From contig NZ_VJZK01000001.1 in assembly GCF_007109225.1 (NCBI RefSeq), forward strand, positions 124,001 to 188,000: a stretch of DNA of 64,000 bases, written 5' to 3'. Position numbers and translations under genes: made by a program. Below, one piece after another: positions 1-64,000 of this stretch. How positions within the stretch are numbered: the first letter of the stretch is position 1; the number at the start of each line of letters is the position of its first letter. Under the pieces are notes generated by a model. That model saw only the letters and a list, made by a program, of their open reading frames with translations, had not been told where the DNA came from and searched no databases. This DNA is from Flavobacterium sp. GT3R68 (lineage in GTDB: Bacteria > Bacteroidota > Bacteroidia > Flavobacteriales > Flavobacteriaceae).

Positions 1-1437
1 GATAACTTTATTCAGGTTTCTCGTTACGCGTTTGGTTACCTTGAACATCAAGTCGTGGTTGAATTTTCCGTTCTCCACAAACATCGGCAACGAAATCGAC
101 GCTAAATTACAAACCGCAACCTCATCCGGCGAGGTAAATTCCATAATCTCGGTACATAAATTCGATGAACGGATCGTACCTAAATTTTTCTGGTTTGATT
201 TTCTGTTGGCTGCATCTTTATACAACATATACGGGGTTCCGGTCTCTATTTGAGATTCCAGGATTTTCTCCCATAATTCACGTGCTTTGATGGTTTTACG
301 GCCTTTTCCTCTGGTTTCGTAATCGATGTACATGGCTTCAAACTCATCGCCATACACATCATACAATCCAGGGCATTCGTTCGGACACATCAATGTCCAA
401 TAGCTGTCTTCCTGAACGCGTTTCATGAACAGATCCGAAGTCCACATCGCGAAGAATAAATCCCTGGCGCGCATTTCTTCCTTTCCGGTGTTCTTTTTCA
501 AATCCAAAAATTCGAAAATATCAGCATGCCACGTTTCGATATAAATCGCAAAACTTCCTTTACGTTTTCCACCACCTTGGTCTACATAACGTGCCGTATC
601 GTTAAAAACCCGCAACATCGGGACAATTCCGTTCGACGTTCCGTTAGTTCCACGGATATACGAACCTGTCGCTCTCACATTGTGGATAGACAATCCGATT
701 CCACCTGCCGATTGCGAGATTTTTGCCGTTTGTTTCAGCGTATCGTAAATCCCGTCAATACTGTCGTCCTGCATTGCCAATAGGAAACAAGAAGACATTT
801 GCGGTTTTGGGGTTCCGGCATTGAATAATGTTGGGGTTGCATGCGTGAAGAATTTCTTCGACATCAAGTCGTAGGTTTCTATCACGGATTCCAAGTCATT
901 TAAGTGGATTCCAACAGAAACACGCATCAGCATATGTTGGGGTCTTTCAACAATTTTCCCGTTTATTTTTAGCAAATAAGAACGTTCCAATGTCTTGAAA
1001 CCGAAGTAATCATAGTTAAAATCCCTGTTATAGATAATGTGCGAATTAAGGAATTCGGCATTTTCCATAATCACTTTATGCACTTCTTCCGAAAGCAACG
1101 GCGCTTTTTGTCCATTTCTCGGGTTTACATAAAAATACATTTCGTTCATCGTTTCCGAGAACGATTTGTTGGTGTTTTTATGCAGATTAGAAATCGCAAT
1201 ACGGGCTGCCAATTGAGCATAATCCGGATGTGCAATTGTCATCGAAGCCGCAGTTTCAGCCGCAAGATTGTCCAGTTCAGAAGTCGTAACCCCGTCATAA
1301 AGACCTTCAATGACACGCATCGCCACTTTTACGGGATCAACCAAATCGTTCAATCCGTAACATAATTTTTTTATTCTATCCGTAATCTTATCAAACATTA
1401 CCGGCTCTTTGTGGCCGTCTCTTTTTACTACATCCAT
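1..1437 (-). CDS. nrdA: Ribonucleoside-diphosphate reductase, alpha (large) subunit, 3' end cut by window edge
   Basis: The large subunit of class I ribonucleotide reductase reduces ribonucleotides to deoxyribonucleotides in the cytoplasm together with NrdB. The reading frame is open from an ATG at 1437 to the left edge, giving the first 479 residues; the C-terminus lies outside. The protein begins [18 protein letters not shown], typical of an N-terminal ATP-cone, which is the dATP/ATP activity-control domain. Three expected cysteines are visible: C217 in SSCFLL and C443 in AVCNLASI, the redox pair matching E. coli C225 and C462, and C428 in SNLCTEI, the thiyl-radical site matching C439. The gene lies downstream of nrdB on the same strand, 218 bp away, with a dispersed repeat between them. 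No separate flavobacterial promoter motif was seen in the gap, so co-transcription with nrdB is likely but not shown. Confidence 0.96.
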
Positions 1438-1540
1438 ACGGTTAAATTTTTATATTGTTATTGAAAAATTTAAAGATTGAAAATGAATCTCAATTCTTAA
1501 ACATTGATTTTTTTATTTTTTGAATTCATCCTGATAAAAT

Positions 1541-1633
1541 TCAGGAGCTAATCCTGCTATCCGCTATATCTTTTATTTTTTAAAGAAAAAAAAAGAAAAA
1601 AAAAAAAAGGATGCCGCTATTATCAGGGCTAAC
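1541..1633 (-). repeat. Dispersed structured intergenic repeat, copy 1
   Basis: Read on the minus strand, a 5' arm TTAGCCCTGATAATAGCGG..CATCC (1609-1632) and a 3' arm GATATAGCGGATAGCAGGAT..TAGCTCC (1542-1570) flank a T-rich then A-rich centre that can fold as a hairpin. The same arms in the same order recur at 8154-8219. It lies between nrdB and nrdA. The outer ends AGC..TGAT and ATTA..GCT can also pair. It may be a mobile nonautonomous element or a structured RNA; function unknown. Confidence 0.75.
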
Positions 1634-1655
1634 CTAATTTGACCACTCGCTTTTT

Positions 1656-2633
1656 CTAAAAATCCGCGTCAAATGAAATTTTCTGAGCATCCGAATCGGT
1701 ATTCATCACCCCTGATTTTTGGTATTCGGCCACTTTCTTTTCAAAGAAATTGGTTTTTCCCTGAAGCGAAATCATGTCCATGAAATCAAAAGGATTCGCT
1801 GTATTGTATTCGCGGTCACATCCTAATTCCACCAACAATCGGTCGGCAACAAATTCCAAATATTGCGTCATCAATACGGCATTCATTCCAATTAAACTCA
1901 CCGGAAGTGATTCGGTAATGAATTCTCTTTCGATAATTAAAGCATCAACAATAATCGCTCGAATTCTTTCTTTTGGCACTTTGTTTACCAAATGATGGTT
2001 GTGCAAATGCACGGCAAAATCACAGTGAACGCCTTCATCACGGGAAATCAATTCGTTAGAGAACGTCAAGCCCGGCATTAATCCACGTTTTTTCAACCAG
2101 TAAATCGAACAGAATGCCCCGGAGAAGAAAATTCCTTCCACAGCAGCGAAAGCAATCAGTCTTTCGGCAAACGAATCAGATTCGATCCATTTCAGCGCCC
2201 AGTCTGCTTTCTTCTTAATGGCCGGAAAAACTTCCAACGCATTGAATAATTGGTCTTTCTCCTGTTCGTCTTTTACATACGTATCAATCAATAACGAGTA
2301 CGTTTCGCTATGGATGTTTTCCATCATAATCTGGAAACCGTAGAAAAATTTCGCTTCAGCATATTGCACTTCGTTAACAAAGTTTTCCGCCAAGTTTTCG
2401 TTTACAATTCCGTCGGAAGCTGCAAAAAATGCCAAAATATGTTTGATGAAGTATTTCTCTTCGTTATTCAGTTTATTGTTCCAGTCATTTAAATCCTGTG
2501 ACAGGTCGATTTCCTCGGCAGTCCAAAAACTCGCTTCCATTTTCTTGTACCATTCCCATATATCATGGTGCTTGATTGGAAAAATCACGAATCGGTTTTT
2601 GTTTTCTTGTAATATTGGCTCAACTGCTGACAT
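1656..2633 (-). CDS. nrdB: Ribonucleoside-diphosphate reductase, beta (small) subunit
   Basis: This is the radical-generating partner of NrdA, a diiron-tyrosyl protein of 325 residues, a normal length for the family. Metal and radical residues can be matched to E. coli NrdB by spacing: D74 (D84), E105 and H108 in ENIHSETY (E115, H118), and the radical Tyr at Y112 (Y122). Further ligands lie in [10 protein letters not shown] and in [10 protein letters not shown]. The C-terminus ends SFDADF, the acidic tail that docks on the large subunit. The ATG at 2633 starts [15 protein letters not shown]. The gene is transcribed leftward and precedes nrdA, as in many Bacteroidota. No NrdR box was recognised upstream. 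Confidence 0.97.
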
Positions 2634-2942
2634 AGTTTCTTGACGTTTATGGAATTATAAGGAGATTGCTTTGACGAAATCCTGTTTACAAAGATTAGGA
2701 ATTCTTATGGTTATTAAAAGCCAAACTTATTCACAATTGCCTTTAGTTTTTAACAAATGACAAAAAACAGGAACATTTTTCATACAAAAGATAAAATATT
2801 GATTTTCAATAATTTAAAAATTAAAAAAATAGATAAAGCACCGTAAAATATAGGAATTTTAAATTAAAAAACAAGAAATTTTAACATTTTCCATTTATAA
2901 AAATTTACACCAAAAACATAGGTCAGAATGACAATGAATTAC
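2634..2942. other. AT-rich leader region upstream of nrdB
   Basis: About 310 bp without a gene. It must contain the nrdB promoter on the minus strand. The best candidate -7 element is the inverse of CAAAGATTA at 2689-2697 (read TAATCTTTG on the minus strand), one base off the TAnnTTTG spacing, with no well-placed TTG. The rest (about 2760-2940) is very A/T-rich and shows no ORF, repeat or clear secondary structure. Confidence 0.4.
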
Positions 2943-2970
2943 AAAAAAACCGGACGATCAGGTCCGGCTC
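2943..2970 (-). terminator. Intrinsic terminator of the DUF3109 gene
   Basis: On the minus strand, CCGGAC-CTGATC-GTCCGG followed by seven T. The six-bp stem is 2950-2955 with 2962-2967. It begins 17 bp past the stop of the leftward gene ending at 2988. Confidence 0.8.
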
Positions 2971-2987
2971 TTTGTTTATATTTTTAT

Positions 2988-3572
2988 CTATTTTCTTCGT
3001 GAAGGGTAGTTTTTTAATTCGGCAGCCACTTTTTCAAGTTCCAGATACCAGTCTTCGCCAAATTTCCTGATCAGCGCTTCCTTGACAAATTTGTAGACCG
3101 GAACCTCCAGTTCCTTACCTAACGAGCAGGCATCACTGCAAATATCCCACTTGTCATAATTGACTGCAGCAAATTCCGAAAAGTCTTTTACGCGGATAGG
3201 ATACAAATGACAGGAAACAGGTTTTTTCCAAGAAATCAGTCCTTGATTATAAGCTTGTTCAATACCACATAGCGCGGTTTTTCCGTCAAAGATTACATAG
3301 GCGCAATCCTTATTGTCAATTAACGGGGTTTCCATATCGCCATCGGTTCCTATCACCCAAGTGCCCTGCGCCTCAATGGCAGCGATTCCTTCTTTACGCA
3401 AAAAGGGTTTCACTTTGGGATAAATGGCCTCCATTATTTTAGTCTCTTCTTCACTTAAAGGCGCACCGGCATCACCATCGACGCAACATGCCCCTTTACA
3501 CGCTGAAAGATTACAAACAAATTCTTTTTCTAAAATGTCTTCAGAGACAATGGTTTTTCCTATTTGAAACAT
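2988..3572 (-). CDS. DUF3109 family Cys-rich protein
   Basis: A cytosolic protein of 194 residues starting MFQIGKTIVSEDILEKEF. It shows a clustered cysteine motif near the N-terminus, CNLSACKGACC, and further cysteines in CAYVIFD, CGIEQAY, CHLYPIR and CSDAC. This pattern fits DUF3109 and resembles the YkgJ-type metal (Zn or Fe-S) binding families; the biochemical role is unknown. An upstream in-frame ATG at 3593 would add seven residues, but that codon lies upstream of a good promoter -7 element at 3577-3584, so the start at 3572 is preferred. With that start the mRNA would have almost no leader. The gene is followed by a strong terminator and seems monocistronic. Confidence 0.85.
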   Translation of the reverse strand: MFQIGKTIVSEDILEKEFVCNLSACKGACCVDGDAGAPLSEEETKIMEAIYPKVKPFLRKEGIAAIEAQGTWVIGTDGDMETPLIDNKDCAYVIFDGKTALCGIEQAYNQGLISWKKPVSCHLYPIRVKDFSEFAAVNYDKWDICSDACSLGKELEVPVYKFVKEALIRKFGEDWYLELEKVAAELKNYPSRRK

Positions 3573-3576
3573 TTTG

Positions 3577-3607
3577 CAAAGGTATTCAAACATTTTCGAA
3601 ATAACAA
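3577..3607 (-). promoter_or_regulatory. Flavobacterial promoter for the DUF3109 gene, probably giving a leaderless mRNA
   Basis: On the minus strand, TTG (3607-3605), 20 bp, then TACCTTTG (3584-3577), then CAAA and the ATG. This fits the Flavobacterium consensus TTG-N17-23-TAnnTTTG. The usual distance from the -7 element puts the transcript start at or next to the A of the ATG. Confidence 0.6.
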
Positions 3608-3665
3608 TCGCAAAATCACAATTTTTTAATTATAAAATCAACTCAACCTATTGAATATCTTTTGG

Positions 3666-4475
3666 TTACATGAATTTGTATTCTGATTTGACAAATGCAC
3701 GGGCATTTTTCTCCAAATCCACACATTTCATCGTGGTCAGCTGGCCATTCTTTAAATTTTTCATTTCCATAGACATCGTCAGCGGCTTTTCGCCTTTCTT
3801 GAAAAAATCTTTGAAAGCATCGGGTAGCTTATGGTTTTGCTGTGATTGGAACATGTTTGCAAAACTCACTTTCGCATCATTGGTGTAATAAAAAACCATC
3901 ACGTAATTATTGTTGGTCGCCTCCATCCCTTTGCAATTATAGCCCAAAATCGTTTTATTGGGCAGGGTCTTATAGGTAAATTTGGTATTCTCTGTTTCAT
4001 TTTTGGCTAGTTCCGTATAATCCACCATTTTAGAGGCCGAGGCCATTTTCACTTTCTGATTGAATGTCGTAATCATGATTTTATTTTTATGGTCCATAAT
4101 CATGAACATGTCGTTCGAATTAATATTGAACCCAAAATAGTCTGCATTGGGTTCTAAAAAATATTCGGTGACCATTGCTTTTCCTTTATCAGTCTGTATT
4201 TCCATGCTGTATTTCCAACTGAAAGTATAGGAATCGGGAATCACGGACGGATCCACTTTGTTCTTTCCATAGCCCATAGCCATAGATTCCGGGTTTAATG
4301 TCCTGTCCATTGGCTTGGATATTTCTTCTGCCGCCTTATCCGAAACCTTCTCAACCGCCTTGCGCTCTACTTTATCCTCAACTGCTCTTTTTAATTTTTT
4401 CAGAATCTGGGCTTGTGCTCCATTTACGAAAAACAACACCAATAGCGAACAAAAAATCCTTTTAATTTTTTTCAT
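3666..4475 (-). CDS. Secreted DUF4412-type protein
   Basis: A 269-residue exported protein. The first 23 residues (MKKIKRIFCSLLVLFFVNGAQAQ) read as a Sec signal peptide ending in AQA/Q, typical of Flavobacteria. A Lys/Glu-rich helical stretch (about residues 25-60, LKKLKRAVEDKVERKAVEK) follows, and then a beta-rich part with repeated statements of the type YSMEIQTDKGKAM and MIMDHKNKIMITTFN, characteristic of DUF4412. GYNCKGMEATN holds one of two mature cysteines, the other being in MKCVDLEK. The function is unknown; related proteins are periplasmic. It faces the MarC gene divergently across a 207-bp gap. A signal is confident, the family call is moderately so. Confidence 0.75.
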   Translation of the reverse strand: MKKIKRIFCSLLVLFFVNGAQAQILKKLKRAVEDKVERKAVEKVSDKAAEEISKPMDRTLNPESMAMGYGKNKVDPSVIPDSYTFSWKYSMEIQTDKGKAMVTEYFLEPNADYFGFNINSNDMFMIMDHKNKIMITTFNQKVKMASASKMVDYTELAKNETENTKFTYKTLPNKTILGYNCKGMEATNNNYVMVFYYTNDAKVSFANMFQSQQNHKLPDAFKDFFKKGEKPLTMSMEMKNLKNGQLTTMKCVDLEKNARAFVKSEYKFM

Positions 4476-4623
4476 AGTTGCCTGATTTTAAATTAAACTA
4501 CAAATTTAAGAATTGATTTTCAGAAGGTTATATCTTTTAATTATACATTATGATTACAGTCCGGATATGAAATAATTTTTCCAGCCGTAAACAGCAATTC
4601 GACTCTTCTGTAAAAAATTAACG

Positions 4624-4663
4624 TACTTTTGGCTAGTGCTGAATTAGATTTGAAATACTTTTG
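4624..4663 (+). promoter_or_regulatory. Two tandem -7 elements upstream of the MarC gene
   Basis: TACTTTTG occurs at 4624-4631 and again at 4656-4663, both exact TAnnTTTG matches 32 bp apart. The second ends 19 bp before the ATG at 4683. A TTG at 4629-4631, inside the first copy, lies 24 bp upstream of the second, slightly long for a -33 element. Confidence 0.45.
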
Positions 4664-4682
4664 CACCCTCAAAAAAAACAAT

Positions 4683-5258
4683 ATGGAACTGAATTTTAGA
4701 GAAATAGCGACCGTGGGAATGGTTCTTTTTGCGGTAATTGACATTGTGGGCTCGATTCCGATTATTGTCGATTTAAGAACGAAGCATGGCCATATCGAAT
4801 CCGAAAAAGCCTCGTTAGTCGCTGGACTGATTATGATTGTGTTTCTTTTTGCAGGAGAGGAACTGTTGAATCTGATTGGTATTGACGTGAATTCGTTTGC
4901 TGTTGCGGGATCGTTTGTACTATTCTTTTTAGCTTTGGAAATGATTCTGGGCATTCGCATCTATCGCGATGAAGAAGCAAGCTCTGCCTCCATTGTTCCT
5001 CTTGCCTTTCCGCTTATCGCGGGAGCCGGTACAATGACGACTTTATTGTCACTTCGTGCGGAATTTCAAACTATAAATATTATCATTGCTATTATTTTAA
5101 ATATCATCCTGGTTTACGGTGTTCTGAAGTCGTCTTCAAAAATCGAAAGAATGTTAGGTAAAAACGGCTTGAGTGTTATCCGGAAAACTTTTGGTGTTGT
5201 ACTGTTGGCAATCGCTGTTAAATTATTTGCAGCGAATGTTAAAGGTTTGTTTATCTAG
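4683..5258 (+). CDS. MarC family integral membrane protein
   Basis: A polytopic inner-membrane protein of 191 residues with about six hydrophobic segments. The opening ELNFREIATVGMVLFAVIDI followed by GSIPIIVDLRTKHG matches the MarC (formerly multiple-antibiotic-resistance-linked) family. A mid segment with PLAFPLIAGAGTMTTLLSL is the conserved second half. The family has no firmly established transport substrate. The start at 4683 is chosen over an in-frame ATG at 4629 because it lies just after a -7 promoter motif and gives the family's usual N-terminus. A small membrane protein and a flavoprotein follow on the same strand. Confidence 0.88.
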   Translation: MELNFREIATVGMVLFAVIDIVGSIPIIVDLRTKHGHIESEKASLVAGLIMIVFLFAGEELLNLIGIDVNSFAVAGSFVLFFLALEMILGIRIYRDEEASSASIVPLAFPLIAGAGTMTTLLSLRAEFQTINIIIAIILNIILVYGVLKSSSKIERMLGKNGLSVIRKTFGVVLLAIAVKLFAANVKGLFI

Positions 5259-5299
5259 AATATAATTTATTAATTTCACAACGTATAAATAACACTAAA

Positions 5300-5500
5300 A
5301 TGAAACTATTTACTTCCATATTGGTTTTTTTGGCCTTAGCATTAATCGTTTTCAATATAACTTTGCTGGATTTTAACCATCTTTTTGAGGGTGAAAGTTC
5401 AATAGCATTGATTGGAATCGTCGCTTCTTTTTGTGCTATTTTCATTCTTCTGATCTTTAGAATGTCTAAAATGATCGAAGAACGAACTAAAGAAAAATAG
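5300..5500 (+). CDS. Small two-helix membrane protein
   Basis: A 66-residue protein with two predicted transmembrane helices: about residues 4-24 (FTSILVFLALALIVFNITLL) and 36-55 (SIALIGIVASFCAIFILLIF), separated by an acidic loop and ending in a charged tail (KMIEERTKEK). It begins 41 bp after the MarC gene and ends 3 bp before the next gene, so it probably forms an operon with the flavoprotein. No family was recognised. Similar short membrane proteins often precede this flavoprotein in Flavobacterium, from memory only. Confidence 0.7.
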   Translation: MKLFTSILVFLALALIVFNITLLDFNHLFEGESSIALIGIVASFCAIFILLIFRMSKMIEERTKEK

Positions 5501-5503
5501 TAT

Positions 5504-6112
5504 ATGTTTGATGTGCTGATTATAGGCGGCGGCGTCTCCGGAATGTCTTGTGCCTTAATTTTGGGTTCTGCTAAAAAGAAAACTTTTGTAGCTGACAAAA
5601 AAATAGGAATTATCACGCATCAAAAAAGCTCTTCTCTCCAAGAAGCGTTGTTTAATAATGCATACGGAATTCCCCCAGGGACTTTAGGTTCCGATTTACT
5701 GCGACAAAGCACCGCCCATTTATCCCAAGCTTATCCTCACATCCAACAAATACCGGACGAAAAAGTACTGAAAATAGAGGGGGTTTTTCCTGGTTTTCTG
5801 ATTACTACCAACAAAAAATCCTATCACACCAAAAATATCGTCATCGGTATTGGGGCTTCTAATTCATTTGAAGTTGAAGGACTAATGCAGTATGTGGAAC
5901 CTCATCAGAAATCATTGCCCGAAAAACAACGAATTCAGTTAAAAAACACCGACCATAAAGTCGCAGAAGGCATTTATGTAGTGGGAACATTGGCCGGTTG
6001 GAGAAGCCAGTTAACCATTGCTGCGGGAAGCGGAGCGTCAGTTGCAACCGATATTCTTACGCTATGGAATGACGGCATTCAGACGCACAGTCATGACAGC
6101 ATTAAAAAATAA
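5504..6112 (+). CDS. Short thioredoxin-reductase-like FAD oxidoreductase lacking the NAD(P)H domain
   Basis: A 202-residue flavoprotein. The N-terminal FAD-binding fingerprint IIGGGVSGMSCAL (about residues 6-18) and the C-terminal segment GIYVVGTLAGWRSQLTIAAG (about 156-175) are the two halves of the FAD domain of thioredoxin reductase. Between them there is only about 130 residues, so the NAD(P)H-binding domain and its CxxC redox pair are missing; a full-length enzyme has about 310 residues. The frame is intact, so this is a compact family rather than a broken gene. Electron donor and acceptor are unknown. It overlaps nothing, but converges with the S41 protease gene two bases away. Confidence 0.75.
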   Translation: MFDVLIIGGGVSGMSCALILGSAKKKTFVADKKIGIITHQKSSSLQEALFNNAYGIPPGTLGSDLLRQSTAHLSQAYPHIQQIPDEKVLKIEGVFPGFLITTNKKSYHTKNIVIGIGASNSFEVEGLMQYVEPHQKSLPEKQRIQLKNTDHKVAEGIYVVGTLAGWRSQLTIAAGSGASVATDILTLWNDGIQTHSHDSIKK

Positions 6113-6114
6113 AC

Positions 6115-7692
6115 TTACGGTTTTGGAGTAAAAACTGCTTTTACCATCGCATCTTCTTTTAGTACAATTTCAAAATATTTCGGCTCGCCATACAATTGTC
6201 TTGCAAATTCAGCTGCCAGATACCGTTTCACCAAGGCTTTATTTCCGCCGAGTTTCAACAGTAAGCCGGTTTTGGTTAGATAATCCTGAAACGTATTGAA
6301 ATACATATCGGTTTGTGCCATCTTGGTCAGAAACTGTGGAAATGGCAATCCTGTAAACTCCTTTCGTTGCGTATCCAATTGTTCAAAAACATAATAGCTG
6401 ACAATTCCGGACTGCATCAGATAGACCACACCTTCTTCGCCATGTTCTTCTTCTAACGGAACAAAAATATCCGGGACAATTCCGCCGCCGCCATAAACCG
6501 TTTTCCCTTTTGGGGTTTTAAATTTTAGCGTGTCATCGACTTTAATGCTGTCTTTTTTATACAATTCACCAGTTTGAATCCGCTGGTCGAATTCCTTGAA
6601 ATAGTCTTCATTTCCGTTTTTATACGATTTCTGAATCGATCTTCCTGTAGGTGTATAATATCGGGCAACGGTTAGCCGCACTGCGGATCCGTCCTCAAAA
6701 TCGATTTCGCGCTGCACCAAACCTTTCCCGAAAGAACGGCGTCCGATTATGGTTCCGCGGTCATTATCCTGAATGGCCCCGGCCAAAATTTCGCTTGCGG
6801 AAGCCGAATTTTCATTGATCAGGATAAACACTTTCCCGCTTTCAAAACTACCATTTGCAGTCGCAAAAATCTTATCTGTTCTTCCTTTTTTATTTTTCGT
6901 AAAAACGATTAACTGTTTGTCTTTTAATAATTCATCGGCAATTTCGACCGCTTTTTCCATATAGCCGCCTCCATTGTCACGGACATCAATAATCAAGGAC
7001 TGCATTCCTTGCTTTTTTAACTTGGTCAGACCCGTCATGAACTCGTGATAGGTCGTTTCGGCAAAACGGTTGATTTTGATGTACCCGGTCGTGCGGTTCA
7101 TCATTGTCGCGACATCGACGCTTTTTATCGCCACCACATCGCGTTGGATTTTGAAATGAAGTTTCTTGTGTGCGCTTCTTCGGTAGATAGTCAACATTAT
7201 TTCGGAACCCACTTCTCCTTTCAGCTTTGAAAAAAGGCTGTCGGTCGGTAATTTACGCCCGAATAATTTGTCGTTGTTAACATATAAAATACGGTCTCCT
7301 GCTTTAATGCCTGCTTTAGCGGAGGGACCTCCTTCAACGGGCTTAATGATGGCAACTGTATCGTTGAACATATAAAAATTCACGCCAATCCCGACAAAAT
7401 CGCCTTTCATGCTTTCGGCCACTTCGCTTTGCTGGCTGGGAGGAACATACACCGAATGTGGGTCCAGTTTTTCTAAAATGTTGGTCACCGCCAAATCAAC
7501 AATTGAATCTGTATTGACATTGTCGACATATTCATTATTGATGAAATCGAGTAATTTATTGAGCTTATTGCGGTGCGAATTGGAAGAAAACGAAGCTCCC
7601 TGATTGGGAAAATTCAGCAACGCACCGAGAACCACACCCACAGCAAGCGTAGCAAAAATGTAAATAGGGAAATATTTATTGCTGGTTTTCAT
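6115..7692 (-). CDS. S41 family C-terminal processing peptidase
   Basis: A membrane-anchored periplasmic serine protease of 525 residues that cleaves C-terminal ends of proteins. A single hydrophobic segment (about residues 8-26, YIFATLAVGVVLGALL) anchors it. A PDZ domain follows at about 85-170 (GIGVNFYMF, GPSAKAGIKAGDRILYV). The catalytic domain carries NENSASASEILAGA with the nucleophile Ser and RRSFGKGLVQ with the general-base Lys, the Ser-Lys dyad of tail-specific proteases. About 180 residues follow the dyad, typical for Bacteroidota CtpA-like members. The 5' end overlaps the dCMP deaminase gene by 17 bp, so the two are co-transcribed and probably translationally coupled. Confidence 0.93.
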   Translation of the reverse strand: MKTSNKYFPIYIFATLAVGVVLGALLNFPNQGASFSSNSHRNKLNKLLDFINNEYVDNVNTDSIVDLAVTNILEKLDPHSVYVPPSQQSEVAESMKGDFVGIGVNFYMFNDTVAIIKPVEGGPSAKAGIKAGDRILYVNNDKLFGRKLPTDSLFSKLKGEVGSEIMLTIYRRSAHKKLHFKIQRDVVAIKSVDVATMMNRTTGYIKINRFAETTYHEFMTGLTKLKKQGMQSLIIDVRDNGGGYMEKAVEIADELLKDKQLIVFTKNKKGRTDKIFATANGSFESGKVFILINENSASASEILAGAIQDNDRGTIIGRRSFGKGLVQREIDFEDGSAVRLTVARYYTPTGRSIQKSYKNGNEDYFKEFDQRIQTGELYKKDSIKVDDTLKFKTPKGKTVYGGGGIVPDIFVPLEEEHGEEGVVYLMQSGIVSYYVFEQLDTQRKEFTGLPFPQFLTKMAQTDMYFNTFQDYLTKTGLLLKLGGNKALVKRYLAAEFARQLYGEPKYFEIVLKEDAMVKAVFTPKP

Positions 7693-8122
7693 ATTCTTCT
7701 AAAAGGGAAATATGCTCTACTTCCACTCCTGCTTTTCGTAAAAATTCTAGTCCTGAATCATCGCGGTATCCATTGTGGTAAACCACTCTTTTAATACCGG
7801 ACTGATGAATGAGTTTGCTGCATTCCTTGCACGGGGACAACGTAATATATAAGGTGGCTCCTTCACAGGATTGTGTGGAACCCGCCACTTTCAAAATGGC
7901 ATTGGCCTCGGCATGAAGCACAAACCATTGCGTTAATCCTTCATCATCTTCGCAGCAGTTTTCGAAACCCGATGGCGTTCCGTTGTAACCGTCTGAAATG
8001 ATCATTCGGTCCCGGACAATTATGGCACCTACCTGCTTGCGTTTGCAATAGGACAATCGTGCCCATTCTGTAGCAATCCGAAGATAGGCGCGATCGTATT
8101 TGTTTAGTTTATTTTTCTCCAT
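7676..8122 (-). CDS. dCMP deaminase family protein
   Basis: A cytosolic zinc deaminase of about 148 residues that would convert dCMP to dUMP for dTMP synthesis, or act on a similar cytidine compound. The zinc site is plain: HAEANAI supplies the His and the catalytic Glu, and SPCKECS supplies two Cys. The substrate loop YNGTPSGFENCCEDDEG matches deoxycytidylate deaminases (ComEB-like). The start is uncertain among three close ATGs (8134, 8128, 8122); the one giving MEKNKLNKYDRAYLR is preferred from family memory. It overlaps the S41 protease gene and lies 156 bp after the HupE-like gene, with a dispersed repeat in that gap. Confidence 0.92.
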   Translation of the reverse strand: MEKNKLNKYDRAYLRIATEWARLSYCKRKQVGAIIVRDRMIISDGYNGTPSGFENCCEDDEGLTQWFVLHAEANAILKVAGSTQSCEGATLYITLSPCKECSKLIHQSGIKRVVYHNGYRDDSGLEFLRKAGVEVEHISLLEEYENQQ

Positions 8123-8153
8123 GAACATTTCCAAAAATTGAAATCATATATCC

Positions 8154-8219
8154 CTAGCCCTGATGGAAGCGGCATCCCGCGCTTTTTTGCGCGGATACAG
8201 CGGACAGCAGGATCAGCTA
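8154..8219 (+). repeat. Dispersed structured intergenic repeat, copy 2
   Basis: CTAGCCCTGATGGAAGCGG.. (8154-8177) and GATACAGCGGACAGCAGGAT.. (8194-8219) match the arms of the copy at 1541-1633 on the other strand. The centre is a perfect hairpin, CCGCGC-TTTTTT-GCGCGG (8177-8194), where copy 1 has a T/A-rich stem. The outer ends AGC..TGAT and ATCA..GCT can pair. It lies between the HupE-like gene and the dCMP deaminase gene, opposite to their direction. Confidence 0.78.
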
Positions 8220-8277
8220 CTACAAAAGTACGCAAACCTTTCGCTCCTCCTACCGAAACCCGTTCAGAATTTTTATT

Positions 8278-8871
8278 TTATCTGTGCCAGATTGGGCTTT
8301 CGATAATCATTGGCAGCACAATACCAATAACAAAAGCCGACATAACTAAGGTCCAGTCTCTTTTGGAGAATCGGAAGAAAGTCTGCACGATATAGGATAA
8401 TATCAGAACGACAAAAACCACGACCAATTGTGCCGCTTCGATTCCGGTGGCAAACTCGAGAATCGGAAGTAATTTATCAGAGGCGCTTCCGCCAAGGATG
8501 GATTTAAAATAATTGGCAAATCCGAGTCCGTGGATAATACCGAAGAACAATGTGATGAACCCAATGATACTGATACTTTCGTTTTTAGATGATTTCCCCG
8601 CCGTGAAAAGATGAAAAATGGCAGTTACCAGGATAGTTATCGGTATTAAAAATTCGATCAGGTTCGCTTTAATGATGACTACTCCATACACCGAAAGCAG
8701 CAATGCCAGGGTATGTCCAATGGTAAAAATGGAAATTAAAACCAGGACTCTTTTCCAATCCTTAAAAGCATACGGCACCGTTAAAGCAATTAGAAAAAGC
8801 ACATGATCATAGGCCCTGATGTCTAAAACATGACGCATTCCTATTTCAAAATAGATCCAAAATTCTGACAT
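8278..8871 (-). CDS. HupE/UreJ-like membrane protein
   Basis: An integral membrane protein of 197 residues with about six hydrophobic helices. The N-terminal motif GMRHVLDIRAYDHVLFLIAL and FTIGHTLALLLS match the HupE/UreJ_2 family, in which conserved His and Asp residues in the membrane are thought to handle nickel or cobalt. Here no hydrogenase or urease genes are near, so a metal role is only inferred. An in-frame ATG at 8904 would give 11 extra residues, but it lies within 3 bp of a -7 promoter motif at 8902-8909, so the start at 8871 (MSEFWIYFEIG) is preferred. It heads the leftward group HupE-like, dCMP deaminase, S41 protease. Confidence 0.8.
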   Translation of the reverse strand: MSEFWIYFEIGMRHVLDIRAYDHVLFLIALTVPYAFKDWKRVLVLISIFTIGHTLALLLSVYGVVIIKANLIEFLIPITILVTAIFHLFTAGKSSKNESISIIGFITLFFGIIHGLGFANYFKSILGGSASDKLLPILEFATGIEAAQLVVVFVVLILSYIVQTFFRFSKRDWTLVMSAFVIGIVLPMIIESPIWHR

Positions 8872-8901
8872 TGTATGTGATATTAAAGATTTAGATAGTG
8901 T

Positions 8902-8909
8902 CAAACTTA
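8902..8909 (-). promoter_or_regulatory. Putative -7 element for the HupE-like gene
   Basis: On the minus strand this is TAAGTTTG, an exact TAnnTTTG, 30 bp before the preferred ATG. No TTG was found at the -33 distance. It argues against a start at 8904. Confidence 0.4.
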
Positions 8910-8997
8910 CGATTTATTTTGAAAAAAGCCGGATGGGACTCTATTAAATGCATTCTGAAATATATTTTTTAAAACGGGTATTATTTAGAAACCGTAA

Positions 8998-9028
8998 TTG
9001 TTAAAATCTAAATTTAGCAGTATATTTG
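8998..9028 (+). promoter_or_regulatory. Flavobacterial promoter for the TerB-like gene
   Basis: TTG (8998-9000), 20 bp, TATATTTG (9021-9028): both elements and the spacing fit the Flavobacterium consensus. The ATG follows 22 bp later. Confidence 0.65.
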
Positions 9029-9050
9029 TGCTATACTTAAAAGAACAATT

Positions 9051-9482
9051 ATGTCATTTTCAGATTTATTTGATAACGAATTTAAAAGCAGAAACAAAGG
9101 TCATTTCTCTGCCATTGTAAGAGTGGCTACGGCCGATGGAGATATGAGCGCGGAGGAAAGATTATTCCTTGACAAACTGGCCAAACAATTGGAGATTTCC
9201 AAGGATGAATATGAGGAAATTCTGGAAAACCCAATGAAATATCCAATTAATCCCCCATATTTATACACCCAGAGACTGGAACGTCTGTATGATTTGTCGA
9301 GAATGGTATTTGCGGACCATGTTTTAGGACAAAGACAGAAAGATATTTTACAAAAGTTTGCTTTGGCACTTGGTTTCACGCCGGGGAACGTTAGCTTTAT
9401 TGTTGACAAAGCCTTGTCATTGTTAGTCCAGAATGTGGATTTGGATACATTCGTTTTTGAAATGCAGCACATGAACCGATAA
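9051..9482 (+). CDS. TerB-like (tellurite-resistance fold) protein
   Basis: A soluble, all-helical protein of 143 residues. The segment AIVRVATADGDMSAEERLFL near residues 21-40 has the metal-binding acidic motif (DGDMSxEE) of the TerB/DjlA-N fold, followed by a helix with AKQLEISKDEYEEIL. In this family the acidic residues bind a metal ion; no tellurite genes are nearby, so a general stress or membrane-associated role is more likely than resistance itself. The gene has its own promoter and a strong hairpin after it, and seems monocistronic. It converges with fructose-1,6-bisphosphatase. Confidence 0.8.
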   Translation: MSFSDLFDNEFKSRNKGHFSAIVRVATADGDMSAEERLFLDKLAKQLEISKDEYEEILENPMKYPINPPYLYTQRLERLYDLSRMVFADHVLGQRQKDILQKFALALGFTPGNVSFIVDKALSLLVQNVDLDTFVFEMQHMNR

Positions 9483-9504
9483 TTATCGGTCATTATATAA
9501 AATA

Positions 9505-9533
9505 AAAAAGGTCCTGAAATTCAGGACCTTTTT
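9505..9533. terminator. Bidirectional terminator between the TerB-like gene and fbp
   Basis: AAAAAGGTCCTGA-AAT-TCAGGACCTTTTT: a 13-bp perfect stem with A tract before and T tract after, 22 bp past one stop and 15 bp past the converging one. Confidence 0.9.
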
Positions 9534-9548
9534 ATTTTATATGCTTCT

Positions 9549-10550
9549 TTACTTTATCATGAATTCTTCGGCCTTTTCCACCATGTTATGGCTTCCGCAG
9601 AAAAAAGGTACGCGCTGATGCAGTTCAGTCGGCTGGATTTCCATGATTCTGCCGAAACCATCCGAAGCTTTACCTCCCGCCTGTTCGGCTATAAAAGCCA
9701 TGGGATTGCATTCATACAACAATCTCAGTTTCCCATTTGGCGATTTTGAACTCGTTGGGTAAATGTAAATTCCGCCTTTGATCATATTCCGGTGAAAATC
9801 CGACACGAGACTTCCGATATAACGGGAAGTGTAAGGTCTGTCGCCTTCCTCTGACTGGCAATATTTGATATAGTCCTTTACGCCTTGCGGAAAATGAACA
9901 TAATTTCCTTCATTGATAGAGTAGATTTTTCCATCTTTGGAATATTGCATGTTTGGGTGCGAAAGATAGAACGTTCCGATAGCCGGATTCAGGGTAAATC
10001 CATTTACGCCATGTCCTGTTGTATAAACCAACATCGTTGAAGTTCCGTAAATCACATAACCCGCAGCTACCTGACTTGTTCCAGGCTGCAGGAAATCTGC
10101 CATTGTTACTGGTGTACCGATTGGAGAAATTCTTCTGAAAACAGAAAAAATAGTTCCCACGGAAACGTTCACATCAATATTGGACGAACCGTCAAGCGGA
10201 TCCATCAAAACGACATATTTGTTATTATGGCATTTGTCATTTCCGGCAACGGTAATAAACTCATCGTTTTCCTCGGAAGCAATCCCGCAAACAATTTCCC
10301 GATTGATCAAGGTCTGGATAAAAACATCATTGGCATAAACGTCCAGTTTTTGCTGGTCTTCTCCCTGTATATTTTGTTCGCCTGCCGCACCTACAATATC
10401 CACTAATCCAGCTTTGTTAACCTTATAGTTGACTACCTTGGCTGCCAGCCTGATAGAATTGATGATTCTTGATAACTCGCCCGATGAATATTGAAAATCT
10501 TCTTGTTTCTCAATAATGAATTCACCTAAAGTCTTATTCCGTTGTTCCAT
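9549..10550 (-). CDS. fbp: Fructose-1,6-bisphosphatase, class I
   Basis: A gluconeogenic enzyme of 333 residues that hydrolyses fructose-1,6-bisphosphate to fructose-6-phosphate in the cytosol. The metal site is seen as ASEENDEF and [14 protein letters not shown] (about residues 92-125), and the sugar-phosphate site as [14 protein letters not shown] and GGIYIYP. A further conserved stretch, [20 protein letters not shown], is in the C-terminal half. Length and motifs match class I (eukaryote-like) FBPase and not GlpX. The start [16 protein letters not shown] is usual for the family. It diverges from the acetyltransferase gene at 10659 across 108 bp. Confidence 0.96.
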
Positions 10551-10658
10551 TGTAAGTACGTTGTCGTTGTGTTCACAAATATCGTGTTTTTTGTTAAATT
10601 CAAATCATTATTATTTGATAGATTTACACAATTAAATTTTTATTGAAATTAGAACTTT

Positions 10659-11132
10659 ATGACTATTCGAAAAGGCCAAAAAGAAGACATGCCGGCGGTT
10701 TTAGATCTCATCAGAGAACTGGCTGTTTTTGAAAAAGAACCGGATGCCGTTGTTGTGACTGTTGCCGATCTGGAGCGCGATGGGTTTTCTGAAAATCCAA
10801 TGTTCCAGACAATTGTTGCCGAGATTGAGGATGAAATTGTAGGGATGGCGTTGTATTATTACCGTTATTCAACCTGGAAAGGGAAAACCATTCACTTGGA
10901 AGATTTGATTGTAAAGGAAAAAATGCGGGGAACGGGTTTAGGATCGGCGTTGTATAAAGAAATCATTGCTCAGGGCAAAAAAGATAATGTTCGCCGTGTT
11001 GAATGGAATGTGCTCGATTGGAATACTCCCGCCATTGATTTTTACGAGAAATCAGGTGCCAGAATATTGCATGACTGGCGTGTGGTTCAGATGGACGAAA
11101 GCGGAATTGATAATTTTTTAGACAGATTATAA
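10659..11132 (+). CDS. GNAT acetyltransferase, spermidine/thialysine acetyltransferase-like
   Basis: A 157-residue acetyl-CoA dependent N-acetyltransferase. The start MTIRKGQKEDMPAVLDLIRE and AVFEKEPDAV are characteristic of the SSAT/thialysine branch. The acetyl-CoA site is LEDLIVKEKMRGTGLGSALY (about residues 86-105), with the pyrophosphate loop RGTGLG. WNVLDWNTPAIDFYEKSGA is the C-terminal conserved part, including the Tyr that often acts as general acid. The stop codon abuts the start of aspartate kinase directly, so the two are co-transcribed. The natural acceptor (polyamine, thialysine or another amine) cannot be told from sequence. Confidence 0.9.
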   Translation: MTIRKGQKEDMPAVLDLIRELAVFEKEPDAVVVTVADLERDGFSENPMFQTIVAEIEDEIVGMALYYYRYSTWKGKTIHLEDLIVKEKMRGTGLGSALYKEIIAQGKKDNVRRVEWNVLDWNTPAIDFYEKSGARILHDWRVVQMDESGIDNFLDRL

Positions 11133-12392
11133 ATGAGAATATTCAAATTTGGAGGCGCTTCGGTAAAAGATGCAGCCGGAATCAGGAACGTATATGAGGT
11201 TTTGCAAAAAACAGGCTACGAAGATGTATTGATTGTCGTATCCGCGATGGGAAAAACAACCAATGCCCTCGAAGTGGTCATCAAGAATTATTTTGAGAAA
11301 TCGCCAGCACTGCAAGCTTCCGTTCAGGACGTTAAAAAATACCACAACCAGATTCTGATGGATTTGTTTGAGGATGAAAAGCATCCCGTTTTTGCTGACG
11401 TAAATGTTTTTTTCGCCGATTTGGAATATTTCTTAAACCAGAATAAATCACCCAATTACAATTTTGTTTACGATCAGGTGGTCAGTTTTGGAGAGTTGAT
11501 TTCGACAAAAATAATCAGCCATTACATGAGTCTGATGGGTATCAAAACCCAATGGCTTGATGTTAGAAATTTCATAAAAACCGACACCAATTACCGTGAC
11601 GCAACTGTGGACTGGGATTTTACCCAGAAAAATATTTCCAAAAATGTCAAGAAAAAAGTTCTGAACATTACCCAGGGATTTTTGGGTTCGGATGAAAACA
11701 GTTTCACCACAACTTTAGGACGCGAAGGCTCCGATTATACGGCCGCCATTTTTGCGTACTGCCTGAATGCCGAAAGTGTCACCATTTGGAAAGACGTTCC
11801 CGGCGTCATGAATGCGGACCCGAGATATTTTGAAAATGCGAGCCTACTGAACCAGATTTCGTATCGGGAAGCCATTGAGCTGGCCTTTTACGGAGCCACG
11901 GTAATCCATCCTAAAACCTTGCAGCCCCTGCAGCGCAAAGAAATTCCGCTCTATGTAAAATCGTTCATCAATCCTCTGCTGCCTGGAACAAGCGTCAGCA
12001 AAGGATCCGATCTGGAACCTCAGTTACCATGTTTTATCGTGAAGAAAAACCAATTGTTAGTTTCACTTTCTTCGATTGATTTTTCATTTATAATGGAAGA
12101 GAATATCAGTGAAATATTTGCATTATTACATCAGTTTAAAATGAAGGTGGATCTGATCCAGAATTCTGCCATCAGTTTCTCGGTGTGTGTAGATGATAAG
12201 TTTGGCAATTTTGGAGCGTTAAAAAACATCCTTTCTAAAAAATTCGCCGTAACTTATAATGAAAATGTTTCGCTGTATACCATTCGCCATTTTGATGAAA
12301 AAGCAACCAAAATGGTAGAGAAAAACAAAGACGTTTTATTGAAGCAGATGAGCCGTGAAACAATGCAGATAGTAACCAAGGAAAGCAATTAA
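11133..12392 (+). CDS. Aspartate kinase
   Basis: A monofunctional aspartokinase of 419 residues that phosphorylates aspartate in the first step towards lysine, threonine, methionine and diaminopimelate. The N-terminal nucleotide site is RIFKFGGASVKDAAG. TTLGREGSDYTAAIFAY, IWKDVPGVMNADPRY and AFYGATVIHPKTLQPL are the kinase-domain signatures. The last about 120 residues are in the position of the regulatory ACT domains but look weakly conserved, so allosteric control by amino acids is uncertain. The gene starts with no gap after one acetyltransferase gene and is followed by another acetyltransferase 1 bp later: a three-gene operon. Confidence 0.93.
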   Translation: MRIFKFGGASVKDAAGIRNVYEVLQKTGYEDVLIVVSAMGKTTNALEVVIKNYFEKSPALQASVQDVKKYHNQILMDLFEDEKHPVFADVNVFFADLEYFLNQNKSPNYNFVYDQVVSFGELISTKIISHYMSLMGIKTQWLDVRNFIKTDTNYRDATVDWDFTQKNISKNVKKKVLNITQGFLGSDENSFTTTLGREGSDYTAAIFAYCLNAESVTIWKDVPGVMNADPRYFENASLLNQISYREAIELAFYGATVIHPKTLQPLQRKEIPLYVKSFINPLLPGTSVSKGSDLEPQLPCFIVKKNQLLVSLSSIDFSFIMEENISEIFALLHQFKMKVDLIQNSAISFSVCVDDKFGNFGALKNILSKKFAVTYNENVSLYTIRHFDEKATKMVEKNKDVLLKQMSRETMQIVTKESN

Positions 12393-12393
12393 T

Positions 12394-12951
12394 ATGGAGA
12401 AGATTGAAATCAGGAAAGTATTACATCACGACTGCGAGCTATTGCATAGACTGGCCGTTGAGACATTTGTAGAAAGCTACGGTTCTGTCAATGCAGAAGC
12501 CAACATGCAAGGCTATTTGAACCAGAATTATTCTGTTGAGCAGTTAAAACTGGAATTAAAACATCCTTTTTCTGAATTTTATTTTGCTTATCTGAATCAG
12601 GAAGCTGTTGGTTTTTTAAAAATCAACTTTAACGAAGCCCAAACCAAAACACAAGACAAACCATCCATTGAAATTGAACGGATTTATGTTTTAAAGAAAT
12701 TCCAAGGAAAACAAATCGGGCAGCTTTTATTCAACAAGGCCATAGAGATTGGAAAAGAACAACACGCCAAATATTTATGGTTGGGTGTTTGGGAGAAAAA
12801 CGAACGGGCTATAAGGTTTTATCAAAAAAACGGTTTACTCCCTTATGGCAAACACATCTTCAAATTGGGAGATGAGGAGCAGCTCGACATTCTGATGAAG
12901 GTTGCTGTAACATCGTTTTCAAATCCAATTGAATCCAAAAAATCCGATTAA
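12394..12951 (+). CDS. GNAT family N-acetyltransferase
   Basis: A 185-residue GNAT protein. The acetyl-CoA binding part is IEIERIYVLKKFQGKQIGQL (about residues 88-107), with Q/R-x-x-G-x-G/Q written QGKQIG, and LGVWEKNERAIRFYQKNGL is the conserved motif B. The shape resembles the PaiA/diamine N-acetyltransferase branch (DCELLHRLAVETFVESYG at the N-terminus), but the acceptor is not clear. It is the third gene of the operon with aspartate kinase, one base after it. Two unrelated GNAT genes on either side of lysC-type kinase may be chance. Confidence 0.85.
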   Translation: MEKIEIRKVLHHDCELLHRLAVETFVESYGSVNAEANMQGYLNQNYSVEQLKLELKHPFSEFYFAYLNQEAVGFLKINFNEAQTKTQDKPSIEIERIYVLKKFQGKQIGQLLFNKAIEIGKEQHAKYLWLGVWEKNERAIRFYQKNGLLPYGKHIFKLGDEEQLDILMKVAVTSFSNPIESKKSD

Positions 12952-12993
12952 AACCACCGCTTGCCATATCACTGATTTTTCGCTGGAATACAC

Positions 12994-13001
12994 TACTTTT
13001 G
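12994..13001 (+). promoter_or_regulatory. Putative -7 element for the large outer-membrane protein gene
   Basis: TACTTTTG, an exact TAnnTTTG match, ends 22 bp before the ATG at 13024. No TTG was seen at 17-23 bp upstream. Confidence 0.4.
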
Positions 13002-13023
13002 AAGTCTGGCCGTTATAGTAGTT

Positions 13024-16000
13024 ATGATGAAAAAATTATTTTTTTGGATTTTTATCGGGCTTTTTTCCGGGCTTCACGCTCAGGAAATCACTACGCCGTA
13101 TAAAACCAAAAAAATCATCGCAACCCGAGACACCGTAAGAATCGACAGCGTCAGTGTCAATTCCGCTTTTTTTAAATTGCTTGACGCCAAAGGAACTGCA
13201 ATCGACACTTCTTATTACAAAATGGATTTCCAGAGAGGAATTCTGATCTTCAAGGACAGCATTCCTTTTTCAAATGATACCTTAACCGTGCGCTTTTTAA
13301 AGTTCCCAGATTATTTGACCAAGGAATACCGGATTTATGATAAAAGCCGGATTGTCAGCAACGACGCTGCATTGGGCGATTTATACAAAGTATCCTCCGG
13401 TCCAATCAAGAAATTTGTTCCTTTTGACGGACTGAATACTTCCGGAAGCATTACGCGTGGAGTTACCATCGGAAACAATCAGAATGCTGTGGTCAATTCG
13501 GCTTTGGATTTACAGATTACCGGAAAAATATCCGACAAGGTCAGCATCCGCGCCTCCATACAGGACAGCAATATTCCGTTGCAGGAAGGTGGTTATTCCC
13601 AGAAACTGGATGAATTTGACCAGATTTTCATCGAACTTTTCTCTGATAAGTGGAGCATCCGCGCCGGAGATCTATTCCTGGAAAACCGAAAATCGAAATT
13701 TCTGAATTTCAATAAAAAAGTACAGGGTATTGCGGCAAATTTCGAGTTCGGAAAACCCGAGGCTAAAACAACAGTTTTCGCTTCGGCCGCTCTTGTTCGG
13801 GGTCAATATGCCAAAAGTACTTTTATCGGGCAGGAAGGCAATCAGGGACCTTATAAATTACGAGGACCAAATGGAGAATTGTTTATTCTAGTAATTTCGG
13901 GTTCCGAAAGGGTGTATGTCAATGGAATTTTGTTAAAACGCGGCGAAAACAATGATTACACCATTGACTATAATGCGGGCGAGATAAAATTTACGTCTCT
14001 TTTTCCGATCACCTCCGAAATGCGGATTAACATCGAATACCAATATTCCGACAGAAATTACACAAGATTCGTTACCTATGCCGGTGCAACGCACGAACGC
14101 GAACAATGGAGTCTGGGCGGTTATGTCTATTCTGAAAACGATATAAAAAACCAGCCTTTACAGCAAAATTTATCGGCAGACCAAGCCCAGATTTTAGTCA
14201 ATGCCGGAGACAATCCTGCCGTGATGTTTTCGCCATCCGCTTATATTGATTCGTATTCGGAAAACAAAATTTTATATAGAAAGACACTGGTAAATGGCGT
14301 CGAGGTTTTTGAATTTTCGACTGACGAAACTGAAGTATTGTACAGTGTCCGATTCACATTAGTAGGGAATAATCAGGGAAATTACATCTTAACCAGCGCT
14401 GCTGCTGTGGGGCGAATTTATGAATATGTCGCCCCTGCCGGTGGAATTCCACAGGGAAATTACGAACCTATCATCCGATTGGTCCCACCCACAAAAATCC
14501 AGATTGCAACCGTTTTGGGAAAATACAATCCCTCTGAAAAAACAAATGTTGATTTTGAAGTCGGCATCAGCAACAATGATCTCAATTTATTTTCACCGAC
14601 AAATGACTCTGATAATATTGGTTTAGCCGGGAAATTTAATGTTAAGCAACGACTGTTTTCCAAAAAATGGGAAATCGATGCTTTTGCAAATTACCAATTG
14701 GTCCAGAGACAATTTAAAACCATCGAGCGATTGTTCGCCATAGAATTCGACCGGGACTGGAACTTGACGAATCCGTTAGGAAATCAGAGTTTGTTGATTT
14801 CGGGATTGAATTTTAATCTGCCGGAGAAAGGAAACTTTATTTATCAATTTGAAAAACTGGATTTCACCGAAAGCTTTTCGGGAAACCGTCATGTGATTAA
14901 TGGCCTGTTTAAATTAAAAAACTGGAGCTTTCAGGAGAATGGAAGTTACCTGAAAAGTGATGGCGATTATGCATCATCACAATTCATTCGTAGCCAGACC
15001 CAAACGAAGTATCATTTTGGCAAAAACTGGGTCGGCGGCACTTTACGCCTGGAAGACAATCAGGAAAAAATAAAAACGACCAATCAGTTCTCGGCTTTAA
15101 GCCAACGATTTTTCGAATATGGGACTTTCGCCGGCCGTGGTGACAGTACCAAAGTGTTTGTCGAATTGGGTTACCTGAACCGGAAGAATGACAGTCTGCA
15201 AAGCGGTTTCCTGCAACGGGTTAATACTTCGCAATCGTATTATTTAAAATCAAAACTAATCCAGACCGAAAAAAATGACCTGTCGGTTTTTATCAATTAC
15301 CGAAACCTGCATTTCACGGATGAAAACCGGGAAGATGAACCATCTTTAAACTCGAGAGTATTATACAATGATCGTTATTTCAACCAACTTATTCAGCTTG
15401 GCACAGCTTATGAAACTACTTCAGGAACGATTCCGCAACAGGAATTTACGTATCTGGAAGTGGAACCCGGCCAGGGAGTCTATACCTGGAATGATTATAA
15501 CGGGAACTCCATTCAGGAGTTGGAAGAATTTGAGGTGGCCCAATTTAGCGATCAGGCCAAATATGTCCGGATTTTTCTGCCGAATCAGATTTTTCGAAAA
15601 ACCCATCAGAACAAATTCTCGGTATCAGTTACTTTGAATCCTAATCAATGGCAAAATGAAACCGCATTCAAACATTTACTGTCTTATTTCTACGACCAGG
15701 CTTCCTTTCTGACGGAACGCAAAATAGAACGCAAGGGCAGTGATTTTGACTTAAATCCATTTGCTTCCAGCGATGATTTTCTGGGTTTAAACTCCAGTTT
15801 CCGAAACAGTCTGTTTTTCAATCGCGGCAAACAAAAGCATTCAGTAACGTATTCTTATCTGAGTAACCGGGCAAAAAATTTACTTTCTGTGGGTTCGCAG
15901 GAAAGCTATAATCGTTCGCATCAGATACAATATGCACATTTGTATCAAAAAAGCTGGCTGTTTGGTTTTGGAGGAAAGACGATTAAATCCAAAACGGTTT

Positions 16001-16431
16001 CAGAAAATTACGGCGCTAAAAACTTTAAGTTGATTGGTTATCAATTGGCGCCCAAAATCTCTTATCTGTTTTCGAAAAATGCGAGCTGGGATTTGTTTTA
16101 TGAATTTCAGAAAAAGGAAAATCAGATCGCAGACCGGGAAAAATTGGCCCAGCAAAGATTTGGAACCTCCTTTATGTATGCCACTGAAAAACAATTTACA
16201 ATGAATGGCGAATTCTCTTTGTATCAGAATAACTTCAACGGGAATGAATCGTCCCCGGTGGCGTATCAAATGCTTGAAGGTTTGCAATCCGGAAATAATT
16301 TAACCTGGCGCCTTTTACTGCAAAAAAACCTGACACAATATTTAGATGTCAACGTCAATTATCAGGGCCGGAAAAGTGAAACCAGCAAAGTCATTCACAC
16401 CGGCAGTATTCAACTAAGAGCTTATTTTTAA
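13024..16431 (+). CDS. Large outer-membrane beta-barrel protein of unknown function
   Basis: A 1135-residue exported protein. A signal peptide (MMKKLFFWIFIGLFSGLHAQ, cut after HAQ) opens it. Residues about 20-150 look like a periplasmic beta domain. From about 140 the sequence changes to alternating aromatic strands (TRGVTIGNNQNAVVNSALDL, SIRAGDLFLENRKSKFLNF), continuing to a final strand ending RAYF, as expected for an outer-membrane barrel ending in Phe. A segment near residues 290-330 (YVNGILLKRGENNDYTIDYN) resembles a surface beta-sandwich seen in other Bacteroidota membrane proteins. No TonB box or plug domain was recognised, so it is not an ordinary TonB-dependent receptor. A second ATG at 13027 is an equally good start. 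The gene has its own putative promoter. Confidence 0.75.
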   Translation: MMKKLFFWIFIGLFSGLHAQEITTPYKTKKIIATRDTVRIDSVSVNSAFFKLLDAKGTAIDTSYYKMDFQRGILIFKDSIPFSNDTLTVRFLKFPDYLTKEYRIYDKSRIVSNDAALGDLYKVSSGPIKKFVPFDGLNTSGSITRGVTIGNNQNAVVNSALDLQITGKISDKVSIRASIQDSNIPLQEGGYSQKLDEFDQIFIELFSDKWSIRAGDLFLENRKSKFLNFNKKVQGIAANFEFGKPEAKTTVFASAALVRGQYAKSTFIGQEGNQGPYKLRGPNGELFILVISGSERVYVNGILLKRGENNDYTIDYNAGEIKFTSLFPITSEMRINIEYQYSDRNYTRFVTYAGATHEREQWSLGGYVYSENDIKNQPLQQNLSADQAQILVNAGDNPAVMFSPSAYIDSYSENKILYRKTLVNGVEVFEFSTDETEVLYSVRFTLVGNNQGNYILTSAAAVGRIYEYVAPAGGIPQGNYEPIIRLVPPTKIQIATVLGKYNPSEKTNVDFEVGISNNDLNLFSPTNDSDNIGLAGKFNVKQRLFSKKWEIDAFANYQLVQRQFKTIERLFAIEFDRDWNLTNPLGNQSLLISGLNFNLPEKGNFIYQFEKLDFTESFSGNRHVINGLFKLKNWSFQENGSYLKSDGDYASSQFIRSQTQTKYHFGKNWVGGTLRLEDNQEKIKTTNQFSALSQRFFEYGTFAGRGDSTKVFVELGYLNRKNDSLQSGFLQRVNTSQSYYLKSKLIQTEKNDLSVFINYRNLHFTDENREDEPSLNSRVLYNDRYFNQLIQLGTAYETTSGTIPQQEFTYLEVEPGQGVYTWNDYNGNSIQELEEFEVAQFSDQAKYVRIFLPNQIFRKTHQNKFSVSVTLNPNQWQNETAFKHLLSYFYDQASFLTERKIERKGSDFDLNPFASSDDFLGLNSSFRNSLFFNRGKQKHSVTYSYLSNRAKNLLSVGSQESYNRSHQIQYAHLYQKSWLFGFGGKTIKSKTVSENYGAKNFKLIGYQLAPKISYLFSKNASWDLFYEFQKKENQIADREKLAQQRFGTSFMYATEKQFTMNGEFSLYQNNFNGNESSPVAYQMLEGLQSGNNLTWRLLLQKNLTQYLDVNVNYQGRKSETSKVIHTGSIQLRAYF

Positions 16432-16495
16432 ATTAATTACGATAATTGAAAATAAATTCATAAATTTAATAGTCAAAACTTAAACACTACCAATC

Positions 16496-16960
16496 ATGAA
16501 AAAAGTACTGTTATTATGTTTGCTATTTATTCTATCAAATAGTATTTACGCCCAAGAAACTGCGGCGGAGAAAAAAGCGAGAATCAAAACCGAAAAGGAA
16601 ATGGCGATAGCCAAAAAAGAAGCCGCTCTAAAAACGAAGGAGGCCGCGCCAAAACTCAGAGCTAAAATCAAAGAGACCGGCACAAAAACCAAAGTAAAAA
16701 CTACTACTAAAGTTACTAAAACTGCAGTACCTGTAGTTAAGGAGACAACAGTTAAAGTCAAAGCTAAACCGGTTATTAAAGAGACTAAAGTAAAGGTAAA
16801 AGCCAAAACTCGGGCAAAATTTAAAGAAACCAATGAAAGAGCACCTAGCGTTCCAGACAAGGTAACGGGACAATACAACGGAAAAAAAGTATATACCGGT
16901 CCGCGGGGTGGTAGATATTATATCAATTCCAATGGGAATAAAACGTATATCGAAGACTAA
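16496..16960 (+). CDS. Secreted Lys-rich protein with a C-terminal PBCV-type basic adaptor-like motif
   Basis: A 154-residue protein. A signal peptide (MKKVLLLCLLFILSNSIYAQ) is followed by about 90 residues made almost only of Lys, Ala, Thr, Val and Glu, with imperfect repeats of KVKAKxxxKETKVKVKAK. The C-terminal 30 residues, YNGKKVYTGPRGGRYYINSN.., match the motif of the PBCV-specific basic adaptor domain, which I know from chlorovirus proteins and from some bacteria; its function is not known. The basic middle could bind nucleic acid, lipid A or surface polymer. It is followed by a terminator at 16982-17008. It is unlikely to be an artefact: the frame has a signal, a start and a conserved end. 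Confidence 0.7.
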   Translation: MKKVLLLCLLFILSNSIYAQETAAEKKARIKTEKEMAIAKKEAALKTKEAAPKLRAKIKETGTKTKVKTTTKVTKTAVPVVKETTVKVKAKPVIKETKVKVKAKTRAKFKETNERAPSVPDKVTGQYNGKKVYTGPRGGRYYINSNGNKTYIED

Positions 16961-16981
16961 ATCAGTTTTAAACGTTCATAA

Positions 16982-17008
16982 AGGCAGCAAGAAATTGTTG
17001 CTTTTTTT
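16982..17008 (+). terminator. Intrinsic terminator after the Lys-rich protein gene
   Basis: GCAGCAA-GAAA-TTGTTGC (16984-16990 with 16995-17001, one G-T pair) followed by seven T, 22 bp past the stop. Confidence 0.75.
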
Positions 17009-17037
17009 GTTTCCATTCCTGCATCTTTTAATAAAGA

Positions 17038-17071
17038 TTGTTCAGGCGCATTTTGAAAATCCTTATATTTG
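17038..17071 (+). promoter_or_regulatory. Flavobacterial promoter for the lipoprotein gene
   Basis: TTG (17038-17040), 23 bp, TATATTTG (17064-17071), then 20 bp to the ATG at 17092. It supports 17092 as the true start, since an upstream TTG at 17038 would lie within the promoter itself. Confidence 0.6.
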
Positions 17072-17091
17072 AGGTCATTAAACCCAAAAAC

Positions 17092-17604
17092 ATGAGACTC
17101 TTACTAAGCACCCTTGTTATTCTTTCCCTAAGCCTTTCCTCTTGTAAAAAAGAATTGGAACCCCAGGAAAGCTCAGATGTTGTTGCACCCGTTACTGCCA
17201 CTCCAGCGACTCCGAATCTAGCAACACCCGCACCGACCCCAATATCAACAACACCACAACCAGCAGTTGCTCCGGTAGCGCCTGTAATTACACCAAAAGG
17301 AATGAATCCTGCTCACGGACAACCGGGCCATCGTTGTGATATCTCAATAGGTGCTCCGTTGAATTCGCCTCCCGGGAAGGCAGCACCAACACAAACTTCA
17401 CAAATTGTAACTCAAAACAGTAGTGCTAATGTGAAAATGACACCCGCAGCAGTAAATCCTGACGGAACTATTGCATCGAAACCAACTGGAAATGCTGGCG
17501 CACCTGCCATTTTAAACGCGCCAACTGCTGCCGGTATGAATCCGCCGCATGGTCAAGCGGGACACCGTTGTGATGTCGCCGTAGGCGCACCATTGCCAAA
17601 ATAA
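17092..17604 (+). CDS. Small Pro/Ala-rich lipoprotein with duplicated GMNPxHGQxGHRCD motif
   Basis: A 170-residue lipoprotein. The signal ends in a lipobox LSLSSC with Cys18 as the lipidated residue. The mature part is Pro/Thr/Ala-rich low-complexity sequence broken by two nearly identical motifs, GMNPAHGQPGHRCDISIGAP (about residues 70-90) and GMNPPHGQAGHRCDVAVGAP (about 147-167), the second almost at the C-terminus. Each has two His and one Cys, a set that could bind a metal or haem, but no known family was recognised by me. Proteins carrying one or more copies of this motif are, as far as I recall, common in Flavobacteria. It has its own promoter and terminator. Confidence 0.75.
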   Translation: MRLLLSTLVILSLSLSSCKKELEPQESSDVVAPVTATPATPNLATPAPTPISTTPQPAVAPVAPVITPKGMNPAHGQPGHRCDISIGAPLNSPPGKAAPTQTSQIVTQNSSANVKMTPAAVNPDGTIASKPTGNAGAPAILNAPTAAGMNPPHGQAGHRCDVAVGAPLPK

Positions 17605-17621
17605 TCGGAATGTAGTATAAT

Positions 17622-17654
17622 AAAAAAAGCAACTGCGATGCAGTTGCTTTTTTT
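17622..17654. terminator. Bidirectional terminator between the lipoprotein gene and tRNA-Ala
   Basis: AAAAAAAGCAACTGC-GAT-GCAGTTGCTTTTTTT, a perfect 15-bp stem including the A/T tracts. It ends the rightward lipoprotein gene and also lies directly 3' of the leftward tRNA. Confidence 0.9.
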
Positions 17655-17655
17655 G

Positions 17656-17729
17656 TGGAGAATACCGGAGTCGAACCGGTTACCTCTTGCCTGCCAGGCA
17701 AGCGCTCTAGCCAAATGAGCTAATCCCCC
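17656..17729 (-). tRNA. tRNA-Ala, anticodon GGC
   Basis: A 74-nt cloverleaf on the minus strand without encoded CCA. The acceptor arm is GGGGGAT with ATTCTCC (two G-U pairs); the D stem is GCTC/GAGC. The anticodon stem CTTGC/GCAAG encloses the loop CTGGCAG, giving anticodon GGC after U33. The T arm is ACCGG-TTCGACT-CCGGT. The discriminator base is A. It reads alanine codon GCC (and GCU). It lies 45 bp downstream of the last flexirubin gene. Confidence 0.95.
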
Positions 17730-17774
17730 AATTCGTGGCAAATATAATTCAAATCTTTATTACTCTATAATAAA

Positions 17775-19070
17775 TTATGTTCTTTTATCAATAAATGTAA
17801 TTGGCTTACGGCTCATCGGAGTAAAAATGATTTTATTCAGCTCTTCGGAACTTACCAATTCCACTTTAGGCGTGACCCTTAATTTGGCCCTGAAATGGTC
17901 TTTAATGGATTCTAAAAAACCTTTATCTTCATTTTTAACAGCAATTTTAATCAGGATTTCATCGGTTCCCAAATCGTTAGTTGAAATTTCAATCACGTGG
18001 TTTTCCACTCCTTCAAAATACGATAATAAGTCATGCATCGCAGGTGGGTATAATGTGGTTCCCTTATATTTTATCATTTGTTGTTTGCGTCCCAATACTG
18101 GTCCCACGCGGGTAGTGTTTCTTCCGCAACCACAGACTTCATGGTGTAATTTTACGATGTCGCCGGTTTTAAAACGAAGTAAAGGCATTCCTTCAACTCC
18201 CAATGTAGTAATGGTCAATTCGCCGCTTTCGCCTTCTTGAACCGGTATATCATTCTCATCCAGTACTTCGGTAATTATCAGTTCCGGATGCTGATGCCCG
18301 CCGTGAAAAAACTCACATTCGGTAAAAGCAGTGCTCATTTCGGTCGAAGCATACGTCGAAAACAACTTAACATGCCATTTATCAGTAATTTTCTTTGCCA
18401 AAATACTTTGCGAAAAATCCTGGTTTCGCAGCGGTTCCCCAATACAAATTACACCTTCTACACTGGATGCATTGAAATCAATCTGATTGTTTTCGGCAAA
18501 CTCAATTAATTTCAAAAGGAAAGAGGGAACGGTAATCAGGTATTTCGGTCTGTATTTCAAAATGGAATCCCATTGCAATTCGGGAATGCCAGCACCTACA
18601 CGAATCACTCCGGCTCCTAATTTCCGCAAGCCAAGAAAGTATGCTAATCCAGCCATAAAACGCCTGTCCAAAGTGGTCATTAGCTGTACTATATCGCCTT
18701 TTTGGATTCCTGCGCAGGAAAATGAAATTGCCTCATTATAAGCCAATCGGTCCAGGTCACTATCGGTCAGGCCAAAGGTAACCGGGTCGCCCAAAGTTCC
18801 CGAGGTGGTAGCGTAATCAATTATTTTATCACGACTCACACAGAAAAAGGCATCGTTATGCTGCTGAAGGTCTGTTTTTGTGGTGGTTGGGACGTTTTGC
18901 AAATCCTCCAATGCCTGAATGGAATAGATATCAATATTTCCATTGGCAAACAATTTTTTATAATAAGGCGAATTTTTGCTTAAATACTGGAGTGTTTCCT
19001 GCATTTTCTGCTCTTGGAAGTGCTTGATTTCTGATGGAGCTGCTGTTTCTATGTCAGGGATCATACTCAT
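17775..19070 (-). CDS. AMP-dependent ligase of the phenylacetate-CoA ligase type
   Basis: A 431-residue adenylating enzyme of the PaaK-like group. The nucleotide motif DYATTSGTLGDPVTFGLT is at about residues 86-103; FSTYASTEMSTAF and RFKTGDIVKLH are the later core motifs. CGCGRNTTRVGPVLGRKQQM has the zinc-site-like cysteines seen in PaaK relatives. In flexirubin biosynthesis a ligase activates the aromatic starter (4-coumarate or a hydroxylated form) for loading on an acyl carrier protein; that role here is inferred from context. It overlaps the upstream gene by 4 bp (ATGA type) and is the last gene of the leftward operon. No clear terminator lies before the tRNA gene 45 bp further. Confidence 0.85.
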   Translation of the reverse strand: MSMIPDIETAAPSEIKHFQEQKMQETLQYLSKNSPYYKKLFANGNIDIYSIQALEDLQNVPTTTKTDLQQHNDAFFCVSRDKIIDYATTSGTLGDPVTFGLTDSDLDRLAYNEAISFSCAGIQKGDIVQLMTTLDRRFMAGLAYFLGLRKLGAGVIRVGAGIPELQWDSILKYRPKYLITVPSFLLKLIEFAENNQIDFNASSVEGVICIGEPLRNQDFSQSILAKKITDKWHVKLFSTYASTEMSTAFTECEFFHGGHQHPELIITEVLDENDIPVQEGESGELTITTLGVEGMPLLRFKTGDIVKLHHEVCGCGRNTTRVGPVLGRKQQMIKYKGTTLYPPAMHDLLSYFEGVENHVIEISTNDLGTDEILIKIAVKNEDKGFLESIKDHFRAKLRVTPKVELVSSEELNKIIFTPMSRKPITFIDKRT

Positions 19071-20728
19071 TTATTGGTTTTCATGCGGTTCAGATATCCC
19101 TCAATCCGGCGTTTTTCAGGCAAGGTGGTAATTTCTTTTGATAATGCTTTTTGGAACTGGGCCTCAGCGGCTTTATACCATCCCATTTCATAAAAATACA
19201 TTCCTGTTTTATAGTAAGGAAGCCAATAGTCGGGGTTAGCGGATTGGTACTGGTGGATGAATTCGGACTTTAAATTCTTCTTAGCGCTTGTTATTTTATC
19301 AAATTCCCGATCCAAAACCCGATATTTTTCATAATTTTTATACGCCTCTGTGTTAATGAAATCATCCTTTGGAATATTTAATTCCTTACTCCCTAAAACT
19401 ACAAAGCCTGTCGGTTTATCTCCGAAGATTTTATTCAGGTCGTACGCTATAAATTCGCCCAGCTGATACGGGTTTGACGATACCCACACTATCCTTTGTT
19501 CCGGTTTGAAAATTACCGAATGATGCGCCAATAACTGATTAAGTGCTTTTTCGTTGCCATACCCTATTTTCAAATTGTGCAGCCCTTCTCTGTTCCTGAG
19601 AATCTCTGCTATTTTCACCGGTGTCATTTTTTCGTTTTCGGCCAATAATTCATTCATTCTATCCAAACGGTATTTGGAATGGCTTTCCAGAATGTGCGTA
19701 GTATTTCGCTCATCGGATCTATAGACATCACTTTGGAAGTGATTGGTGCAAACTAATTGGTTGTTATTTTTTACCTCATAGACCCCGAAATTCTCAGGTG
19801 AAATTTCTATTAAAACTGCCTTTTTATCATTGGCACTACCAATCATAATTGATTCGGAGACAAACACCTGCTTGGATTTAGCAATAGCAATGGCTTCGTC
19901 AATTGTTGCGGCATACTGCAATATTTCGCGCGCGAGAATCGATATTGGCGTTTTGGCGATTAAAGGGATTTTGGATTTTCCGGCATTAATAGTCACGGTC
20001 AGCCCTTCTTTGTTCATTCCTGAAAGTACGCCAATCATTCCGCCCCAGCCCACGCTCATAAAAGGATAGCCTTTATCAGGCGTTACAAAGGAAATCATTT
20101 TGTCCTCCGCAAAAACATCGCCAGCATAAAAATCCATATTGCGCCCGATTAACAAGGACCCGTCTGCAGATTTATCGCCCCAAACCGCGAAAGATGAGCA
20201 GCCTACCAACTCCAGATCCTGTAGAGCGTGACCAATATCATGTGCGCCGTGAAGGTATAAAGTACGCAGATAATTGGGCGCGATGGCATCATATTCATCA
20301 GTGGTATATTGTGAAATACCATAAATCTCAGTTTGGTATTCTTCCGGCACATGCAGGTATAGTTTGCGATTGTACCATTTTAGGAACTGCCGCAGGATTT
20401 TTTGCTTGAATTTGGAAGGAATAATTTCCTTCACCCTCGAAAAAAAGACACTTTCCTGCTTATGAACCAAATTCTCCGCCACACTTCCTGTAATAAGGCC
20501 GAGTTGTAAGGCATCTCCGGAAACGTATAATTCCCAAAGCTGTTGCGGGTTCTTTATCAGATAGTTTTTGCCGGATGAGAACAGTGTATCCGAATGTTTG
20601 ATAGTGACAGGTATGTCTTGGTTGTAACCAATTATTTGAGGCGTATGATTAATAGACTTAGCAGTCCCGCACGAAATAAAAATCGTCAGGAGCACAAAAA
20701 AAGAAAGCATCTGAATTACTTTTTTCAT
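19067..20728 (-). CDS. Lipoprotein of the C45 / acyl-CoA:6-APA acyltransferase family
   Basis: A 553-residue exported protein. The signal ends at FIS-C20, a Bacteroidota lipobox. The catalytic domain follows with a candidate N-terminal nucleophile Cys177 in ELVGCSSFAVWG, then DGSLLIGRNMDF and GWGGMIGVLSGMNKEGLTVT, which are typical of the C45 autoproteolytic acyltransferase/hydrolase family (Ntn fold). The family makes or breaks amide bonds after self-cleavage before the Cys. A C-terminal part of about 110 residues resembles a TPR (NPDYWLPYYKTGMYFYEMGW). Its role in pigment making is not known; an acyl transfer or ester-forming role is a guess. It overlaps both neighbours by 4 bp. Confidence 0.8.
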   Translation of the reverse strand: MKKVIQMLSFFVLLTIFISCGTAKSINHTPQIIGYNQDIPVTIKHSDTLFSSGKNYLIKNPQQLWELYVSGDALQLGLITGSVAENLVHKQESVFFSRVKEIIPSKFKQKILRQFLKWYNRKLYLHVPEEYQTEIYGISQYTTDEYDAIAPNYLRTLYLHGAHDIGHALQDLELVGCSSFAVWGDKSADGSLLIGRNMDFYAGDVFAEDKMISFVTPDKGYPFMSVGWGGMIGVLSGMNKEGLTVTINAGKSKIPLIAKTPISILAREILQYAATIDEAIAIAKSKQVFVSESIMIGSANDKKAVLIEISPENFGVYEVKNNNQLVCTNHFQSDVYRSDERNTTHILESHSKYRLDRMNELLAENEKMTPVKIAEILRNREGLHNLKIGYGNEKALNQLLAHHSVIFKPEQRIVWVSSNPYQLGEFIAYDLNKIFGDKPTGFVVLGSKELNIPKDDFINTEAYKNYEKYRVLDREFDKITSAKKNLKSEFIHQYQSANPDYWLPYYKTGMYFYEMGWYKAAEAQFQKALSKEITTLPEKRRIEGYLNRMKTNK

Positions 20729-22257
20729 CGCTTATTTGCCAATTCAGTTGTGATTTTGTTCAACAGGTAATCTTTTCCTAAAATTTCAGAGCAGGTGACC
20801 ACTGCCCCAATAGTAACGCCCAAAACCCCATGCATATTGATGCTTTGCCCGGTCAGCAAAAGGTTTTCCAGTTTCGTTTTTGGCGAGATAAATGTCTTCA
20901 TCGGATTATTGGAATCTTTCACATAACCATATAAATTCCCATTATGACCACCGATATAATCCCGATAAGACAGTGGCGTCGACGTATGTACTGATTGGAT
21001 GCAATTTCTTAACCCAGGAAACTTTTTATCAATAACCTTCAGGAATGTTTCCTGTTTTTCCTGTTTGAACTTTTCATATTCCGCACCTCGATCACCTTTT
21101 TCTGAAGCTGTATTGGAGGTCTTTTCCCATTGCTGGAACTCATCAAATTTCATGTATGTAATCGCTGTAAGGCTTTCGGCCCAAACCTGATTTTCTGACG
21201 ACACATTCATGGACGCCATATACGCTTCAGGCCACGATTGCTGCGTATATTCATTTGCCATCCAGACTCTCTTGCTGTCGCTGAAATGGTAATAATTATG
21301 ATTTAAATATTTGAATGTCTCCGGTTTAAAAACAATATACAGACTAAATGCAGAAGGCAAGGGTTCCAAACTTTGAATCCTGCTGTAGAAAGATTTTCGG
21401 AATTTATCCTCTCCTATTAATTTTAACGTCGTTTTCGGCTCAATATTGGATATGAAAATATCACCAAAATATTCTTCGCCATCTTTAGTTTTTGCAGAAG
21501 CCAGTCTGTTGTTTTCAAACCCAAATGCTGTCACTTCTCTATGTTTAAAAATCTCCCCGCCGTATTTCCTCAATTGCTTGATCAGCTGTTTGGTAATTTG
21601 GCTTCCGCCCCGAATACACCGGTACGAACTCTGGATATAGGAATTCACAGAAAGCGCATGCACGTATAGCGGCGTCTTATCGGCAATTCCGGCATACAGA
21701 AAATTGGAACCCGCCAAGACCGCTTTCAATTTTTCATTGGAAGTCAATTCATCCAAATACGATTTGGCATTTATCGAAAGAATTTCGCTCTGATAACCCT
21801 CCCCCTGCTTCAGATTATATAGGGGAAATGAATCACAGGTATACATTATTTTTTCACAATACGATTTGATGGTTTCTTCATCATCCGGAAAAAAATGAAC
21901 CAATTGCTTAATGAAATTCTTATATCCCTGCGCATGCGGATATTCATTTTGATCATCATCAAAAGAAATAATATCAAAAGCATCCTCATCCATTTTTTTG
22001 AGTTTCAGGTTATCCATAATTCCGAGATATGAAAAATACTGATGCAGATTTTGCCCTTCGGAAAGTCCGCCTATATAATGGATTCCGGTATCAAAAATAG
22101 TTTTGTCACGTACAAAAGTCTGCAGATTACCCCCGTACTGATTGTTTTTTTCAAGAACACAGACGCTCTTTCCTTCTTTCGCAAGAATGATTGCCGAGAC
22201 TAAGCCTCCTAATCCGCTTCCAATAATGACAATATCGTATTTTTTCTTTCCTTCCAT
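20725..22257 (-). CDS. Phytoene-desaturase-like FAD oxidoreductase (first of two)
   Basis: A 510-residue flavoprotein. The N-terminal dinucleotide fold IIGSGLGGLVSAIILAKEGK (residues about 10-29) is followed by the linker VCVLEKNNQYGG, as in carotenoid desaturases and all-trans-retinol 13,14-reductase. The C-terminal part GQSINMHGVLGVTIGAVVTC is the family's FAD-binding end. Close relatives are common in flexirubin and aryl polyene clusters in Bacteroidota. No phytoene synthase is present in the window, so a carotenoid substrate is not supported; a polyene redox step is inferred. It abuts the MMPL transporter gene and overlaps the C45 gene. Confidence 0.85.
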   Translation of the reverse strand: MEGKKKYDIVIIGSGLGGLVSAIILAKEGKSVCVLEKNNQYGGNLQTFVRDKTIFDTGIHYIGGLSEGQNLHQYFSYLGIMDNLKLKKMDEDAFDIISFDDDQNEYPHAQGYKNFIKQLVHFFPDDEETIKSYCEKIMYTCDSFPLYNLKQGEGYQSEILSINAKSYLDELTSNEKLKAVLAGSNFLYAGIADKTPLYVHALSVNSYIQSSYRCIRGGSQITKQLIKQLRKYGGEIFKHREVTAFGFENNRLASAKTKDGEEYFGDIFISNIEPKTTLKLIGEDKFRKSFYSRIQSLEPLPSAFSLYIVFKPETFKYLNHNYYHFSDSKRVWMANEYTQQSWPEAYMASMNVSSENQVWAESLTAITYMKFDEFQQWEKTSNTASEKGDRGAEYEKFKQEKQETFLKVIDKKFPGLRNCIQSVHTSTPLSYRDYIGGHNGNLYGYVKDSNNPMKTFISPKTKLENLLLTGQSINMHGVLGVTIGAVVTCSEILGKDYLLNKITTELANKR

Positions 22258-25200
22258 TTAATTTTCTAAAACCAAAATAGCAGCCTCTTCGTGTGTTATG
22301 GTATAACCCAACGACAAGAAATGCTCCCTTAAAGCAAAATTATCCATTAATACAACCGTATGACACGCAGACATGTCCAACGCGTTTACTGTTGCGCCTG
22401 CATCAGAAACGAGCAGGGTATTCCATTTTTTATCGTTCCTTTCCAACGCAGTAAGATACTGAATATTTCTATTTTTTACAATATAATTTGTTTGGGCCAC
22501 ATCCCTTTTTTCGACATCTGAAAAGTAACTTTGTATTTTCCTGTTGGGTTGCTGTAATGCAAGAAGCACATCCAATTGCCCATAATCATTAGCCAAATGA
22601 AGAATTTTAGAATCCGCGGCCATATATGTATTCATTCTTAAATACAATTGCTTTTTATTTTCAAAATCAGCTTTAACCAACTGAACAATTTCATTTTCTT
22701 TGTATAAAAAACTCAAAAGCAATTTCTTCTTGAAATAGTTTTCGTCTTCTAATTCGTGTCTTACTTTTGAGAAATTCTCTTTAAAAAGACGGCTGATCTT
22801 TTTGGTTCTCTCTGAATATCCTTCTCCAAAACGGTTGTCGGAAGAAGAAATCCTATCCCCAATTTTTACCGTAATTTTCTCGTCATAAATGATATGATCG
22901 CCTTTCGGAAGCGCTTCAGAATTACCATGGATGTAAATCGGCAGAATATCAATATTGAATTGTTCCGCCAGATAAAACGCCCCTTTGTGGAACCGTTTGA
23001 CTGTATTGTCATGCGAACGAGATCCTTCAGGAAAAACCATCAGCGAATAGCCTTCCTTCACTTTTTGTCGCAAATGTTCCACTCCGCCTTCCAGACCGTG
23101 GGTAACCGGATAAAAGCCGGCCAACTTTACAGCACGCCCGAAAAAAGGAGAATTATATACCCAGTCATTGACCAAAAAAATAATTTTCGGGCTCAGCATT
23201 CCGACCGCTAAAGTATCGAGGAATGAGGTGTGATTCGAAATAATGACCGCCGATTTTTCGAAAGTCTCGTTGTTAGGATTCAGCACTTTTTTGGTTAAAT
23301 ACGGATTGGAATACAACACCGATTTCATGAATAACGACATTGTCTTTCTGAACCATTTCATTTTCGCCTCCTTATTGACAGGCACTATTTTCATGACCAG
23401 TTCCCCAAATACCGATAGTAAAAATCCGCCAAAGCCGTAGTAGATAAAAGAAAGTGTCGAATGAACCAGTAATCGCAGCGTTATAGGGGATTTTCCATTT
23501 TTAACGCGATTGAAAAAACAGATTTTAAAGAGTATCGGGTAGAAAATGAATGTGATCAGTAAAGCTGCAAAAACACCTATCAAAGAAACCGAAGAAATAG
23601 ATTTAAGCGCTGGGTGCCGGGCAAAAATCAACGCACCAATAGCAAGAACCGTGGTTAATGCTGCCAGCAATATCGAAGTTCTATACGTCGCCATTTCGCT
23701 TTTTCCATACGTATATTCCTTTTGCAAGGCGCTGGTCATAAAAATACTGAAGTCGACACCATGTCCAAAAATCAAGGTACAGACAATCGTACTGAAAATA
23801 TTCAGTTGGATATCGAAAATTCCCATGATTCCAGCCGTCACAACACCGGTAATCACAATAGGAATTACGCTGATAACAACGAGTTCGACTTTCCTAAAGA
23901 ATACAAGCAAAATCAGGATTACTGCTACAAAAGAGTAATTCACCAGACTGTTGAAATCGTTCCGAAGTTCCCCTAAAAAGGTTTCATTCATCTGCTGGCG
24001 GTCTATCGCGACAATTTCCTTTTCCTTCTCGATAGTGCGGACAAAAGCGTCACGTTGTTTATCCGATACTTTGACTACGGACGAAATCGTATAAAAACCA
24101 TTTTTACCAGTCACAAATTCGTTTAGGAAAAGTGCTTTTACTTTAGCATATTCATCAAAGCCGATTGGATAAAAATCCTTATCAAGCAAATCGTAAAATC
24201 CCTGATGTGTCGCAGGTTTGAAACCGATTGCATTTCCGCTTGCAACTAATTCGGAGTAGACTGATTCCTTTTTTGCGCTAGTCCAAAAAGAATTCCATTT
24301 TGCAATTTTTTCCTTCTGTGCTTCTTTTGACAGGACCACACCACCTACCGAGCTGAAGTTCAATATTTCACCTTTGCCTTTCTTGCCCTTTAAATTCCGG
24401 AACAGCGCATTGTTTTTGTCCAATACTTCTTCCATCGAATTGCCATACGAAGCCAAGTAAATGGATTTTGAAGTGAGATTGGTAGTACTTTCTAATTTGC
24501 TCTCGGCCATTTTAATTTCAGTAGGAACAAAGTTCAATTCCGAAAGATTGTTATTGAATTTTACTTTCCCAAAAGTGAAAAAGCTGACAATAATCACGAT
24601 ACAACTCAAAGCAATCAAAACCTTATTGTTTTCGAATGAAAAACCAGCGGCCCGGTCCAAAATATTTTTTTTCTTCTCCTGATGCTCTTTAGGTTTGTAG
24701 AGGTGCGGAATGATTAACAGCGAAAATAAAGCCGACACCACAACACTGATAGCAGCAAAAATTCCCAAATCTTTTAAAGCTTCTGAATTTACAAACAACA
24801 GACATAAAAATGCCAGCGCCGTCGTAGTACTACTCATGATTAATGGCATTGTAATGTCTTTATACAAGGTTTTTACATCGCTGTTGTGTTTGTAATGCGT
24901 CAGGATATGGAGCGAATAATCGATGGTGACTCCCAAAAGAACGGCGCCGATACTCAATGAAATTGCCGAAATGGTCCCTTTTAAAAAATACAGGCTGCCA
25001 ATGGCAAACAACGCTCCAAAAATCGTGGGAATAAAAATAATAATCGGGACTAATAATTTTCGGTAGAACAAAATCAATATCAGCATCAGCGCACTCAACG
25101 AGATCAAAACTGTGGTGATGATGTCGTGCTTGATTTGCTTGGCATTGGCTACCGCAATTAACGAAGAACCAAAATAATCAATGGAAGCCTTACCTTTAAA

Positions 25201-25923
25201 CTGACGGTTGATGTGGACTTTGATGGAATCCAGGCGATTTACAAAAGCCGTGTTTTTTTCGGTTTCGGTTCCGGCTAATTTCGGATTGATAAAAAGCAGT
25301 AATTTAGAATGGTCCTTGGTAATTACATATCCGTTTTGCAATTCAAACTCATCACCTATGCTAAATTGCTGAAGTTTTTTTAATGCGATAAACGAAATTC
25401 CCAGCGGATCATTAAGAATAAAATCTTTGGCCACCAATCCCGTGGGAGAAATTAAAGTGCGGTAATTCTTCTGAACCTGGTCGGCTATACTGTCTTTATT
25501 TAGTTTTTTATCAATTTGGGCATAATCTGCTTCATCCAAAAACAAAGGCAGATTATTGTATACAAAATCAAAGGTTTCCTGAATGTTCTCTTCATCCACT
25601 CTGCCCTGAATATCCTTTATGTAGGCCTCGCAAGACGCCACACTATCGAGAAAAACATTGGCGGTTTCTGATAAATCTTCAACAGATCCGGCTTTATCTT
25701 TTTCTATAATAACCGTAATCTTGTCCGAAAAACTTAATTGCTGCAACACTTTCGAAGTGACGTCTGCTTTTTCGTTTTTGGGAATGATTCGGGTAATATC
25801 TTCCTCAAATTTGATTTTGGAAGCAAAAAAACCGAAAACTACCAATAAGAAAAGACCAATGCCAATAGAAAGCAGTTTGTTTTTTTGCACAAAAAAATGG
25901 AAACCAATAAAATACCGATGCAT
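22258..25923 (-). CDS. MMPL/RND-type exporter fused to a glycerophosphate-type acyltransferase domain
   Basis: A 1221-residue fusion. Residues about 1-790 form an MMPL/RND exporter with two sets of membrane helices (for example IITTVLISLSALMLILILFY and FFRKVELVVISVIPIVITGV) and two large periplasmic loops. Residues about 880-1060 form a PlsC-type acyltransferase domain with HX4D written NHTSFLDTLAV and the binding motif FPEGSRSHD. The last 150 residues are unassigned. In aryl polyene clusters MMPL proteins export the pigment; a fused acyltransferase may attach the polyene to its lipid or resorcinol partner at the membrane, which is inference. It starts 11 bp after the GT2-DUF2062 gene. Confidence 0.85.
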   Translation of the reverse strand: MHRYFIGFHFFVQKNKLLSIGIGLFLLVVFGFFASKIKFEEDITRIIPKNEKADVTSKVLQQLSFSDKITVIIEKDKAGSVEDLSETANVFLDSVASCEAYIKDIQGRVDEENIQETFDFVYNNLPLFLDEADYAQIDKKLNKDSIADQVQKNYRTLISPTGLVAKDFILNDPLGISFIALKKLQQFSIGDEFELQNGYVITKDHSKLLLFINPKLAGTETEKNTAFVNRLDSIKVHINRQFKGKASIDYFGSSLIAVANAKQIKHDIITTVLISLSALMLILILFYRKLLVPIIIFIPTIFGALFAIGSLYFLKGTISAISLSIGAVLLGVTIDYSLHILTHYKHNSDVKTLYKDITMPLIMSSTTTALAFLCLLFVNSEALKDLGIFAAISVVVSALFSLLIIPHLYKPKEHQEKKKNILDRAAGFSFENNKVLIALSCIVIIVSFFTFGKVKFNNNLSELNFVPTEIKMAESKLESTTNLTSKSIYLASYGNSMEEVLDKNNALFRNLKGKKGKGEILNFSSVGGVVLSKEAQKEKIAKWNSFWTSAKKESVYSELVASGNAIGFKPATHQGFYDLLDKDFYPIGFDEYAKVKALFLNEFVTGKNGFYTISSVVKVSDKQRDAFVRTIEKEKEIVAIDRQQMNETFLGELRNDFNSLVNYSFVAVILILLVFFRKVELVVISVIPIVITGVVTAGIMGIFDIQLNIFSTIVCTLIFGHGVDFSIFMTSALQKEYTYGKSEMATYRTSILLAALTTVLAIGALIFARHPALKSISSVSLIGVFAALLITFIFYPILFKICFFNRVKNGKSPITLRLLVHSTLSFIYYGFGGFLLSVFGELVMKIVPVNKEAKMKWFRKTMSLFMKSVLYSNPYLTKKVLNPNNETFEKSAVIISNHTSFLDTLAVGMLSPKIIFLVNDWVYNSPFFGRAVKLAGFYPVTHGLEGGVEHLRQKVKEGYSLMVFPEGSRSHDNTVKRFHKGAFYLAEQFNIDILPIYIHGNSEALPKGDHIIYDEKITVKIGDRISSSDNRFGEGYSERTKKISRLFKENFSKVRHELEDENYFKKKLLLSFLYKENEIVQLVKADFENKKQLYLRMNTYMAADSKILHLANDYGQLDVLLALQQPNRKIQSYFSDVEKRDVAQTNYIVKNRNIQYLTALERNDKKWNTLLVSDAGATVNALDMSACHTVVLMDNFALREHFLSLGYTITHEEAAILVLEN

Positions 25924-25934
25924 TTCTGTTTATT

Positions 25935-27110
25935 TTATTTCAAGGATTTTTTCGAAAACGAAAGCAATAAATAACTGGTAATCCCAAAAAGAAATGCCGC
26001 CAACAAAGCTAAAACAAAGCTTCCGACAACGTATTGGGTCAAATTATTTTTAACGAGGTCAAAGGTAGTTTTATTCTTTGAAATTAGCACCGCATCGGAA
26101 GATACAAAAAGAGCTCCGGTTTGTAATGAACCATAAATAATCAGTGGAATCATCGGCGGGATACTGATGTTCGAGAAAGTAAAGGCCAAAACTTTATTCC
26201 ATCGCAACAAAACGGCCAGAAAAAGGACAATAACCGTCTGAAAACCCCAAAACGGCGCTATCCCGACAAAAACACCCAAAGCAATGGAGGCCGCTTTTTT
26301 AGAATTGGAATCGGTACTTGCCAGAAGATTTTCAGTTAAGAATTGCCTAAAGTTCTTTTTTTTCAAACTTCGGAACAAATCTCTCGGTTTGACATAGAAA
26401 AGAGTCATAATTACCAAAACCGTATTCAAAATACTAATTCGGGTAAAATCGCGGAACGGACGGAAATGGCTGACCCTTTCGTTGGGGTCATAGAGAATCT
26501 GAATTGGAATATTTTTTACTGCTACGCCATTCCAGGCGGCGCGGACAATTACTTCAATTTCAAATTCGAATTTTTTGGTAAAGAACTTTTTCGGAAGGTA
26601 TTGCAATGGATACAACCGATAACCGGATTGGGTATCATCCAATCTAATATTGGTTTCAAACCAAAACCAAAAATTGGAAAAGGCATTTCCAAAACTGCTT
26701 TTTTTGGGAATCCCATCCTGGTTCATACTTCGGTTCCCGATAAGCAAAACGGGTGATTTTTCTGCTTCCAAAGCATCAAGAAATCCCGGAATATCCTCCG
26801 GATAATGTTGTCCATCGGAATCTATCGTTAATGCATAGTCATACTGCAAGTCTTTGGCCTTCTTAAAACCTTCCCGAAGCGCATTGCCTTTGCCTGCATT
26901 TTTTGGGAGATGGATTTGGGTAATATCGGGATATGAACTTAGGATTTCTTTAGTAGTATCGGTCGAGCCATCATTAACCACAATAACGTTACATGTGTAT
27001 TGCAACACGCCGTCAATTACGCGCTTTAGTGTGTTATGGTTATTATAGGTAGGGATAATAACACATGCTTTTATTATAGCAATTCTATCGGCAATGGGGA
27101 CCGCATTCAT
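25935..27110 (-). CDS. Glycosyltransferase family 2 fused to DUF2062
   Basis: A 391-residue two-domain membrane protein. The N-terminal part (about 1-225) is a GT-A fold: IPTYNNHNTLKRVIDGVL, VVNDGSTD and the metal motif TIDSDGQH are all visible. The C-terminal part (about 255-385) has several hydrophobic helices, with AASIALGVFVGIAPFWGFQ and NISIPPMIPLIIYGSLQTG, the signature of DUF2062. Such fusions are annotated in flexirubin and aryl polyene clusters. The likely role is transfer of a sugar or other group at the membrane; the acceptor is unknown. Confidence 0.88.
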   Translation of the reverse strand: MNAVPIADRIAIIKACVIIPTYNNHNTLKRVIDGVLQYTCNVIVVNDGSTDTTKEILSSYPDITQIHLPKNAGKGNALREGFKKAKDLQYDYALTIDSDGQHYPEDIPGFLDALEAEKSPVLLIGNRSMNQDGIPKKSSFGNAFSNFWFWFETNIRLDDTQSGYRLYPLQYLPKKFFTKKFEFEIEVIVRAAWNGVAVKNIPIQILYDPNERVSHFRPFRDFTRISILNTVLVIMTLFYVKPRDLFRSLKKKNFRQFLTENLLASTDSNSKKAASIALGVFVGIAPFWGFQTVIVLFLAVLLRWNKVLAFTFSNISIPPMIPLIIYGSLQTGALFVSSDAVLISKNKTTFDLVKNNLTQYVVGSFVLALLAAFLFGITSYLLLSFSKKSLK

Positions 27111-27121
27111 TTATTTGTGTT

Positions 27122-27604
27122 TTATTTTAAAGCCTGTTTCTCCTGTTCAGAGAACACTTTAGACTGGTGGGCGTACTTTTTTATATATGCTTTCAAAGCT
27201 GGCGTTTGCTGTTCAAAAGAATCTAAAAGTATTTTTTTATCTTCATTTATCTGGGCTTTGTACTTCAGGATTTTTGGGGTATGTTCCTGAATACTCAATC
27301 GAATCAATCGGATTTCCGCATTATTCGGGTTGTTTTTAAGCGCAAGCTCCACACCCTTGACACCTTCAATAAATAATTTTTTTTTCGTTTTCGCATCGGT
27401 TGCATATCTTGATTTCAAAGCGATGGCTGCCCCTTTATAGGCTTGAAAAACGCCGGTCTCCTTTTCACATTTTGACATCAAAAGATAAAATTTTTCCGTG
27501 TTTTCTTTCGACTTAGAAGCCAAAAAATAATCTTCCCTAATATCCGGAAGATCCTGAATGAGTAAGGAGGAAATAGAAATGATTATGGAAAAAAGCAATT
27601 TCAT
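27122..27604 (-). CDS. Exported helical protein, function unknown (flexirubin cluster)
   Basis: A 160-residue protein with an N-terminal signal-like stretch (MKLLFSIIISISSLLI) and a Lys/Glu-rich helical rest. The middle, GVELALKNNPNNAEIRLIRL, looks like a TPR-type helix pair. No catalytic motif is seen. It overlaps the dehydratase gene upstream by 4 bp and precedes the GT2-DUF2062 gene by 11 bp, so it belongs to the same transcript. A periplasmic scaffold role in pigment transport would fit, but this is a guess. Confidence 0.6.
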   Translation of the reverse strand: MKLLFSIIISISSLLIQDLPDIREDYFLASKSKENTEKFYLLMSKCEKETGVFQAYKGAAIALKSRYATDAKTKKKLFIEGVKGVELALKNNPNNAEIRLIRLSIQEHTPKILKYKAQINEDKKILLDSFEQQTPALKAYIKKYAHQSKVFSEQEKQALK

Positions 27605-27969
27605 TCCGTTGACTTATAGGTGTTCGTTAATTTTAAAGCGACCGTATCTTTAAAATACGTCGTATTTTTTACTTTGATTTCATCTTCTCCTGAAATCTCC
27701 AATTCCAGACGAAGCGTTGGATTTGTATCGGGATTAATCAAAGCCATAAATTTAACATTGGAGGCGCTGACCAATTGAAGGGACCGCCCGATAATGTCCT
27801 GCGTTAATTCTTTTATGATCTGCATCATACACACTCCTGGGGTTACCGGGTTATCCGGGAAATGTCCTTTAAAAATAGCATGGTCATTGTTTAAGAAGAC
27901 AGTGACTATATACTTTCCTTCCCCTGTTTTGTCAATTTGCTCCACTTTATAAAAATCCTGTAATAGCAT
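27601..27969 (-). CDS. FabZ-like hotdog dehydratase
   Basis: A 122-residue single hotdog-fold protein. The FabZ-type active-site stretch is FKGHFPDNPVTPGVCMMQII with the catalytic His; the usual acidic partner (Glu in PGVLQIE) is replaced, since Gln stands in that region. It would remove water from 3-hydroxyacyl-ACP during polyene chain building. It is one of three hotdog dehydratase-like proteins in the cluster, together with 39462-39923 and 39926-40363. The gene is 8 bp from the beta-barrel gene upstream and overlaps the downstream gene by 4 bp. Confidence 0.8.
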   Translation of the reverse strand: MLLQDFYKVEQIDKTGEGKYIVTVFLNNDHAIFKGHFPDNPVTPGVCMMQIIKELTQDIIGRSLQLVSASNVKFMALINPDTNPTLRLELEISGEDEIKVKNTTYFKDTVALKLTNTYKSTE

Positions 27970-27977
27970 CTCCCGAT

Positions 27978-28607
27978 TTATTTTTTAATATCAAAAGTAT
28001 ATGAAACTCCTACTTGAAATAATTGATTCAATATAATGTCATCGATATTTCCGTTTCCTTCCGGATCGGAGGTATTATTATAATTATTTCCGAAAATATC
28101 TGCCATACCTTGCTTAAAACGGGCATCAATGGAAAATCCATTTGAAAAAGCATACCCAATTCCCCCGATAAGCGCCAAATCCAAACCGATTGGTTCGCTT
28201 GCGCCTTTTTCATTAAAATTATCGCCAACCTTAAAATCTATGGATGGCCCTACATCAAAATGAAACCCTTTGCCAAAAGTAAATTTATTAATTACGCCCA
28301 AAGAAAGATAATCTAAGGAATATTTCAGCTCTGTGCCATCCGGAATGGTCGGATTAGCAACTAAGGTATTATCCTGGGTTCTTATTGCTCCTTGTCTGGA
28401 ATATACTAACTCTGGTTGCAGCGTATAAAACTTGCTGAATTTCATCGCAAATAATCCTCCCAGATAAAAATCTGTTTTCGTATCAGCATCTGAATTGGTA
28501 AATGTGGCAAAATTAACTCCCCCTTTTACTCCAGGCTTAAATGTGCTCTGAGCGTTTGCTGTCATTAAGCAGCAGAAAAACAAGCTGCTAAAAAAAATCT
28601 TGATCAT
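27978..28607 (-). CDS. PorT-like outer-membrane beta-barrel protein, paralogue A
   Basis: A 209-residue outer-membrane protein. The signal peptide (MIKIFFSSLFFCCLMTANAQ) precedes a typical small eight-strand barrel: FKPGVKGGVNFATFTNSDAD, YTLQPELVYSRQG, SLGVINKFTFGKGFHFDVGP and the closing FQVGVSYTFDIKK. It is the paralogue of the next gene (28626-29222): both share PGxKGGxN, YTLxPELxYxRQGA and FxVGxxYTFD. They probably act together in anchoring or taking up the pigment at the outer membrane, an inference from position. No ligand site is apparent. Confidence 0.85.
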   Translation of the reverse strand: MIKIFFSSLFFCCLMTANAQSTFKPGVKGGVNFATFTNSDADTKTDFYLGGLFAMKFSKFYTLQPELVYSRQGAIRTQDNTLVANPTIPDGTELKYSLDYLSLGVINKFTFGKGFHFDVGPSIDFKVGDNFNEKGASEPIGLDLALIGGIGYAFSNGFSIDARFKQGMADIFGNNYNNTSDPEGNGNIDDIILNQLFQVGVSYTFDIKK

Positions 28608-28625
28608 GTTAGTATTTCAATATTA

Positions 28626-29222
28626 TTATTTAACGTCAAATGTATAGGTTGCTCCTACCTGAAAAACAATATTGGTGTAGTCCCAATCACTATTAACTGG
28701 TATAGTTCCTTTTTTTACTCTTGCCTCTATTCCGAAATTCTTGGTAAAATCATATCCGACACCTCCAAAAAAGGCAAAATCAATTCCGTTATACGCATTG
28801 TTGTCATAACTGGTATCCCCTAATATTTTTTTGGTATCATTGACTTTTACATCAATCGTCGAACCAACGTGGATGTTAAATTTTTTAAAGGTGAATTTAT
28901 TAGCGATGGCTAATGAGACGTACGAAACATCAATATCTTCGTTGTGTCTGATGCCGTCTTGGTCAATGTATTCAAATTCTGCACCTTGTCTGGTATACAT
29001 TAATTCAGGATTCAGCGTATAAAATTTACCGGTCTTGAGCGCTCCGAAAATCCCGATATAATAATCGCTTTTTGCAGAGAATTTTTCGTTCGGGTCCTCA
29101 GTCTGGGTAAATCTTGAAGAATTAAGACCTCCTTTGATACCCGGCCTGAAAGTTGCCTGAGCATGCATGACATTTAATCCGAAAAGGGAAACTAACAGGA
29201 ATAATAGTGTTTGTTTTTTCAT
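28626..29222 (-). CDS. PorT-like outer-membrane beta-barrel protein, paralogue B
   Basis: A 198-residue barrel protein. A signal peptide (MKKQTLLFLLVSLFGLNVMHAQ) is followed by ATFRPGIKGGLNSSRFTQTE, YTLNPELMYTRQGAEF and the final FQVGATYTFDVK. The layout is the same as in its neighbour 27978-28607 with about a third to a half of positions alike by eye, indicating an old tandem duplication. It lies 12 bp from the lipoprotein gene upstream and 18 bp from paralogue A downstream. Confidence 0.85.
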   Translation of the reverse strand: MKKQTLLFLLVSLFGLNVMHAQATFRPGIKGGLNSSRFTQTEDPNEKFSAKSDYYIGIFGALKTGKFYTLNPELMYTRQGAEFEYIDQDGIRHNEDIDVSYVSLAIANKFTFKKFNIHVGSTIDVKVNDTKKILGDTSYDNNAYNGIDFAFFGGVGYDFTKNFGIEARVKKGTIPVNSDWDYTNIVFQVGATYTFDVK

Positions 29223-29234
29223 CTTGTGATTTTA

Positions 29235-29867
29235 TTAATTACTGATTTGGTTCAATTCTATTTTCAACTTAATGTTTCGGTGTGAAATCGTAATGTTTTC
29301 CGCAAAAGTATTGTTTTTTGAGTCAAACTCGAAAGTAACCTTTTCTTTTGCTCGGGAAGCATGGATTATCTTGGTGAGCCGGCCGTCCTTTTTGGTTTCA
29401 AAAAAATAATTAAAACCTTTATTTACTGTGGACTTATAAATTAAAAAACCTTCATTTTCCTTAACCTCATCCACATTGTGCCCTGTTTTCAGCAATAAAC
29501 GAAAATCTTCTTTTAACGTGTTCACCACCATCTTCCGGTTTAAATCATCAACAATATAATTGACTTTAAATGATTTTTCAGACAGTTCAAAGTCAAGCAA
29601 TTTATTTCCAAACTCGGTCGTAAAAACCACACGGTGCAACGTATCACTGATGCGTTTCGCAATAAAAATTCCGCCTAACTGATGACCGTATACATCAATG
29701 TGCGCTTTATAAATATAATCATTTTCGGGATTCGAAAAATAGGCATTAGTAAACACCTTTGTCTTACTTGTGCTTGCAACGGTATTTGGTATTTTATAAG
29801 ACTTGCATGAAAAAAACAAAGTCGAAAAAACACTAATTAGTAAAAGCCGAATCGTCAATTTTTGCAT
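29235..29867 (-). CDS. Lipoprotein of the flexirubin cluster, possibly LolB-like
   Basis: A 210-residue lipoprotein; the signal ends in STLFFSC with Cys21 as the lipidated residue. The rest is beta-rich with repeated short strands (HRVVFTTEFGNKLLDFELS, FEFDSKNNTFAENITI), compatible with a LolA/LolB-like half-barrel, although no sequence signature is diagnostic. The gene overlaps the LolA-like gene upstream by 35 bp, which suggests coupling. Proteobacterial aryl polyene clusters also pair a LolA-like carrier with a lipoprotein. Function as an outer-membrane receptor for the pigment or its carrier is inferred. Confidence 0.65.
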   Translation of the reverse strand: MQKLTIRLLLISVFSTLFFSCKSYKIPNTVASTSKTKVFTNAYFSNPENDYIYKAHIDVYGHQLGGIFIAKRISDTLHRVVFTTEFGNKLLDFELSEKSFKVNYIVDDLNRKMVVNTLKEDFRLLLKTGHNVDEVKENEGFLIYKSTVNKGFNYFFETKKDGRLTKIIHASRAKEKVTFEFDSKNNTFAENITISHRNIKLKIELNQISN

Positions 29868-30462
29868 TGATTACTTTATTTTTGAAAACAATACGCGTAA
29901 AATCATTGGATGGTTCAATCAATTTAACCTGAGAAACCGTCGCGTCCTGAATCGGAAAATACAGATCCACCTGCTTGATGTATTTTTTAATGGCAGCGGT
30001 TTTAGGGCTTAATTTGGTAATATAAAATTCTTTGGTTTTAAAATAGGCGATTACAAATTCCTTGTCATCAAACATATTCCCACTGACACTCCCTATTATT
30101 AATTTGTTGATTTTTTCAAACATTTTACTGTTTCCCGCATCGACGGTATTTTTTTTGCCCTGATCGTTGATGTACACTTTATTGTTTTTAAACACAATAC
30201 TGTACTGATAGGGTTTGGTGTATTGCCAATTCAAAAGATTGGGAGTTTTAAACATCATTTTTCCGGAGGTTTCAATGTCTTTGGCCAGAAAATCCAAATG
30301 TTTGTACTGAATAAAATCCGTTTTAAGCGATTTAATGTTTTTAGTATCCTTTTCGACTGTGGCTTTGAAATCGGCAATTTCACTGGCAGACATTTTCTGC
30401 TCCTGCGAAAAAACAGTAGTCATTGCACAAAGAAACAACGCGAGTAACATTCTAATCTTCAT
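29833..30462 (-). CDS. LolA-like outer-membrane lipoprotein carrier protein
   Basis: A 209-residue periplasmic protein. The signal peptide (MKIRMLLALFLCAMTTVFSQ) precedes a LolA-type fold: LKTDFIQYKHLDFLAKDIET, SGKMMFKTPNLLNWQYTKPY and YSIVFKNNKVYINDQG give the characteristic F-Q and W-x-Y pattern of LolA. In aryl polyene clusters a LolA-like protein is thought to ferry a lipid or the pigment across the periplasm; no general lipoprotein-sorting role is implied. It overlaps the deacetylase gene by 11 bp and the lipoprotein gene by 35 bp. Confidence 0.85.
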   Translation of the reverse strand: MKIRMLLALFLCAMTTVFSQEQKMSASEIADFKATVEKDTKNIKSLKTDFIQYKHLDFLAKDIETSGKMMFKTPNLLNWQYTKPYQYSIVFKNNKVYINDQGKKNTVDAGNSKMFEKINKLIIGSVSGNMFDDKEFVIAYFKTKEFYITKLSPKTAAIKKYIKQVDLYFPIQDATVSQVKLIEPSNDFTRIVFKNKVINAKIDDSAFTN

Positions 30463-31228
30463 ATGCGGGAGTTTTTAATAATTGCTCGGTGGAAATCACC
30501 CCGTAATTTTCTAATTGCAAAAATAGCAATAACCGTTCCAATACGTTCACACTTTTTTGAGAAGTATCATGCATCAGGATAATTCCGCCGGGAACGAGCT
30601 TCTTTTTTATCCTGGACAAAATTTGATTTTCATCTTCGGTAACGGTATCAAGCGAACGGATATTCCAACCGATAATCTTGGACTTCTGCCCATGGACTGC
30701 CCGGCTGAGATTGGGTGTGGTCACGCCAAAAGGAGGACGGAAAAACAACACTTTCTTGCCGGATATTTTTTCGATAATGGCATTTGTTTTCGAAATTTCA
30801 TCTTCCACTTCGTCTGCAGAAAGAAAACCGAAAGATGTAGTATGCGAATAACTGTGATTCCCTACCAAATGTCCTTCACGGATAATTCGTCTGAAAATCT
30901 CCGGATATTTTTCAATTTGTGAACCAATGCAGAAGAAGGTCGCCTTTACACCGGATTGTTGCAAGAGATCCAATATTTTTTCGGTCATGGGATGTGGTCC
31001 ATCGTCAAACGTGAGTGCCACTTTTTTTTGTTTTTCCAGTGGATTGTTGCAATAGGTTTTCACAAAGTAACCCAGCCGGATATCAAAAGATCCCCAAGCT
31101 ATAAAACCAAGCCATAGTAGTACAACGACCAGAAACAGCCACCAATTTACTTCCGAAAAAAAACTAAAAACGGATAATAAAGCCAGTAGCGAAGCACACA
31201 AAAACGTTATGTTTTTATGCTTTAGCAT
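30452..31228 (-). CDS. Polysaccharide deacetylase (NodB-like) family protein
   Basis: A 258-residue membrane-anchored NodB-domain protein with one or two N-terminal hydrophobic helices (ITFLCASLLALLSVFSFF and WWLFLVVVLLWLGFIAW). All NodB motifs are present: LTFDDGPHPMT (the two catalytic/metal Asp), GNHSYSHTT (metal His pair), RPPFGVTTP and ILMHDTS. The fold removes acetyl groups from sugars, but in the context of a pigment cluster the substrate may be different. It overlaps the ketosynthase-like gene upstream by 7 bp and the LolA-like gene by 11 bp. Confidence 0.88.
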   Translation of the reverse strand: MLKHKNITFLCASLLALLSVFSFFSEVNWWLFLVVVLLWLGFIAWGSFDIRLGYFVKTYCNNPLEKQKKVALTFDDGPHPMTEKILDLLQQSGVKATFFCIGSQIEKYPEIFRRIIREGHLVGNHSYSHTTSFGFLSADEVEDEISKTNAIIEKISGKKVLFFRPPFGVTTPNLSRAVHGQKSKIIGWNIRSLDTVTEDENQILSRIKKKLVPGGIILMHDTSQKSVNVLERLLLFLQLENYGVISTEQLLKTPAYED

Positions 31229-32283
31229 TTTTTAAGTACAATTAAACTATGGTCTTTGCCTTGGTATTGATTGTATAGAAGAATTGTGCGGTACTTTTCC
31301 TTTTCCAGCGTATTCATTTTCAACACTTTCGGAATTTCCTGGTTCTTCAATATTTTTGAGGCAACCCAAAAACCGAAAGCCGAAACCGTATTGTATTCTC
31401 CGCTCAGATGCTTGTAATAGATTTGTGGGGTATCATTAAACATCTTTCCCGCGATGTCATAATAGTGGTCAAATTGCATATCGCCGTTGTTACCCAGGAC
31501 AATGGCATCGATGTTTTCAATTTTTAAATTATTAGAATTTAAAAAGGTACTGATATGATTTTTAAGCTGGTCCGGTTGCACAGCATTGATTATAGAAACT
31601 ACTTCAACTGAAGCATACGAACTCTCTTTTTTTTCTTTTTCCAAAACAAAAAAACTGGCTCCTTCACTAAAAACCGCTCCTCGTGAATTGGGGTTTAATA
31701 CCGAAAACGGCTGATCTTCTTCTTTCTTGATGATATTGACGAGTTTAAGTAAGGACGCGGTATATTGTCCCAATTCGTCGATTCCACCTACTAATATGGA
31801 GTTGGTTTCGTTATTTTCGATTTGCATTTTGGCATCTAATAAGGCCGTTTCAAAAGAAACAGCACCATTAACATACGTGAAATTATAGCCTTTGCATTGC
31901 AGTCCCAAAGCGATTTGGGCGCCTACGGTATTGTGCGTCGATTGAATAAATGATGTCGGGGTTAGAAATTGCTCGTCGTTGTCTAAAATCGCTTTCAGAA
32001 ATTTCTCTGAGTCCTCGACACAGCCCATACCGCTTCCGGTAATGATTGCTTCCGGCAGTTCGAGATGTGCTTCTTTTAATGCCTGGTGAGAGGCTGCAAT
32101 TCCCATTTTTACGCCTTTGGCCATTCTGCGGCTTGCTGCAGGTGGGACAAATTCTTTATAGGAAGGTTCCTTTGCGGGAAGCATGTTTTCAGTCTCATTG
32201 AGACTAATGTCCTCCAAGAACTCCGTGTCAAATGTATTCTGGGCCGAAATACATCCTGCGCCATTGATATAAACAGTCTCCAT
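31222..32283 (-). CDS. Ketosynthase-like protein without active-site Cys (chain-length factor type)
   Basis: A 353-residue KS-fold protein beginning METVYINGAGCISAQNTFDT. Where true ketosynthases have TACSS, it reads YVNGAVSF, so the nucleophile Cys is missing; the second catalytic His is also not in the usual NAHGT context (IVLGNNGDMQFDH). The later KHLSGEYNTVSAFG aligns with the GHTLGA region. Such a protein next to an active KS is the pattern of KS-CLF heterodimers, which set chain length in aryl polyene and type II polyketide systems. The ATG at 32283 overlaps the stop of the active KS gene (TAATG), which fixes the start and argues for coupled translation; an upstream ATG at 32313 is less likely. 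Confidence 0.85.
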   Translation of the reverse strand: METVYINGAGCISAQNTFDTEFLEDISLNETENMLPAKEPSYKEFVPPAASRRMAKGVKMGIAASHQALKEAHLELPEAIITGSGMGCVEDSEKFLKAILDNDEQFLTPTSFIQSTHNTVGAQIALGLQCKGYNFTYVNGAVSFETALLDAKMQIENNETNSILVGGIDELGQYTASLLKLVNIIKKEEDQPFSVLNPNSRGAVFSEGASFFVLEKEKKESSYASVEVVSIINAVQPDQLKNHISTFLNSNNLKIENIDAIVLGNNGDMQFDHYYDIAGKMFNDTPQIYYKHLSGEYNTVSAFGFWVASKILKNQEIPKVLKMNTLEKEKYRTILLYNQYQGKDHSLIVLKKC

Positions 32284-33479
32284 TAGTTTTTCGAGAATAT
32301 AACGGTGGAACAATTCCCTCCAAATCCAAACGAATTGGACAAGACATGCTGGATGGATTTTTCTTTTAAGATGGTCTGAGGCAATAAATCGAATTCTTCC
32401 ATCGGGGTTTTAAAATTCAATGTCGGAAATACCAAATTGTGTTGCAATGCCAAAACGCTGTACACGGCTTCTATTGCTGCGGCTGCCGCCAAAGTATGAC
32501 CGGTAAACGCCTTCGTTGAACTGAATTCAGGCATATTGTCCTCAAAAATCCGCAACATGGCGCGACCTTCCGATAAATCATTATTGGGTGTTGCCGTTCC
32601 GTGCGCGTTGATATAATCGATGTCTTTCGGCTCCAAATCCGCAGTCCGAAGCGCTTTCTGCATCGCTAAAAAGGCACCTTCTCCATTTTCTGAAGAAGCG
32701 GTCTGATGGAACGCATCGTTTGCATTGCCAAAGCCGGACACGTATGCCAATACTTTTTTATTTTCTTTCTGAACCAATTCATCGGATTCTAAAACCAAAA
32801 AGGCTGCTGCCTCACCCAGATTCAGTCCTTTCCGATTGTTATCGAATGGGGTATTATCAGTATCAGATAAAATCATCAGTGTTTTGAAGCCATTGATGGT
32901 AAATTTTGCCAATGCATCGGTTCCACCTACAATAACTCTATCCAATTGTCCGGACTGTATCAGTCTCGCACCCAGCATGATCGAATTGGCCGCCGAGGAA
33001 CAAGCTGTGCTTACGGTAGTGACCAATCCTTGTAATCCTAATTGTTGGGCTATTTTATGGGTTACATCTCCGGCGTCGTGGCTGCTGATGTATTTTCGAC
33101 AGGCTTCCCCTTTAAAATAATCATAATAGTACCTCTCCGTCATGTCCATTCCCGCTACGCTAGTAGCCGAAATCAATCCGGTTGGATACGCATTTATATT
33201 TTTAATTCCTGCATTTTCAACTGCTTGCTTGGCAGCAATGGCGCCCAGCATCGCGGTTCTTGAGAAGTTATTATCCGGCATAAGGCCTAGAATTTGCTCT
33301 AACTGGTAGTTGGTGAGTTTAATTTCACCCACTTTAATGGCATTTGCATGAAGGGTTTCCAGATTTTCAATAGTCGAAATCCCGGCCTTCCCATTCACTA
33401 ACGCATTAAAATTCTCTTCGACGGTATTCCCTATCGAAGAAATGATTCCCATTCCTGTTATTGCAACTTTTTTACCCAT
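32283..33479 (-). CDS. Beta-ketoacyl-ACP synthase II-type ketosynthase (active KS of the KS-CLF pair)
   Basis: A 398-residue KAS I/II enzyme. It has the full triad by count: Cys160 in VSTACSSAAN, His293 in INAHGTATPNND and His328 in FTGHTLAAAA, with Lys323. It would condense malonyl-ACP with the growing aryl polyene chain. The CLF-like gene follows directly with overlapping stop/start. The ACP gene precedes it by 9 bp. This is one of three Cys-containing KAS I/II-like proteins in the cluster. Confidence 0.9.
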   Translation of the reverse strand: MGKKVAITGMGIISSIGNTVEENFNALVNGKAGISTIENLETLHANAIKVGEIKLTNYQLEQILGLMPDNNFSRTAMLGAIAAKQAVENAGIKNINAYPTGLISATSVAGMDMTERYYYDYFKGEACRKYISSHDAGDVTHKIAQQLGLQGLVTTVSTACSSAANSIMLGARLIQSGQLDRVIVGGTDALAKFTINGFKTLMILSDTDNTPFDNNRKGLNLGEAAAFLVLESDELVQKENKKVLAYVSGFGNANDAFHQTASSENGEGAFLAMQKALRTADLEPKDIDYINAHGTATPNNDLSEGRAMLRIFEDNMPEFSSTKAFTGHTLAAAAAIEAVYSVLALQHNLVFPTLNFKTPMEEFDLLPQTILKEKSIQHVLSNSFGFGGNCSTVIFSKN

Positions 33480-33488
33480 GTATCCAAA

Positions 33489-33746
33489 TTATTTCGTTCG
33501 GTGCGTTGTAATGTATTGAGCCATCGTTTCAATAGATTCAAAAATTGCTTTTCCTTCTTTCGGATCAGTCAATTTTATCCCATAATCTTTGTCCAATAAA
33601 ACAATCAGTTCCAGTGCATCGATTGAATCCAAGCCTAAACCATCGCCAAAAAGCGCATCGTTATCCTGAATCTCTTCCACAGAGATATCTTCTAAATTTA
33701 AAACTTCTACGATTTTTGATTTTAATTCTGACTTTAAAGCTTCCAT
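33489..33746 (-). CDS. Acyl carrier protein (first of two)
   Basis: An 85-residue acidic acyl carrier protein. The 4'-phosphopantetheine site is Ser41 in GLGLDSIDALEL, followed by the usual helix-II recognition sequence. It would carry the starter and growing chain. It stands between the KS half-like gene (1 bp upstream) and the active KS gene. A second, different ACP lies at 45078-45329; the two may be dedicated to polyene and resorcinol branches, which cannot be told from sequence. Confidence 0.93.
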   Translation of the reverse strand: MEALKSELKSKIVEVLNLEDISVEEIQDNDALFGDGLGLDSIDALELIVLLDKDYGIKLTDPKEGKAIFESIETMAQYITTHRTK

Positions 33747-33747
33747 G

Positions 33748-34362
33748 TTATTTATTATATAATGTATTTATAATCTGTTTGTTATGTTCTAAAGCGCCTT
33801 CCTGTTCTACCAGATAAACTATCGCCTTGTATTTTTCCTGATAATATTCTACCCAGCCACAAAGCACTTTTTGGGCTTTTTTAGTTTCCAGAAGACTTTC
33901 CGCATATTGGGTCATGAAGGTAGTGTCAAATTGGTCAAAGACAAAAAAGGCATTCTCGGATTGCAGATGATGTTTGATACTGATTTCGCCAATGCAAATG
34001 TTTGGCAAGGTATAAACAAAAACCGCAGGACTTGGGAAATAATCGTCTTTATTGGCAATGGAATTTTGGTGTCTTACATCGGTATCCAAACTCGAGGACC
34101 GATTGGCAAAAACCAACGCAATATCATTTTCCTCAGTGGCTTTAACCACATTTTTCAGAATCAGTTCCGCGGTCAAAAATGCCAATTTGCTCAAATTATC
34201 CATTTTGAAAAATTTAGGATAATCCAGATCAAAGTTTTTATATACACTTTTTATAAATTCCGGATAAGGTGCTCCTTCCATTTCGAACAGCTTCTCGCCA
34301 TTGATGGAAACAGCATTGTTTTCAATGATGCAATGATGAGATATATAATTTTTGCTGTCCAA
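33748..34362 (-). CDS. Free-standing ketosynthase N-terminal-like protein
   Basis: A 204-residue protein that looks like half of a ketosynthase. The stretch [18 protein letters not shown], then [16 protein letters not shown], and [20 protein letters not shown] resemble the N-terminal half of KAS I/II proteins (in which GxxSR..A and PxxFxxTLPN occur). At the place of the catalytic Cys it reads [10 protein letters not shown], so there is no nucleophile, and the C-terminal half with both His is absent. It is intact, not a frameshift. It lies between an active KS (3 bp upstream) and the ACP gene, so a structural or editing partner role is plausible. Unknown otherwise. Confidence 0.7.
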
Positions 34363-34364
34363 AT

Positions 34365-35504
34365 TTAATTTACTTTTTCAAATAAAACTGCCGTATTACA
34401 ACCTCCAAAACCAGATGCTGTTTTTAGAAAGTATCTGATTTCTGTTTCCTGATTTTTCTCTATAATATTTATCGGTTGGGACACGCCGCTTTTTTTATAG
34501 CCTTTGGACGGAATCAACTGATTTTGTGTCGCACAGGCTATGGCAATAACGGTTTCAAGCAATCCGGATGTACCTAATGTGTGTCCGTAATACCCTTTCA
34601 GACTATTCATTGGAACATTCTGTAATCCCAATCTGTTAAAGGCAATCGCTTCCATTTCATCATTGAAGAGCGTAGCGGTGCCATGGGCAGAGATATAATC
34701 AATTTTAGTCGAGTCGATATTGGCTTCCCGGAAAGCACTTTCGATGCTTCGTAACAGGCCTTCACCTGTGCGAGATGGCCCTGAGATATGATTGGCATCA
34801 TTAATAGCGCCATCGCCAATGACTTTTATGGCGCCACTTTTTACCGCTTTCGTATCCGAGGTCATATACACTGCAGCGGTCGCTTCTCCAAGAGTCACGC
34901 CGTTCCGGTCCTTGTCGTAAGGTTTACATGGCAATTCGCTCATTGCCTGAAAGGAATTAAATCCGGACAGAACAAATGCGGATAATTCGTCACCCGCAAC
35001 AATAAAGGCATCATCATAGGCTCCTGATTGTATCATCCGCTTGGCAACTGCAATGGCCAATATACCCGAAACACAGGCATTCGAAACCACAATGGGTTGC
35101 GTAGTAAATCCAAAAAATAAACTTACTTTTTTGGCTAAAGCCGATAAATGAGCCGCTTCAATGGGATTTTTTTGATTTTCCAGTGCACTGATATTTCCTT
35201 TTGTCGTGGACAAAATAAAAGCCGTTCTTGGAGTAATCTTATGTTTTGCTACCAATGGCGATAAGGCCAACAGCAGCATTTTTTCTAATTTAGTAAAATC
35301 CGATTTAGTGGAAATTTTAGCAAAAGCAGCTTTCAATGCTACGGAATTGACAATAGCCGAATAAAATGATTGGTTCAGCATGCGGGAGTTTTTATGCAGC
35401 TGAATTCCGGAACGCCCTTTGGAAAGTGCCTCCATATTCGAAACCACATCAAACCCTAAGGGTGTGATACAATTACTGTCGGTGATAAAAACTTCCTTTT
35501 GCAT
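34365..35504 (-). CDS. Beta-ketoacyl-ACP synthase (KAS I/II type)
   Basis: A 379-residue ketosynthase with Cys144 in [10 protein letters not shown], His in [12 protein letters not shown] and His in [10 protein letters not shown], so all catalytic residues are present. It is somewhat shorter than FabF at its N-terminus. A role in initiating or extending the aryl polyene is expected from context. It sits 6 bp from the thioesterase gene and 2 bp from the KS half-like gene, in the core of the pigment operon. Confidence 0.88.
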
Positions 35505-35510
35505 TCCCTT

Positions 35511-35960
35511 TTATTTTAGCAAGCCTACTTTTCGTTTCCAATCCTCAAAAAAAGGAGGCAAATTCAATATTAAATCGCCTTTGGCATCGACAAAAACCTG
35601 AACAGTTTCGCCGGTACAGGCTATTTCGTTTTTAGCATCAAAAATTTTATACCTGAAAATCATTTTAGCTGCCGGACTATCCACGATGGTCGTTTCTATA
35701 CGGGCAACATCACCGTATCGCAGCGATAATTTATGCTCACAGGACGATTTTACAATCGGTGTGGTGTACCCATGATGGTTGACATCCAGATAAGAAAGTC
35801 CATGTTCCCGTCCAAAGGCTTCCCGCCCATCTTCGAAATAAGTGATATAATAGCCATGCCAGACGATGCCGAGCGGATCGGTTTCATTAAAACGCACCCG
35901 TATTTCATGGGTTACTGATAATTGCGTGGCTTCGTTATACTGCTCTTTTCTTTTTATCAT
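35511..35960 (-). CDS. Hotdog-fold acyl thioesterase (YbgC/4HBT-like)
   Basis: A 149-residue thioesterase. The N-terminal motif VRFNETDPLGIVWHGYYITY carries the active-site Asp of the 4-hydroxybenzoyl-CoA thioesterase group (the xTDxxGxVxHxxY signature). It could release the finished chain from the carrier or clear stalled intermediates. The gene overlaps the ABC permease gene by 26 bp and is 6 bp from the KS gene, so it belongs to the same operon. Confidence 0.87.
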   Translation of the reverse strand: MIKRKEQYNEATQLSVTHEIRVRFNETDPLGIVWHGYYITYFEDGREAFGREHGLSYLDVNHHGYTTPIVKSSCEHKLSLRYGDVARIETTIVDSPAAKMIFRYKIFDAKNEIACTGETVQVFVDAKGDLILNLPPFFEDWKRKVGLLK

Positions 35961-37221
35961 AAATTATGGCAATGCTGATTGTAATTATAAAGAACAAAAG
36001 TAATAAATTTATCTCTGGAAGGATATCGAGGAAAGTTCCGTTTCGCAAAAGGACATCATAAAAGGCACTCAGACCCCAATTCATAGGAGAAATCTGCGAA
36101 ACATACTGCATGATTTTTGGCATTGCAAAAACGGGGACCCAGACACCTCCAACGGCTGCTAAGATAACCACGGCTGTCGAACCAAAAGGAGCGGCTTGTT
36201 CCTGTGTTTTGGCTATAGTTCCGATAAGGATTCCAAAACCTATTGCGGCCAATCCCGAAAAGAGAGCCACAACGCTCATCAACAACAATTTTCCATCCAC
36301 ATCTAAAACGGGCAGGCTTAAATGCGGAAATATATAAACTCCCACGGCGACCATCAGGAAAAACTGAATTATACAGATGATTAAATAGGTGAACGTTTTT
36401 GCGGCAATTATCAGCGCAGGCGAAACCGGATTCGTAATCAGACGGATCATCGTGCCTTGTTGTTTTTCTTTTACAATATTGATGGAAAGCGGCACCACGA
36501 TGAAAAATATGGCAAATAATGCCCATGCCGGGACATTATGCTGAACCGAATTAGGGACGATTTCCTTATTATCTACCGTTGGAACAATTTCCTTGAAAGT
36601 GATAAAGTCTTCCTGTTCGAAAACCGGTTGGTCATCCTCACCCATCTGATCCTGAAAAGTCGCATAAATCGATTGGGTTTCAATCTGCGAAATCATTTTG
36701 TCAATGGAACTTTTCACCCCATTTTTGAAAGTAATTTGCGTGGCCGGATCGAAGTATAGCTTTACTTCTTTGGGACCAATTATTACTTTTTCTTTGGGAA
36801 TACTTGTCAAATCGGCCAAGCCAAAACCGCTCATTATTTTATCGACGTTCTGGTTGACCTTTAACTGCAGATCGCTGCTTATTTTAGCCGGAATGATAAT
36901 CGCCAATTGGAATTCGCCTTTGAAAACGGCCTCTTTAGCTGTTTCTTCGGTAATATCTTTGCCCGCAATTTTAGTCACGACACTAAAAGAGCCGCTTTGG
37001 ATTAAGTTCTGCTTTACATTTTTAGAGATTTCCCCGTTATCATTATCAACAAACAAAACCGGAATTTTGCTCTCAGAAATCAGCTTGAAGGTATTATCCT
37101 GAATCAGTGTAATGGTAATGATTAAAATCAGTGGCATAATGAACAGAATAATCAATCCGCCAAAGTCCCTTTTCAGCAAAAGCATTTCTTTGTATACCGA
37201 CATGAAAAATTTATACATCAT
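35935..37221 (-). CDS. ABC-2 type transporter permease
   Basis: A 428-residue membrane protein. One N-terminal helix (GGLIILFIMPLILIITITLI) and a large extracytoplasmic domain of about 200 residues are followed by five C-terminal helices (for example WALFAIFFIVVPLSINIV and FGILIGTIAKTQEQAAPFGS), the layout of ABC-2/DrrB-like exporters. With the ATPase next door it would export a pigment precursor or a lipid. It overlaps the ATPase gene by 11 bp and the thioesterase gene by 26 bp. Confidence 0.9.
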   Translation of the reverse strand: MMYKFFMSVYKEMLLLKRDFGGLIILFIMPLILIITITLIQDNTFKLISESKIPVLFVDNDNGEISKNVKQNLIQSGSFSVVTKIAGKDITEETAKEAVFKGEFQLAIIIPAKISSDLQLKVNQNVDKIMSGFGLADLTSIPKEKVIIGPKEVKLYFDPATQITFKNGVKSSIDKMISQIETQSIYATFQDQMGEDDQPVFEQEDFITFKEIVPTVDNKEIVPNSVQHNVPAWALFAIFFIVVPLSINIVKEKQQGTMIRLITNPVSPALIIAAKTFTYLIICIIQFFLMVAVGVYIFPHLSLPVLDVDGKLLLMSVVALFSGLAAIGFGILIGTIAKTQEQAAPFGSTAVVILAAVGGVWVPVFAMPKIMQYVSQISPMNWGLSAFYDVLLRNGTFLDILPEINLLLLFFIITISIAIIYDKKKRAV

Positions 37222-37966
37222 CCCTAAGTTCTTTACCGGTTAATGAAATAAATACCTCTTCCAAATTACTGGCCATTGGCGTGGCTGAAATCAAACCTTG
37301 CGGTGTGCCTTCAGCATGGATTTTCCCGCCATCGATGATTGCAATTTTGGTACAAAAATCTTCTGCTTCGGTCAAATGATGCGACGTGTAAATTATAGTC
37401 GTTCCACTTTCATTTAGTGCTTTCAAATATTCTATGATGACGTTTTTTGACTGAACATCAACCCCTACTGTGGGTTCATCCAGAAACAATATAATCGGTT
37501 GGTGCAATATTCCTGCAATCAGGTTCACGCGACGTTTCATTCCGCCCGAAAAGGTCTCTATTTTTTTATCGGCAAATTTTAAAAGTCCCAAATGATCTAA
37601 AGCTTCGTCTATTTTTGTCCGCAAAGCTTTCCCTCTTAATCCGTACATACTTCCGAAATACAACAGGTTTTCGCGTGCGGTCAAAGTTGGATACAGGGCA
37701 TATTCCTGAGGAACGATGCCGATAATTTTTTTGAGAGTGTTCGCTTTTTTACCGAACGAAAGCCCATCAATTGTAAAATTCCCTGAAGTGGGTTTTATCA
37801 ATCCGCAAAGCATCGAAATCAACGTTGTTTTTCCAGCGCCGTTAGGCCCCAGTAATCCGAAAATTTCTTTCTCCTCTATTACTAAATTCAGGTTGTTGAC
37901 AGAGAAATCGTCTGCCTCCTTATACTTTTTATAAAGTTGGTTGATCTGGATTATGGATTTACTCAT
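37211..37966 (-). CDS. ABC transporter ATP-binding protein
   Basis: A 251-residue ATPase. Walker A is LLGPNGAGKTTL (about residues 36-47), the signature is FSGGMKRRVN, Walker B is ILFLDEPTVGVD and the switch His is in IYTSHHLTEAE. It energises the ABC-2 permease encoded by the next gene, with which it overlaps by 11 bp. In flexirubin clusters this pair stands between the dar genes and the KS genes and is believed to act in export. Confidence 0.94.
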   Translation of the reverse strand: MSKSIIQINQLYKKYKEADDFSVNNLNLVIEEKEIFGLLGPNGAGKTTLISMLCGLIKPTSGNFTIDGLSFGKKANTLKKIIGIVPQEYALYPTLTARENLLYFGSMYGLRGKALRTKIDEALDHLGLLKFADKKIETFSGGMKRRVNLIAGILHQPIILFLDEPTVGVDVQSKNVIIEYLKALNESGTTIIYTSHHLTEAEDFCTKIAIIDGGKIHAEGTPQGLISATPMASNLEEVFISLTGKELRDDV

Positions 37967-37971
37967 TTGGT

Positions 37972-38967
37972 TTAGATTGCTTTTTTTAATTTTTTGAAAA
38001 AGGCTTCCTCTAAATCTGCAATTCTAGTAAGTTCATCTGCCAATGCGTTATAGACATCAGTTTGATTGCTTCTCTTTTTGTACACGCGAGCGACATTGAC
38101 TGCAAAATCACGCCACAAATCACCAATCGAAGTCATCTCTGCGGAAAGATCTTTTAGTTGATCATTTTTTAATATCACTGACGCTTCCTGCAAAAATGCG
38201 GCATAGATAAAACGGAAGCCTGCACCGCCCGTACCTATTTCTTCCTGCATTCGGATCAATTGTGCAAGATAATGATTGGCTTTTTTCACTCCGTGTTTGA
38301 CGGGCCATTTACGGATTTGGCGCGCCACAAACCGGATGCCCCGTACCCCGACAATCGGTACGGGAGCAAGCATGTCGTTACAGGTATTTTTGATTCCTTT
38401 TTTGATGGCAGTTTCCCAATCCAGGTTTTTTGGAATTTCAACAGGGTAATACATTTGGCCTTTAGGGGCAAAAGCACCTTTGGCAAAACGCACTTTATCC
38501 AGTTCGTTTTCGGTCAAACTGGTAACGGTTTCCATTACAGGGTCGCTGATAAGGAAGTTGTTGTCATTTTTTCCGTAGACCACCAAATTATGGGCATTGA
38601 AATGGAAACGGTATTCGTCCGGAAAATAGGTCAAATTATAAACCCCGACCTGTAATCCTGTTGGTATGTTGTTTTTCAGGTTTTCCTCTAAAGCTTTTTG
38701 TGCCTTTTGGTTATCCGAAAATTTAATTCGTTTTACTTTAATCCCCAACCGTTTTGCCATTCGGTTAAAAATTGTCCCAGGCATTGGGCGGTAACTGATT
38801 GCAGGAGCATGATTGACTTTGATGAACGGCAGATAGACAAAGAAAAGTCCGGAGCCGATACCAAAAACCATTGGTTCACTAATATTAATTCCCTGATGCT
38901 TCAAAAGGTTGGAAGCCACGCCATTTTCACAATGCGCCGATTGATGATGAATAAAATTAGTTTTCAT
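37972..38967 (-). CDS. BtrH N-terminal domain-like protein
   Basis: A 331-residue cytosolic protein. The N-terminus MKTNFIHHQSAHCENGVASN and GIGSGLFFVYLP resemble the BtrH_N papain-like fold, with a Cys (in HCENG) in position for catalysis; the C-terminal half (DUF4872-like) is helical. BtrH is the acyltransferase that moves an AHBA/gamma-glutamyl group in butirosin biosynthesis, so an acyl-transfer role on a carrier protein would fit. Its exact step in flexirubin synthesis is unknown. It is separated from its upstream neighbour by 90 bp, the widest gap in the operon. Confidence 0.75.
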   Translation of the reverse strand: MKTNFIHHQSAHCENGVASNLLKHQGINISEPMVFGIGSGLFFVYLPFIKVNHAPAISYRPMPGTIFNRMAKRLGIKVKRIKFSDNQKAQKALEENLKNNIPTGLQVGVYNLTYFPDEYRFHFNAHNLVVYGKNDNNFLISDPVMETVTSLTENELDKVRFAKGAFAPKGQMYYPVEIPKNLDWETAIKKGIKNTCNDMLAPVPIVGVRGIRFVARQIRKWPVKHGVKKANHYLAQLIRMQEEIGTGGAGFRFIYAAFLQEASVILKNDQLKDLSAEMTSIGDLWRDFAVNVARVYKKRSNQTDVYNALADELTRIADLEEAFFKKLKKAI

Positions 38968-39057
38968 ATGTATTTTATATTTTAAATATGGAATATGTTA
39001 TACGCCATGTGGTACCTTTTCCTTGATTATTGAATTTGGTTTAACCTGGCTATTTCA

Positions 39058-39462
39058 TTATTCTCCTTTAAAATTCTTTAGTTCTGCAGTCGTAATTTGG
39101 AAGGCTTCGGCATATTTCTTTAAAACACCCTCATTTAATGTCTTGAATACGGAAGGTTTTCCGTGTCTTTTTACACGCCATTTCCACATGCCCACATAAC
39201 TCGATAAAATATTCCAGTCCATTTTATGCAATTCCATAAAGTAGACAATCGGGCTTGCCAATCCCTGTTTAACTTCGTTTTTAGCCTGTTCGATCCGCTC
39301 GATTATGTCTTGGATAGAGTTATTCAAAGCAATCGTTTTGGGTTCCCAACCGGTACTCAAAGCGGTTGTATATTCGCCGTTTTCATCGGTTGCATAACAC
39401 AATTCTTTCATGTCACTTTTTGAGAGATTGCCTTTGTCCTGAGGTACTTCTTCTTTCTTCAT
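39058..39462 (-). CDS. Flexirubin-cluster protein of unknown function
   Basis: A 134-residue cytosolic protein without a signal or membrane helix. An internal helical stretch (NSIQDIIERIEQAKNEVKQG) is followed by FMELHKMDWNILSSYVGMWKWRVKRH, rich in Trp and basic residues, suggesting a nucleic-acid or protein-binding helical domain. No family was recognised. It overlaps the dehydratase gene by 1 bp, and proteins of this type seem to be regular members of Bacteroidota flexirubin clusters, as far as I recall. Confidence 0.6.
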   Translation of the reverse strand: MKKEEVPQDKGNLSKSDMKELCYATDENGEYTTALSTGWEPKTIALNNSIQDIIERIEQAKNEVKQGLASPIVYFMELHKMDWNILSSYVGMWKWRVKRHGKPSVFKTLNEGVLKKYAEAFQITTAELKNFKGE

Positions 39463-39923
39463 TATTTCGTTTCCTGAATAAATAAGTTAATTTCGGCTTC
39501 AAAAAGCACTGCCTCATTATCAAAGATCATACACACCATAGTACAGATACTGTAATCATCGCTGTCAAAGCGGGAATCCAGCGTTGCCGTCGTTTTGATT
39601 ACTTGTCCTACTTTGGGCAACTGGTGTATTTTTAACTTTTTGATTCCGCTAATGAAACCAATCAGGTTGACATTCTCTTTTTCCTGATTATTTTCGTCCG
39701 TATAATATGATTTTCCCACAATTGCCGAACAGGTCTGCGCGGCGTTTTCGATTAGGCCTACTTCGGCAAAAACATTGTTTTCAACAAAAAGTGTGCTTTC
39801 CTTAATCTCAAAAATTGTTTTTACAACCCGCTCATTGAGCTCCACGATCACATCCACCAACAACATCGGAGCGCGATGCGGCAGGTAGTTTTGAATCGCT
39901 ATGGTATTTTCGTACTGTTCCAT
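39462..39923 (-). CDS. Hotdog-fold 3-hydroxyacyl-ACP dehydratase-like protein
   Basis: A 153-residue hotdog protein. NYLPHRAPMLLVDVIVELNE carries the His motif typical of aryl polyene dehydratases (LPHRxPMLLxD), and EVGLIENAAQTCSAIVG gives the acidic residue and Gln of the FabZ-type second motif. It should dehydrate 3-hydroxyacyl-ACP to enoyl-ACP during polyene extension. It lies 2 bp from the next hotdog gene, which is a clear relative, so the pair may act as a heterodimer as reported for aryl polyene enzymes. Confidence 0.83.
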   Translation of the reverse strand: MEQYENTIAIQNYLPHRAPMLLVDVIVELNERVVKTIFEIKESTLFVENNVFAEVGLIENAAQTCSAIVGKSYYTDENNQEKENVNLIGFISGIKKLKIHQLPKVGQVIKTTATLDSRFDSDDYSICTMVCMIFDNEAVLFEAEINLFIQETK

Positions 39924-39925
39924 AT

Positions 39926-40363
39926 TTAGCTGGCCAAAACTGTTTTCATTTGACCGCGGGCAATTTCAACATCATTTACTTTTGACGAAATATCCACCAA
40001 AGTCACCCCCATAAACTCATGCAGAATGTTTACTGTAGTTTCTATTTGGTCTCCCAACTTCGGTAATTGAAGAATTTCAATTGTTTTTATCGAACCAATA
40101 TACCCCGTGGGTGCCGGTTCCTGTTTCAGATAATACTGATAACCGGTATACAATGCGACTGATTGTGCCATATGTTCTATCAGTCCTGCTTCCTGAAAAA
40201 TAGCTTCCTTCGTAAAAATACTGTCTTCTGAAACAGTCAGGCCGGCCGTTATCTCCTCTTCTGAAAACATCAAAAGCTTATCAACCATTACAAACGGGAA
40301 TTTTTGCGGAATTAACTGTTCCACAAATGTTTTATCGAGTATTGGCATTGTTTTATATTCCAT
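39926..40363 (-). CDS. Hotdog-fold dehydratase-like protein, partner of the preceding gene
   Basis: A 145-residue hotdog protein. LIPQKFPFVMVDKLLMF is in the place of the PHRxPMLLxD motif but has Lys-Phe instead of His-Arg, so the catalytic His is missing. QEAGLIEHMAQSVALYTG supplies the acidic and Gln residues. The pair with 39462-39923 thus looks like one active and one altered subunit. It begins immediately after the darB stop; a second ATG at 40348 (MPILDKTF) is an alternative start. Confidence 0.78.
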   Translation of the reverse strand: MEYKTMPILDKTFVEQLIPQKFPFVMVDKLLMFSEEEITAGLTVSEDSIFTKEAIFQEAGLIEHMAQSVALYTGYQYYLKQEPAPTGYIGSIKTIEILQLPKLGDQIETTVNILHEFMGVTLVDISSKVNDVEIARGQMKTVLAS

Positions 40364-41497
40364 TTAGCATACTGTTAAATAAGCATGGGCATACGAAAAA
40401 CGCCCGCTTTCCGGCACTATCAATAAGATCTTTTCGCCTTTTTTCAATTTTCCTGAATTCATCAGTTCCTCTACCATAAGATAAATGGATGCAGATCCTA
40501 CATTACCCACTCTACTCAGATTCATAAACCATTTTTCTTTCGGGAATGTCATGCCTCTTTGGATCATTGCCTCATAAAATGGGGCTACAAAATAATTGGA
40601 GGATACGTGTGGCAGGAAATGATCCACTTCTGAAGGATCAACCTGATGTTTTTCCAACGATATTCTTATGCAGTCGGAACCTTTATCAAGAATATGTTTG
40701 TCCAGTGTTTTAACGTCTTGTTTTAACGAAAATACAGATTGTTTTGCCCATTCATTGGGGGCAAAATCACTCCATGGCTTCAGTTCCCCGTTTTCCATTT
40801 TATCGCCTCCGGCATACATGCAGGATTCTAATTCATGGGCATAGGAATACGCTTCCATCCATTCAATCCGCAACGAAATTTCGCCTGAAGGTTTGTTTTC
40901 CAATAATAATGAGCCGGCGCCATCGGACAACATCCATCTCAGGAAATCTTTTTTAAATGCGATGACCGGTTGTTCTTCCAGCGTTTTAAGATTCTCCACT
41001 TCATTTTCGAATTTATCGGCCAGCATCCAGGTAGAGACTCTTTCGGAACCGGTACAGATCGCATTGGCGGTACTTCCGGATTTCACCGAGAGAAAACCAA
41101 ATTTCAGGGCATTCATTCCCGCACAGCATACTCCGGAAGAAGAATTTAGTTCGACAGAATGATTTTTCATCAATCCGTGAACCATAGCGGCATGTGATGG
41201 CAATAGATTATCCGGTGTTGATGTGCCGCACGATAACAATTCGGTATCTTTTCGAGAGAAACTCTCATCGAAAAGCGCTTCAATGGCATTATTCGTTAAA
41301 TCGGCATTGGTATGAGTTGGCTTCCCGTCTTTATTCAAAGCATAATAACGGGTCTTTATGCCGTTATTTCTTAAAATAAGTCGTCTTGCCTTGGAAGCCA
41401 CTTCATTTATCTTCCCTAAATAATCTTCCATTTCCTCATTGGAAACAGGTTCATTGGGAAGGTATTTTGCGGCTTTTGTTATATAAACTTCAAACAT
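40364..41497 (-). CDS. darB: Dialkylresorcinol ketosynthase DarB (KAS III type)
   Basis: A KAS III-like enzyme of about 377 residues. The nucleophile is the second Cys of SSSGVCCAGMNALKFG, and the His follows in FLPHVSSNYF. DarB condenses and cyclises two acyl thioesters to a cyclohexanedione, the first step to the dialkylresorcinol half of flexirubin. Its pairing with the darA-type gene upstream (41519-42421) supports the name. The start is taken at the second ATG (MFEVYITKAAKYLPNEP); an ATG at 41506 adds three residues. Confidence 0.9.
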   Translation of the reverse strand: MFEVYITKAAKYLPNEPVSNEEMEDYLGKINEVASKARRLILRNNGIKTRYYALNKDGKPTHTNADLTNNAIEALFDESFSRKDTELLSCGTSTPDNLLPSHAAMVHGLMKNHSVELNSSSGVCCAGMNALKFGFLSVKSGSTANAICTGSERVSTWMLADKFENEVENLKTLEEQPVIAFKKDFLRWMLSDGAGSLLLENKPSGEISLRIEWMEAYSYAHELESCMYAGGDKMENGELKPWSDFAPNEWAKQSVFSLKQDVKTLDKHILDKGSDCIRISLEKHQVDPSEVDHFLPHVSSNYFVAPFYEAMIQRGMTFPKEKWFMNLSRVGNVGSASIYLMVEELMNSGKLKKGEKILLIVPESGRFSYAHAYLTVC

Positions 41498-41518
41498 GTT
41501 TTTCATAATAATAAAGCG

Positions 41519-42421
41519 TTACACGCTTTGATAGTAAGCAATAGCTCTTTTTCTCTTCTCAGATGTAAAAGGATAGGTTATTATATGCAAGATATAGACT
41601 ATTGGTGAGATTACCCAAATAGCCAACAACAAATAAACATTAAAAGCTTTAAGCCATTTTGCACGGGACTCTTTTTTAGAAATAATAAGACTGGCCCATT
41701 TATTGAAAACCATATTTCCTTTTTTATCCGTTTTAATAAGATACTCGCTGACATTCACAGCTCCCTTTCTGACTAATTCAGACTGCAAATCCGAGTAGTC
41801 ATTCTTTTTGAGGTATCCCAAAATAATCTCTCCAAATCGCGATGCTTCTTGAATGTCTTTCTCAGAAACGCCCGGTTTTGGAAAAATTCCCAAATATTTT
41901 CTTTTTACTCCGGTAAACATCCAATCTACTATCGTAATCACACTGATTAAATTGGGAGCCCTGTCTACTAAAACGATATTTCCAACTAAGTTCCCTTTTA
42001 CATCTCTGAGCAGTTGTTTCACTTTTTCCTGGGCCATAATCCACATGTTTCTGCAACCGATAACGGTAATTACAGGCACATTTTCCATCAATTGCTTTGC
42101 GAATTCGCTTTTCAAAAAGGAATTGGCAGGAATAGACGGGGACAAATACCAAACCTGGTAAGCGAAAATAATCAAATCATATTTTTTTGACAAGACCTCA
42201 TCTGAAGGGGCAATAATTTTCGTGGGAATTTGTAAAAACGACTCCGGAAATGCATCAAAAAAAACTTCCTTTTTCCATGGAAACGGGAAGGGTTTTTCCA
42301 ACGCAATATCACAAAAAGTTAGGGTAACATCAGAGTCATCAAGGATTGGGTTAGCAATGTTTTTTGCAATTTCTTCTAACTGACCTGATTGGGTGTAATA
42401 TAGTACTAGAACGTTTTTCAT
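41519..42421 (-). CDS. darA: DarA-like flavodoxin-fold protein of dialkylresorcinol synthesis
   Basis: A 300-residue protein with a flavodoxin-like N-terminal fold: NVLVLYYTQSGQLEEIAKNI is the FMN phosphate-binding loop, and FAYQVWYLSPSIPAN the second loop. A hydrophobic C-terminal helix (YLLLAIWVISPIVYILHIIT) suggests membrane attachment. Proteins of this form next to darB are annotated as dialkylresorcinol condensing enzyme DarA; a flavin-dependent oxidation of the cyclohexanedione to the resorcinol would fit the fold, which is inference. A -7 promoter motif lies 20 bp upstream, so darA and later genes may also be transcribed independently. Confidence 0.82.
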   Translation of the reverse strand: MKNVLVLYYTQSGQLEEIAKNIANPILDDSDVTLTFCDIALEKPFPFPWKKEVFFDAFPESFLQIPTKIIAPSDEVLSKKYDLIIFAYQVWYLSPSIPANSFLKSEFAKQLMENVPVITVIGCRNMWIMAQEKVKQLLRDVKGNLVGNIVLVDRAPNLISVITIVDWMFTGVKRKYLGIFPKPGVSEKDIQEASRFGEIILGYLKKNDYSDLQSELVRKGAVNVSEYLIKTDKKGNMVFNKWASLIISKKESRAKWLKAFNVYLLLAIWVISPIVYILHIITYPFTSEKRKRAIAYYQSV

Positions 42422-42440
42422 TTAATGTTTGATTCGATCA

Positions 42441-42448
42441 CAAAGATA
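42441..42448 (-). promoter_or_regulatory. Putative internal promoter upstream of darA
   Basis: On the minus strand TATCTTTG, an exact TAnnTTTG, lies 20 bp before the darA ATG in a 60-bp gap. No TTG was found at the -33 position. It could let the darA-darB and downstream genes be expressed apart from the first part of the operon. Confidence 0.4.
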
Positions 42449-42481
42449 AAGTAACGTAGATTTTGAACATATTTTTTTTAG

Positions 42482-44137
42482 TTAATTTACTTTGGTTTCC
42501 TTGAAATGTCGTGTTTTATCTTCTCTTTTCTTATGTACAAAATCGCCCCAGGTAGCCTGGTCTTCGGCATCATATATCCGAATTTGCTGATTTGGATCCT
42601 GTATCAGTAATTCTTCTGATTTGCAATTTAAAACCCGTGCTGCGGCTTCTATCCCTGAATAGGTTGCCCCGGTCACGCCATGCGATAAAGTGCTGGCACC
42701 ACAAAGAAACAAATTACTGATTTCGGTTTTATTTTTATATGCAAAAGGCCCTACCTGCCGTAATGTTTTTTCGGTTCCGTATACGTTACCGCGGGTTGTA
42801 TTTACGTAAAACTGATTTGTTTTTGGCGTCCCTAATTCGGCCTGAACAATGTTTTGTCTGGCGCCCGGAATAATTTTTTCGACACTGTTCAGTAACTTTT
42901 CAATGATTCTTGTTTTGAAAGCATCGTATTCCGGACCATGATAATCATCACTATGATTGAAGTCTTTAAAACTGTCATAATCCACATAGGTGACCACTTC
43001 AAAATTGTGATATCTTCCGTTGAAACTTATCGGATCTTTTAAAGTAGTGCAGCTCAGGAAAAAGGCTGGGAATTCATCACCTTCAAGGATATTTCCTTTG
43101 GTAAGGGTTTCAAAATGTTCATCAATATTCTCGGTTTTGAAATTCCAGATATTCCCGGAATCGATCCCTGCTGCGGTCACATCCATATCCAGCGTCAGAA
43201 ACAAAATCAAGGAGGTTACCGAATACGTTGTTTTATCGAGTTTCTGTTTTAATTTTTTACTGATATTTTCGGGGCCGATTAATTGGAGGTAAGTCATTGT
43301 CGGATCTGCATTTGAAATCACGTTTTTGGCTAAAATTTGAGTTCCATCCGATAATTCCACCCCGAGGACTTTGCTGTTTTGGACTAAAATCCGGGTTACC
43401 GATTGTTGTGTCCGTACCAGCCCACCGTAACTTTTTATCTTGTTGGTCATTACTTTAACGATGCCGGCTCCGCCTCCCATTGGATAAAAACCGCCGTCAA
43501 AATAATGATTCATAACAGAGCAATGCACCGGGAAACTCGCTTTAGAGGGAGGTAATCCGTGATCGCCACATTGCGCGTTGAGGATTCCTTTTAAGACGGG
43601 ATCTTTTATATGCCAATCGATGACCCTTTTCAGACTGAATAATGCAAATTTTCCAAAATGTTTGGTTCGGAACGGAACGGTGATGTTTTGCCAAAAGCCT
43701 TTAAGTTTAGGGATCAAACTCAATTCATCGCACACCTTCTGAATTAAGTTCAGATATTCTTTTATGTTTTTTTCTTCTTTGGGAAACTGTTCAATTAATC
43801 GGTTTTTGAGGTTCTCTATTCCGGCAGGATAATCAAATCTCTGATTGTTAATAATGCAATGATCGTAGGCATTTTTGTTCATCCTAAAAAAAACAAGATC
43901 GTTTGCCACACCTAAGCCTTTATACAATTCGCTGGTGGACTGCCCTTCGTCAAGAAGACCAATATAATGAACTCCGGGACTGAAACGCTGGCCGTTTAAG
44001 GTAAAACTATGACTCCAGCCTCCGGGAACGGTATGTTGCTCCAGGACCAAAACTTTCTGACCGGCTTTTGCCAGACAAAGGGCCGCTGCTAATCCGCCTG
44101 CTCCCGAACCAATGATAATCGTATCAAATTCTTCCAT
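42482..44137 (-). CDS. Phytoene-desaturase-like FAD oxidoreductase (second of two)
   Basis: A 551-residue flavoprotein with IIGSGAGGLAAALCLAKAGQ (residues about 8-27), the linker VLVLEQHTVPGG, and the C-terminal FLCGASTLSHGVTGATYSG. The family is carotenoid desaturase/retinol saturase. It differs clearly from the other cluster member (20725-22257), so the two are likely not redundant. No carotenoid genes are in the window; a redox step on the polyene or on the aryl ring is inferred. The gene starts 54 bp after the acyltransferase gene. Confidence 0.85.
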   Translation of the reverse strand: MEEFDTIIIGSGAGGLAAALCLAKAGQKVLVLEQHTVPGGWSHSFTLNGQRFSPGVHYIGLLDEGQSTSELYKGLGVANDLVFFRMNKNAYDHCIINNQRFDYPAGIENLKNRLIEQFPKEEKNIKEYLNLIQKVCDELSLIPKLKGFWQNITVPFRTKHFGKFALFSLKRVIDWHIKDPVLKGILNAQCGDHGLPPSKASFPVHCSVMNHYFDGGFYPMGGGAGIVKVMTNKIKSYGGLVRTQQSVTRILVQNSKVLGVELSDGTQILAKNVISNADPTMTYLQLIGPENISKKLKQKLDKTTYSVTSLILFLTLDMDVTAAGIDSGNIWNFKTENIDEHFETLTKGNILEGDEFPAFFLSCTTLKDPISFNGRYHNFEVVTYVDYDSFKDFNHSDDYHGPEYDAFKTRIIEKLLNSVEKIIPGARQNIVQAELGTPKTNQFYVNTTRGNVYGTEKTLRQVGPFAYKNKTEISNLFLCGASTLSHGVTGATYSGIEAAARVLNCKSEELLIQDPNQQIRIYDAEDQATWGDFVHKKREDKTRHFKETKVN

Positions 44138-44191
44138 AATTTAATTTGCGTAACGCTAAAATTCGCCTGAATTCGATAAATCTATTTAAAT

Positions 44192-45073
44192 CTATTTTTT
44201 CAATTTATTCCAAAAATCGAAATAATTAAACCACTGCAGTGGGTATTTTTTTAATATAGATTCCACACTTTCAATGTACACCCCGAGCAATGCTTTTTCG
44301 TCCCGATGTTTCGTGTGTGCTTCCCTTGCGTAAAGATGGTAATGTAAATTGGGTTCTTTCATCACGTACACAAAAACTACAGGTACTTTTAAACGGGATG
44401 CAATTAAAAATGGCCCGGCAGGAAAATCTGCTTCCTCACCTAAAATCGGGGATCTCAGACATTTGACTCCCGGAAAATACCGGTCACCGGTAAAACAAAT
44501 CAGTTCATTGTTTAATAGCGCATTGTTGATATCGTATATATGTGACAAATCATCTTTGACAATGATGAATTTGATTTTTGATTTTTTCGAAATACTTTCC
44601 AGGTATTCTTTGATGGAGGTATGTTCATTATCAGTGGTAACCAAATTAATCTGGCAGTCGAAATCAATCTCTCCAAAAAAATATTCAGCAATTTCAAAAT
44701 TCCCAACATGCGCACTAATCAATATACCACCTTTTTTTTCGGCGAGCAATTTATGCAAAATATCCACTCCATCGAACTCGTAGGTGAATCTATCTCTCAT
44801 CCCTACAGAAATCGCTGTTCGGTCTATAATCGTCTGCCCATAGGTGTAGTAACTCTTATAAACCATCATCTTCGATTTCAGATAAGAATTCCCCAGCCTG
44901 TGATAAAAATAATAAAAAATAGCCCTGTTGCTCTTTCTCAGGAATAAAAAATAATAGGAAGCTACAAAATACAAAACGACATACGACGTTTTTATTCCTA
45001 ACTTCCTAATACAAAAAATAAATAATTTATAGCCTAGCAGTGTGCCTTTAGACTTTCCGTCCCACTCACTCAT
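44192..45073 (-). CDS. LpxL/HtrB-type acyltransferase
   Basis: A 293-residue membrane-associated acyltransferase. One N-terminal helix (TSYVVLYFVASYYFLFL) and the active motif SAHVGNFEIAEYF (HX4E of the HtrB group) are visible, with FTGDRYFPG later. LpxL-type enzymes transfer acyl chains from ACP. In this cluster it may join the polyene acyl chain to the resorcinol or another lipid; general lipid A acylation is less likely given the location. It is 4 bp from the second ACP gene. Confidence 0.85.
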   Translation of the reverse strand: MSEWDGKSKGTLLGYKLFIFCIRKLGIKTSYVVLYFVASYYFLFLRKSNRAIFYYFYHRLGNSYLKSKMMVYKSYYTYGQTIIDRTAISVGMRDRFTYEFDGVDILHKLLAEKKGGILISAHVGNFEIAEYFFGEIDFDCQINLVTTDNEHTSIKEYLESISKKSKIKFIIVKDDLSHIYDINNALLNNELICFTGDRYFPGVKCLRSPILGEEADFPAGPFLIASRLKVPVVFVYVMKEPNLHYHLYAREAHTKHRDEKALLGVYIESVESILKKYPLQWFNYFDFWNKLKK

Positions 45074-45077
45074 GTGG

Positions 45078-45329
45078 TTATCCCTTAGCTATTATTTTAT
45101 TTTCAATCAAATCATAAAAATCCTGAAAAGTAGCAATTCCAACAAAATCGGCTTCACCCAGTTTTACTTTGAAGTTCATTTCGACAGTTACCACCAAATC
45201 TACATAATCCAGACTGTCTAATCCTAAAGTATCCTTTAAGTTTGCGTCGGGGGCAATGGTATCACCGTCTACTTCAAATTCCTCTACTAAGAAACCGTTG
45301 ATTGTTTCTATAATTTCTGCTTTATTCAT
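45078..45329 (-). CDS. Acyl carrier protein (second of two)
   Basis: An 83-residue acyl carrier protein with the phosphopantetheine Ser39 in DTLGLDSLDYVDLVV. The acidic helix after it is in place. It stands between the KS gene 45339-46559 and the LpxL-type acyltransferase gene, so it may be the donor for that acyltransferase. It differs from the other ACP at 33489-33746 in the residues around the Ser. Confidence 0.93.
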   Translation of the reverse strand: MNKAEIIETINGFLVEEFEVDGDTIAPDANLKDTLGLDSLDYVDLVVTVEMNFKVKLGEADFVGIATFQDFYDLIENKIIAKG

Positions 45330-45338
45330 TTTTGAAAA

Positions 45339-46559
45339 TTATACTTTTTTTACTATTAATGCCGAATTGGTCCCCCCGAATCCGAAGGAATTCGACAAAA
45401 ATATATCAATTTTTTTGTTTATCGTGTTCCGCACCAAATTAATTTTCTTAGAGTCTTCATCCGGATTTTCCAAATTAATGTTGGGCGCTATGAAAGAATG
45501 CTGCATCATCAATGTGGAATAAATTACCTCGCTTGCGCCCGCCATCCAACATTCGTGGCCGGTCATTGACTTGGTCGAACTCACCGGAGGGTTGCTTTCG
45601 CCAAAAATTTCAAAAATGGCTTTTGCCTCATTGGTATCCCCAACCGGCGTGGAGGTTGCATGGGCATTGATATAATCGATATCCGATGGCTGTAATCCTG
45701 CAAAATCCAAAGCACGCTTCATTGCTGTGGCAGGTCCTTCGACATTCGGCGTGGAAATATGTCCGCCATTGGAAGAAAAACCATAGCCAATTACTTCGGC
45801 AACAATAGGCGCTCCTCTTTTTACCGCGGACTCGTAGCTTTCTAAAATCAATGTCGCTCCGCCGCCGCTTGGTATCAATCCGTCTCTCGCCGCATCAAAA
45901 GGTCGGGAAGCTTTGGTTGGATTCGCTTCGTTAGGTGAAAAAACCCCCAAACCATCAAAACTGCTCATTGCGTATTTATTGATTTCTTGTGCTCCGCCAC
46001 AAATTACCGTATCCTGCAGTCCATTTTTGATTAAAAAATAACCAAGTCCTATCGAATGTGAACCACTCGCACATGCTGCACTCACGGTAAGATTAATTCC
46101 CCGCAATCTGAAAATTGTGGAAAGATTCATCGTTACAGTCGAATTCATCGATTTAAAAATCGCACCGGACCCAATCAGCGCAGTGTCTTTTTTCTCTCTG
46201 ATAATATCGGTAGCTTCAATCACGGCCATGGAAACACTATCGTTTCCGTACATAATCCCTACTTCATTGTCATCAAAAAAACTTTCATCAATATTCGCAT
46301 TTTTCAAGGCCTCAATCGTAGCCATATAGGCATATTCTGTTTCTTCACCAATGCTGATGCGTTGTCTTCTGTTTAGTAACTTTTTTAAGTCAGGCCTTGG
46401 TACCATTCCCGTTAAGGCAGAGCGGAAGCCAAATTCTTTTCTTTCTTCATCATAGATTATTCCTGATTTGCCTTCATAAAGAGATTCTTTGACCTCTTCG
46501 AGTGAAGTTCCAATACAGGAATAAATCCCCATTCCCGTAATTACTACTCTTCTATTCAT
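45339..46559 (-). CDS. Beta-ketoacyl-ACP synthase, FabF/FabB-like
   Basis: A 406-residue KAS I/II enzyme, with Cys163 in VSAACASGSHSIG, His in INAHATSTPVGD and His in MTGHECWMAGASE. The last part SNSFGFGGTNSALIVKK is typical of FabF. It would elongate an acyl chain on the ACP encoded 9 bp later. It is the most FabB/F-like of the ketosynthases in the cluster. It lies 15 bp from the fabG-type gene. Confidence 0.92.
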   Translation of the reverse strand: MNRRVVITGMGIYSCIGTSLEEVKESLYEGKSGIIYDEERKEFGFRSALTGMVPRPDLKKLLNRRQRISIGEETEYAYMATIEALKNANIDESFFDDNEVGIMYGNDSVSMAVIEATDIIREKKDTALIGSGAIFKSMNSTVTMNLSTIFRLRGINLTVSAACASGSHSIGLGYFLIKNGLQDTVICGGAQEINKYAMSSFDGLGVFSPNEANPTKASRPFDAARDGLIPSGGGATLILESYESAVKRGAPIVAEVIGYGFSSNGGHISTPNVEGPATAMKRALDFAGLQPSDIDYINAHATSTPVGDTNEAKAIFEIFGESNPPVSSTKSMTGHECWMAGASEVIYSTLMMQHSFIAPNINLENPDEDSKKINLVRNTINKKIDIFLSNSFGFGGTNSALIVKKV

Positions 46560-46574
46560 TTTTATAAAGTAATG

Positions 46575-47306
46575 TTATGAATATATTCCCCCGTTTATGT
46601 TTATGATTTCACCTGTGATATAGCCGGCTTTTTTTGAAACCAGAAAACTCACCAGATCGGCTACTTCTTCGGCTTCGCCAAAACGGTTGGCCGGAACCAG
46701 TTTAATTAATTCCTTTTCGTCCAGCTGACTGGTCATATCGGTACGGATGAAACCCGGCGCGACTGCATTTACGGTAATATTCCGTTTTGCCACTTCCTGA
46801 GCCAATGCTTTGGTAGCGGCAACAAGAGCGCCTTTTGCAGCTGAGTAATTGGTTTGTCCTGCGGTTCCTTTTACTCCGGAAACCGAAACCATATTAACAA
46901 TTCGGCCATATTTATTGCGCAGCATTTTTTGTATAAGGAAGTTCGTGACATTAAAGAAACCGTTCAGGCTGGTATTGACTACGTCAGTCCAATCCGACGG
47001 TGTCATCCACATGAACAGTCCGTCCTTGGTGATGCCGGCATTATTGACAATAACTTCAACAATAGCCTCCGGATTAGCATCCTGCCACTGCGTCAATACT
47101 GTTTTTACCTCATCAAAATCGGCTACGTTGAATTTTATGATTTCTCCGGTCGCTCCTTTTTTAATGACTTCCTCCAGCGTTCTTTCGGCAGCTTCCTTGT
47201 TGGATTGGTAATTAATCAAAATATGGTACTGGCTATCTTCGGCTAATTTTTGACAAACCGCACTTCCGATACCTCTGGACCCACCTGTTACTAAAGCACA
47301 CTTCAT
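46575..47306 (-). CDS. 3-oxoacyl-ACP reductase (FabG-type)
   Basis: A 243-residue short-chain dehydrogenase. The cofactor site is ALVTGGSRGIGSAVCQKLA, NNAG is present, and the catalytic Ser-Tyr-Lys is seen in MVSVSGVKGTAGQTNYSAAKG. It reduces the 3-oxo group after each condensation in polyene synthesis. A separate housekeeping fabG is expected elsewhere. It lies between the WG-repeat gene and the KS gene. Confidence 0.94.
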   Translation of the reverse strand: MKCALVTGGSRGIGSAVCQKLAEDSQYHILINYQSNKEAAERTLEEVIKKGATGEIIKFNVADFDEVKTVLTQWQDANPEAIVEVIVNNAGITKDGLFMWMTPSDWTDVVNTSLNGFFNVTNFLIQKMLRNKYGRIVNMVSVSGVKGTAGQTNYSAAKGALVAATKALAQEVAKRNITVNAVAPGFIRTDMTSQLDEKELIKLVPANRFGEAEEVADLVSFLVSKKAGYITGEIININGGIYS

Positions 47307-47342
47307 ATTTATATTTTTTCCTTACCGGTGCAAGGGTTCATT

Positions 47343-48461
47343 TTATTTTTGAAACAATTCGGCGTTTTCAAACCACTGGTCTCCCAACAGTTTTCCGTCC
47401 GGTAATAAAAAACCCCATTCTCCAATGCTGTTTTTCACTCGGGCGACACCGCCGACAAATCCTTTTTCCTGTTTGCTGAAAATGGCAAAACCGGTCGATG
47501 TAATTTGAAATTTTTTTGCAATTATTACTTTCCCGCTTTCATTTATGAAGCCCCAATTTTCATCTTTTACAGGTGCGTAACCGTCGGCGCTGAAAATTTC
47601 GGCATCATTGTAAGTAGGTTCGACTACCATCTCTCCTTTGCGATTAATATAACCCCATTTTCCTTTTACTGAAACAGGCGCCAGATTATTTGAAAATGCT
47701 TTTGCCTTATCGAATTTTGGCTCAATTATCCAATTACCATTTAAATCGATAAAACCTATTTTCTTGTTCTTTTTGGCATAAGTCAACTCTTGTGTGTTGA
47801 AATCCCATATTTTATCCACACCTTCCAACGCAGTGAATTTGCCATTGATAACCAGACCAAAAGTTTCTCCTTTTTTTGCCCAGGCAGTATTTTTGTGATA
47901 GTTCCCTATGTCATCGTAGATGGCCTCCACGATAACTTTTCCGGTGTTATCGATAATCCCCCATTTATCCTTGTTTACTACTCTTGCATAATTGCCTTCA
48001 AACGATTTGATGAGTTGGTAGGTCGGTTCCAAAATAATTTGTCCCTTCGGATTGATTAATCCTATCTTTTCGTTTTGTCGTATAAACGCAACCCCGCTCT
48101 CGAAATCAAATACTTTATCCGACGCAGGCGTTTTCACGGTTTCCCCTTTTGAATTGATGTACATCCATTGTCCATTTTTTTCCACAACGCAAATCCCGCT
48201 GTTGAAATATTTTGCATTTGAAAATGTAGCCGGAATGGCCCACTCCCCTGTGGTATTGATGAATCCCCACTTGCCATTTTCCTCTGCTGCCGCCAACCCT
48301 TCCGAAAAGTTTTTGGCTGTTTTGAATTTAGGTGTAATTGCAAATGATCCGTTTTTTGAGATGTATCCAAATTTACCGTCTTTTCGGACTAAGGCCAATT
48401 CTTGAGCCGCAACCAACTGGCAAAGTAATACCAGTAAAATAACTATTTTTTTCATTTTCAA
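47343..48461 (-). CDS. Secreted WG-repeat (KWG-type) protein inside the pigment operon
   Basis: A 372-residue protein. A signal peptide (MKMKKIVILLVLLCQLVAAQ) is followed by about ten WG/KWG repeats of about 35 residues, such as NGKWGFINTTGEWAIPATF, KWGIIDNTGKVIVEAIY and KGKWGYINRKGEMVVEPTY. WG repeats form a propeller-like beta fold that usually binds proteins or surfaces; no enzyme motif is present. The gene lies 5 bp downstream of the tyrosine ammonia-lyase gene and 36 bp upstream of the FabG-type gene, so it is transcribed with the pigment genes. Its role there is unknown. Confidence 0.88.
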   Translation of the reverse strand: MKMKKIVILLVLLCQLVAAQELALVRKDGKFGYISKNGSFAITPKFKTAKNFSEGLAAAEENGKWGFINTTGEWAIPATFSNAKYFNSGICVVEKNGQWMYINSKGETVKTPASDKVFDFESGVAFIRQNEKIGLINPKGQIILEPTYQLIKSFEGNYARVVNKDKWGIIDNTGKVIVEAIYDDIGNYHKNTAWAKKGETFGLVINGKFTALEGVDKIWDFNTQELTYAKKNKKIGFIDLNGNWIIEPKFDKAKAFSNNLAPVSVKGKWGYINRKGEMVVEPTYNDAEIFSADGYAPVKDENWGFINESGKVIIAKKFQITSTGFAIFSKQEKGFVGGVARVKNSIGEWGFLLPDGKLLGDQWFENAELFQK

Positions 48462-48466
48462 TTGAA

Positions 48467-49993
48467 TTATATTGATTCTGCCATTAAGTGCTCTTTCACT
48501 TTTTGGATAAAAGGATACATTACCTGATCCTCCTTAAATACAGGGATAATCGCTCTCACCTGATCGTACATTTCTCGGGTCACCGAAGAAATTCGGTCTT
48601 TATAATCCAAAGCATCAATTGCCTGAACGATGGTAATCATTTCGATAGCCAGTACTTCAAAAGCATTTTCGATTACTTTTCCGGTGATAACCGCAGCATT
48701 GGTTCCCATGCTCACAATATCCTGATTGTCATTGTTATTCGGGATACTGTGCACGTACATCGAATTGGACAGCATTTGGTTTTCGGCAGTGGTGGATGTT
48801 GCGGTGAACTGAACGCCCTGCATTCCAAAATTGAATCCCAATACACCCAGATTTACAAATGGAGGCAGGATTTCATTTAATTTAGAATTCAGCAAATAAT
48901 TCAATTGACGCTCCGCCAACATCGTTAATTTGGTTATCACCAATTTCAATTTGTCCATTTCCAAAGAAATATAATCGCCATGGAAATTACCGCCATGATA
49001 TACCTGCTGGGTTTTCACATCCACAATCGGATTATCGTTCGCAGAGTTGATTTCGTTTTCCAAAACGGCAGCCACATTTTTTACCGTATCCAGAACAGGT
49101 CCTAAAATTTGAGGAACACAACGTAAAGAATAATATTCCTGAACTTTTTCCTTGAAAATATCTTCACTGTTCTCACCGGTATAGAGATGTTCTTCGCGTT
49201 TTCTGACCAATTTGCTATCGGTCAGGTTATCACGCATTCTTTGCGCGACTTGTTGTTGGCCAAAATGACGCTTGGTATTGTTTAATTCTGCCGACAAATG
49301 ATCATCATATGCCTGAACGATTTCGTTGATCGCACAAGAACATTTAATGGACCAATCCAGTAGTTTTTCGGAGTTGTGTACATTCACGATACCAATTCCG
49401 GTCATTACCGAAGTACCGTTCATTAATGCCAACCCTTCACGGATTTCAACCTGGATAGGTTGTAGATTTTCTATTTCAAAAACTTCTTTAGTTGCTTTTC
49501 TTTCTCCTTTGTAAAAGACTTCTCCTTCGCCTATCAGCACTAAAGCCAAATGGGCCAACTGGACCAAATCCCCACTCGCACCTACACCTCCATGTTCAAA
49601 AATTAACGGAGTAATATCTCTGTTAATCAATTCCTTCATTAAATGGATAAGCGAAGGATGTACTCCTGAATTACCCAAAGAAAGCGTGTTCAGACGTGCT
49701 AAAATTGCCGATTTAACATTGACCGGGCTTAGTGGTTTTCCGGTTCCTGAGGAATGGCTTCGTATTAAATTGTATTGCAGCTGTAATTGGTGTTCGTCTT
49801 TAATGCGGTATTGGGCCATTGGGCCGAATCCGGTATTTACACCATAAATAACTTTATTTCCTGAAAATTCCTTTAAAAAATCGAAGCTTTCGTGAACCCG
49901 TCTTTCAACTGTATCGCTGATAACTACTTTCTTTTTTTTGAAAACAATATCCCCAAAATCATTTAAGCTTAAATATTCATTTATTGTACCCAT
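48467..49993 (-). CDS. Tyrosine ammonia-lyase (HAL/PAL/TAL family)
   Basis: A 508-residue aromatic amino-acid lyase with the MIO triad Ala139-Ser140-Gly141 in GGVGASGDLVQL and the active-site Tyr50 in VIYGVNTGFG. The segment NLIRSHSSGTG in the specificity region is the same as I remember for the tyrosine ammonia-lyase of Flavobacterium johnsoniae, a flexirubin-cluster enzyme; overall similarity by eye is high. The product, 4-coumarate, is the starter of the aryl polyene. The first gene of the leftward operon, with a promoter at 50072-50097. An exported or other histidine-specific role is unlikely. Confidence 0.9.
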   Translation of the reverse strand: MGTINEYLSLNDFGDIVFKKKKVVISDTVERRVHESFDFLKEFSGNKVIYGVNTGFGPMAQYRIKDEHQLQLQYNLIRSHSSGTGKPLSPVNVKSAILARLNTLSLGNSGVHPSLIHLMKELINRDITPLIFEHGGVGASGDLVQLAHLALVLIGEGEVFYKGERKATKEVFEIENLQPIQVEIREGLALMNGTSVMTGIGIVNVHNSEKLLDWSIKCSCAINEIVQAYDDHLSAELNNTKRHFGQQQVAQRMRDNLTDSKLVRKREEHLYTGENSEDIFKEKVQEYYSLRCVPQILGPVLDTVKNVAAVLENEINSANDNPIVDVKTQQVYHGGNFHGDYISLEMDKLKLVITKLTMLAERQLNYLLNSKLNEILPPFVNLGVLGFNFGMQGVQFTATSTTAENQMLSNSMYVHSIPNNNDNQDIVSMGTNAAVITGKVIENAFEVLAIEMITIVQAIDALDYKDRISSVTREMYDQVRAIIPVFKEDQVMYPFIQKVKEHLMAESI

Positions 49994-50071
49994 TCAACAG
50001 TATCGTTTTTACAGAATTATAAAATTAATTCCGTTTTTTTATTTAAAAATTATGTGGTTAATTTGAACTCG

Positions 50072-50097
50072 CAAATGTAATACATTCTCCATAACAA
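50072..50097 (-). promoter_or_regulatory. Putative promoter of the flexirubin operon
   Basis: On the minus strand TTG (50097-50095), 15 bp, TACATTTG (50079-50072). The -7 element is an exact match; the spacing is a little shorter than the usual 17-23 bp. It lies 79 bp before the tyrosine ammonia-lyase start, in a 113-bp divergent gap shared with the halogenase-like gene. Confidence 0.5.
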
Positions 50098-50106
50098 AAA
50101 GAAAAC

Positions 50107-51366
50107 ATGATAAAGGAATTTGTTGATGTACTGATTATCGGCGCAGGTCCTTCGGGATGCGTCTCTTCCTGTTATTTACACAATAATGGCGTCAAGGTAA
50201 AAGTGGTCGAAAAAACCAAATTCCCAAGACTGGTCGTAGGCGAAAGCCTAATCCCACGAGTGATGGATCATTTTGATGAAGCGGGTCTGCTTCCTGCCTT
50301 GAAAGCGATGAATTTCGAAAAAAAATGGGGAGCACGTTTTATTCGCGGTGAAGAAATATGTGTTTTTGATTTCAGTAAAAAATTTGGCGAAGGCTGGGAT
50401 TGGACCTGGCAAGTTCCCCGGGCTGACTTTGACAATACGCTGGCACAGGAAACCATCCGTAAAGGAGTTGATTTAGAATTTGAAAGCGAAGTTGTTTCAG
50501 TAGCTTTCGAAGGAAAAAATTCAATTACGGTAGTGAAAGATGTAAATGGGGTTGCCAAAGAAATTCACGCCAAATTCATCATTGATTCCAGTGGATATGG
50601 CCGGGTTTTACCTCGTTTATTGGATTTGGATACGCCTTCCAAATTAGACCCGCACTCTTCGATTTTTACGCACGTAAACGACATCAATCGTCCTGACGGA
50701 GAAGAAGGAACGTTAATTTCGTTCGATATCCTGGAAACCGAAGTTTGGCTGTGGGTAATTCCGTTCTCCAATGGAAATACAAGCCTTGGTGTGGTCGGCC
50801 CGACAACATTCATTAATTCTCTTTCAGAAAATAAGGATAACGCCGAAGCATTGAAAAATGCGATTCAGCTGTCTGATTATTATATCAAGCGATTTGGCGG
50901 AGTCGAATTCATGTTTGAACCTGTCAAGTTAGAAAACTACTCCCGTTCCGTAAAACAAATGTACGGTGATGGATTTGCGCTGACCGGAAACAGTTCGGAA
51001 TTTTTAGATCCGGTTTTCTCGTCCGGAGTAGCGTTTGCTACCGAATCAGGTATGCTGGCAGCCAAATTAATCCACAAAGAATTAAATGGCGTAACTGTGG
51101 ATTGGGAGAAAGATTTTACTGAGTACATGCGCCGGGGGATTGGGGTCTTTACAACTTATGTGAAAGAATGGTACACCGGGAATCTGCAGACTTTGTTTTT
51201 TCATCAGCCTGAAAACCCGGAGGTTAAGGAGAAAATATGTGCTGTCTTGGCAGGATATGTCTGGAATCAGGAAAATCCTTTTGTAAAAAAACATGATAAT
51301 GTCATTAAAAATATGGCGCACCTGATTAATCAGGAAAAAGAGCATAAAACAAAAACCAGCGAATAG
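50107..51366 (+). CDS. FAD-dependent halogenase-like oxidoreductase
   Basis: A 419-residue flavoprotein, read divergently from the main operon. The FAD site is IIGAGPSGCVSS (residues about 9-20), followed by VVEKTKFPRLVVGESLIPRV, the GES-LP motif of phenolic halogenases. KKWGARF (about residues 72-78) places a Lys in the position of the halogenase active-site Lys, and WLWVIPF (about 214-220) fits the WxWxIP motif that distinguishes halogenases from monooxygenases. Chlorinated flexirubins are known, so ring chlorination is a reasonable guess; a hydroxylase or geranylgeranyl-reductase-like role remains possible. Its 3' end carries the first part of a terminator hairpin. Confidence 0.75.
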   Translation: MIKEFVDVLIIGAGPSGCVSSCYLHNNGVKVKVVEKTKFPRLVVGESLIPRVMDHFDEAGLLPALKAMNFEKKWGARFIRGEEICVFDFSKKFGEGWDWTWQVPRADFDNTLAQETIRKGVDLEFESEVVSVAFEGKNSITVVKDVNGVAKEIHAKFIIDSSGYGRVLPRLLDLDTPSKLDPHSSIFTHVNDINRPDGEEGTLISFDILETEVWLWVIPFSNGNTSLGVVGPTTFINSLSENKDNAEALKNAIQLSDYYIKRFGGVEFMFEPVKLENYSRSVKQMYGDGFALTGNSSEFLDPVFSSGVAFATESGMLAAKLIHKELNGVTVDWEKDFTEYMRRGIGVFTTYVKEWYTGNLQTLFFHQPENPEVKEKICAVLAGYVWNQENPFVKKHDNVIKNMAHLINQEKEHKTKTSE

Positions 51367-51379
51367 CTGGTTTTTGTTT
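51347..51379. terminator. Bidirectional terminator overlapping the 3' end of the halogenase-like gene
   Basis: AAACAAAAACCAGC-GAATA-GCTGGTTTTTGTTT, a 14-bp stem. The stop codon of the halogenase-like gene (51364-51366) lies in the hairpin. It serves the converging gene ending at 51384 too. Confidence 0.85.
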
Positions 51380-51383
51380 AAAA

Positions 51384-51977
51384 CTATTTCGTTTTGGACT
51401 TTAGATCGAAAGCAAACTCTTTGGCCAGTTTGGCATAGGCCTCCGAAATTCGATACCCTGAATTATAATCAAATCCTGCCGCACCGCTTCCTAAAGCTTT
51501 ATCATACTTGAGTGAAATCAAAACATTTCCCGGATTAGCCGTTTCAAAAACAGTAACAACCGTGTCTAATTTCGACGACGATCTCATTACACCGACATTG
51601 TATCCAGGATAAATCCATACAGACTTAACATTTAATGTATAATTTGACGGGGAATTTTTGGCTACCTTTACTGCTCCATTGTCAAATCTTTTATTAAAAG
51701 ACTCGATAAATTTTGGCTCATACCTTTCTTCCCGATCGGAAAACCATGATTTTTTAAAGTCTTCATCGGTGCCTTTTTCTTCCCTCTTTTTCATCTTATC
51801 GGCTAAAAATTCCTCCTCTGTGGCAAATTTGTCCACTTTTAAATTTGAATAATCGAAAGTCAAATTATATTCCGAAATTCCTTTAAGATTTTTAAAATCT
51901 CCGGACAAAACAGTCATCTTCTGAGCCATTACAAAAGAGGAAATAAACAATAAACTTAATACTGTGATTTTTTTCAT
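51384..51977 (-). CDS. Secreted protein of unknown function
   Basis: A 197-residue protein with a signal peptide (MKKITVLSLLFISSFVMAQ) followed by VLSGDFKNLKGISEYNLTFD. The middle is very rich in Lys/Glu (EEFLADKMKKREEKGTDEDF), the C-terminal half is beta-like (TLNVKSVWIYPGYNVGVMRS) with SGYRISEAYAKLAKEFAFDL at the end. No catalytic motif or named family was recognised. It stands alone between convergent and divergent neighbours, so it is probably monocistronic and not part of the pigment operon. Confidence 0.65.
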   Translation of the reverse strand: MKKITVLSLLFISSFVMAQKMTVLSGDFKNLKGISEYNLTFDYSNLKVDKFATEEEFLADKMKKREEKGTDEDFKKSWFSDREERYEPKFIESFNKRFDNGAVKVAKNSPSNYTLNVKSVWIYPGYNVGVMRSSSKLDTVVTVFETANPGNVLISLKYDKALGSGAAGFDYNSGYRISEAYAKLAKEFAFDLKSKTK

Positions 51978-52096
51978 TTTTTTGATATTGAAATTTTACC
52001 TTAAAAATATTATTTTATTTTTATAAATGCATTATTTATCAAAAAATACATCTAAAAGAAATCTGCTCTTTTTATCTTTACTTCAAAATTACACCC

Positions 52097-52864
52097 ATGA
52101 CAACGGACAGACCCAACGGTTCATTATACATTAAAATTGAAAACAAAATCGCAACCCTTGAATTCGGGCATCCGGCAAGCAATTCTTTTCCGGGCGAATT
52201 ATTACAACGCCTGACGGAAGAATTAAATACATTGAGTACAAATCCCGAAGTCTCTGTAATTGTATTAAAAAGCGAAGGAAATGGGGCTTTTTGTGCCGGT
52301 GCTTCTTTTGATGAATTACTTGCCGTCTCCGATTTGGAACAGGGGGCGAAATTCTTTTCGGGTTTTGCCAATGTGATCAATGCGATGCGAAATTGTTCCA
52401 AACTCATTGTGGGACGGATACACGGAAAAGCAGTAGGTGGCGGTGTTGGATTGGCAGCTGCCTGCGATTATGCCATGGCGACTGCGGAGAGTGCTGTTAA
52501 ATTATCGGAGCTGGCCATTGGAATTGGGCCTTTCGTTATTGAACCGGCCGTTTCCCGTAAGATCGGAAAAGCAGCATTGGCCGAAATGACCCTGGCTGCA
52601 CATGAATGGCAAAATGCCTACTGGGCCAAGGAAAAGGGACTCTATGCGAAAGTTTTTGAAAACGTGACGGAATTAGACCGGGAACTGGATCTTTTCTGTT
52701 CCAAATTGGCCTCCTATAATCCGGAAGCATTAGCGGAGATGAAAAAAGTCATTTGGGACGGAACGGAGCATTGGGGGACTTTACTCCCGGAGCGGGCTGC
52801 AATCTCAGGCAGACTGGTATTATCTGACTTTACCATTCAGGCATTGACACAATTTAAAAAATAG
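52097..52864 (+). CDS. Enoyl-CoA hydratase/isomerase family protein (methylglutaconyl-CoA hydratase-like)
   Basis: A 255-residue crotonase-fold enzyme. The oxyanion-hole sequences are GAFCAGASFDELL (about residues 60-72) and GKAVGGGVGLAAACDYAMA. Rat enoyl-CoA hydratase has two Glu; here the first position is Gly (GGGVGLAA), and only the second Glu remains in KLSELAIGIGPFVIEPAV. That pattern is usual in the AUH/LiuC methylglutaconyl-CoA hydratase group, but I cannot be sure of the substrate. A variant -7 motif (TATCTTTA, 52073-52080) lies 16 bp before the ATG. A terminator follows. No leucine-degradation genes are in the window. Confidence 0.82.
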   Translation: MTTDRPNGSLYIKIENKIATLEFGHPASNSFPGELLQRLTEELNTLSTNPEVSVIVLKSEGNGAFCAGASFDELLAVSDLEQGAKFFSGFANVINAMRNCSKLIVGRIHGKAVGGGVGLAAACDYAMATAESAVKLSELAIGIGPFVIEPAVSRKIGKAALAEMTLAAHEWQNAYWAKEKGLYAKVFENVTELDRELDLFCSKLASYNPEALAEMKKVIWDGTEHWGTLLPERAAISGRLVLSDFTIQALTQFKK

Positions 52865-52882
52865 TTTTTAGAATTTATAAAT

Positions 52883-52916
52883 AAAAAACCCTGTTCGTGC
52901 TGAACAGGGTTTTTTT
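52883..52916. terminator. Bidirectional terminator after the enoyl-CoA hydratase gene
   Basis: AAAAAACCCTGTTC-GTGCT-GAACAGGGTTTTTTT: 14-bp perfect stem including the A/T tracts, between converging genes. Confidence 0.9.
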
Positions 52917-52930
52917 AATGCTAATCTCTT

Positions 52931-53146
52931 TTATGCTTTTTGTTGTTTAGAATACGTCCGGTATTTATAAAATACAAAAACCAATCCAACCAATATTAAA
53001 ACCCATAAATAGTCATTTATCGGCGCAGCCGGCTGATCTAATGGATCCGGATCTACGGGATCTCCAAAATCTCCCTGCGCAAAAGATACCACGCTGAACA
53101 TCAGCGTGAAAAACAGGGTATAAAGGAATGTGATGTACTTTTTCAT
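52931..53146 (-). CDS. Tiny signal-peptide plus CTERM-like protein
   Basis: A 71-residue protein: an N-terminal signal (MKKYITFLYTLFFTLMFSVV..FAQ), a short acidic Pro/Asp linker (GDFGDPVDPDPLDQPAAPIN), a hydrophobic helix (LWVLILVGLVFVFY) and a basic tail (KYRTYSKQQKA). Proline-Ile-Asn/Asp-Asp-Tyr just before a helix and a basic end has the layout of a C-terminal sorting signal, and I recall small proteins like this in Flavobacteria under the name PID-CTERM, which I could not verify. The gene follows the giant adhesin gene by 33 bp on the same strand and is likely co-transcribed with it. Confidence 0.65.
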   Translation of the reverse strand: MKKYITFLYTLFFTLMFSVVSFAQGDFGDPVDPDPLDQPAAPINDYLWVLILVGLVFVFYKYRTYSKQQKA

Positions 53147-53179
53147 AATTATAATATATTTTTAAATCTTAATCAATCT

Positions 53180-56100
53180 TTAATTTATAACCTTAACGGT
53201 TACAGTTTCCTCATTTTCAGACACAATCTTGAATAACAATGCTGCTGTGCTGGTATTCAATCCCGATAGTATCGCTGTATTACTGTTAATTCCGGATTGT
53301 TTGAAAATCATTCGGCCGTGGATATCAAATACAACAATCTCTTTCATCGTGATGGCTTTGGTATTCACATGGAAAACACCCTGGTTCTTGTAAACTATCA
53401 CTGATGCTTTATCAAACGTGTTGTTTGAAACCGTTAATGTATTACTGTATACCACTTCAAAACGGGCATCAAAAGTTCCTGCATCTGAATAAAAAGTATA
53501 TGGAGCCGTTTTAATATTATGGACTAATCCAGTTGTAAGGTCTCTGATAAATACTTCCTGTGCATCCAAAAACAGACCGTCCATCATCGCTAATGTAATT
53601 GTGTAATTTCCGGCAGTAGCCGCTTTGAATCCAAGCGAAACGACATCTGCTGAATTAAACGGCAGTGAACGTCCCTGAATCGTGAAATCCTGTCCTCCAA
53701 TTTTCGATGACAAAGCACTTCCGTTATTACCATAGGCTAAACCGTCATAATCACGATCTACTGCTTCTGTTGCTCCTTCGGCATAGGCAATCATTATTTG
53801 ATTGAAGGTACTTCCCGTGGCATCGGTTAAATTAAACCACAAACGGTGTCTTTCCAATGGTGCAGCCGTCGTCATATTCGTTTTGAAGAACTGATTAGCA
53901 TTGTCGCCAACACGCATCGCATTGGTAAAATTCGCTGTTCCTGAGGAAGTAGCTTTTACCAAAAATCCTTGTCCTGCGTGAATAATCCCGTTTGGCACAT
54001 TTGCCGGAACACCTGAAGTCCCTAAAGTAGCAGAAGTTCCACCTGAACCTGAATTCCATAGCGCATAATTGGTTCCTGCCGGGAACTGTCCACTGGCGTT
54101 CATCGTTAATGTATGCGCATAAAAATACAAGGTCCCATTAATAGCAGGATTATTGGTAGCATTAACAAAAGTAGTTCCATTAATTGCCGATGGATAAGGA
54201 TTTCCTACCAAATTATACCCAGTTCCTGAAGTTTCCAATGTATAGGATGTGGCACCGTTGTTAGGTACTCCGCTGAAAATCCCTAGCCATACCTGAGGTG
54301 TAGTGGTATAATTATTAGGAGCACGAACTGCAAAACCTTTGGCCGGCGTGAAAATCGAAGCCGCAGACAGACCAGTAGTTACATAGGTATTGGTTGCGGT
54401 GTTATACACATAAAAACGATTGGTCAATGTTTGTGGTGAAAAAGCAAACAAATTTTGATTGGCAACCGGAGAAGACCATAACGTATGATCCAAACGCACC
54501 TGTAAAGCCGAATTTCTTTTCACTGTAATGGCACCTGTATTGGCAACATCATTGATCTGAATTAGATTGGCATTGTTCTCAATGGTCATTGTACCCGCAT
54601 TCACAATTGCATCTGTTACCGTTAAATTATTACCTGATGAAACCGATAAAGTCGCCCCTGCATTTATTGTAAGATTATAAGCAGAAGCAGAAGTTGCAAT
54701 TACAGGCTGATTGGTTACGGCAGGAATTAAAACCACTGTAGACAAAGTAGGTATCGATCCACAACTCCAGTTTCCAATATCATTCCAGGAAGTACTTATC
54801 GCTCCGGTCCAACTATTGGTTACGTTTGTTACGGTAATCGAGGCTTCTGCCGAACTGCCACAGTCCGCAGTAACATAAGCATAATAAGTTCCGGCTCCTG
54901 CAACAAAAGTACTTCCGGTTTCTAAGTTTGTTCCCGTTCCTCCGGTGCCAGTCCACCAAGTCACTGATGCATTGTCTCCAGTTATTCCGTTAGCAGTCAA
55001 AGTGGTTGTAGCTCCAGAGCATACTGGGTTAGAAGCTGCAGTTACAGAAGTTATTCCAGCAGGTGTTTTCACGGTTACCGTTGCAGAACCTGTTTGTGCC
55101 TGTGAACAAAATTGACCTGCAATACTAACTAAGTTATAAGCAAACGCTCCGCTTGTACCAGTTGGCACCGAAACCGTAACACTGTTACCCGCAGTCGTTG
55201 TTACCGTCTGATTAGAACCTCCGTTGATATTATAGGTAAATGTATAAGGCGCCGTTCCGCTTGCCCCTGTAAAAGTGATATTCGGAGCACTTGCATTATA
55301 GCAAACTGTTGCTGTTCCTGAAATTGTTGCCGTTGGCAAAGGATTTACCGTCAAAGAAACTGTATTGCTGCTTGTACAGCTATTCGCTGTTGCAGTAGCG
55401 GAATAAGTAACACTTGCTGATGGTTTGGCATAAACTGTAGAAGAACTTCCTCCTGAATAAAGAGTGGTTGCTGCTGCGTCGGTATATAAATCCGTATTAG
55501 GAGTCCATGTTATTGCCGATGGTTTAGTAAAGCTAAATTTAAGGTTATTTCGTGTTGAATAAGTAAAAGAAGGTGCTCCTGCATAATTATCAATTGTTGC
55601 TGAATCTACATTATCAATACGATAATAAGCGGTACTGACAAATGCGGTAGTACTGTAATATGCTGTATTTGTTGGTGTTGTCGCTCCTGTATTGTTATTA
55701 GTGTAATTGATTCCAATTAACAAATTGCTCGTTCCGTCCCAGGTAAAATTAGTTGAAAATGGGATGTTGTTATAACCCGATGTTGGGAAATAAGGTGAAC
55801 CCCCAGAATAAACCGTAGTCCATCCCGTTGCTACCATAGCAGTGGTAGAAACAGAAGTAGCTGCCGTATTTTGTAACTTAACTTTCAGATTACTTAGTCC
55901 ATATGTATTATCAGCAACGGCCAGCTGCAATTGTAATGCAGAAATCACCGATCCGGCTGACAGTCCCATACTACTTAGCGTTGCGGCCTGCACCAGCATT
56001 TGTTGTTTCGCGCCGCCGTAAAAATTTTGAAATGGGTTTGGCCCAAGTCCAATAGTACTAACAGCGGCACTCGTTGTTGCTGTTCCTGTTCCTACGCTGC

Positions 56101-59100
56101 CGGATCCTATATAAGTACTCGTGGCGGTAAGTGGTTGAATCGCTCCACTGCAGATAGTTGCAGAAGTCGGTGAAATAGTTACCGCAGTCGGTGCCTCGTT
56201 AACACTGACAACGGCTGCAGCAGACGTAGTTATTGCACATGCCGTACTGCCTGTAATAACGACATCGTAGCTTGCTGCATCAGCCGATGTGGCAGATGCA
56301 ATAGAATAAGCAGATGATGTGGCTCCTGATATATTTACGCCATTTTTTCTCCACTGGTATGCAGTAGCTCCACTGGCACTAACACTCAAATTAATTGCAC
56401 TTCCGGTACATAAGGACTGGGTTGCTGGCTGGGTTGATATTGAAGCTAATGTACCTGAACAGGCAGTAATATATCCGTTTAAGGTTAAATTATCAAGTCT
56501 CCAGTTACCGGTACTGCTTCCTCCATAGGGATAAATTCTAAAGGTGGTTGCACTCATCACATCAGTAAATGATGTCCCCGACAATGAAACAGTTGCACCA
56601 ACAGTAGGAGCACCTGAACCTATTGTCGTTGCATAAATTCCAGAACCAAGATTAGAAGTATAGCCATCCGCACTTGATCTTACAACAAAATTAGTTGCTC
56701 CTGCCGCCGTACCCAACTGCATAAAGGTCAATGAGGTTGATGTTAATAGCTGACCACTCACAGGCGTTACGGTAAACTGTATATAATTATTTGTATTCAC
56801 CGTTGTTCCCCAACCTCCTGAAACTGATAAATTATAATATCCGCTTGTTGTAGTGCCTGTAACTGTATTTGGGCTTACATCAGCATAAGTAAGATTTGCA
56901 TTTGGAGTACTGACTATTAAATTACTTGCAAACTGATACTGACCAAGGCTTACACTTCCTTGTGTCACACTCAGACTTTGAGCAACATCCGAAGCAGCAT
57001 TATAATTCCCGCTACCCGCCTGTGAAGCGGTAATAGTTGTCGTTCCAATACCGGTAATATGAATGTTACCACCAACAATCGTTGCAACGGCAGTATTCGA
57101 ACTTACATAAGTAATAGGATTAGTTCCTGATGTTGTAGAAGTAGCGCCAGGACTGTAATCTGCATCTGTTGTCGTCTTTGGCGCTAGTGCTCCAAAAACA
57201 ATCGTCTGATTGGCTTTAGTAATATCAGCCGTTCCGGTTGGCTGCGTTAATGTATAATTGCCCGCATCAGCGCCTGACTTAGTGTAACTAACGGTAACGG
57301 TCAAGGCCGTTCCAACATTTGACTGTGAAAAAGTTCCCGTACCACTACCAAGAGTAACCACATCACTCAATAATACGCCGCTTAGCGAACCGCCGCTTAA
57401 TGTAGCTGCAGTAGTACCATCATATACCTTATTGTTGGCAGTAGCACCTGTAACTGTTAAAGTGGCAGTAGTGATATTTGCCGATATTCCTGTCGGTTGT
57501 GCAGCCGTATAATTTGATGTAGGTGCGGTATATCCTGATACGGTTATTGCCTTAGCTGTACCTACTACTTTTGTAGCAAAAACATATACCGGAGTTCCAG
57601 TTACTGTGTAAGTTTCTCCATTTTGCAAACCCGAATAAGCGGCTGTACCAGTTACTGAAGCTGCGGTTGTAGCATCATATACTTTGTTTACACCAGTCAG
57701 CCCTGTTATGGTCAATGCCGCTGCTGTAATATTAGCTGTTAATCCTGTTGGCTGCGTCAGCAGATAATTTCCTGAATTCGCACCTCCAAGAACCAATGAT
57801 GGAGTTACTACAATACCGGTACCAACGTTAGCACTCGCAAAAGTTCCTCCACCACTTACCGTAACTGCATCCGGCGCAATAACCCCTACCAAAGTAGCAC
57901 CTGTTATTGCAGCAGTTGTAAGTCCATTGTAAGTCTTATTAGAAGCAGTCGCTCCTGTCACCGTCAAAGTTTTTACTGTAATATCAGCACTCAGGCCTGT
58001 AGGCTGTGTTAATGTATAATTTCCTGCATTAGCACCACCCAAAGTCGATGTGGAAGTAACAACAATTCCAGTTCCAACGTTTGCCGAAGCAAAAGTCCCT
58101 GTTCCGCTGTAAGTAACTACATCAGCACCCACAACTCCTGTAAGCGTGCCAACCACCGTTGCCGCTGTAGTTCTGTCGTAGATTTTGGAGTTCGCCGTCG
58201 CACCAGCCAAAGTAAGCACTTTCGCCGTGATGGTATATACCAAAGTAGCGCTGCCGCTTCCTCCGCCGTTGATCGCTGAAATTGTAACACTATAAGTTCC
58301 TACGTTTGCGGTTGGAGTACCTGTAATCTCTCCCGTACTTGTATCCAGGCTTAGTCCCGCCGGCAATCCACTGGCAGAATAAGACGTCGGTGTATTGGTA
58401 GCGGTGATAAAATAAGAGGCCGATGCAACGCCATAAGTAGCTGATGCCGTTAACGCACTAGTAATTACAGGCGTAGCAAACGATGTTATATCTGCCGTCA
58501 ATCCAGTTGGCTGCATCACAGTATAGTTACCTGAAGCAGGGCCACTGATAGTATATCCTGAAACTGTAACTGCCAATCCGGTACCCACTGCACTCTGTGA
58601 AAAATTAGCAACATAAGGTCCTGCAACAGTGACATTACCCGAATCACCTGCAACAACACCGAATAATGTAGCCGTGCCGCTCAAAGTGGCTGTGGTAGTG
58701 TTGTCAAACACCTTATTGTCAGCTGTCAACCCGGTAATAGTCAATGCTTTTGCAGTAATATCTGCTGTCAGACCCGTAGGCTGTGTAAGAGTATAATTTG
58801 TTGATGGTGCAGTATATCCTATAACTGTAATGGCTATTCCTGTACCAACACCTGCAGTCGCAAATGATAAACTAGGTGTACCCGTTACCGAAAAGCTTTC
58901 TCCATTAACCAGACCTGAATAAGCAGCAGTTCCTGAAGATGCTGCCGCAGTCGTACCATTATATATTTTATTTACTCCCGAAAGTCCTGTAATTGTTAGA
59001 CCTTTTGCAGTAACTGAATTACCCGAGGCAGATGTCGTGATATTCACAGACGTTGCCCCTGTACTCGAAAGCACTATATTTTGCGAATTATAAGAACCGG

Positions 59101-60226
59101 TTACAGCCGCTGCTGCTTTTAAACGAATATATAAGGTCCCGCTTGCACTTCCTGCTGTTTGAGTATAAGTCGCTGTCGAACCAAAAGTTATATTATCACT
59201 CGAAACCTCAAAACCGGTTGGAGCAGTAGCCACAAGATTAGCAGTTAAGTTGCTTCCCGAAACAGCGAAACTTTGCGCTGTTGAAACAGTACCATAAATA
59301 GTAGTGAAAGCGGCTGCGGTGGCAGCACCGGTAATTGTAGGGGTCGGACCTGCGGTTGTGAAATTTACTGGATTACCCGTACCACTTGCATAAGTATTGT
59401 ATACTTCTGAAAGTGCCGCACCATCGAATTCACAAACCATCACACGGTAAGTGCTAGATGCAGACAAGCCTGTTACCGTAACACTTGGCGTTCCTGTGTT
59501 ATTAAAAACACAATACCAGCCTGTTGCGCCTATTTGAGTACCAGAACCGAAAACTGTATTAGCAGTATAAGTTGTGCTGTTAACAGGCAAAGCCGAACCA
59601 CTACTGGAAGCTGAAATAAACATAGCCCTTTTCGCGCCAGAACCATTGGAACAGGAAATAGCGGCTATAGAGGTAGGAGTTATTGCTCCTGATGTTATAG
59701 CGGTTGCTTGAGTGGTTCCTTTAATATCAACTGAATACACTCTTGCACCAGCTGTCCCGGTTGCATTAGGTGCGGTAACTCGTATTTGAGCCGCAGAGTA
59801 CACAGCCGTGGCGGGCATAACAACAGTCTGTGTCCCTTTAGTACTTGTTGTCGCTAGTAAAGCCCCTATTTGCGTCCAAGTGGAACCATTATAATATTCA
59901 ACTTTAATTTTATCAGAATTAGTAACAATTGTTCCAAAAGACTGCAACGAAAGAGAAACTGATACATTACTGTAAAGTGAAAAATTCATTGCCGGGGAAG
60001 TCATACTGTTTGTCGTAAGAGTAATCATTTTCCAATAGTCAGTTGCGGCATTATTTGTTGCTGCTGTGATAGTCCATCCTGCATTTCCCGCCGGAGCATT
60101 TTGCGCCGGAAGATATAATTGAGGCACAATTGCTGTTGTTTGTCCCGATCCACTTAAAGACAAAAACAAAAAGGCAGTTAAAACCAAAAATGAACGTAAA
60201 TTTTTAAAATGTAAAGTTTTTCTCAT
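53180..60226 (-). CDS. Giant T9SS-secreted adhesin with YDG/MBG repeats
   Basis: A 2348-residue cell-surface protein. A signal peptide (about residues 1-29, LTAFLFLSLSGSGQ) precedes beta-sandwich domains. From about 405 to 1000 there are six YDG/MBG-like repeats of about 80 residues (TITGLSGVNKIYNGTTAA, TVTGATANNKVYDGTTAA, each ending NYTLTQPTGLTADIT) with one putative Ig domain (SGLPAGLSLDTSTGEITGTP) between the second and third. An Ig-like domain (about 1258-1345, YQWRKNGVNISGAT), further PKD/Ig-like units and a large beta-region follow. The last about 80 residues (VYKNQGVFHVNTKAITMKEI..) resemble a T9SS type C sorting signal. Likely adhesion or gliding surface protein; the ligand is unknown. 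The repeats read in one frame with no break. Confidence 0.88.
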   Translation of the reverse strand: MRKTLHFKNLRSFLVLTAFLFLSLSGSGQTTAIVPQLYLPAQNAPAGNAGWTITAATNNAATDYWKMITLTTNSMTSPAMNFSLYSNVSVSLSLQSFGTIVTNSDKIKVEYYNGSTWTQIGALLATTSTKGTQTVVMPATAVYSAAQIRVTAPNATGTAGARVYSVDIKGTTQATAITSGAITPTSIAAISCSNGSGAKRAMFISASSSGSALPVNSTTYTANTVFGSGTQIGATGWYCVFNNTGTPSVTVTGLSASSTYRVMVCEFDGAALSEVYNTYASGTGNPVNFTTAGPTPTITGAATAAAFTTIYGTVSTAQSFAVSGSNLTANLVATAPTGFEVSSDNITFGSTATYTQTAGSASGTLYIRLKAAAAVTGSYNSQNIVLSSTGATSVNITTSASGNSVTAKGLTITGLSGVNKIYNGTTAAASSGTAAYSGLVNGESFSVTGTPSLSFATAGVGTGIAITVIGYTAPSTNYTLTQPTGLTADITAKALTITGLTADNKVFDNTTTATLSGTATLFGVVAGDSGNVTVAGPYVANFSQSAVGTGLAVTVSGYTISGPASGNYTVMQPTGLTADITSFATPVITSALTASATYGVASASYFITATNTPTSYSASGLPAGLSLDTSTGEITGTPTANVGTYSVTISAINGGGSGSATLVYTITAKVLTLAGATANSKIYDRTTAATVVGTLTGVVGADVVTYSGTGTFASANVGTGIVVTSTSTLGGANAGNYTLTQPTGLSADITVKTLTVTGATASNKTYNGLTTAAITGATLVGVIAPDAVTVSGGGTFASANVGTGIVVTPSLVLGGANSGNYLLTQPTGLTANITAAALTITGLTGVNKVYDATTAASVTGTAAYSGLQNGETYTVTGTPVYVFATKVVGTAKAITVSGYTAPTSNYTAAQPTGISANITTATLTVTGATANNKVYDGTTAATLSGGSLSGVLLSDVVTLGSGTGTFSQSNVGTALTVTVSYTKSGADAGNYTLTQPTGTADITKANQTIVFGALAPKTTTDADYSPGATSTTSGTNPITYVSSNTAVATIVGGNIHITGIGTTTITASQAGSGNYNAASDVAQSLSVTQGSVSLGQYQFASNLIVSTPNANLTYADVSPNTVTGTTTSGYYNLSVSGGWGTTVNTNNYIQFTVTPVSGQLLTSTSLTFMQLGTAAGATNFVVRSSADGYTSNLGSGIYATTIGSGAPTVGATVSLSGTSFTDVMSATTFRIYPYGGSSTGNWRLDNLTLNGYITACSGTLASISTQPATQSLCTGSAINLSVSASGATAYQWRKNGVNISGATSSAYSIASATSADAASYDVVITGSTACAITTSAAAVVSVNEAPTAVTISPTSATICSGAIQPLTATSTYIGSGSVGTGTATTSAAVSTIGLGPNPFQNFYGGAKQQMLVQAATLSSMGLSAGSVISALQLQLAVADNTYGLSNLKVKLQNTAATSVSTTAMVATGWTTVYSGGSPYFPTSGYNNIPFSTNFTWDGTSNLLIGINYTNNNTGATTPTNTAYYSTTAFVSTAYYRIDNVDSATIDNYAGAPSFTYSTRNNLKFSFTKPSAITWTPNTDLYTDAAATTLYSGGSSSTVYAKPSASVTYSATATANSCTSSNTVSLTVNPLPTATISGTATVCYNASAPNITFTGASGTAPYTFTYNINGGSNQTVTTTAGNSVTVSVPTGTSGAFAYNLVSIAGQFCSQAQTGSATVTVKTPAGITSVTAASNPVCSGATTTLTANGITGDNASVTWWTGTGGTGTNLETGSTFVAGAGTYYAYVTADCGSSAEASITVTNVTNSWTGAISTSWNDIGNWSCGSIPTLSTVVLIPAVTNQPVIATSASAYNLTINAGATLSVSSGNNLTVTDAIVNAGTMTIENNANLIQINDVANTGAITVKRNSALQVRLDHTLWSSPVANQNLFAFSPQTLTNRFYVYNTATNTYVTTGLSAASIFTPAKGFAVRAPNNYTTTPQVWLGIFSGVPNNGATSYTLETSGTGYNLVGNPYPSAINGTTFVNATNNPAINGTLYFYAHTLTMNASGQFPAGTNYALWNSGSGGTSATLGTSGVPANVPNGIIHAGQGFLVKATSSGTANFTNAMRVGDNANQFFKTNMTTAAPLERHRLWFNLTDATGSTFNQIMIAYAEGATEAVDRDYDGLAYGNNGSALSSKIGGQDFTIQGRSLPFNSADVVSLGFKAATAGNYTITLAMMDGLFLDAQEVFIRDLTTGLVHNIKTAPYTFYSDAGTFDARFEVVYSNTLTVSNNTFDKASVIVYKNQGVFHVNTKAITMKEIVVFDIHGRMIFKQSGINSNTAILSGLNTSTAALLFKIVSENEETVTVKVIN

Positions 60227-60528
60227 AACTGTATTTTAATATAAATTAGGAGCACAAATATATTACGTCACTATTTGATGGGATTTCATCAATCTTAAGA
60301 GAAAGATATACAACACCATAACCGCCGTTTTTTATTTTTTTGCGCCGACAAATATATGCAGAAAACTCATTACGAAATCATTATGCAATATTATTTTATT
60401 GTAAATCTTTTACTTTAAGTACCAAAGGCCTTTCTTGTTGAAGCAGAAAGGAATAAAATGTAAACCTGCTGAAATATTGCAGGTAACCGCAACGGTAATA
60501 TGGATTTCTTGCAATCTGACTTAGCTAT
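60227..60528. other. Upstream region of the adhesin gene
   Basis: About 300 bp without a supported gene. On the minus strand TATATTTG occurs twice, at 60262-60255 and 60356-60349, exact TAnnTTTG matches and likely -7 elements for the adhesin gene; neither has a TTG at the ideal -33 distance. The rest is AT-rich with no visible structure, running into the tandem array. Confidence 0.4.
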
Positions 60529-60970
60529 ATGCCACCTCCATTTACAATTATGCCACCTCCATTTACAATTATGCCTCCCGCATTTACAATTATTGCTCCC
60601 GTATTTGCAATTATAGCTCCCGCATTTTACAATTATACCTCCCCGTTTTACAATTATGCCTCCCGCATTTACAATTATTGCTCCCGTATTTGCAATTATA
60701 GCTCCCGCATTTGCAATTATACCTCCCCGTTTTACAATTATGCCTCCCGCATTTGCAATTATCGCTCCCTGTTTTGCAGTTATACATCCCCGTTTTACAA
60801 TTATGCCTCCCGCATTTGCAATTATTGCTCCCCGTTTTGCAGTTATACCTCCCCGTTTTACAATTATGCCTCCCGCATTTACAATTATTGCTCCCCTTTT
60901 TGCAGTTATACCTCCCCGTTTTACAATTATGCCTCCCCGATTTAGAATTACGGCTCCCCGACCTATAATT
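60529..60970. repeat. Tandem array of 21 copies of a 21-bp unit
   Basis: Twenty-one direct copies of a unit like ATGCCTCCCGCATTTACAATT, 20 of them exactly 21 bp and one (60613-60634) with an extra T. A 22nd, degenerate unit may continue to 60991. The units vary at a few positions in a regular order: units 3-6 and 7-10 form two 84-bp blocks, and units 11-19 form three 63-bp blocks. Because the unit length is a multiple of three and lacks stops in several frames, long spurious ORFs appear on both strands. Any coding role is unproven. Confidence 0.9.
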
Positions 60971-61021
60971 ATGGCTATCCGCCGTAGGGACATCGAAAAG
61001 GAATACATAAAATAAATTCAC

Positions 61022-61029
61022 TAAATTTG
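61022..61029 (+). promoter_or_regulatory. Putative -7 element for the queD-like gene
   Basis: TAAATTTG, an exact TAnnTTTG match, 18 bp before the ATG at 61048. No TTG at the -33 position. Confidence 0.4.
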
Positions 61030-61047
61030 CCAATCAAATGCAAAGCA

Positions 61048-61500
61048 ATGAGTAAAATCAGAATTACAAAACAATTCAGTTTCGAGACCGGTCATGCTCT
61101 TTTTGGTTACGATGGGAAATGTAAAAATGTCCACGGCCATAGTTATAAACTGTCCGTTACTGTTATTGGAAACCCAATTACCGATAATTCTAATGTGAAA
61201 TTCGGAATGGTGATTGACTTTACCGATTTGAAAAAAATTGTAAAAGAAGAAATTGTCGACCAATTTGATCACGCGACCGTTTTTAACAAAAATACCCCAC
61301 ATATTGAACTGGCCAACGAATTGAAAAGCCGGGGACATGACGTGATTTTGGTCGAATACCAACCCACCAGTGAAAACATGGTCATTGATTTTGCCAAAAG
61401 AATTCAGGACCGTTTACCCAAAACCATCGAATTACACTCGCTGAAACTTCAGGAAACGGAAACCTCTTTCGCCGAATGGTACGCCAGCGATAATTTGTAA
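61048..61500 (+). CDS. queD: 6-pyruvoyltetrahydropterin synthase / QueD family enzyme
   Basis: A 150-residue enzyme of the PTPS/QueD family, which turns dihydroneopterin triphosphate to 6-carboxytetrahydropterin on the queuosine path, or to the pyruvoyl form. The zinc His is in SFETGHALFGYDGKC and the His pair VHGHSYKL; the catalytic Cys is in GKCKNVHGH. The C-terminal part LQETETSFAEWYA is typical. The ATG at 61048 gives the family start MSKIRITKQFSFETGH; an upstream TTG frame at 61027 is not needed. It is followed after 16 bp by the LpxH-like gene. Other queuosine genes are not in view, so the substrate is inferred. Confidence 0.87.
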   Translation: MSKIRITKQFSFETGHALFGYDGKCKNVHGHSYKLSVTVIGNPITDNSNVKFGMVIDFTDLKKIVKEEIVDQFDHATVFNKNTPHIELANELKSRGHDVILVEYQPTSENMVIDFAKRIQDRLPKTIELHSLKLQETETSFAEWYASDNL

Positions 61501-61516
61501 TTCCAAAACCAGCCTT

Positions 61517-62272
61517 ATGCAGTTATCCCAAAATAAAAAAATTTACTTTGCCTCCGACCAGCATCTTGGGGCCCCTACAGCCGAACTGAGTTTTCCAAGA
61601 GAACAAAAATTCGTCGCCTGGCTTGATGAGGTGAAATACGATGCGGAAGCTATTTTTTTATTGGGCGACCTGTTTGATTTCTGGTTTGAATATAAAACGG
61701 TGGTGCCAAAAGGATTCGTCAGAGTCTTAGGAAAACTGGCAGAAATCCGGGACAGCGGTATTCCTATTTACTTTTTTGTAGGGAATCACGATCTATGGAT
61801 GAGTGACTACTTTGAGAAAGAACTGAATATTCCGGTATACCACACCAATAAAGAGTTTGTTTTCAATAACAAAAAATTCCTCATTGGGCATGGTGATGGC
61901 CTCGGTCCTGGGGACAAAGGATACAAAAGGATGAAAAAGGTCTTTAAAAACCCATTTTCGAAATGGATCTTCAGATGGCTGCATCCGGATGTGGGTATGC
62001 AATTAGGGCACTATCTTTCGGTAAAAAACAAGCTAATTTCCGGCGACGAGGACGTCAAGTTCCTTGGAGAAGAAAAAGAATGGCTCGTATTATACGCCAA
62101 ACGGAAATTAGAAACCCAGCATTTTGATTACTTTATTTTTGGGCATCGCCATCTTCCGATGCAAATCGAAGTGGGCGAAAATTCCCAATACATCAATCTG
62201 GGCGATTGGATCGGCTATTTTACGTATGGCGTTTTTGACGGAACTTCTTTTGAACTGAAAAAATTCAAATAG
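61517..62272 (+). CDS. UDP-2,3-diacylglucosamine diphosphatase-like metallophosphoesterase
   Basis: A 251-residue calcineurin-fold phosphoesterase. The metal motifs are visible: ASDQHLGAP, LLGDLFDFWFEYK, VGNHDLWM, HGDGLGPGD and FGHRHLPMQ. The order and the DFWFEY sequence match LpxH, which cuts UDP-2,3-diacylglucosamine to lipid X in lipid A synthesis. The last about 60 residues are weakly conserved, and Bacteroidota have more than one LpxH-like protein, so the exact substrate is not certain. Operon with the QueD-like gene. Confidence 0.88.
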   Translation: MQLSQNKKIYFASDQHLGAPTAELSFPREQKFVAWLDEVKYDAEAIFLLGDLFDFWFEYKTVVPKGFVRVLGKLAEIRDSGIPIYFFVGNHDLWMSDYFEKELNIPVYHTNKEFVFNNKKFLIGHGDGLGPGDKGYKRMKKVFKNPFSKWIFRWLHPDVGMQLGHYLSVKNKLISGDEDVKFLGEEKEWLVLYAKRKLETQHFDYFIFGHRHLPMQIEVGENSQYINLGDWIGYFTYGVFDGTSFELKKFK

Positions 62273-62304
62273 TAACTTTCCACTTAAATATTTAATTTCA
62301 CAGT

Positions 62305-62715
62305 ATGGCATCTAACCTTTCTCCGCAAAAATCTTTACAGATCTTCCGTATCATCCTTCCCCTATTCCTTATGATTCATGGTTTATTCCGTTTAATTTCA
62401 GGCGGGGTGGACGGATTTGGAATCTTTTTGGACAGTAATCATTTTGTTGGCGGAGCAGTAATTGCATGGTCGCTTACCATACTGGAAATTGTGGGGTCAT
62501 TGTTTATTATCTTAGGTTATTTCGTCAAATGGCTCTCGTTGCTATTTATTTGCGAACTGATTATGGGTGTTGTTTTGGTACACGCCTCAAATGGATGGTT
62601 TGTAGTGGGCGGAGGTTCCGGAGGCATCGAATATAGTCTGTTACTAGTTTTAGGATATCTCTTACTTGTCTTTTCAAACCCACAGCCTCTTACGGAAAGT
62701 CAAAAAAAGCTTTAA
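62305..62715 (+). CDS. DoxX-like membrane protein
   Basis: A 136-residue membrane protein with four hydrophobic helices (IILPLFLMIHGLFRL, VIAWSLTILEIVGSLFIIL, LLFICELIMGVVLVHAS and EYSLLLVLGYLLLVF). The opening LFLMIHGLFRLISGGVDGFG matches the DoxX/SURF4-like family, associated with thiosulfate:quinone oxidoreductase small subunits and other redox or stress functions. The exact function is unknown. It begins 32 bp after the LpxH-like gene and converges with recJ 18 bp away. Confidence 0.82.
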   Translation: MASNLSPQKSLQIFRIILPLFLMIHGLFRLISGGVDGFGIFLDSNHFVGGAVIAWSLTILEIVGSLFIILGYFVKWLSLLFICELIMGVVLVHASNGWFVVGGGSGGIEYSLLLVLGYLLLVFSNPQPLTESQKKL

Positions 62716-62733
62716 GCGAAGATTTGATAAAGG

Positions 62734-64000
62734 CTATTCTACTAATCTAATATCTTTCAATCGCAATTGTGCGGTAACAATTCCATTCCATTCGTTTTCA
62801 TCAATGCAATACGCGGCTTCAAACGGTTTTTGATTTACCGTTAAATCCATTTTGTCCCCTAATCCAAAACCAATCGCGGCAATACCTTCAGAATTATTCT
62901 GTTTTACGAAAAGTTTCAGATGTTCATTATCAGCGCCTAATTTTTTTGGGTAACCGGTATCTTTTATGTTTTTAGAAACAAAAATCGGGGTCATGTTTTG
63001 TGGGCCGAAAGGTTCGAATTGTTTCAGGATCCGGATTAATTTTGGTGAAATGTCTGCAAAATCAATTTCAGCATCAACAGAAATTTCCGGGGTCAGCATA
63101 TCGGGATGAATGGTATCTTCGACTACTTTTTCGAAAGCTTCTTTGAACGCCAGATAATTTTCTTCTTTTAATGTCATTCCGGCCGCATACATATGTCCGC
63201 CAAATTGTTCCAAATGCTCCGAACACGCATCTAAAGCATTGTACACATCAAAACCCTTAACCGAACGGGCCGAAGCCGCCAGTTTATCACCGCTTTTAGT
63301 AAAAACAAGCGTCGGACGATAATACGTTTCAATCAGCCGTGATGCCACGATACCAATCACGCCCTTGTGCCAGTCCGCCTGAAAAACAACCGTGGAAAAA
63401 CGTTTCTGTTCCTGATTGGTTATAATCTGCAGCAATCCCTCTTTCGTAATCTGCTTGTCCAAATCTTTCCGATCGGAATTGTATTTCTCGATTTCGGAGG
63501 CAAACTGCTGTGCCTGTTCAAAATCAAATTCCGACAATAATTCTACCGCATGGTTTCCGTGTTTAATACGTCCCGCGGCATTGATTCGAGGCGCAATGAT
63601 AAAAACAACGTCGGTGATGTCTAAAGTTTTCTTTTTTATCTGATGACCCGAGACCGAAGGTCGAATTGACGAAGTAATAAGTGCTTTGATTCCGGGACGC
63701 GGATCAGCATTGATCACCTGAAGTCCAAAATGTGCCAAAACCCGGTTTTCTCCTGTCATCGGGACAATATCTGCGGCAATGGCGGTCGCTACCAAATCCA
63801 GATACGGAATTAAATCCTCGATTGTCTGATTTCGGTTTTGACCCAAAGCCTGAATCAGCTTGAATCCGATACCGCAGCCACATAATTCATCGTACGGATA
63901 GGTGCAATCGTTCCTTTTCGGGTCCAATATTGCCACTGCTTCCGGCAACACATTTCCGGGTCGGTGATGGTCGCAAATCACAAAATCGATGTTTCTTTCT
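62734..64000 (-). CDS. recJ: Single-stranded-DNA-specific exonuclease RecJ, 5' end cut by window edge
   Basis: The C-terminal part (at least 422 codons) of a DHH-family 5'-3' exonuclease used in recombination and repair. The frame stays open through 64000, so the true start lies outside; the ATG at 63981 is internal. The DHH motif is ICDHHRPGN at the edge, with the DHHA1 domain motifs AGMTLKEENYLAF and GGHMYAAG following, and the C-terminal OB-type domain (FEPFGPQNMTPIFVSKNIKD) complete. The stop lies 18 bp from the DoxX gene end. Confidence 0.95.
   Translation of the reverse strand, partial: ERNIDFVICDHHRPGNVLPEAVAILDPKRNDCTYPYDELCGCGIGFKLIQALGQNRNQTIEDLIPYLDLVATAIAADIVPMTGENRVLAHFGLQVINADPRPGIKALITSSIRPSVSGHQIKKKTLDITDVVFIIAPRINAAGRIKHGNHAVELLSEFDFEQAQQFASEIEKYNSDRKDLDKQITKEGLLQIITNQEQKRFSTVVFQADWHKGVIGIVASRLIETYYRPTLVFTKSGDKLAASARSVKGFDVYNALDACSEHLEQFGGHMYAAGMTLKEENYLAFKEAFEKVVEDTIHPDMLTPEISVDAEIDFADISPKLIRILKQFEPFGPQNMTPIFVSKNIKDTGYPKKLGADNEHLKLFVKQNNSEGIAAIGFGLGDKMDLTVNQKPFEAAYCIDENEWNGIVTAQLRLKDIRLVE

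Follow-up and report, generated by a model that had tools for sequence, protein, structure and literature searches.

Flexirubins are a chemotaxonomic marker of the Bacteroidota. In the accessible parts of the literature, the cluster of Flavobacterium johnsoniae is MIBiG BGC0000838 (PMC9248904), tyrosine ammonia-lyase and 4-coumarate ligase activities are shown for FlxA and FlxY of Chitinophaga pinensis (PMC3992019), and a further report gives a flexirubin cluster and a positive KOH test without gene-by-gene roles (PMC11237725). In the flexirubin literature covered, as far as accessible, enzymes have been shown only for the two opening steps of the polyene pathway and for the step that makes the resorcinol. 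Only a paper on Azoarcus sp. BH72 (PMC3949708) was found to bring together two of the topics flexirubin, BtrH, tryptophan halogenase, WG repeat and carotenoid isomerase.

Layout and conservation of the cluster

The window, 64,000 nucleotides of Flavobacterium sp. GT3R68 DNA, holds at 17775-51366 another example of the known Flavobacterium flexirubin (yellow-orange pigment) cluster. The ORF listing gives 33 leftward genes on the minus strand (g01 to g33, 17775-49993) and one divergent gene (g34, 50107-51366), all 34 with open frames; the largest gap inside the leftward run is 90 bases, from 38967 to 39058. A sequence-only reading had recognized the near-gapless run and its divergent halogenase-like neighbour but had counted 32 genes in the former. 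Eight products (FlxY, LolB2, LolA2, DarH, DarG, DarB, FlxB and FlxA) pass the NCBIfam cut-offs for flexirubin and dialkylresorcinol proteins, and because gene order is also conserved in relatives (F. johnsoniae CI04, F. humi, F. enshiense and others) the cluster is not a product of chance. Domain and NCBIfam matches bore out the earlier assignments: tyrosine ammonia-lyase, CoA ligase, three ketosynthases and two ketosynthase-like proteins, ketoreductase, dehydratases, two acyl carrier proteins, DarB and exporters, along with a C45 lipoprotein, WG repeats, a BtrH_N domain and two carotenoid-desaturase-like flavoproteins.

The comparison with F. johnsoniae, which that reading had called for, was made with strain CI04 instead of the UW101 reference. 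Order and orientation are the same as in the window except for the optional g27, which CI04 lacks, and protein identity is 42-86%; the two small barrel proteins are 36 and 45% identical to those of the window, and the run of CI04 includes two additional small ORFs. With the eight cut-offs passed and this order common to CI04 and near species, the claim of a complete flexirubin-type cluster stands.

Membership was counted in 28 clusters picked for holding DarH, which is present in 28/28 by construction. All 28 also have DarG (39058) and the halogenase-like gene; the small gene at 27122 is in 27, C45 in 25, WG in 24 and the second desaturase-like gene in 4. The regular members therefore include both small genes and the ketosynthase halves as well as the C45, WG, BtrH-like and first desaturase-like genes, and among the seeming extras only g27 is optional. 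Since nearly all of what had been taken for unexplained extra members is regular in relatives, the locus adds one more case to a type of cluster already known. The statement that the roles of these members are undescribed has to be narrowed, as DarH, DarG, LolA2 and LolB2 already carry NCBIfam names, and a BtrH-like gene is no novelty, since a 2014 paper (PMC3949708, accessible part) already includes one among the genes of a dialkylresorcinol cluster. We hold with high confidence that the whole is a complete Flavobacterium flexirubin cluster with the step assignments given below, including an ester most likely made by DarH, probable chlorination and a ring predicted to carry no methyl group.

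Predicted polyene synthesis and export

FlxA, a tyrosine ammonia-lyase (g33, 48467-49993; NF053541, 902.9 bits, cut-off 700), would form 4-coumarate from tyrosine, followed by CoA activation by the 4-coumarate CoA ligase FlxY (g01, 17775-19070; NF053551, 735.7 bits, cut-off 520). All parts of a type II synthase (acyl carrier proteins, ketosynthases, ketoreductase and dehydratases) were found, and their active-site motifs were examined. The two acyl carrier proteins (g15, 33489-33746; g29, 45078-45329) match PF00550. Three ketosynthases match PF00109/PF02801: g14 (32283-33479) and g17 (34365-35504), with the Cys motif in 34/34 and 35/35 cases, respectively, and the FabB-like g30 (45339-46559), whose best NCBIfam match is KAS I at 390.8 bits, under the cut-off of 630. 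The ketoreductase is FlxB (g31, 46575-47306; NF053542, 413.3 bits, cut-off 340). A FabA/FabZ-type dehydratase (g07, 27601-27969) is over the PF07977 cut-off, while two FabZ-like hot-dog dehydratases (g23 and g24, 39462-40363) show weak FabZ matches under cut-off. A 4HBT thioesterase (g18, 35511-35960) matches PF13279.

The free ketosynthase half noted earlier is present, but there are in fact two ketosynthase-like proteins without the catalytic Cys. One (g13, 31222-32313; PF00109) resembles a chain-length factor; its profile matches KS II structures, and the Cys is absent from 13 of the 14 motif variants among those listed (24/34 rows). The other (g16, 33748-34362) is a putative degenerate N-terminal half, weakly supported by a profile match to ketosynthase chain 6kxd (E 0.0018) in an alignment that lacks the Cys motif. 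Profile comparison of the two gave a probability of 0.4%, though the alignment is collinear. Both are likely inactive ketosynthase-like subunits. The FlxY product would be extended to the aryl polyene by an ACP-based type II synthase consisting of the ketosynthase at 32283 with its inactive partner at 31222, the ketosynthases at 34365 and 45339, FlxB and the hot-dog dehydratases.

Two carotenoid-desaturase/isomerase-like flavoproteins match PF01593. The first (g03, 20725-22257; 26/28 clusters) has CrtD/CrtISO similarity far under the NCBIfam cut-offs; the second, optional one (g27, 42482-44137) also occurs in 18 of 75 long named loci. For neither do the PDB matches separate desaturase from isomerase. 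The WG-repeat protein (g32, 47343-48461) has eight PF14903 stretches and a signal-peptide-like start. The small protein g06 (27122-27604) has an N-terminal hydrophobic segment and is predicted to be all-helical (pLDDT 89); a fold search found nothing at E <= 0.001, with a TPR protein and 14-3-3 proteins ranking highest, and a PDB profile search gave nothing under E 0.2.

Further genes specify an MMPL/RND exporter fused to an acyltransferase (g04, 22258-25923; PF03176, PF01553), a family 2 glycosyltransferase with DUF2062 (g05, 25935-27110; PF00535, PF09835), two small outer-membrane beta-barrel proteins whose number varies in relatives (g08 and g09, 27978-29222; PF13568), LolB2 (g10, 29235-29867; NF053540, 264.1 bits, cut-off 60), LolA2 (g11, 29833-30462; NF053544, 270.8 bits, cut-off 125), a polysaccharide deacetylase family protein (g12, 30452-31228; PF01522), an ABC transporter permease and ATPase found in 28/28 clusters (g19 and g20, 35935-37966; PF12698, PF00005) and an LpxL-type acyltransferase (g28, 44192-45073; PF03279). 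LolA2 and LolB2 likely serve transport, and together with the acyltransferases, the MMPL exporter and the ABC transporter they would take the product across to the outer membrane.

The resorcinol block and probable ester formation

DarB (g25, 40364-41506; NF053539, 667.8 bits, cut-off 550) would make the 2,5-dialkylresorcinol together with DarA. DarA is not named by any domain or NCBIfam match; our candidate is g26 (41519-42421; 28/28 clusters), by virtue of its position next to DarB in the gene orders of relatives and a flavodoxin-like N-terminal part, with a profile match (E 1.5e-4) to a chain annotated as "putative trp repressor binding protein". DarG (g22, 39058-39462; NF053545, 205.8 bits, cut-off 170) is predicted to have a Cro/CI-like helix-turn-helix C-terminal half. 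In the AlphaFold model, residues 69-134, with pLDDT mostly near 90, align with 6rnz (Z 10.3, rmsd 2.3, 65 aligned) and with SinR 3qq6 (Z 10.3, rmsd 1.7, 64 aligned). Foldseek gave no match for these residues at E <= 0.001 (best 8.6e-3), and a sequence-profile search with DarG gave nothing under E 0.2.

A resorcinol block comprising DarH, DarG, the ABC pair and the dehydratase-like gene at 39462 appears to go with DarB. One genome (G154) has FlxA but lacks DarH, and anything like DarB there is limited to the similarity general to KAS III; g19-g23, g25 and g26 were not seen in the fetched stretch of its cluster. DarH (g21, 37972-38967; NF053550, 527.5 bits, cut-off 300) is a BtrH-related acyltransferase and most likely joins polyene to resorcinol as the ester. 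Across 395 genomes of the phylum, FlxA is over its cut-off in 33, DarH in 31, all among those 33, and DarB in 30, all among the 31. The pairing of DarB with DarH is imperfect, because in a second genome (G438) a DarB-like protein that falls 51 bits short of the cut-off occurs without DarH. A lone DarH was also seen in a genome (G023) with no cluster gene in the surrounding 40 kb, an occurrence for which the ester role gives no reason.

It is rather unlikely that the ester is instead formed outside the cytoplasm by the C45/AAT family acyltransferase-hydrolase lipoprotein (g02, 19067-20728; NF040521 and PF03417 over cut-off), with DarH acting otherwise in resorcinol handling. The name of the C45 model, autoproteolytic acyltransferase/hydrolase, its presence in most of the clusters counted and the conservation of its GC(S/T) nucleophile motif among the variants listed (25/30 rows) all suit such a role. 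C45 is, however, kept in G154 and G438, whose fetched clusters showed no resorcinol block, and was not found in the Epilithonimonas stretch examined, though DarB and DarH are present there; DarH, unlike C45, tracks DarB across the 395 genomes.

Predicted ring tailoring, pigment colour and known systems

The FAD-dependent halogenase-like gene (g34, plus strand; PF04820 over cut-off) has 3nix as its closest solved chain, then 3e1t Halogenase. Its product carries WxWxIP, FxxPxxSxG and a lysine at what we take to be the catalytic position of CndH, features presumed here to mark flavin-dependent halogenases. FxxPxxSxG is kept in 33/33 aligned orthologues, WxWx(I/V)P in 30/33, and the lysine in every variant listed (26/33 rows). 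The enzyme would probably chlorinate the ring or a precursor. A somewhat less favoured, though serious, reading is that it is a flavin monooxygenase or reductase acting on polyene or resorcinol with no halogenation: 3nix is named only Flavoprotein/dehydrogenase, and the gene is in all 28 clusters, whereas chlorination is reported to vary from one flexirubin to another (PMC3992019, accessible part). Against this, the lysine and both motifs are kept in g34 and nearly all orthologues. Among the matches listed for flexirubin with chlorination or halogenase, only PMC11187115 mentions flexirubin, in a separate context in its accessible part; none listed for flexirubin with chlorine (Achenbach) has both, and the accessible part of a Dyadobacter paper (PMC9606717) mentions neither halogen nor DarH.

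The methyltransferase FlxJ was not found in the genome by a search with one relative's protein, which is weak evidence of absence; FlxJ-type methyltransferases occur in the stretches of 11/30 and 4/9 fetched genomes, about a third of clusters. Decay of FlxJ in some Flavobacterium was considered and dropped, the partial matches at two loci (L044 and L071) being run-off at the fetched ends. Since FlxJ was not found and the halogenase-like motifs are kept, we predict a ring that lacks the methyl group and perhaps bears chlorine.

Between flxA and the halogenase-like gene lie two facing promoter-like -7 boxes (50058-50079, not assigned to a strand), TTAATTTG and CAAATGTA, 6 bases apart, with one mismatch to TAnnTTTG, which we take to be the promoter consensus. 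Facing boxes with <=1 mismatch occur in 19/25 flxA/halogenase gaps, whereas 200 shuffles gave 1.2 on average and 8 at most, counts that are not independent because the gaps are related sequences. They are also found in 9/20 other divergent gaps, which are longer, and were therefore rejected as evidence of something special to the flexirubin cluster; without mismatch they occur in 7/25 and 0/20, respectively. It is very improbable that the colour of the strain is carotenoid only and the cluster silent. A carotenoid locus elsewhere in the genome (contig C42) does hold phytoene desaturase, phytoene/squalene synthase and hydroxylase family genes together, but all 34 cluster genes are open frames and promoter-like boxes are kept in the gap that separates the two transcripts. 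More speculatively, and with considerable doubt, the halogenase-like gene, present in 28/28 DarH-bearing clusters, one from Sphingobacterium, may belong to the core of the cluster in Flavobacteriales, so that ring chlorination would be ancestral and FlxJ methylation a lineage option; the flexirubin of this strain would then be chlorinated and unmethylated, g27 would add a further optional change to the polyene, and the facing promoters would place halogenation and polyene synthesis in opposition.

As a find the cluster is ordinary. Comparison sorts the genes of such clusters into the DarB-linked resorcinol block, regular members (halogenase-like, C45, WG and 27122) and options (g27 and FlxJ), a sorting which points to informative knockouts. 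Judged by the accessible parts of the respective papers, the aryl polyene cluster of E. coli (PMC8253772) lists a methyltransferase in its gene table and has there no dialkylresorcinol gene or tyrosine ammonia-lyase, yet it likewise comprises two acyl carrier proteins, a ketosynthase with chain-length factor, a further ketosynthase, two dehydratases and a ketoreductase, as well as LolA- and LolB-like proteins, an RND exporter, acyltransferases and a thioesterase. The Azoarcus sp. BH72 arcuflavin (PMC3949708) is also a polyene and dialkylresorcinol pigment, with a BtrH-like gene and an ABC transporter beside darA/darB and with LolA, an exporter and acyltransferases as in the window; its starter is provided by a chorismate-utilizing enzyme rather than a tyrosine ammonia-lyase, and its genes lie in separate loci. 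Chitinophaga pinensis (BGC0000839; Schoner et al. 2014, PMC3992019) is described as having, like the window, FlxA, FlxY, a set of ketosynthases, ketoreductase and dehydratases, export genes and DarA/DarB. Its pigment bears a methionine-derived methyl group, in contrast to the genome of the window, where no FlxJ was found, and its polyene and resorcinol genes form two separate clusters, whereas those of the window form one run.

Cluster layout and family assignments

Thirty-three leftward genes occupy positions 17775-49993 in the ORF listing, many of them overlapping or separated by a few bases, and the halogenase-like gene (50107-51366) is the only oppositely oriented one; the 34 genes, here numbered g01 to g34 from left to right, all give stop-free translations. 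The sequence-only reading of a leftward run with a divergent halogenase-like gene thus holds for the layout, with the count corrected from 32 to 33. The genome is 3.06 Mb in 43 contigs (the window is on C11), and a tRNA-Ala gene (17655-17729) lies directly outside the cluster end. Facing TAnnTTTG-type promoter boxes in the flxA/halogenase-like gap (50058-50079) are kept in relatives, yet are frequent in other divergent gaps. A small protein with a signal-peptide-like start (51384-51977), assigned to no family by the Pfam scan, has a match in the stretches of 14 of 28 relatives. Outside the cluster are also one leftward open frame of 2348 codons (53180-60226) and two Flavo-1 small RNAs (1546-1634 and 8152-8218).

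Eight products, FlxY, LolB2, LolA2, DarH, DarG, DarB, FlxB and FlxA, exceed curated NCBIfam cut-offs, which bears out the assignment to a flexirubin-type cluster, and most others fall into type II synthase, transport and envelope families in Pfam and NCBIfam scans (Pfam alone for the genes at 27978, 30452, 33489, 35935, 37211 and 45078). Pfam at E <= 0.01 gave no family for 27122-27604, 29235-29867, 33748-34362, 39058-39462, 39462-39923, 39926-40363 and 41519-42421; among these, NCBIfam names LolB2 (29235) and DarG (39058), and finds weak FabZ similarity at 39462 and 39926.

Gene content and order in relatives

Retrieval with DarH yielded 581 loci, of which the best 80, from named genomes, were taken; the best DarH matches among named genomes are Flavobacterium humi (87% identity) and F. 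enshiense (85%), which points to Flavobacterium as the most likely source of the window. Among these best 80, 75 exceed 20 kb, and all 75 contain g17-g22 and g24-g26 in conserved orientation. Stretches, mostly of 40 kb, were fetched from 30 genomes, 12 of them named, and 28 were counted, leaving out one with merely a weak DarH relative (G033) and one with a lone DarH (G023). All 28 clusters were reached via DarH, whose own presence is therefore by construction.

Present in 28/28 are g17, g19-g26 (DarG, g22, among them), g28, g29 and g34; in 27/28, g06 (27122-27604), g07, g10-g16, g18, g30, g31 and g33; and in 26/28, g03-g05. The C45 gene occurs in 25, FlxY and the WG-repeat gene in 24 each, and the barrel genes g08 and g09 in 15 and 9, some absences reflecting stretches that end too soon or relocated genes (Sphingobacterium, G084, G168, G172). 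Under a loose rule, the WG gene is absent from 9 of 55 named loci counted as reaching its place. Gene order is constant among Flavobacterium clusters, with foreign insertions in F. psychrophilum; those of Chryseobacterium and Epilithonimonas show inversions, and in G157 the halogenase-like gene is at the opposite end. Given these counts and this order, the "unexplained extra members" proposed earlier, such as g06, DarG, C45 and WG, are nearly all regular members. Of the two desaturase-like flavoproteins listed as extras, the first (g03) is regular and the second (g27) is found in only 4/28.

Of the 75 loci above 20 kb among the best 80 of 581, 18 carry g27. A tree built from eight core proteins (110 tips, 12 genomes present twice) puts its distribution at 11 changes, compared with an average of 22 and a minimum of 18 over 200 shuffled labellings, so that g27 is patchy but partly follows descent; by similarity, it may act in polyene isomerisation or desaturation. 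The window's genome has a separate carotenoid locus on contig C42 (L207:46-2743), with a phytoene desaturase (CrtID family, over cut-off), a phytoene/squalene synthase family gene and a hydroxylase-family gene.

In the Hanstruepera cluster the C45 gene and the first desaturase-like gene flank a Cupin_8 gene (L149:11198-12070); relatives of the latter occur in the stretches of 8 of 39 fetched genomes, Hanstruepera included, and none is listed among the ORFs of the window's cluster. In F. psychrophilum DSM 3660 a DarT/DarG toxin-antitoxin pair (L133:14502-16191) sits inside the cluster between the ABC ATPase gene and darH; its macro-domain antitoxin is distinct from the pigment protein DarG, despite the clash of names.

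A proposed resorcinol block and predicted ring tailoring

Among 395 genomes of the phylum, 33 passed the cut-off for FlxA, 31 for DarH and 30 for DarB; lists compared by eye place all DarH genomes within the FlxA set and all DarB genomes within the DarH set. The 31st DarH genome (G227) scores 518.7 for DarB against a cut-off of 550. FlxA occurs without DarH in two genomes, G154, where DarB similarity is limited to general KAS III, and G438, with a DarB-like protein of 498.9 bits. The fetched stretch of G154, one of nine further genomes, contains a cluster in which no match to g19-g23, g25 or g26 turned up. This co-distribution, with the G154 cluster, suggests a separable resorcinol block of which DarH is part.

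BtrH-type proteins transfer acyl groups off carrier proteins. The name of model NF053550 includes "acyltransferase", and one Cys and one His of the DarH motifs examined are kept in 33/33 sequences. DarH is regarded here, by inference, as the enzyme that forms the ester. A BtrH-like gene adjoining darA/darB has already been listed for Azoarcus (PMC3949708). A lone DarH relative of 69% identity occurs in G023 (L177-L178; one contig, 2.6 Mb, 99% completeness), with no further cluster gene matched in the 40 kb covered.

The C-terminal half of DarG has a confident AlphaFold prediction. Foldseek gave no match at E <= 0.001; structural re-alignment of 50 rows yielded mostly Cro/CI-type helix-turn-helix domains (6rnz: Z 10.3, rmsd 2.3, 65 aligned), a Z near 10 calling for caution in a small helical domain, and some rows are epoxidase or dioxygenase enzymes matching DarG by the aligned part. 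On the predicted model, DarG may be a regulator, or the fold may have been put to another use.

Among solved structures the halogenase-like protein is best matched by 3nix (E 5.7e-142), followed by chains that carry the name halogenase; one of these, 3e1t, we take to be CndH. Its 33 orthologues keep GESL (33/33), FLDP(V/I)FSSG (33/33) and WxWx(I/V)P (30/33). The gene is in four of the nine further genomes (G453, G499, G529, G154) and was not seen in G227, G306, G438, G469 and G588, several of which have a short stretch or scattered genes. A FlxJ-like methyltransferase (score >= 283 bits) is encoded within the fetched stretches for 11 of the 30 genomes of the first set and 4 of the 9 of the later set; the single one tested against the FlxJ family scored 430 bits (cut-off 560), and with that relative's protein as query none was found in the window's genome. 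FlxJ state is variable within Flavobacterium, since three of its loci among the best 80 of 581 carry the gene (L037, and L044 and L071, both cut by the locus end). Flexirubins differ in methylation and chlorination (PMC3992019); with FlxJ not found and the halogenase motifs kept, the ring is predicted from sequence to be unmethylated and perhaps chlorinated.

Ketosynthase-like proteins and known clusters

The Cys motif is kept in 34/34, 35/35 and 33/33 aligned sequences of the ketosynthases g14, g17 and g30. The short g16 may be a degenerate ketosynthase-like half. The cluster type itself is common, 1,234 being predicted in a 2,680-genome study (PMC10734526); PMC9248904 names the MIBiG flexirubin entries BGC0000838 and BGC0000839, and PMC11885536 discusses LolA2 and LolB2. 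The window's cluster is a further example of this already known type, and its g13, which is without the catalytic Cys, fits a chain-length factor, like ApeC, the partner of ApeO (PMC8253772; PMC8358021).
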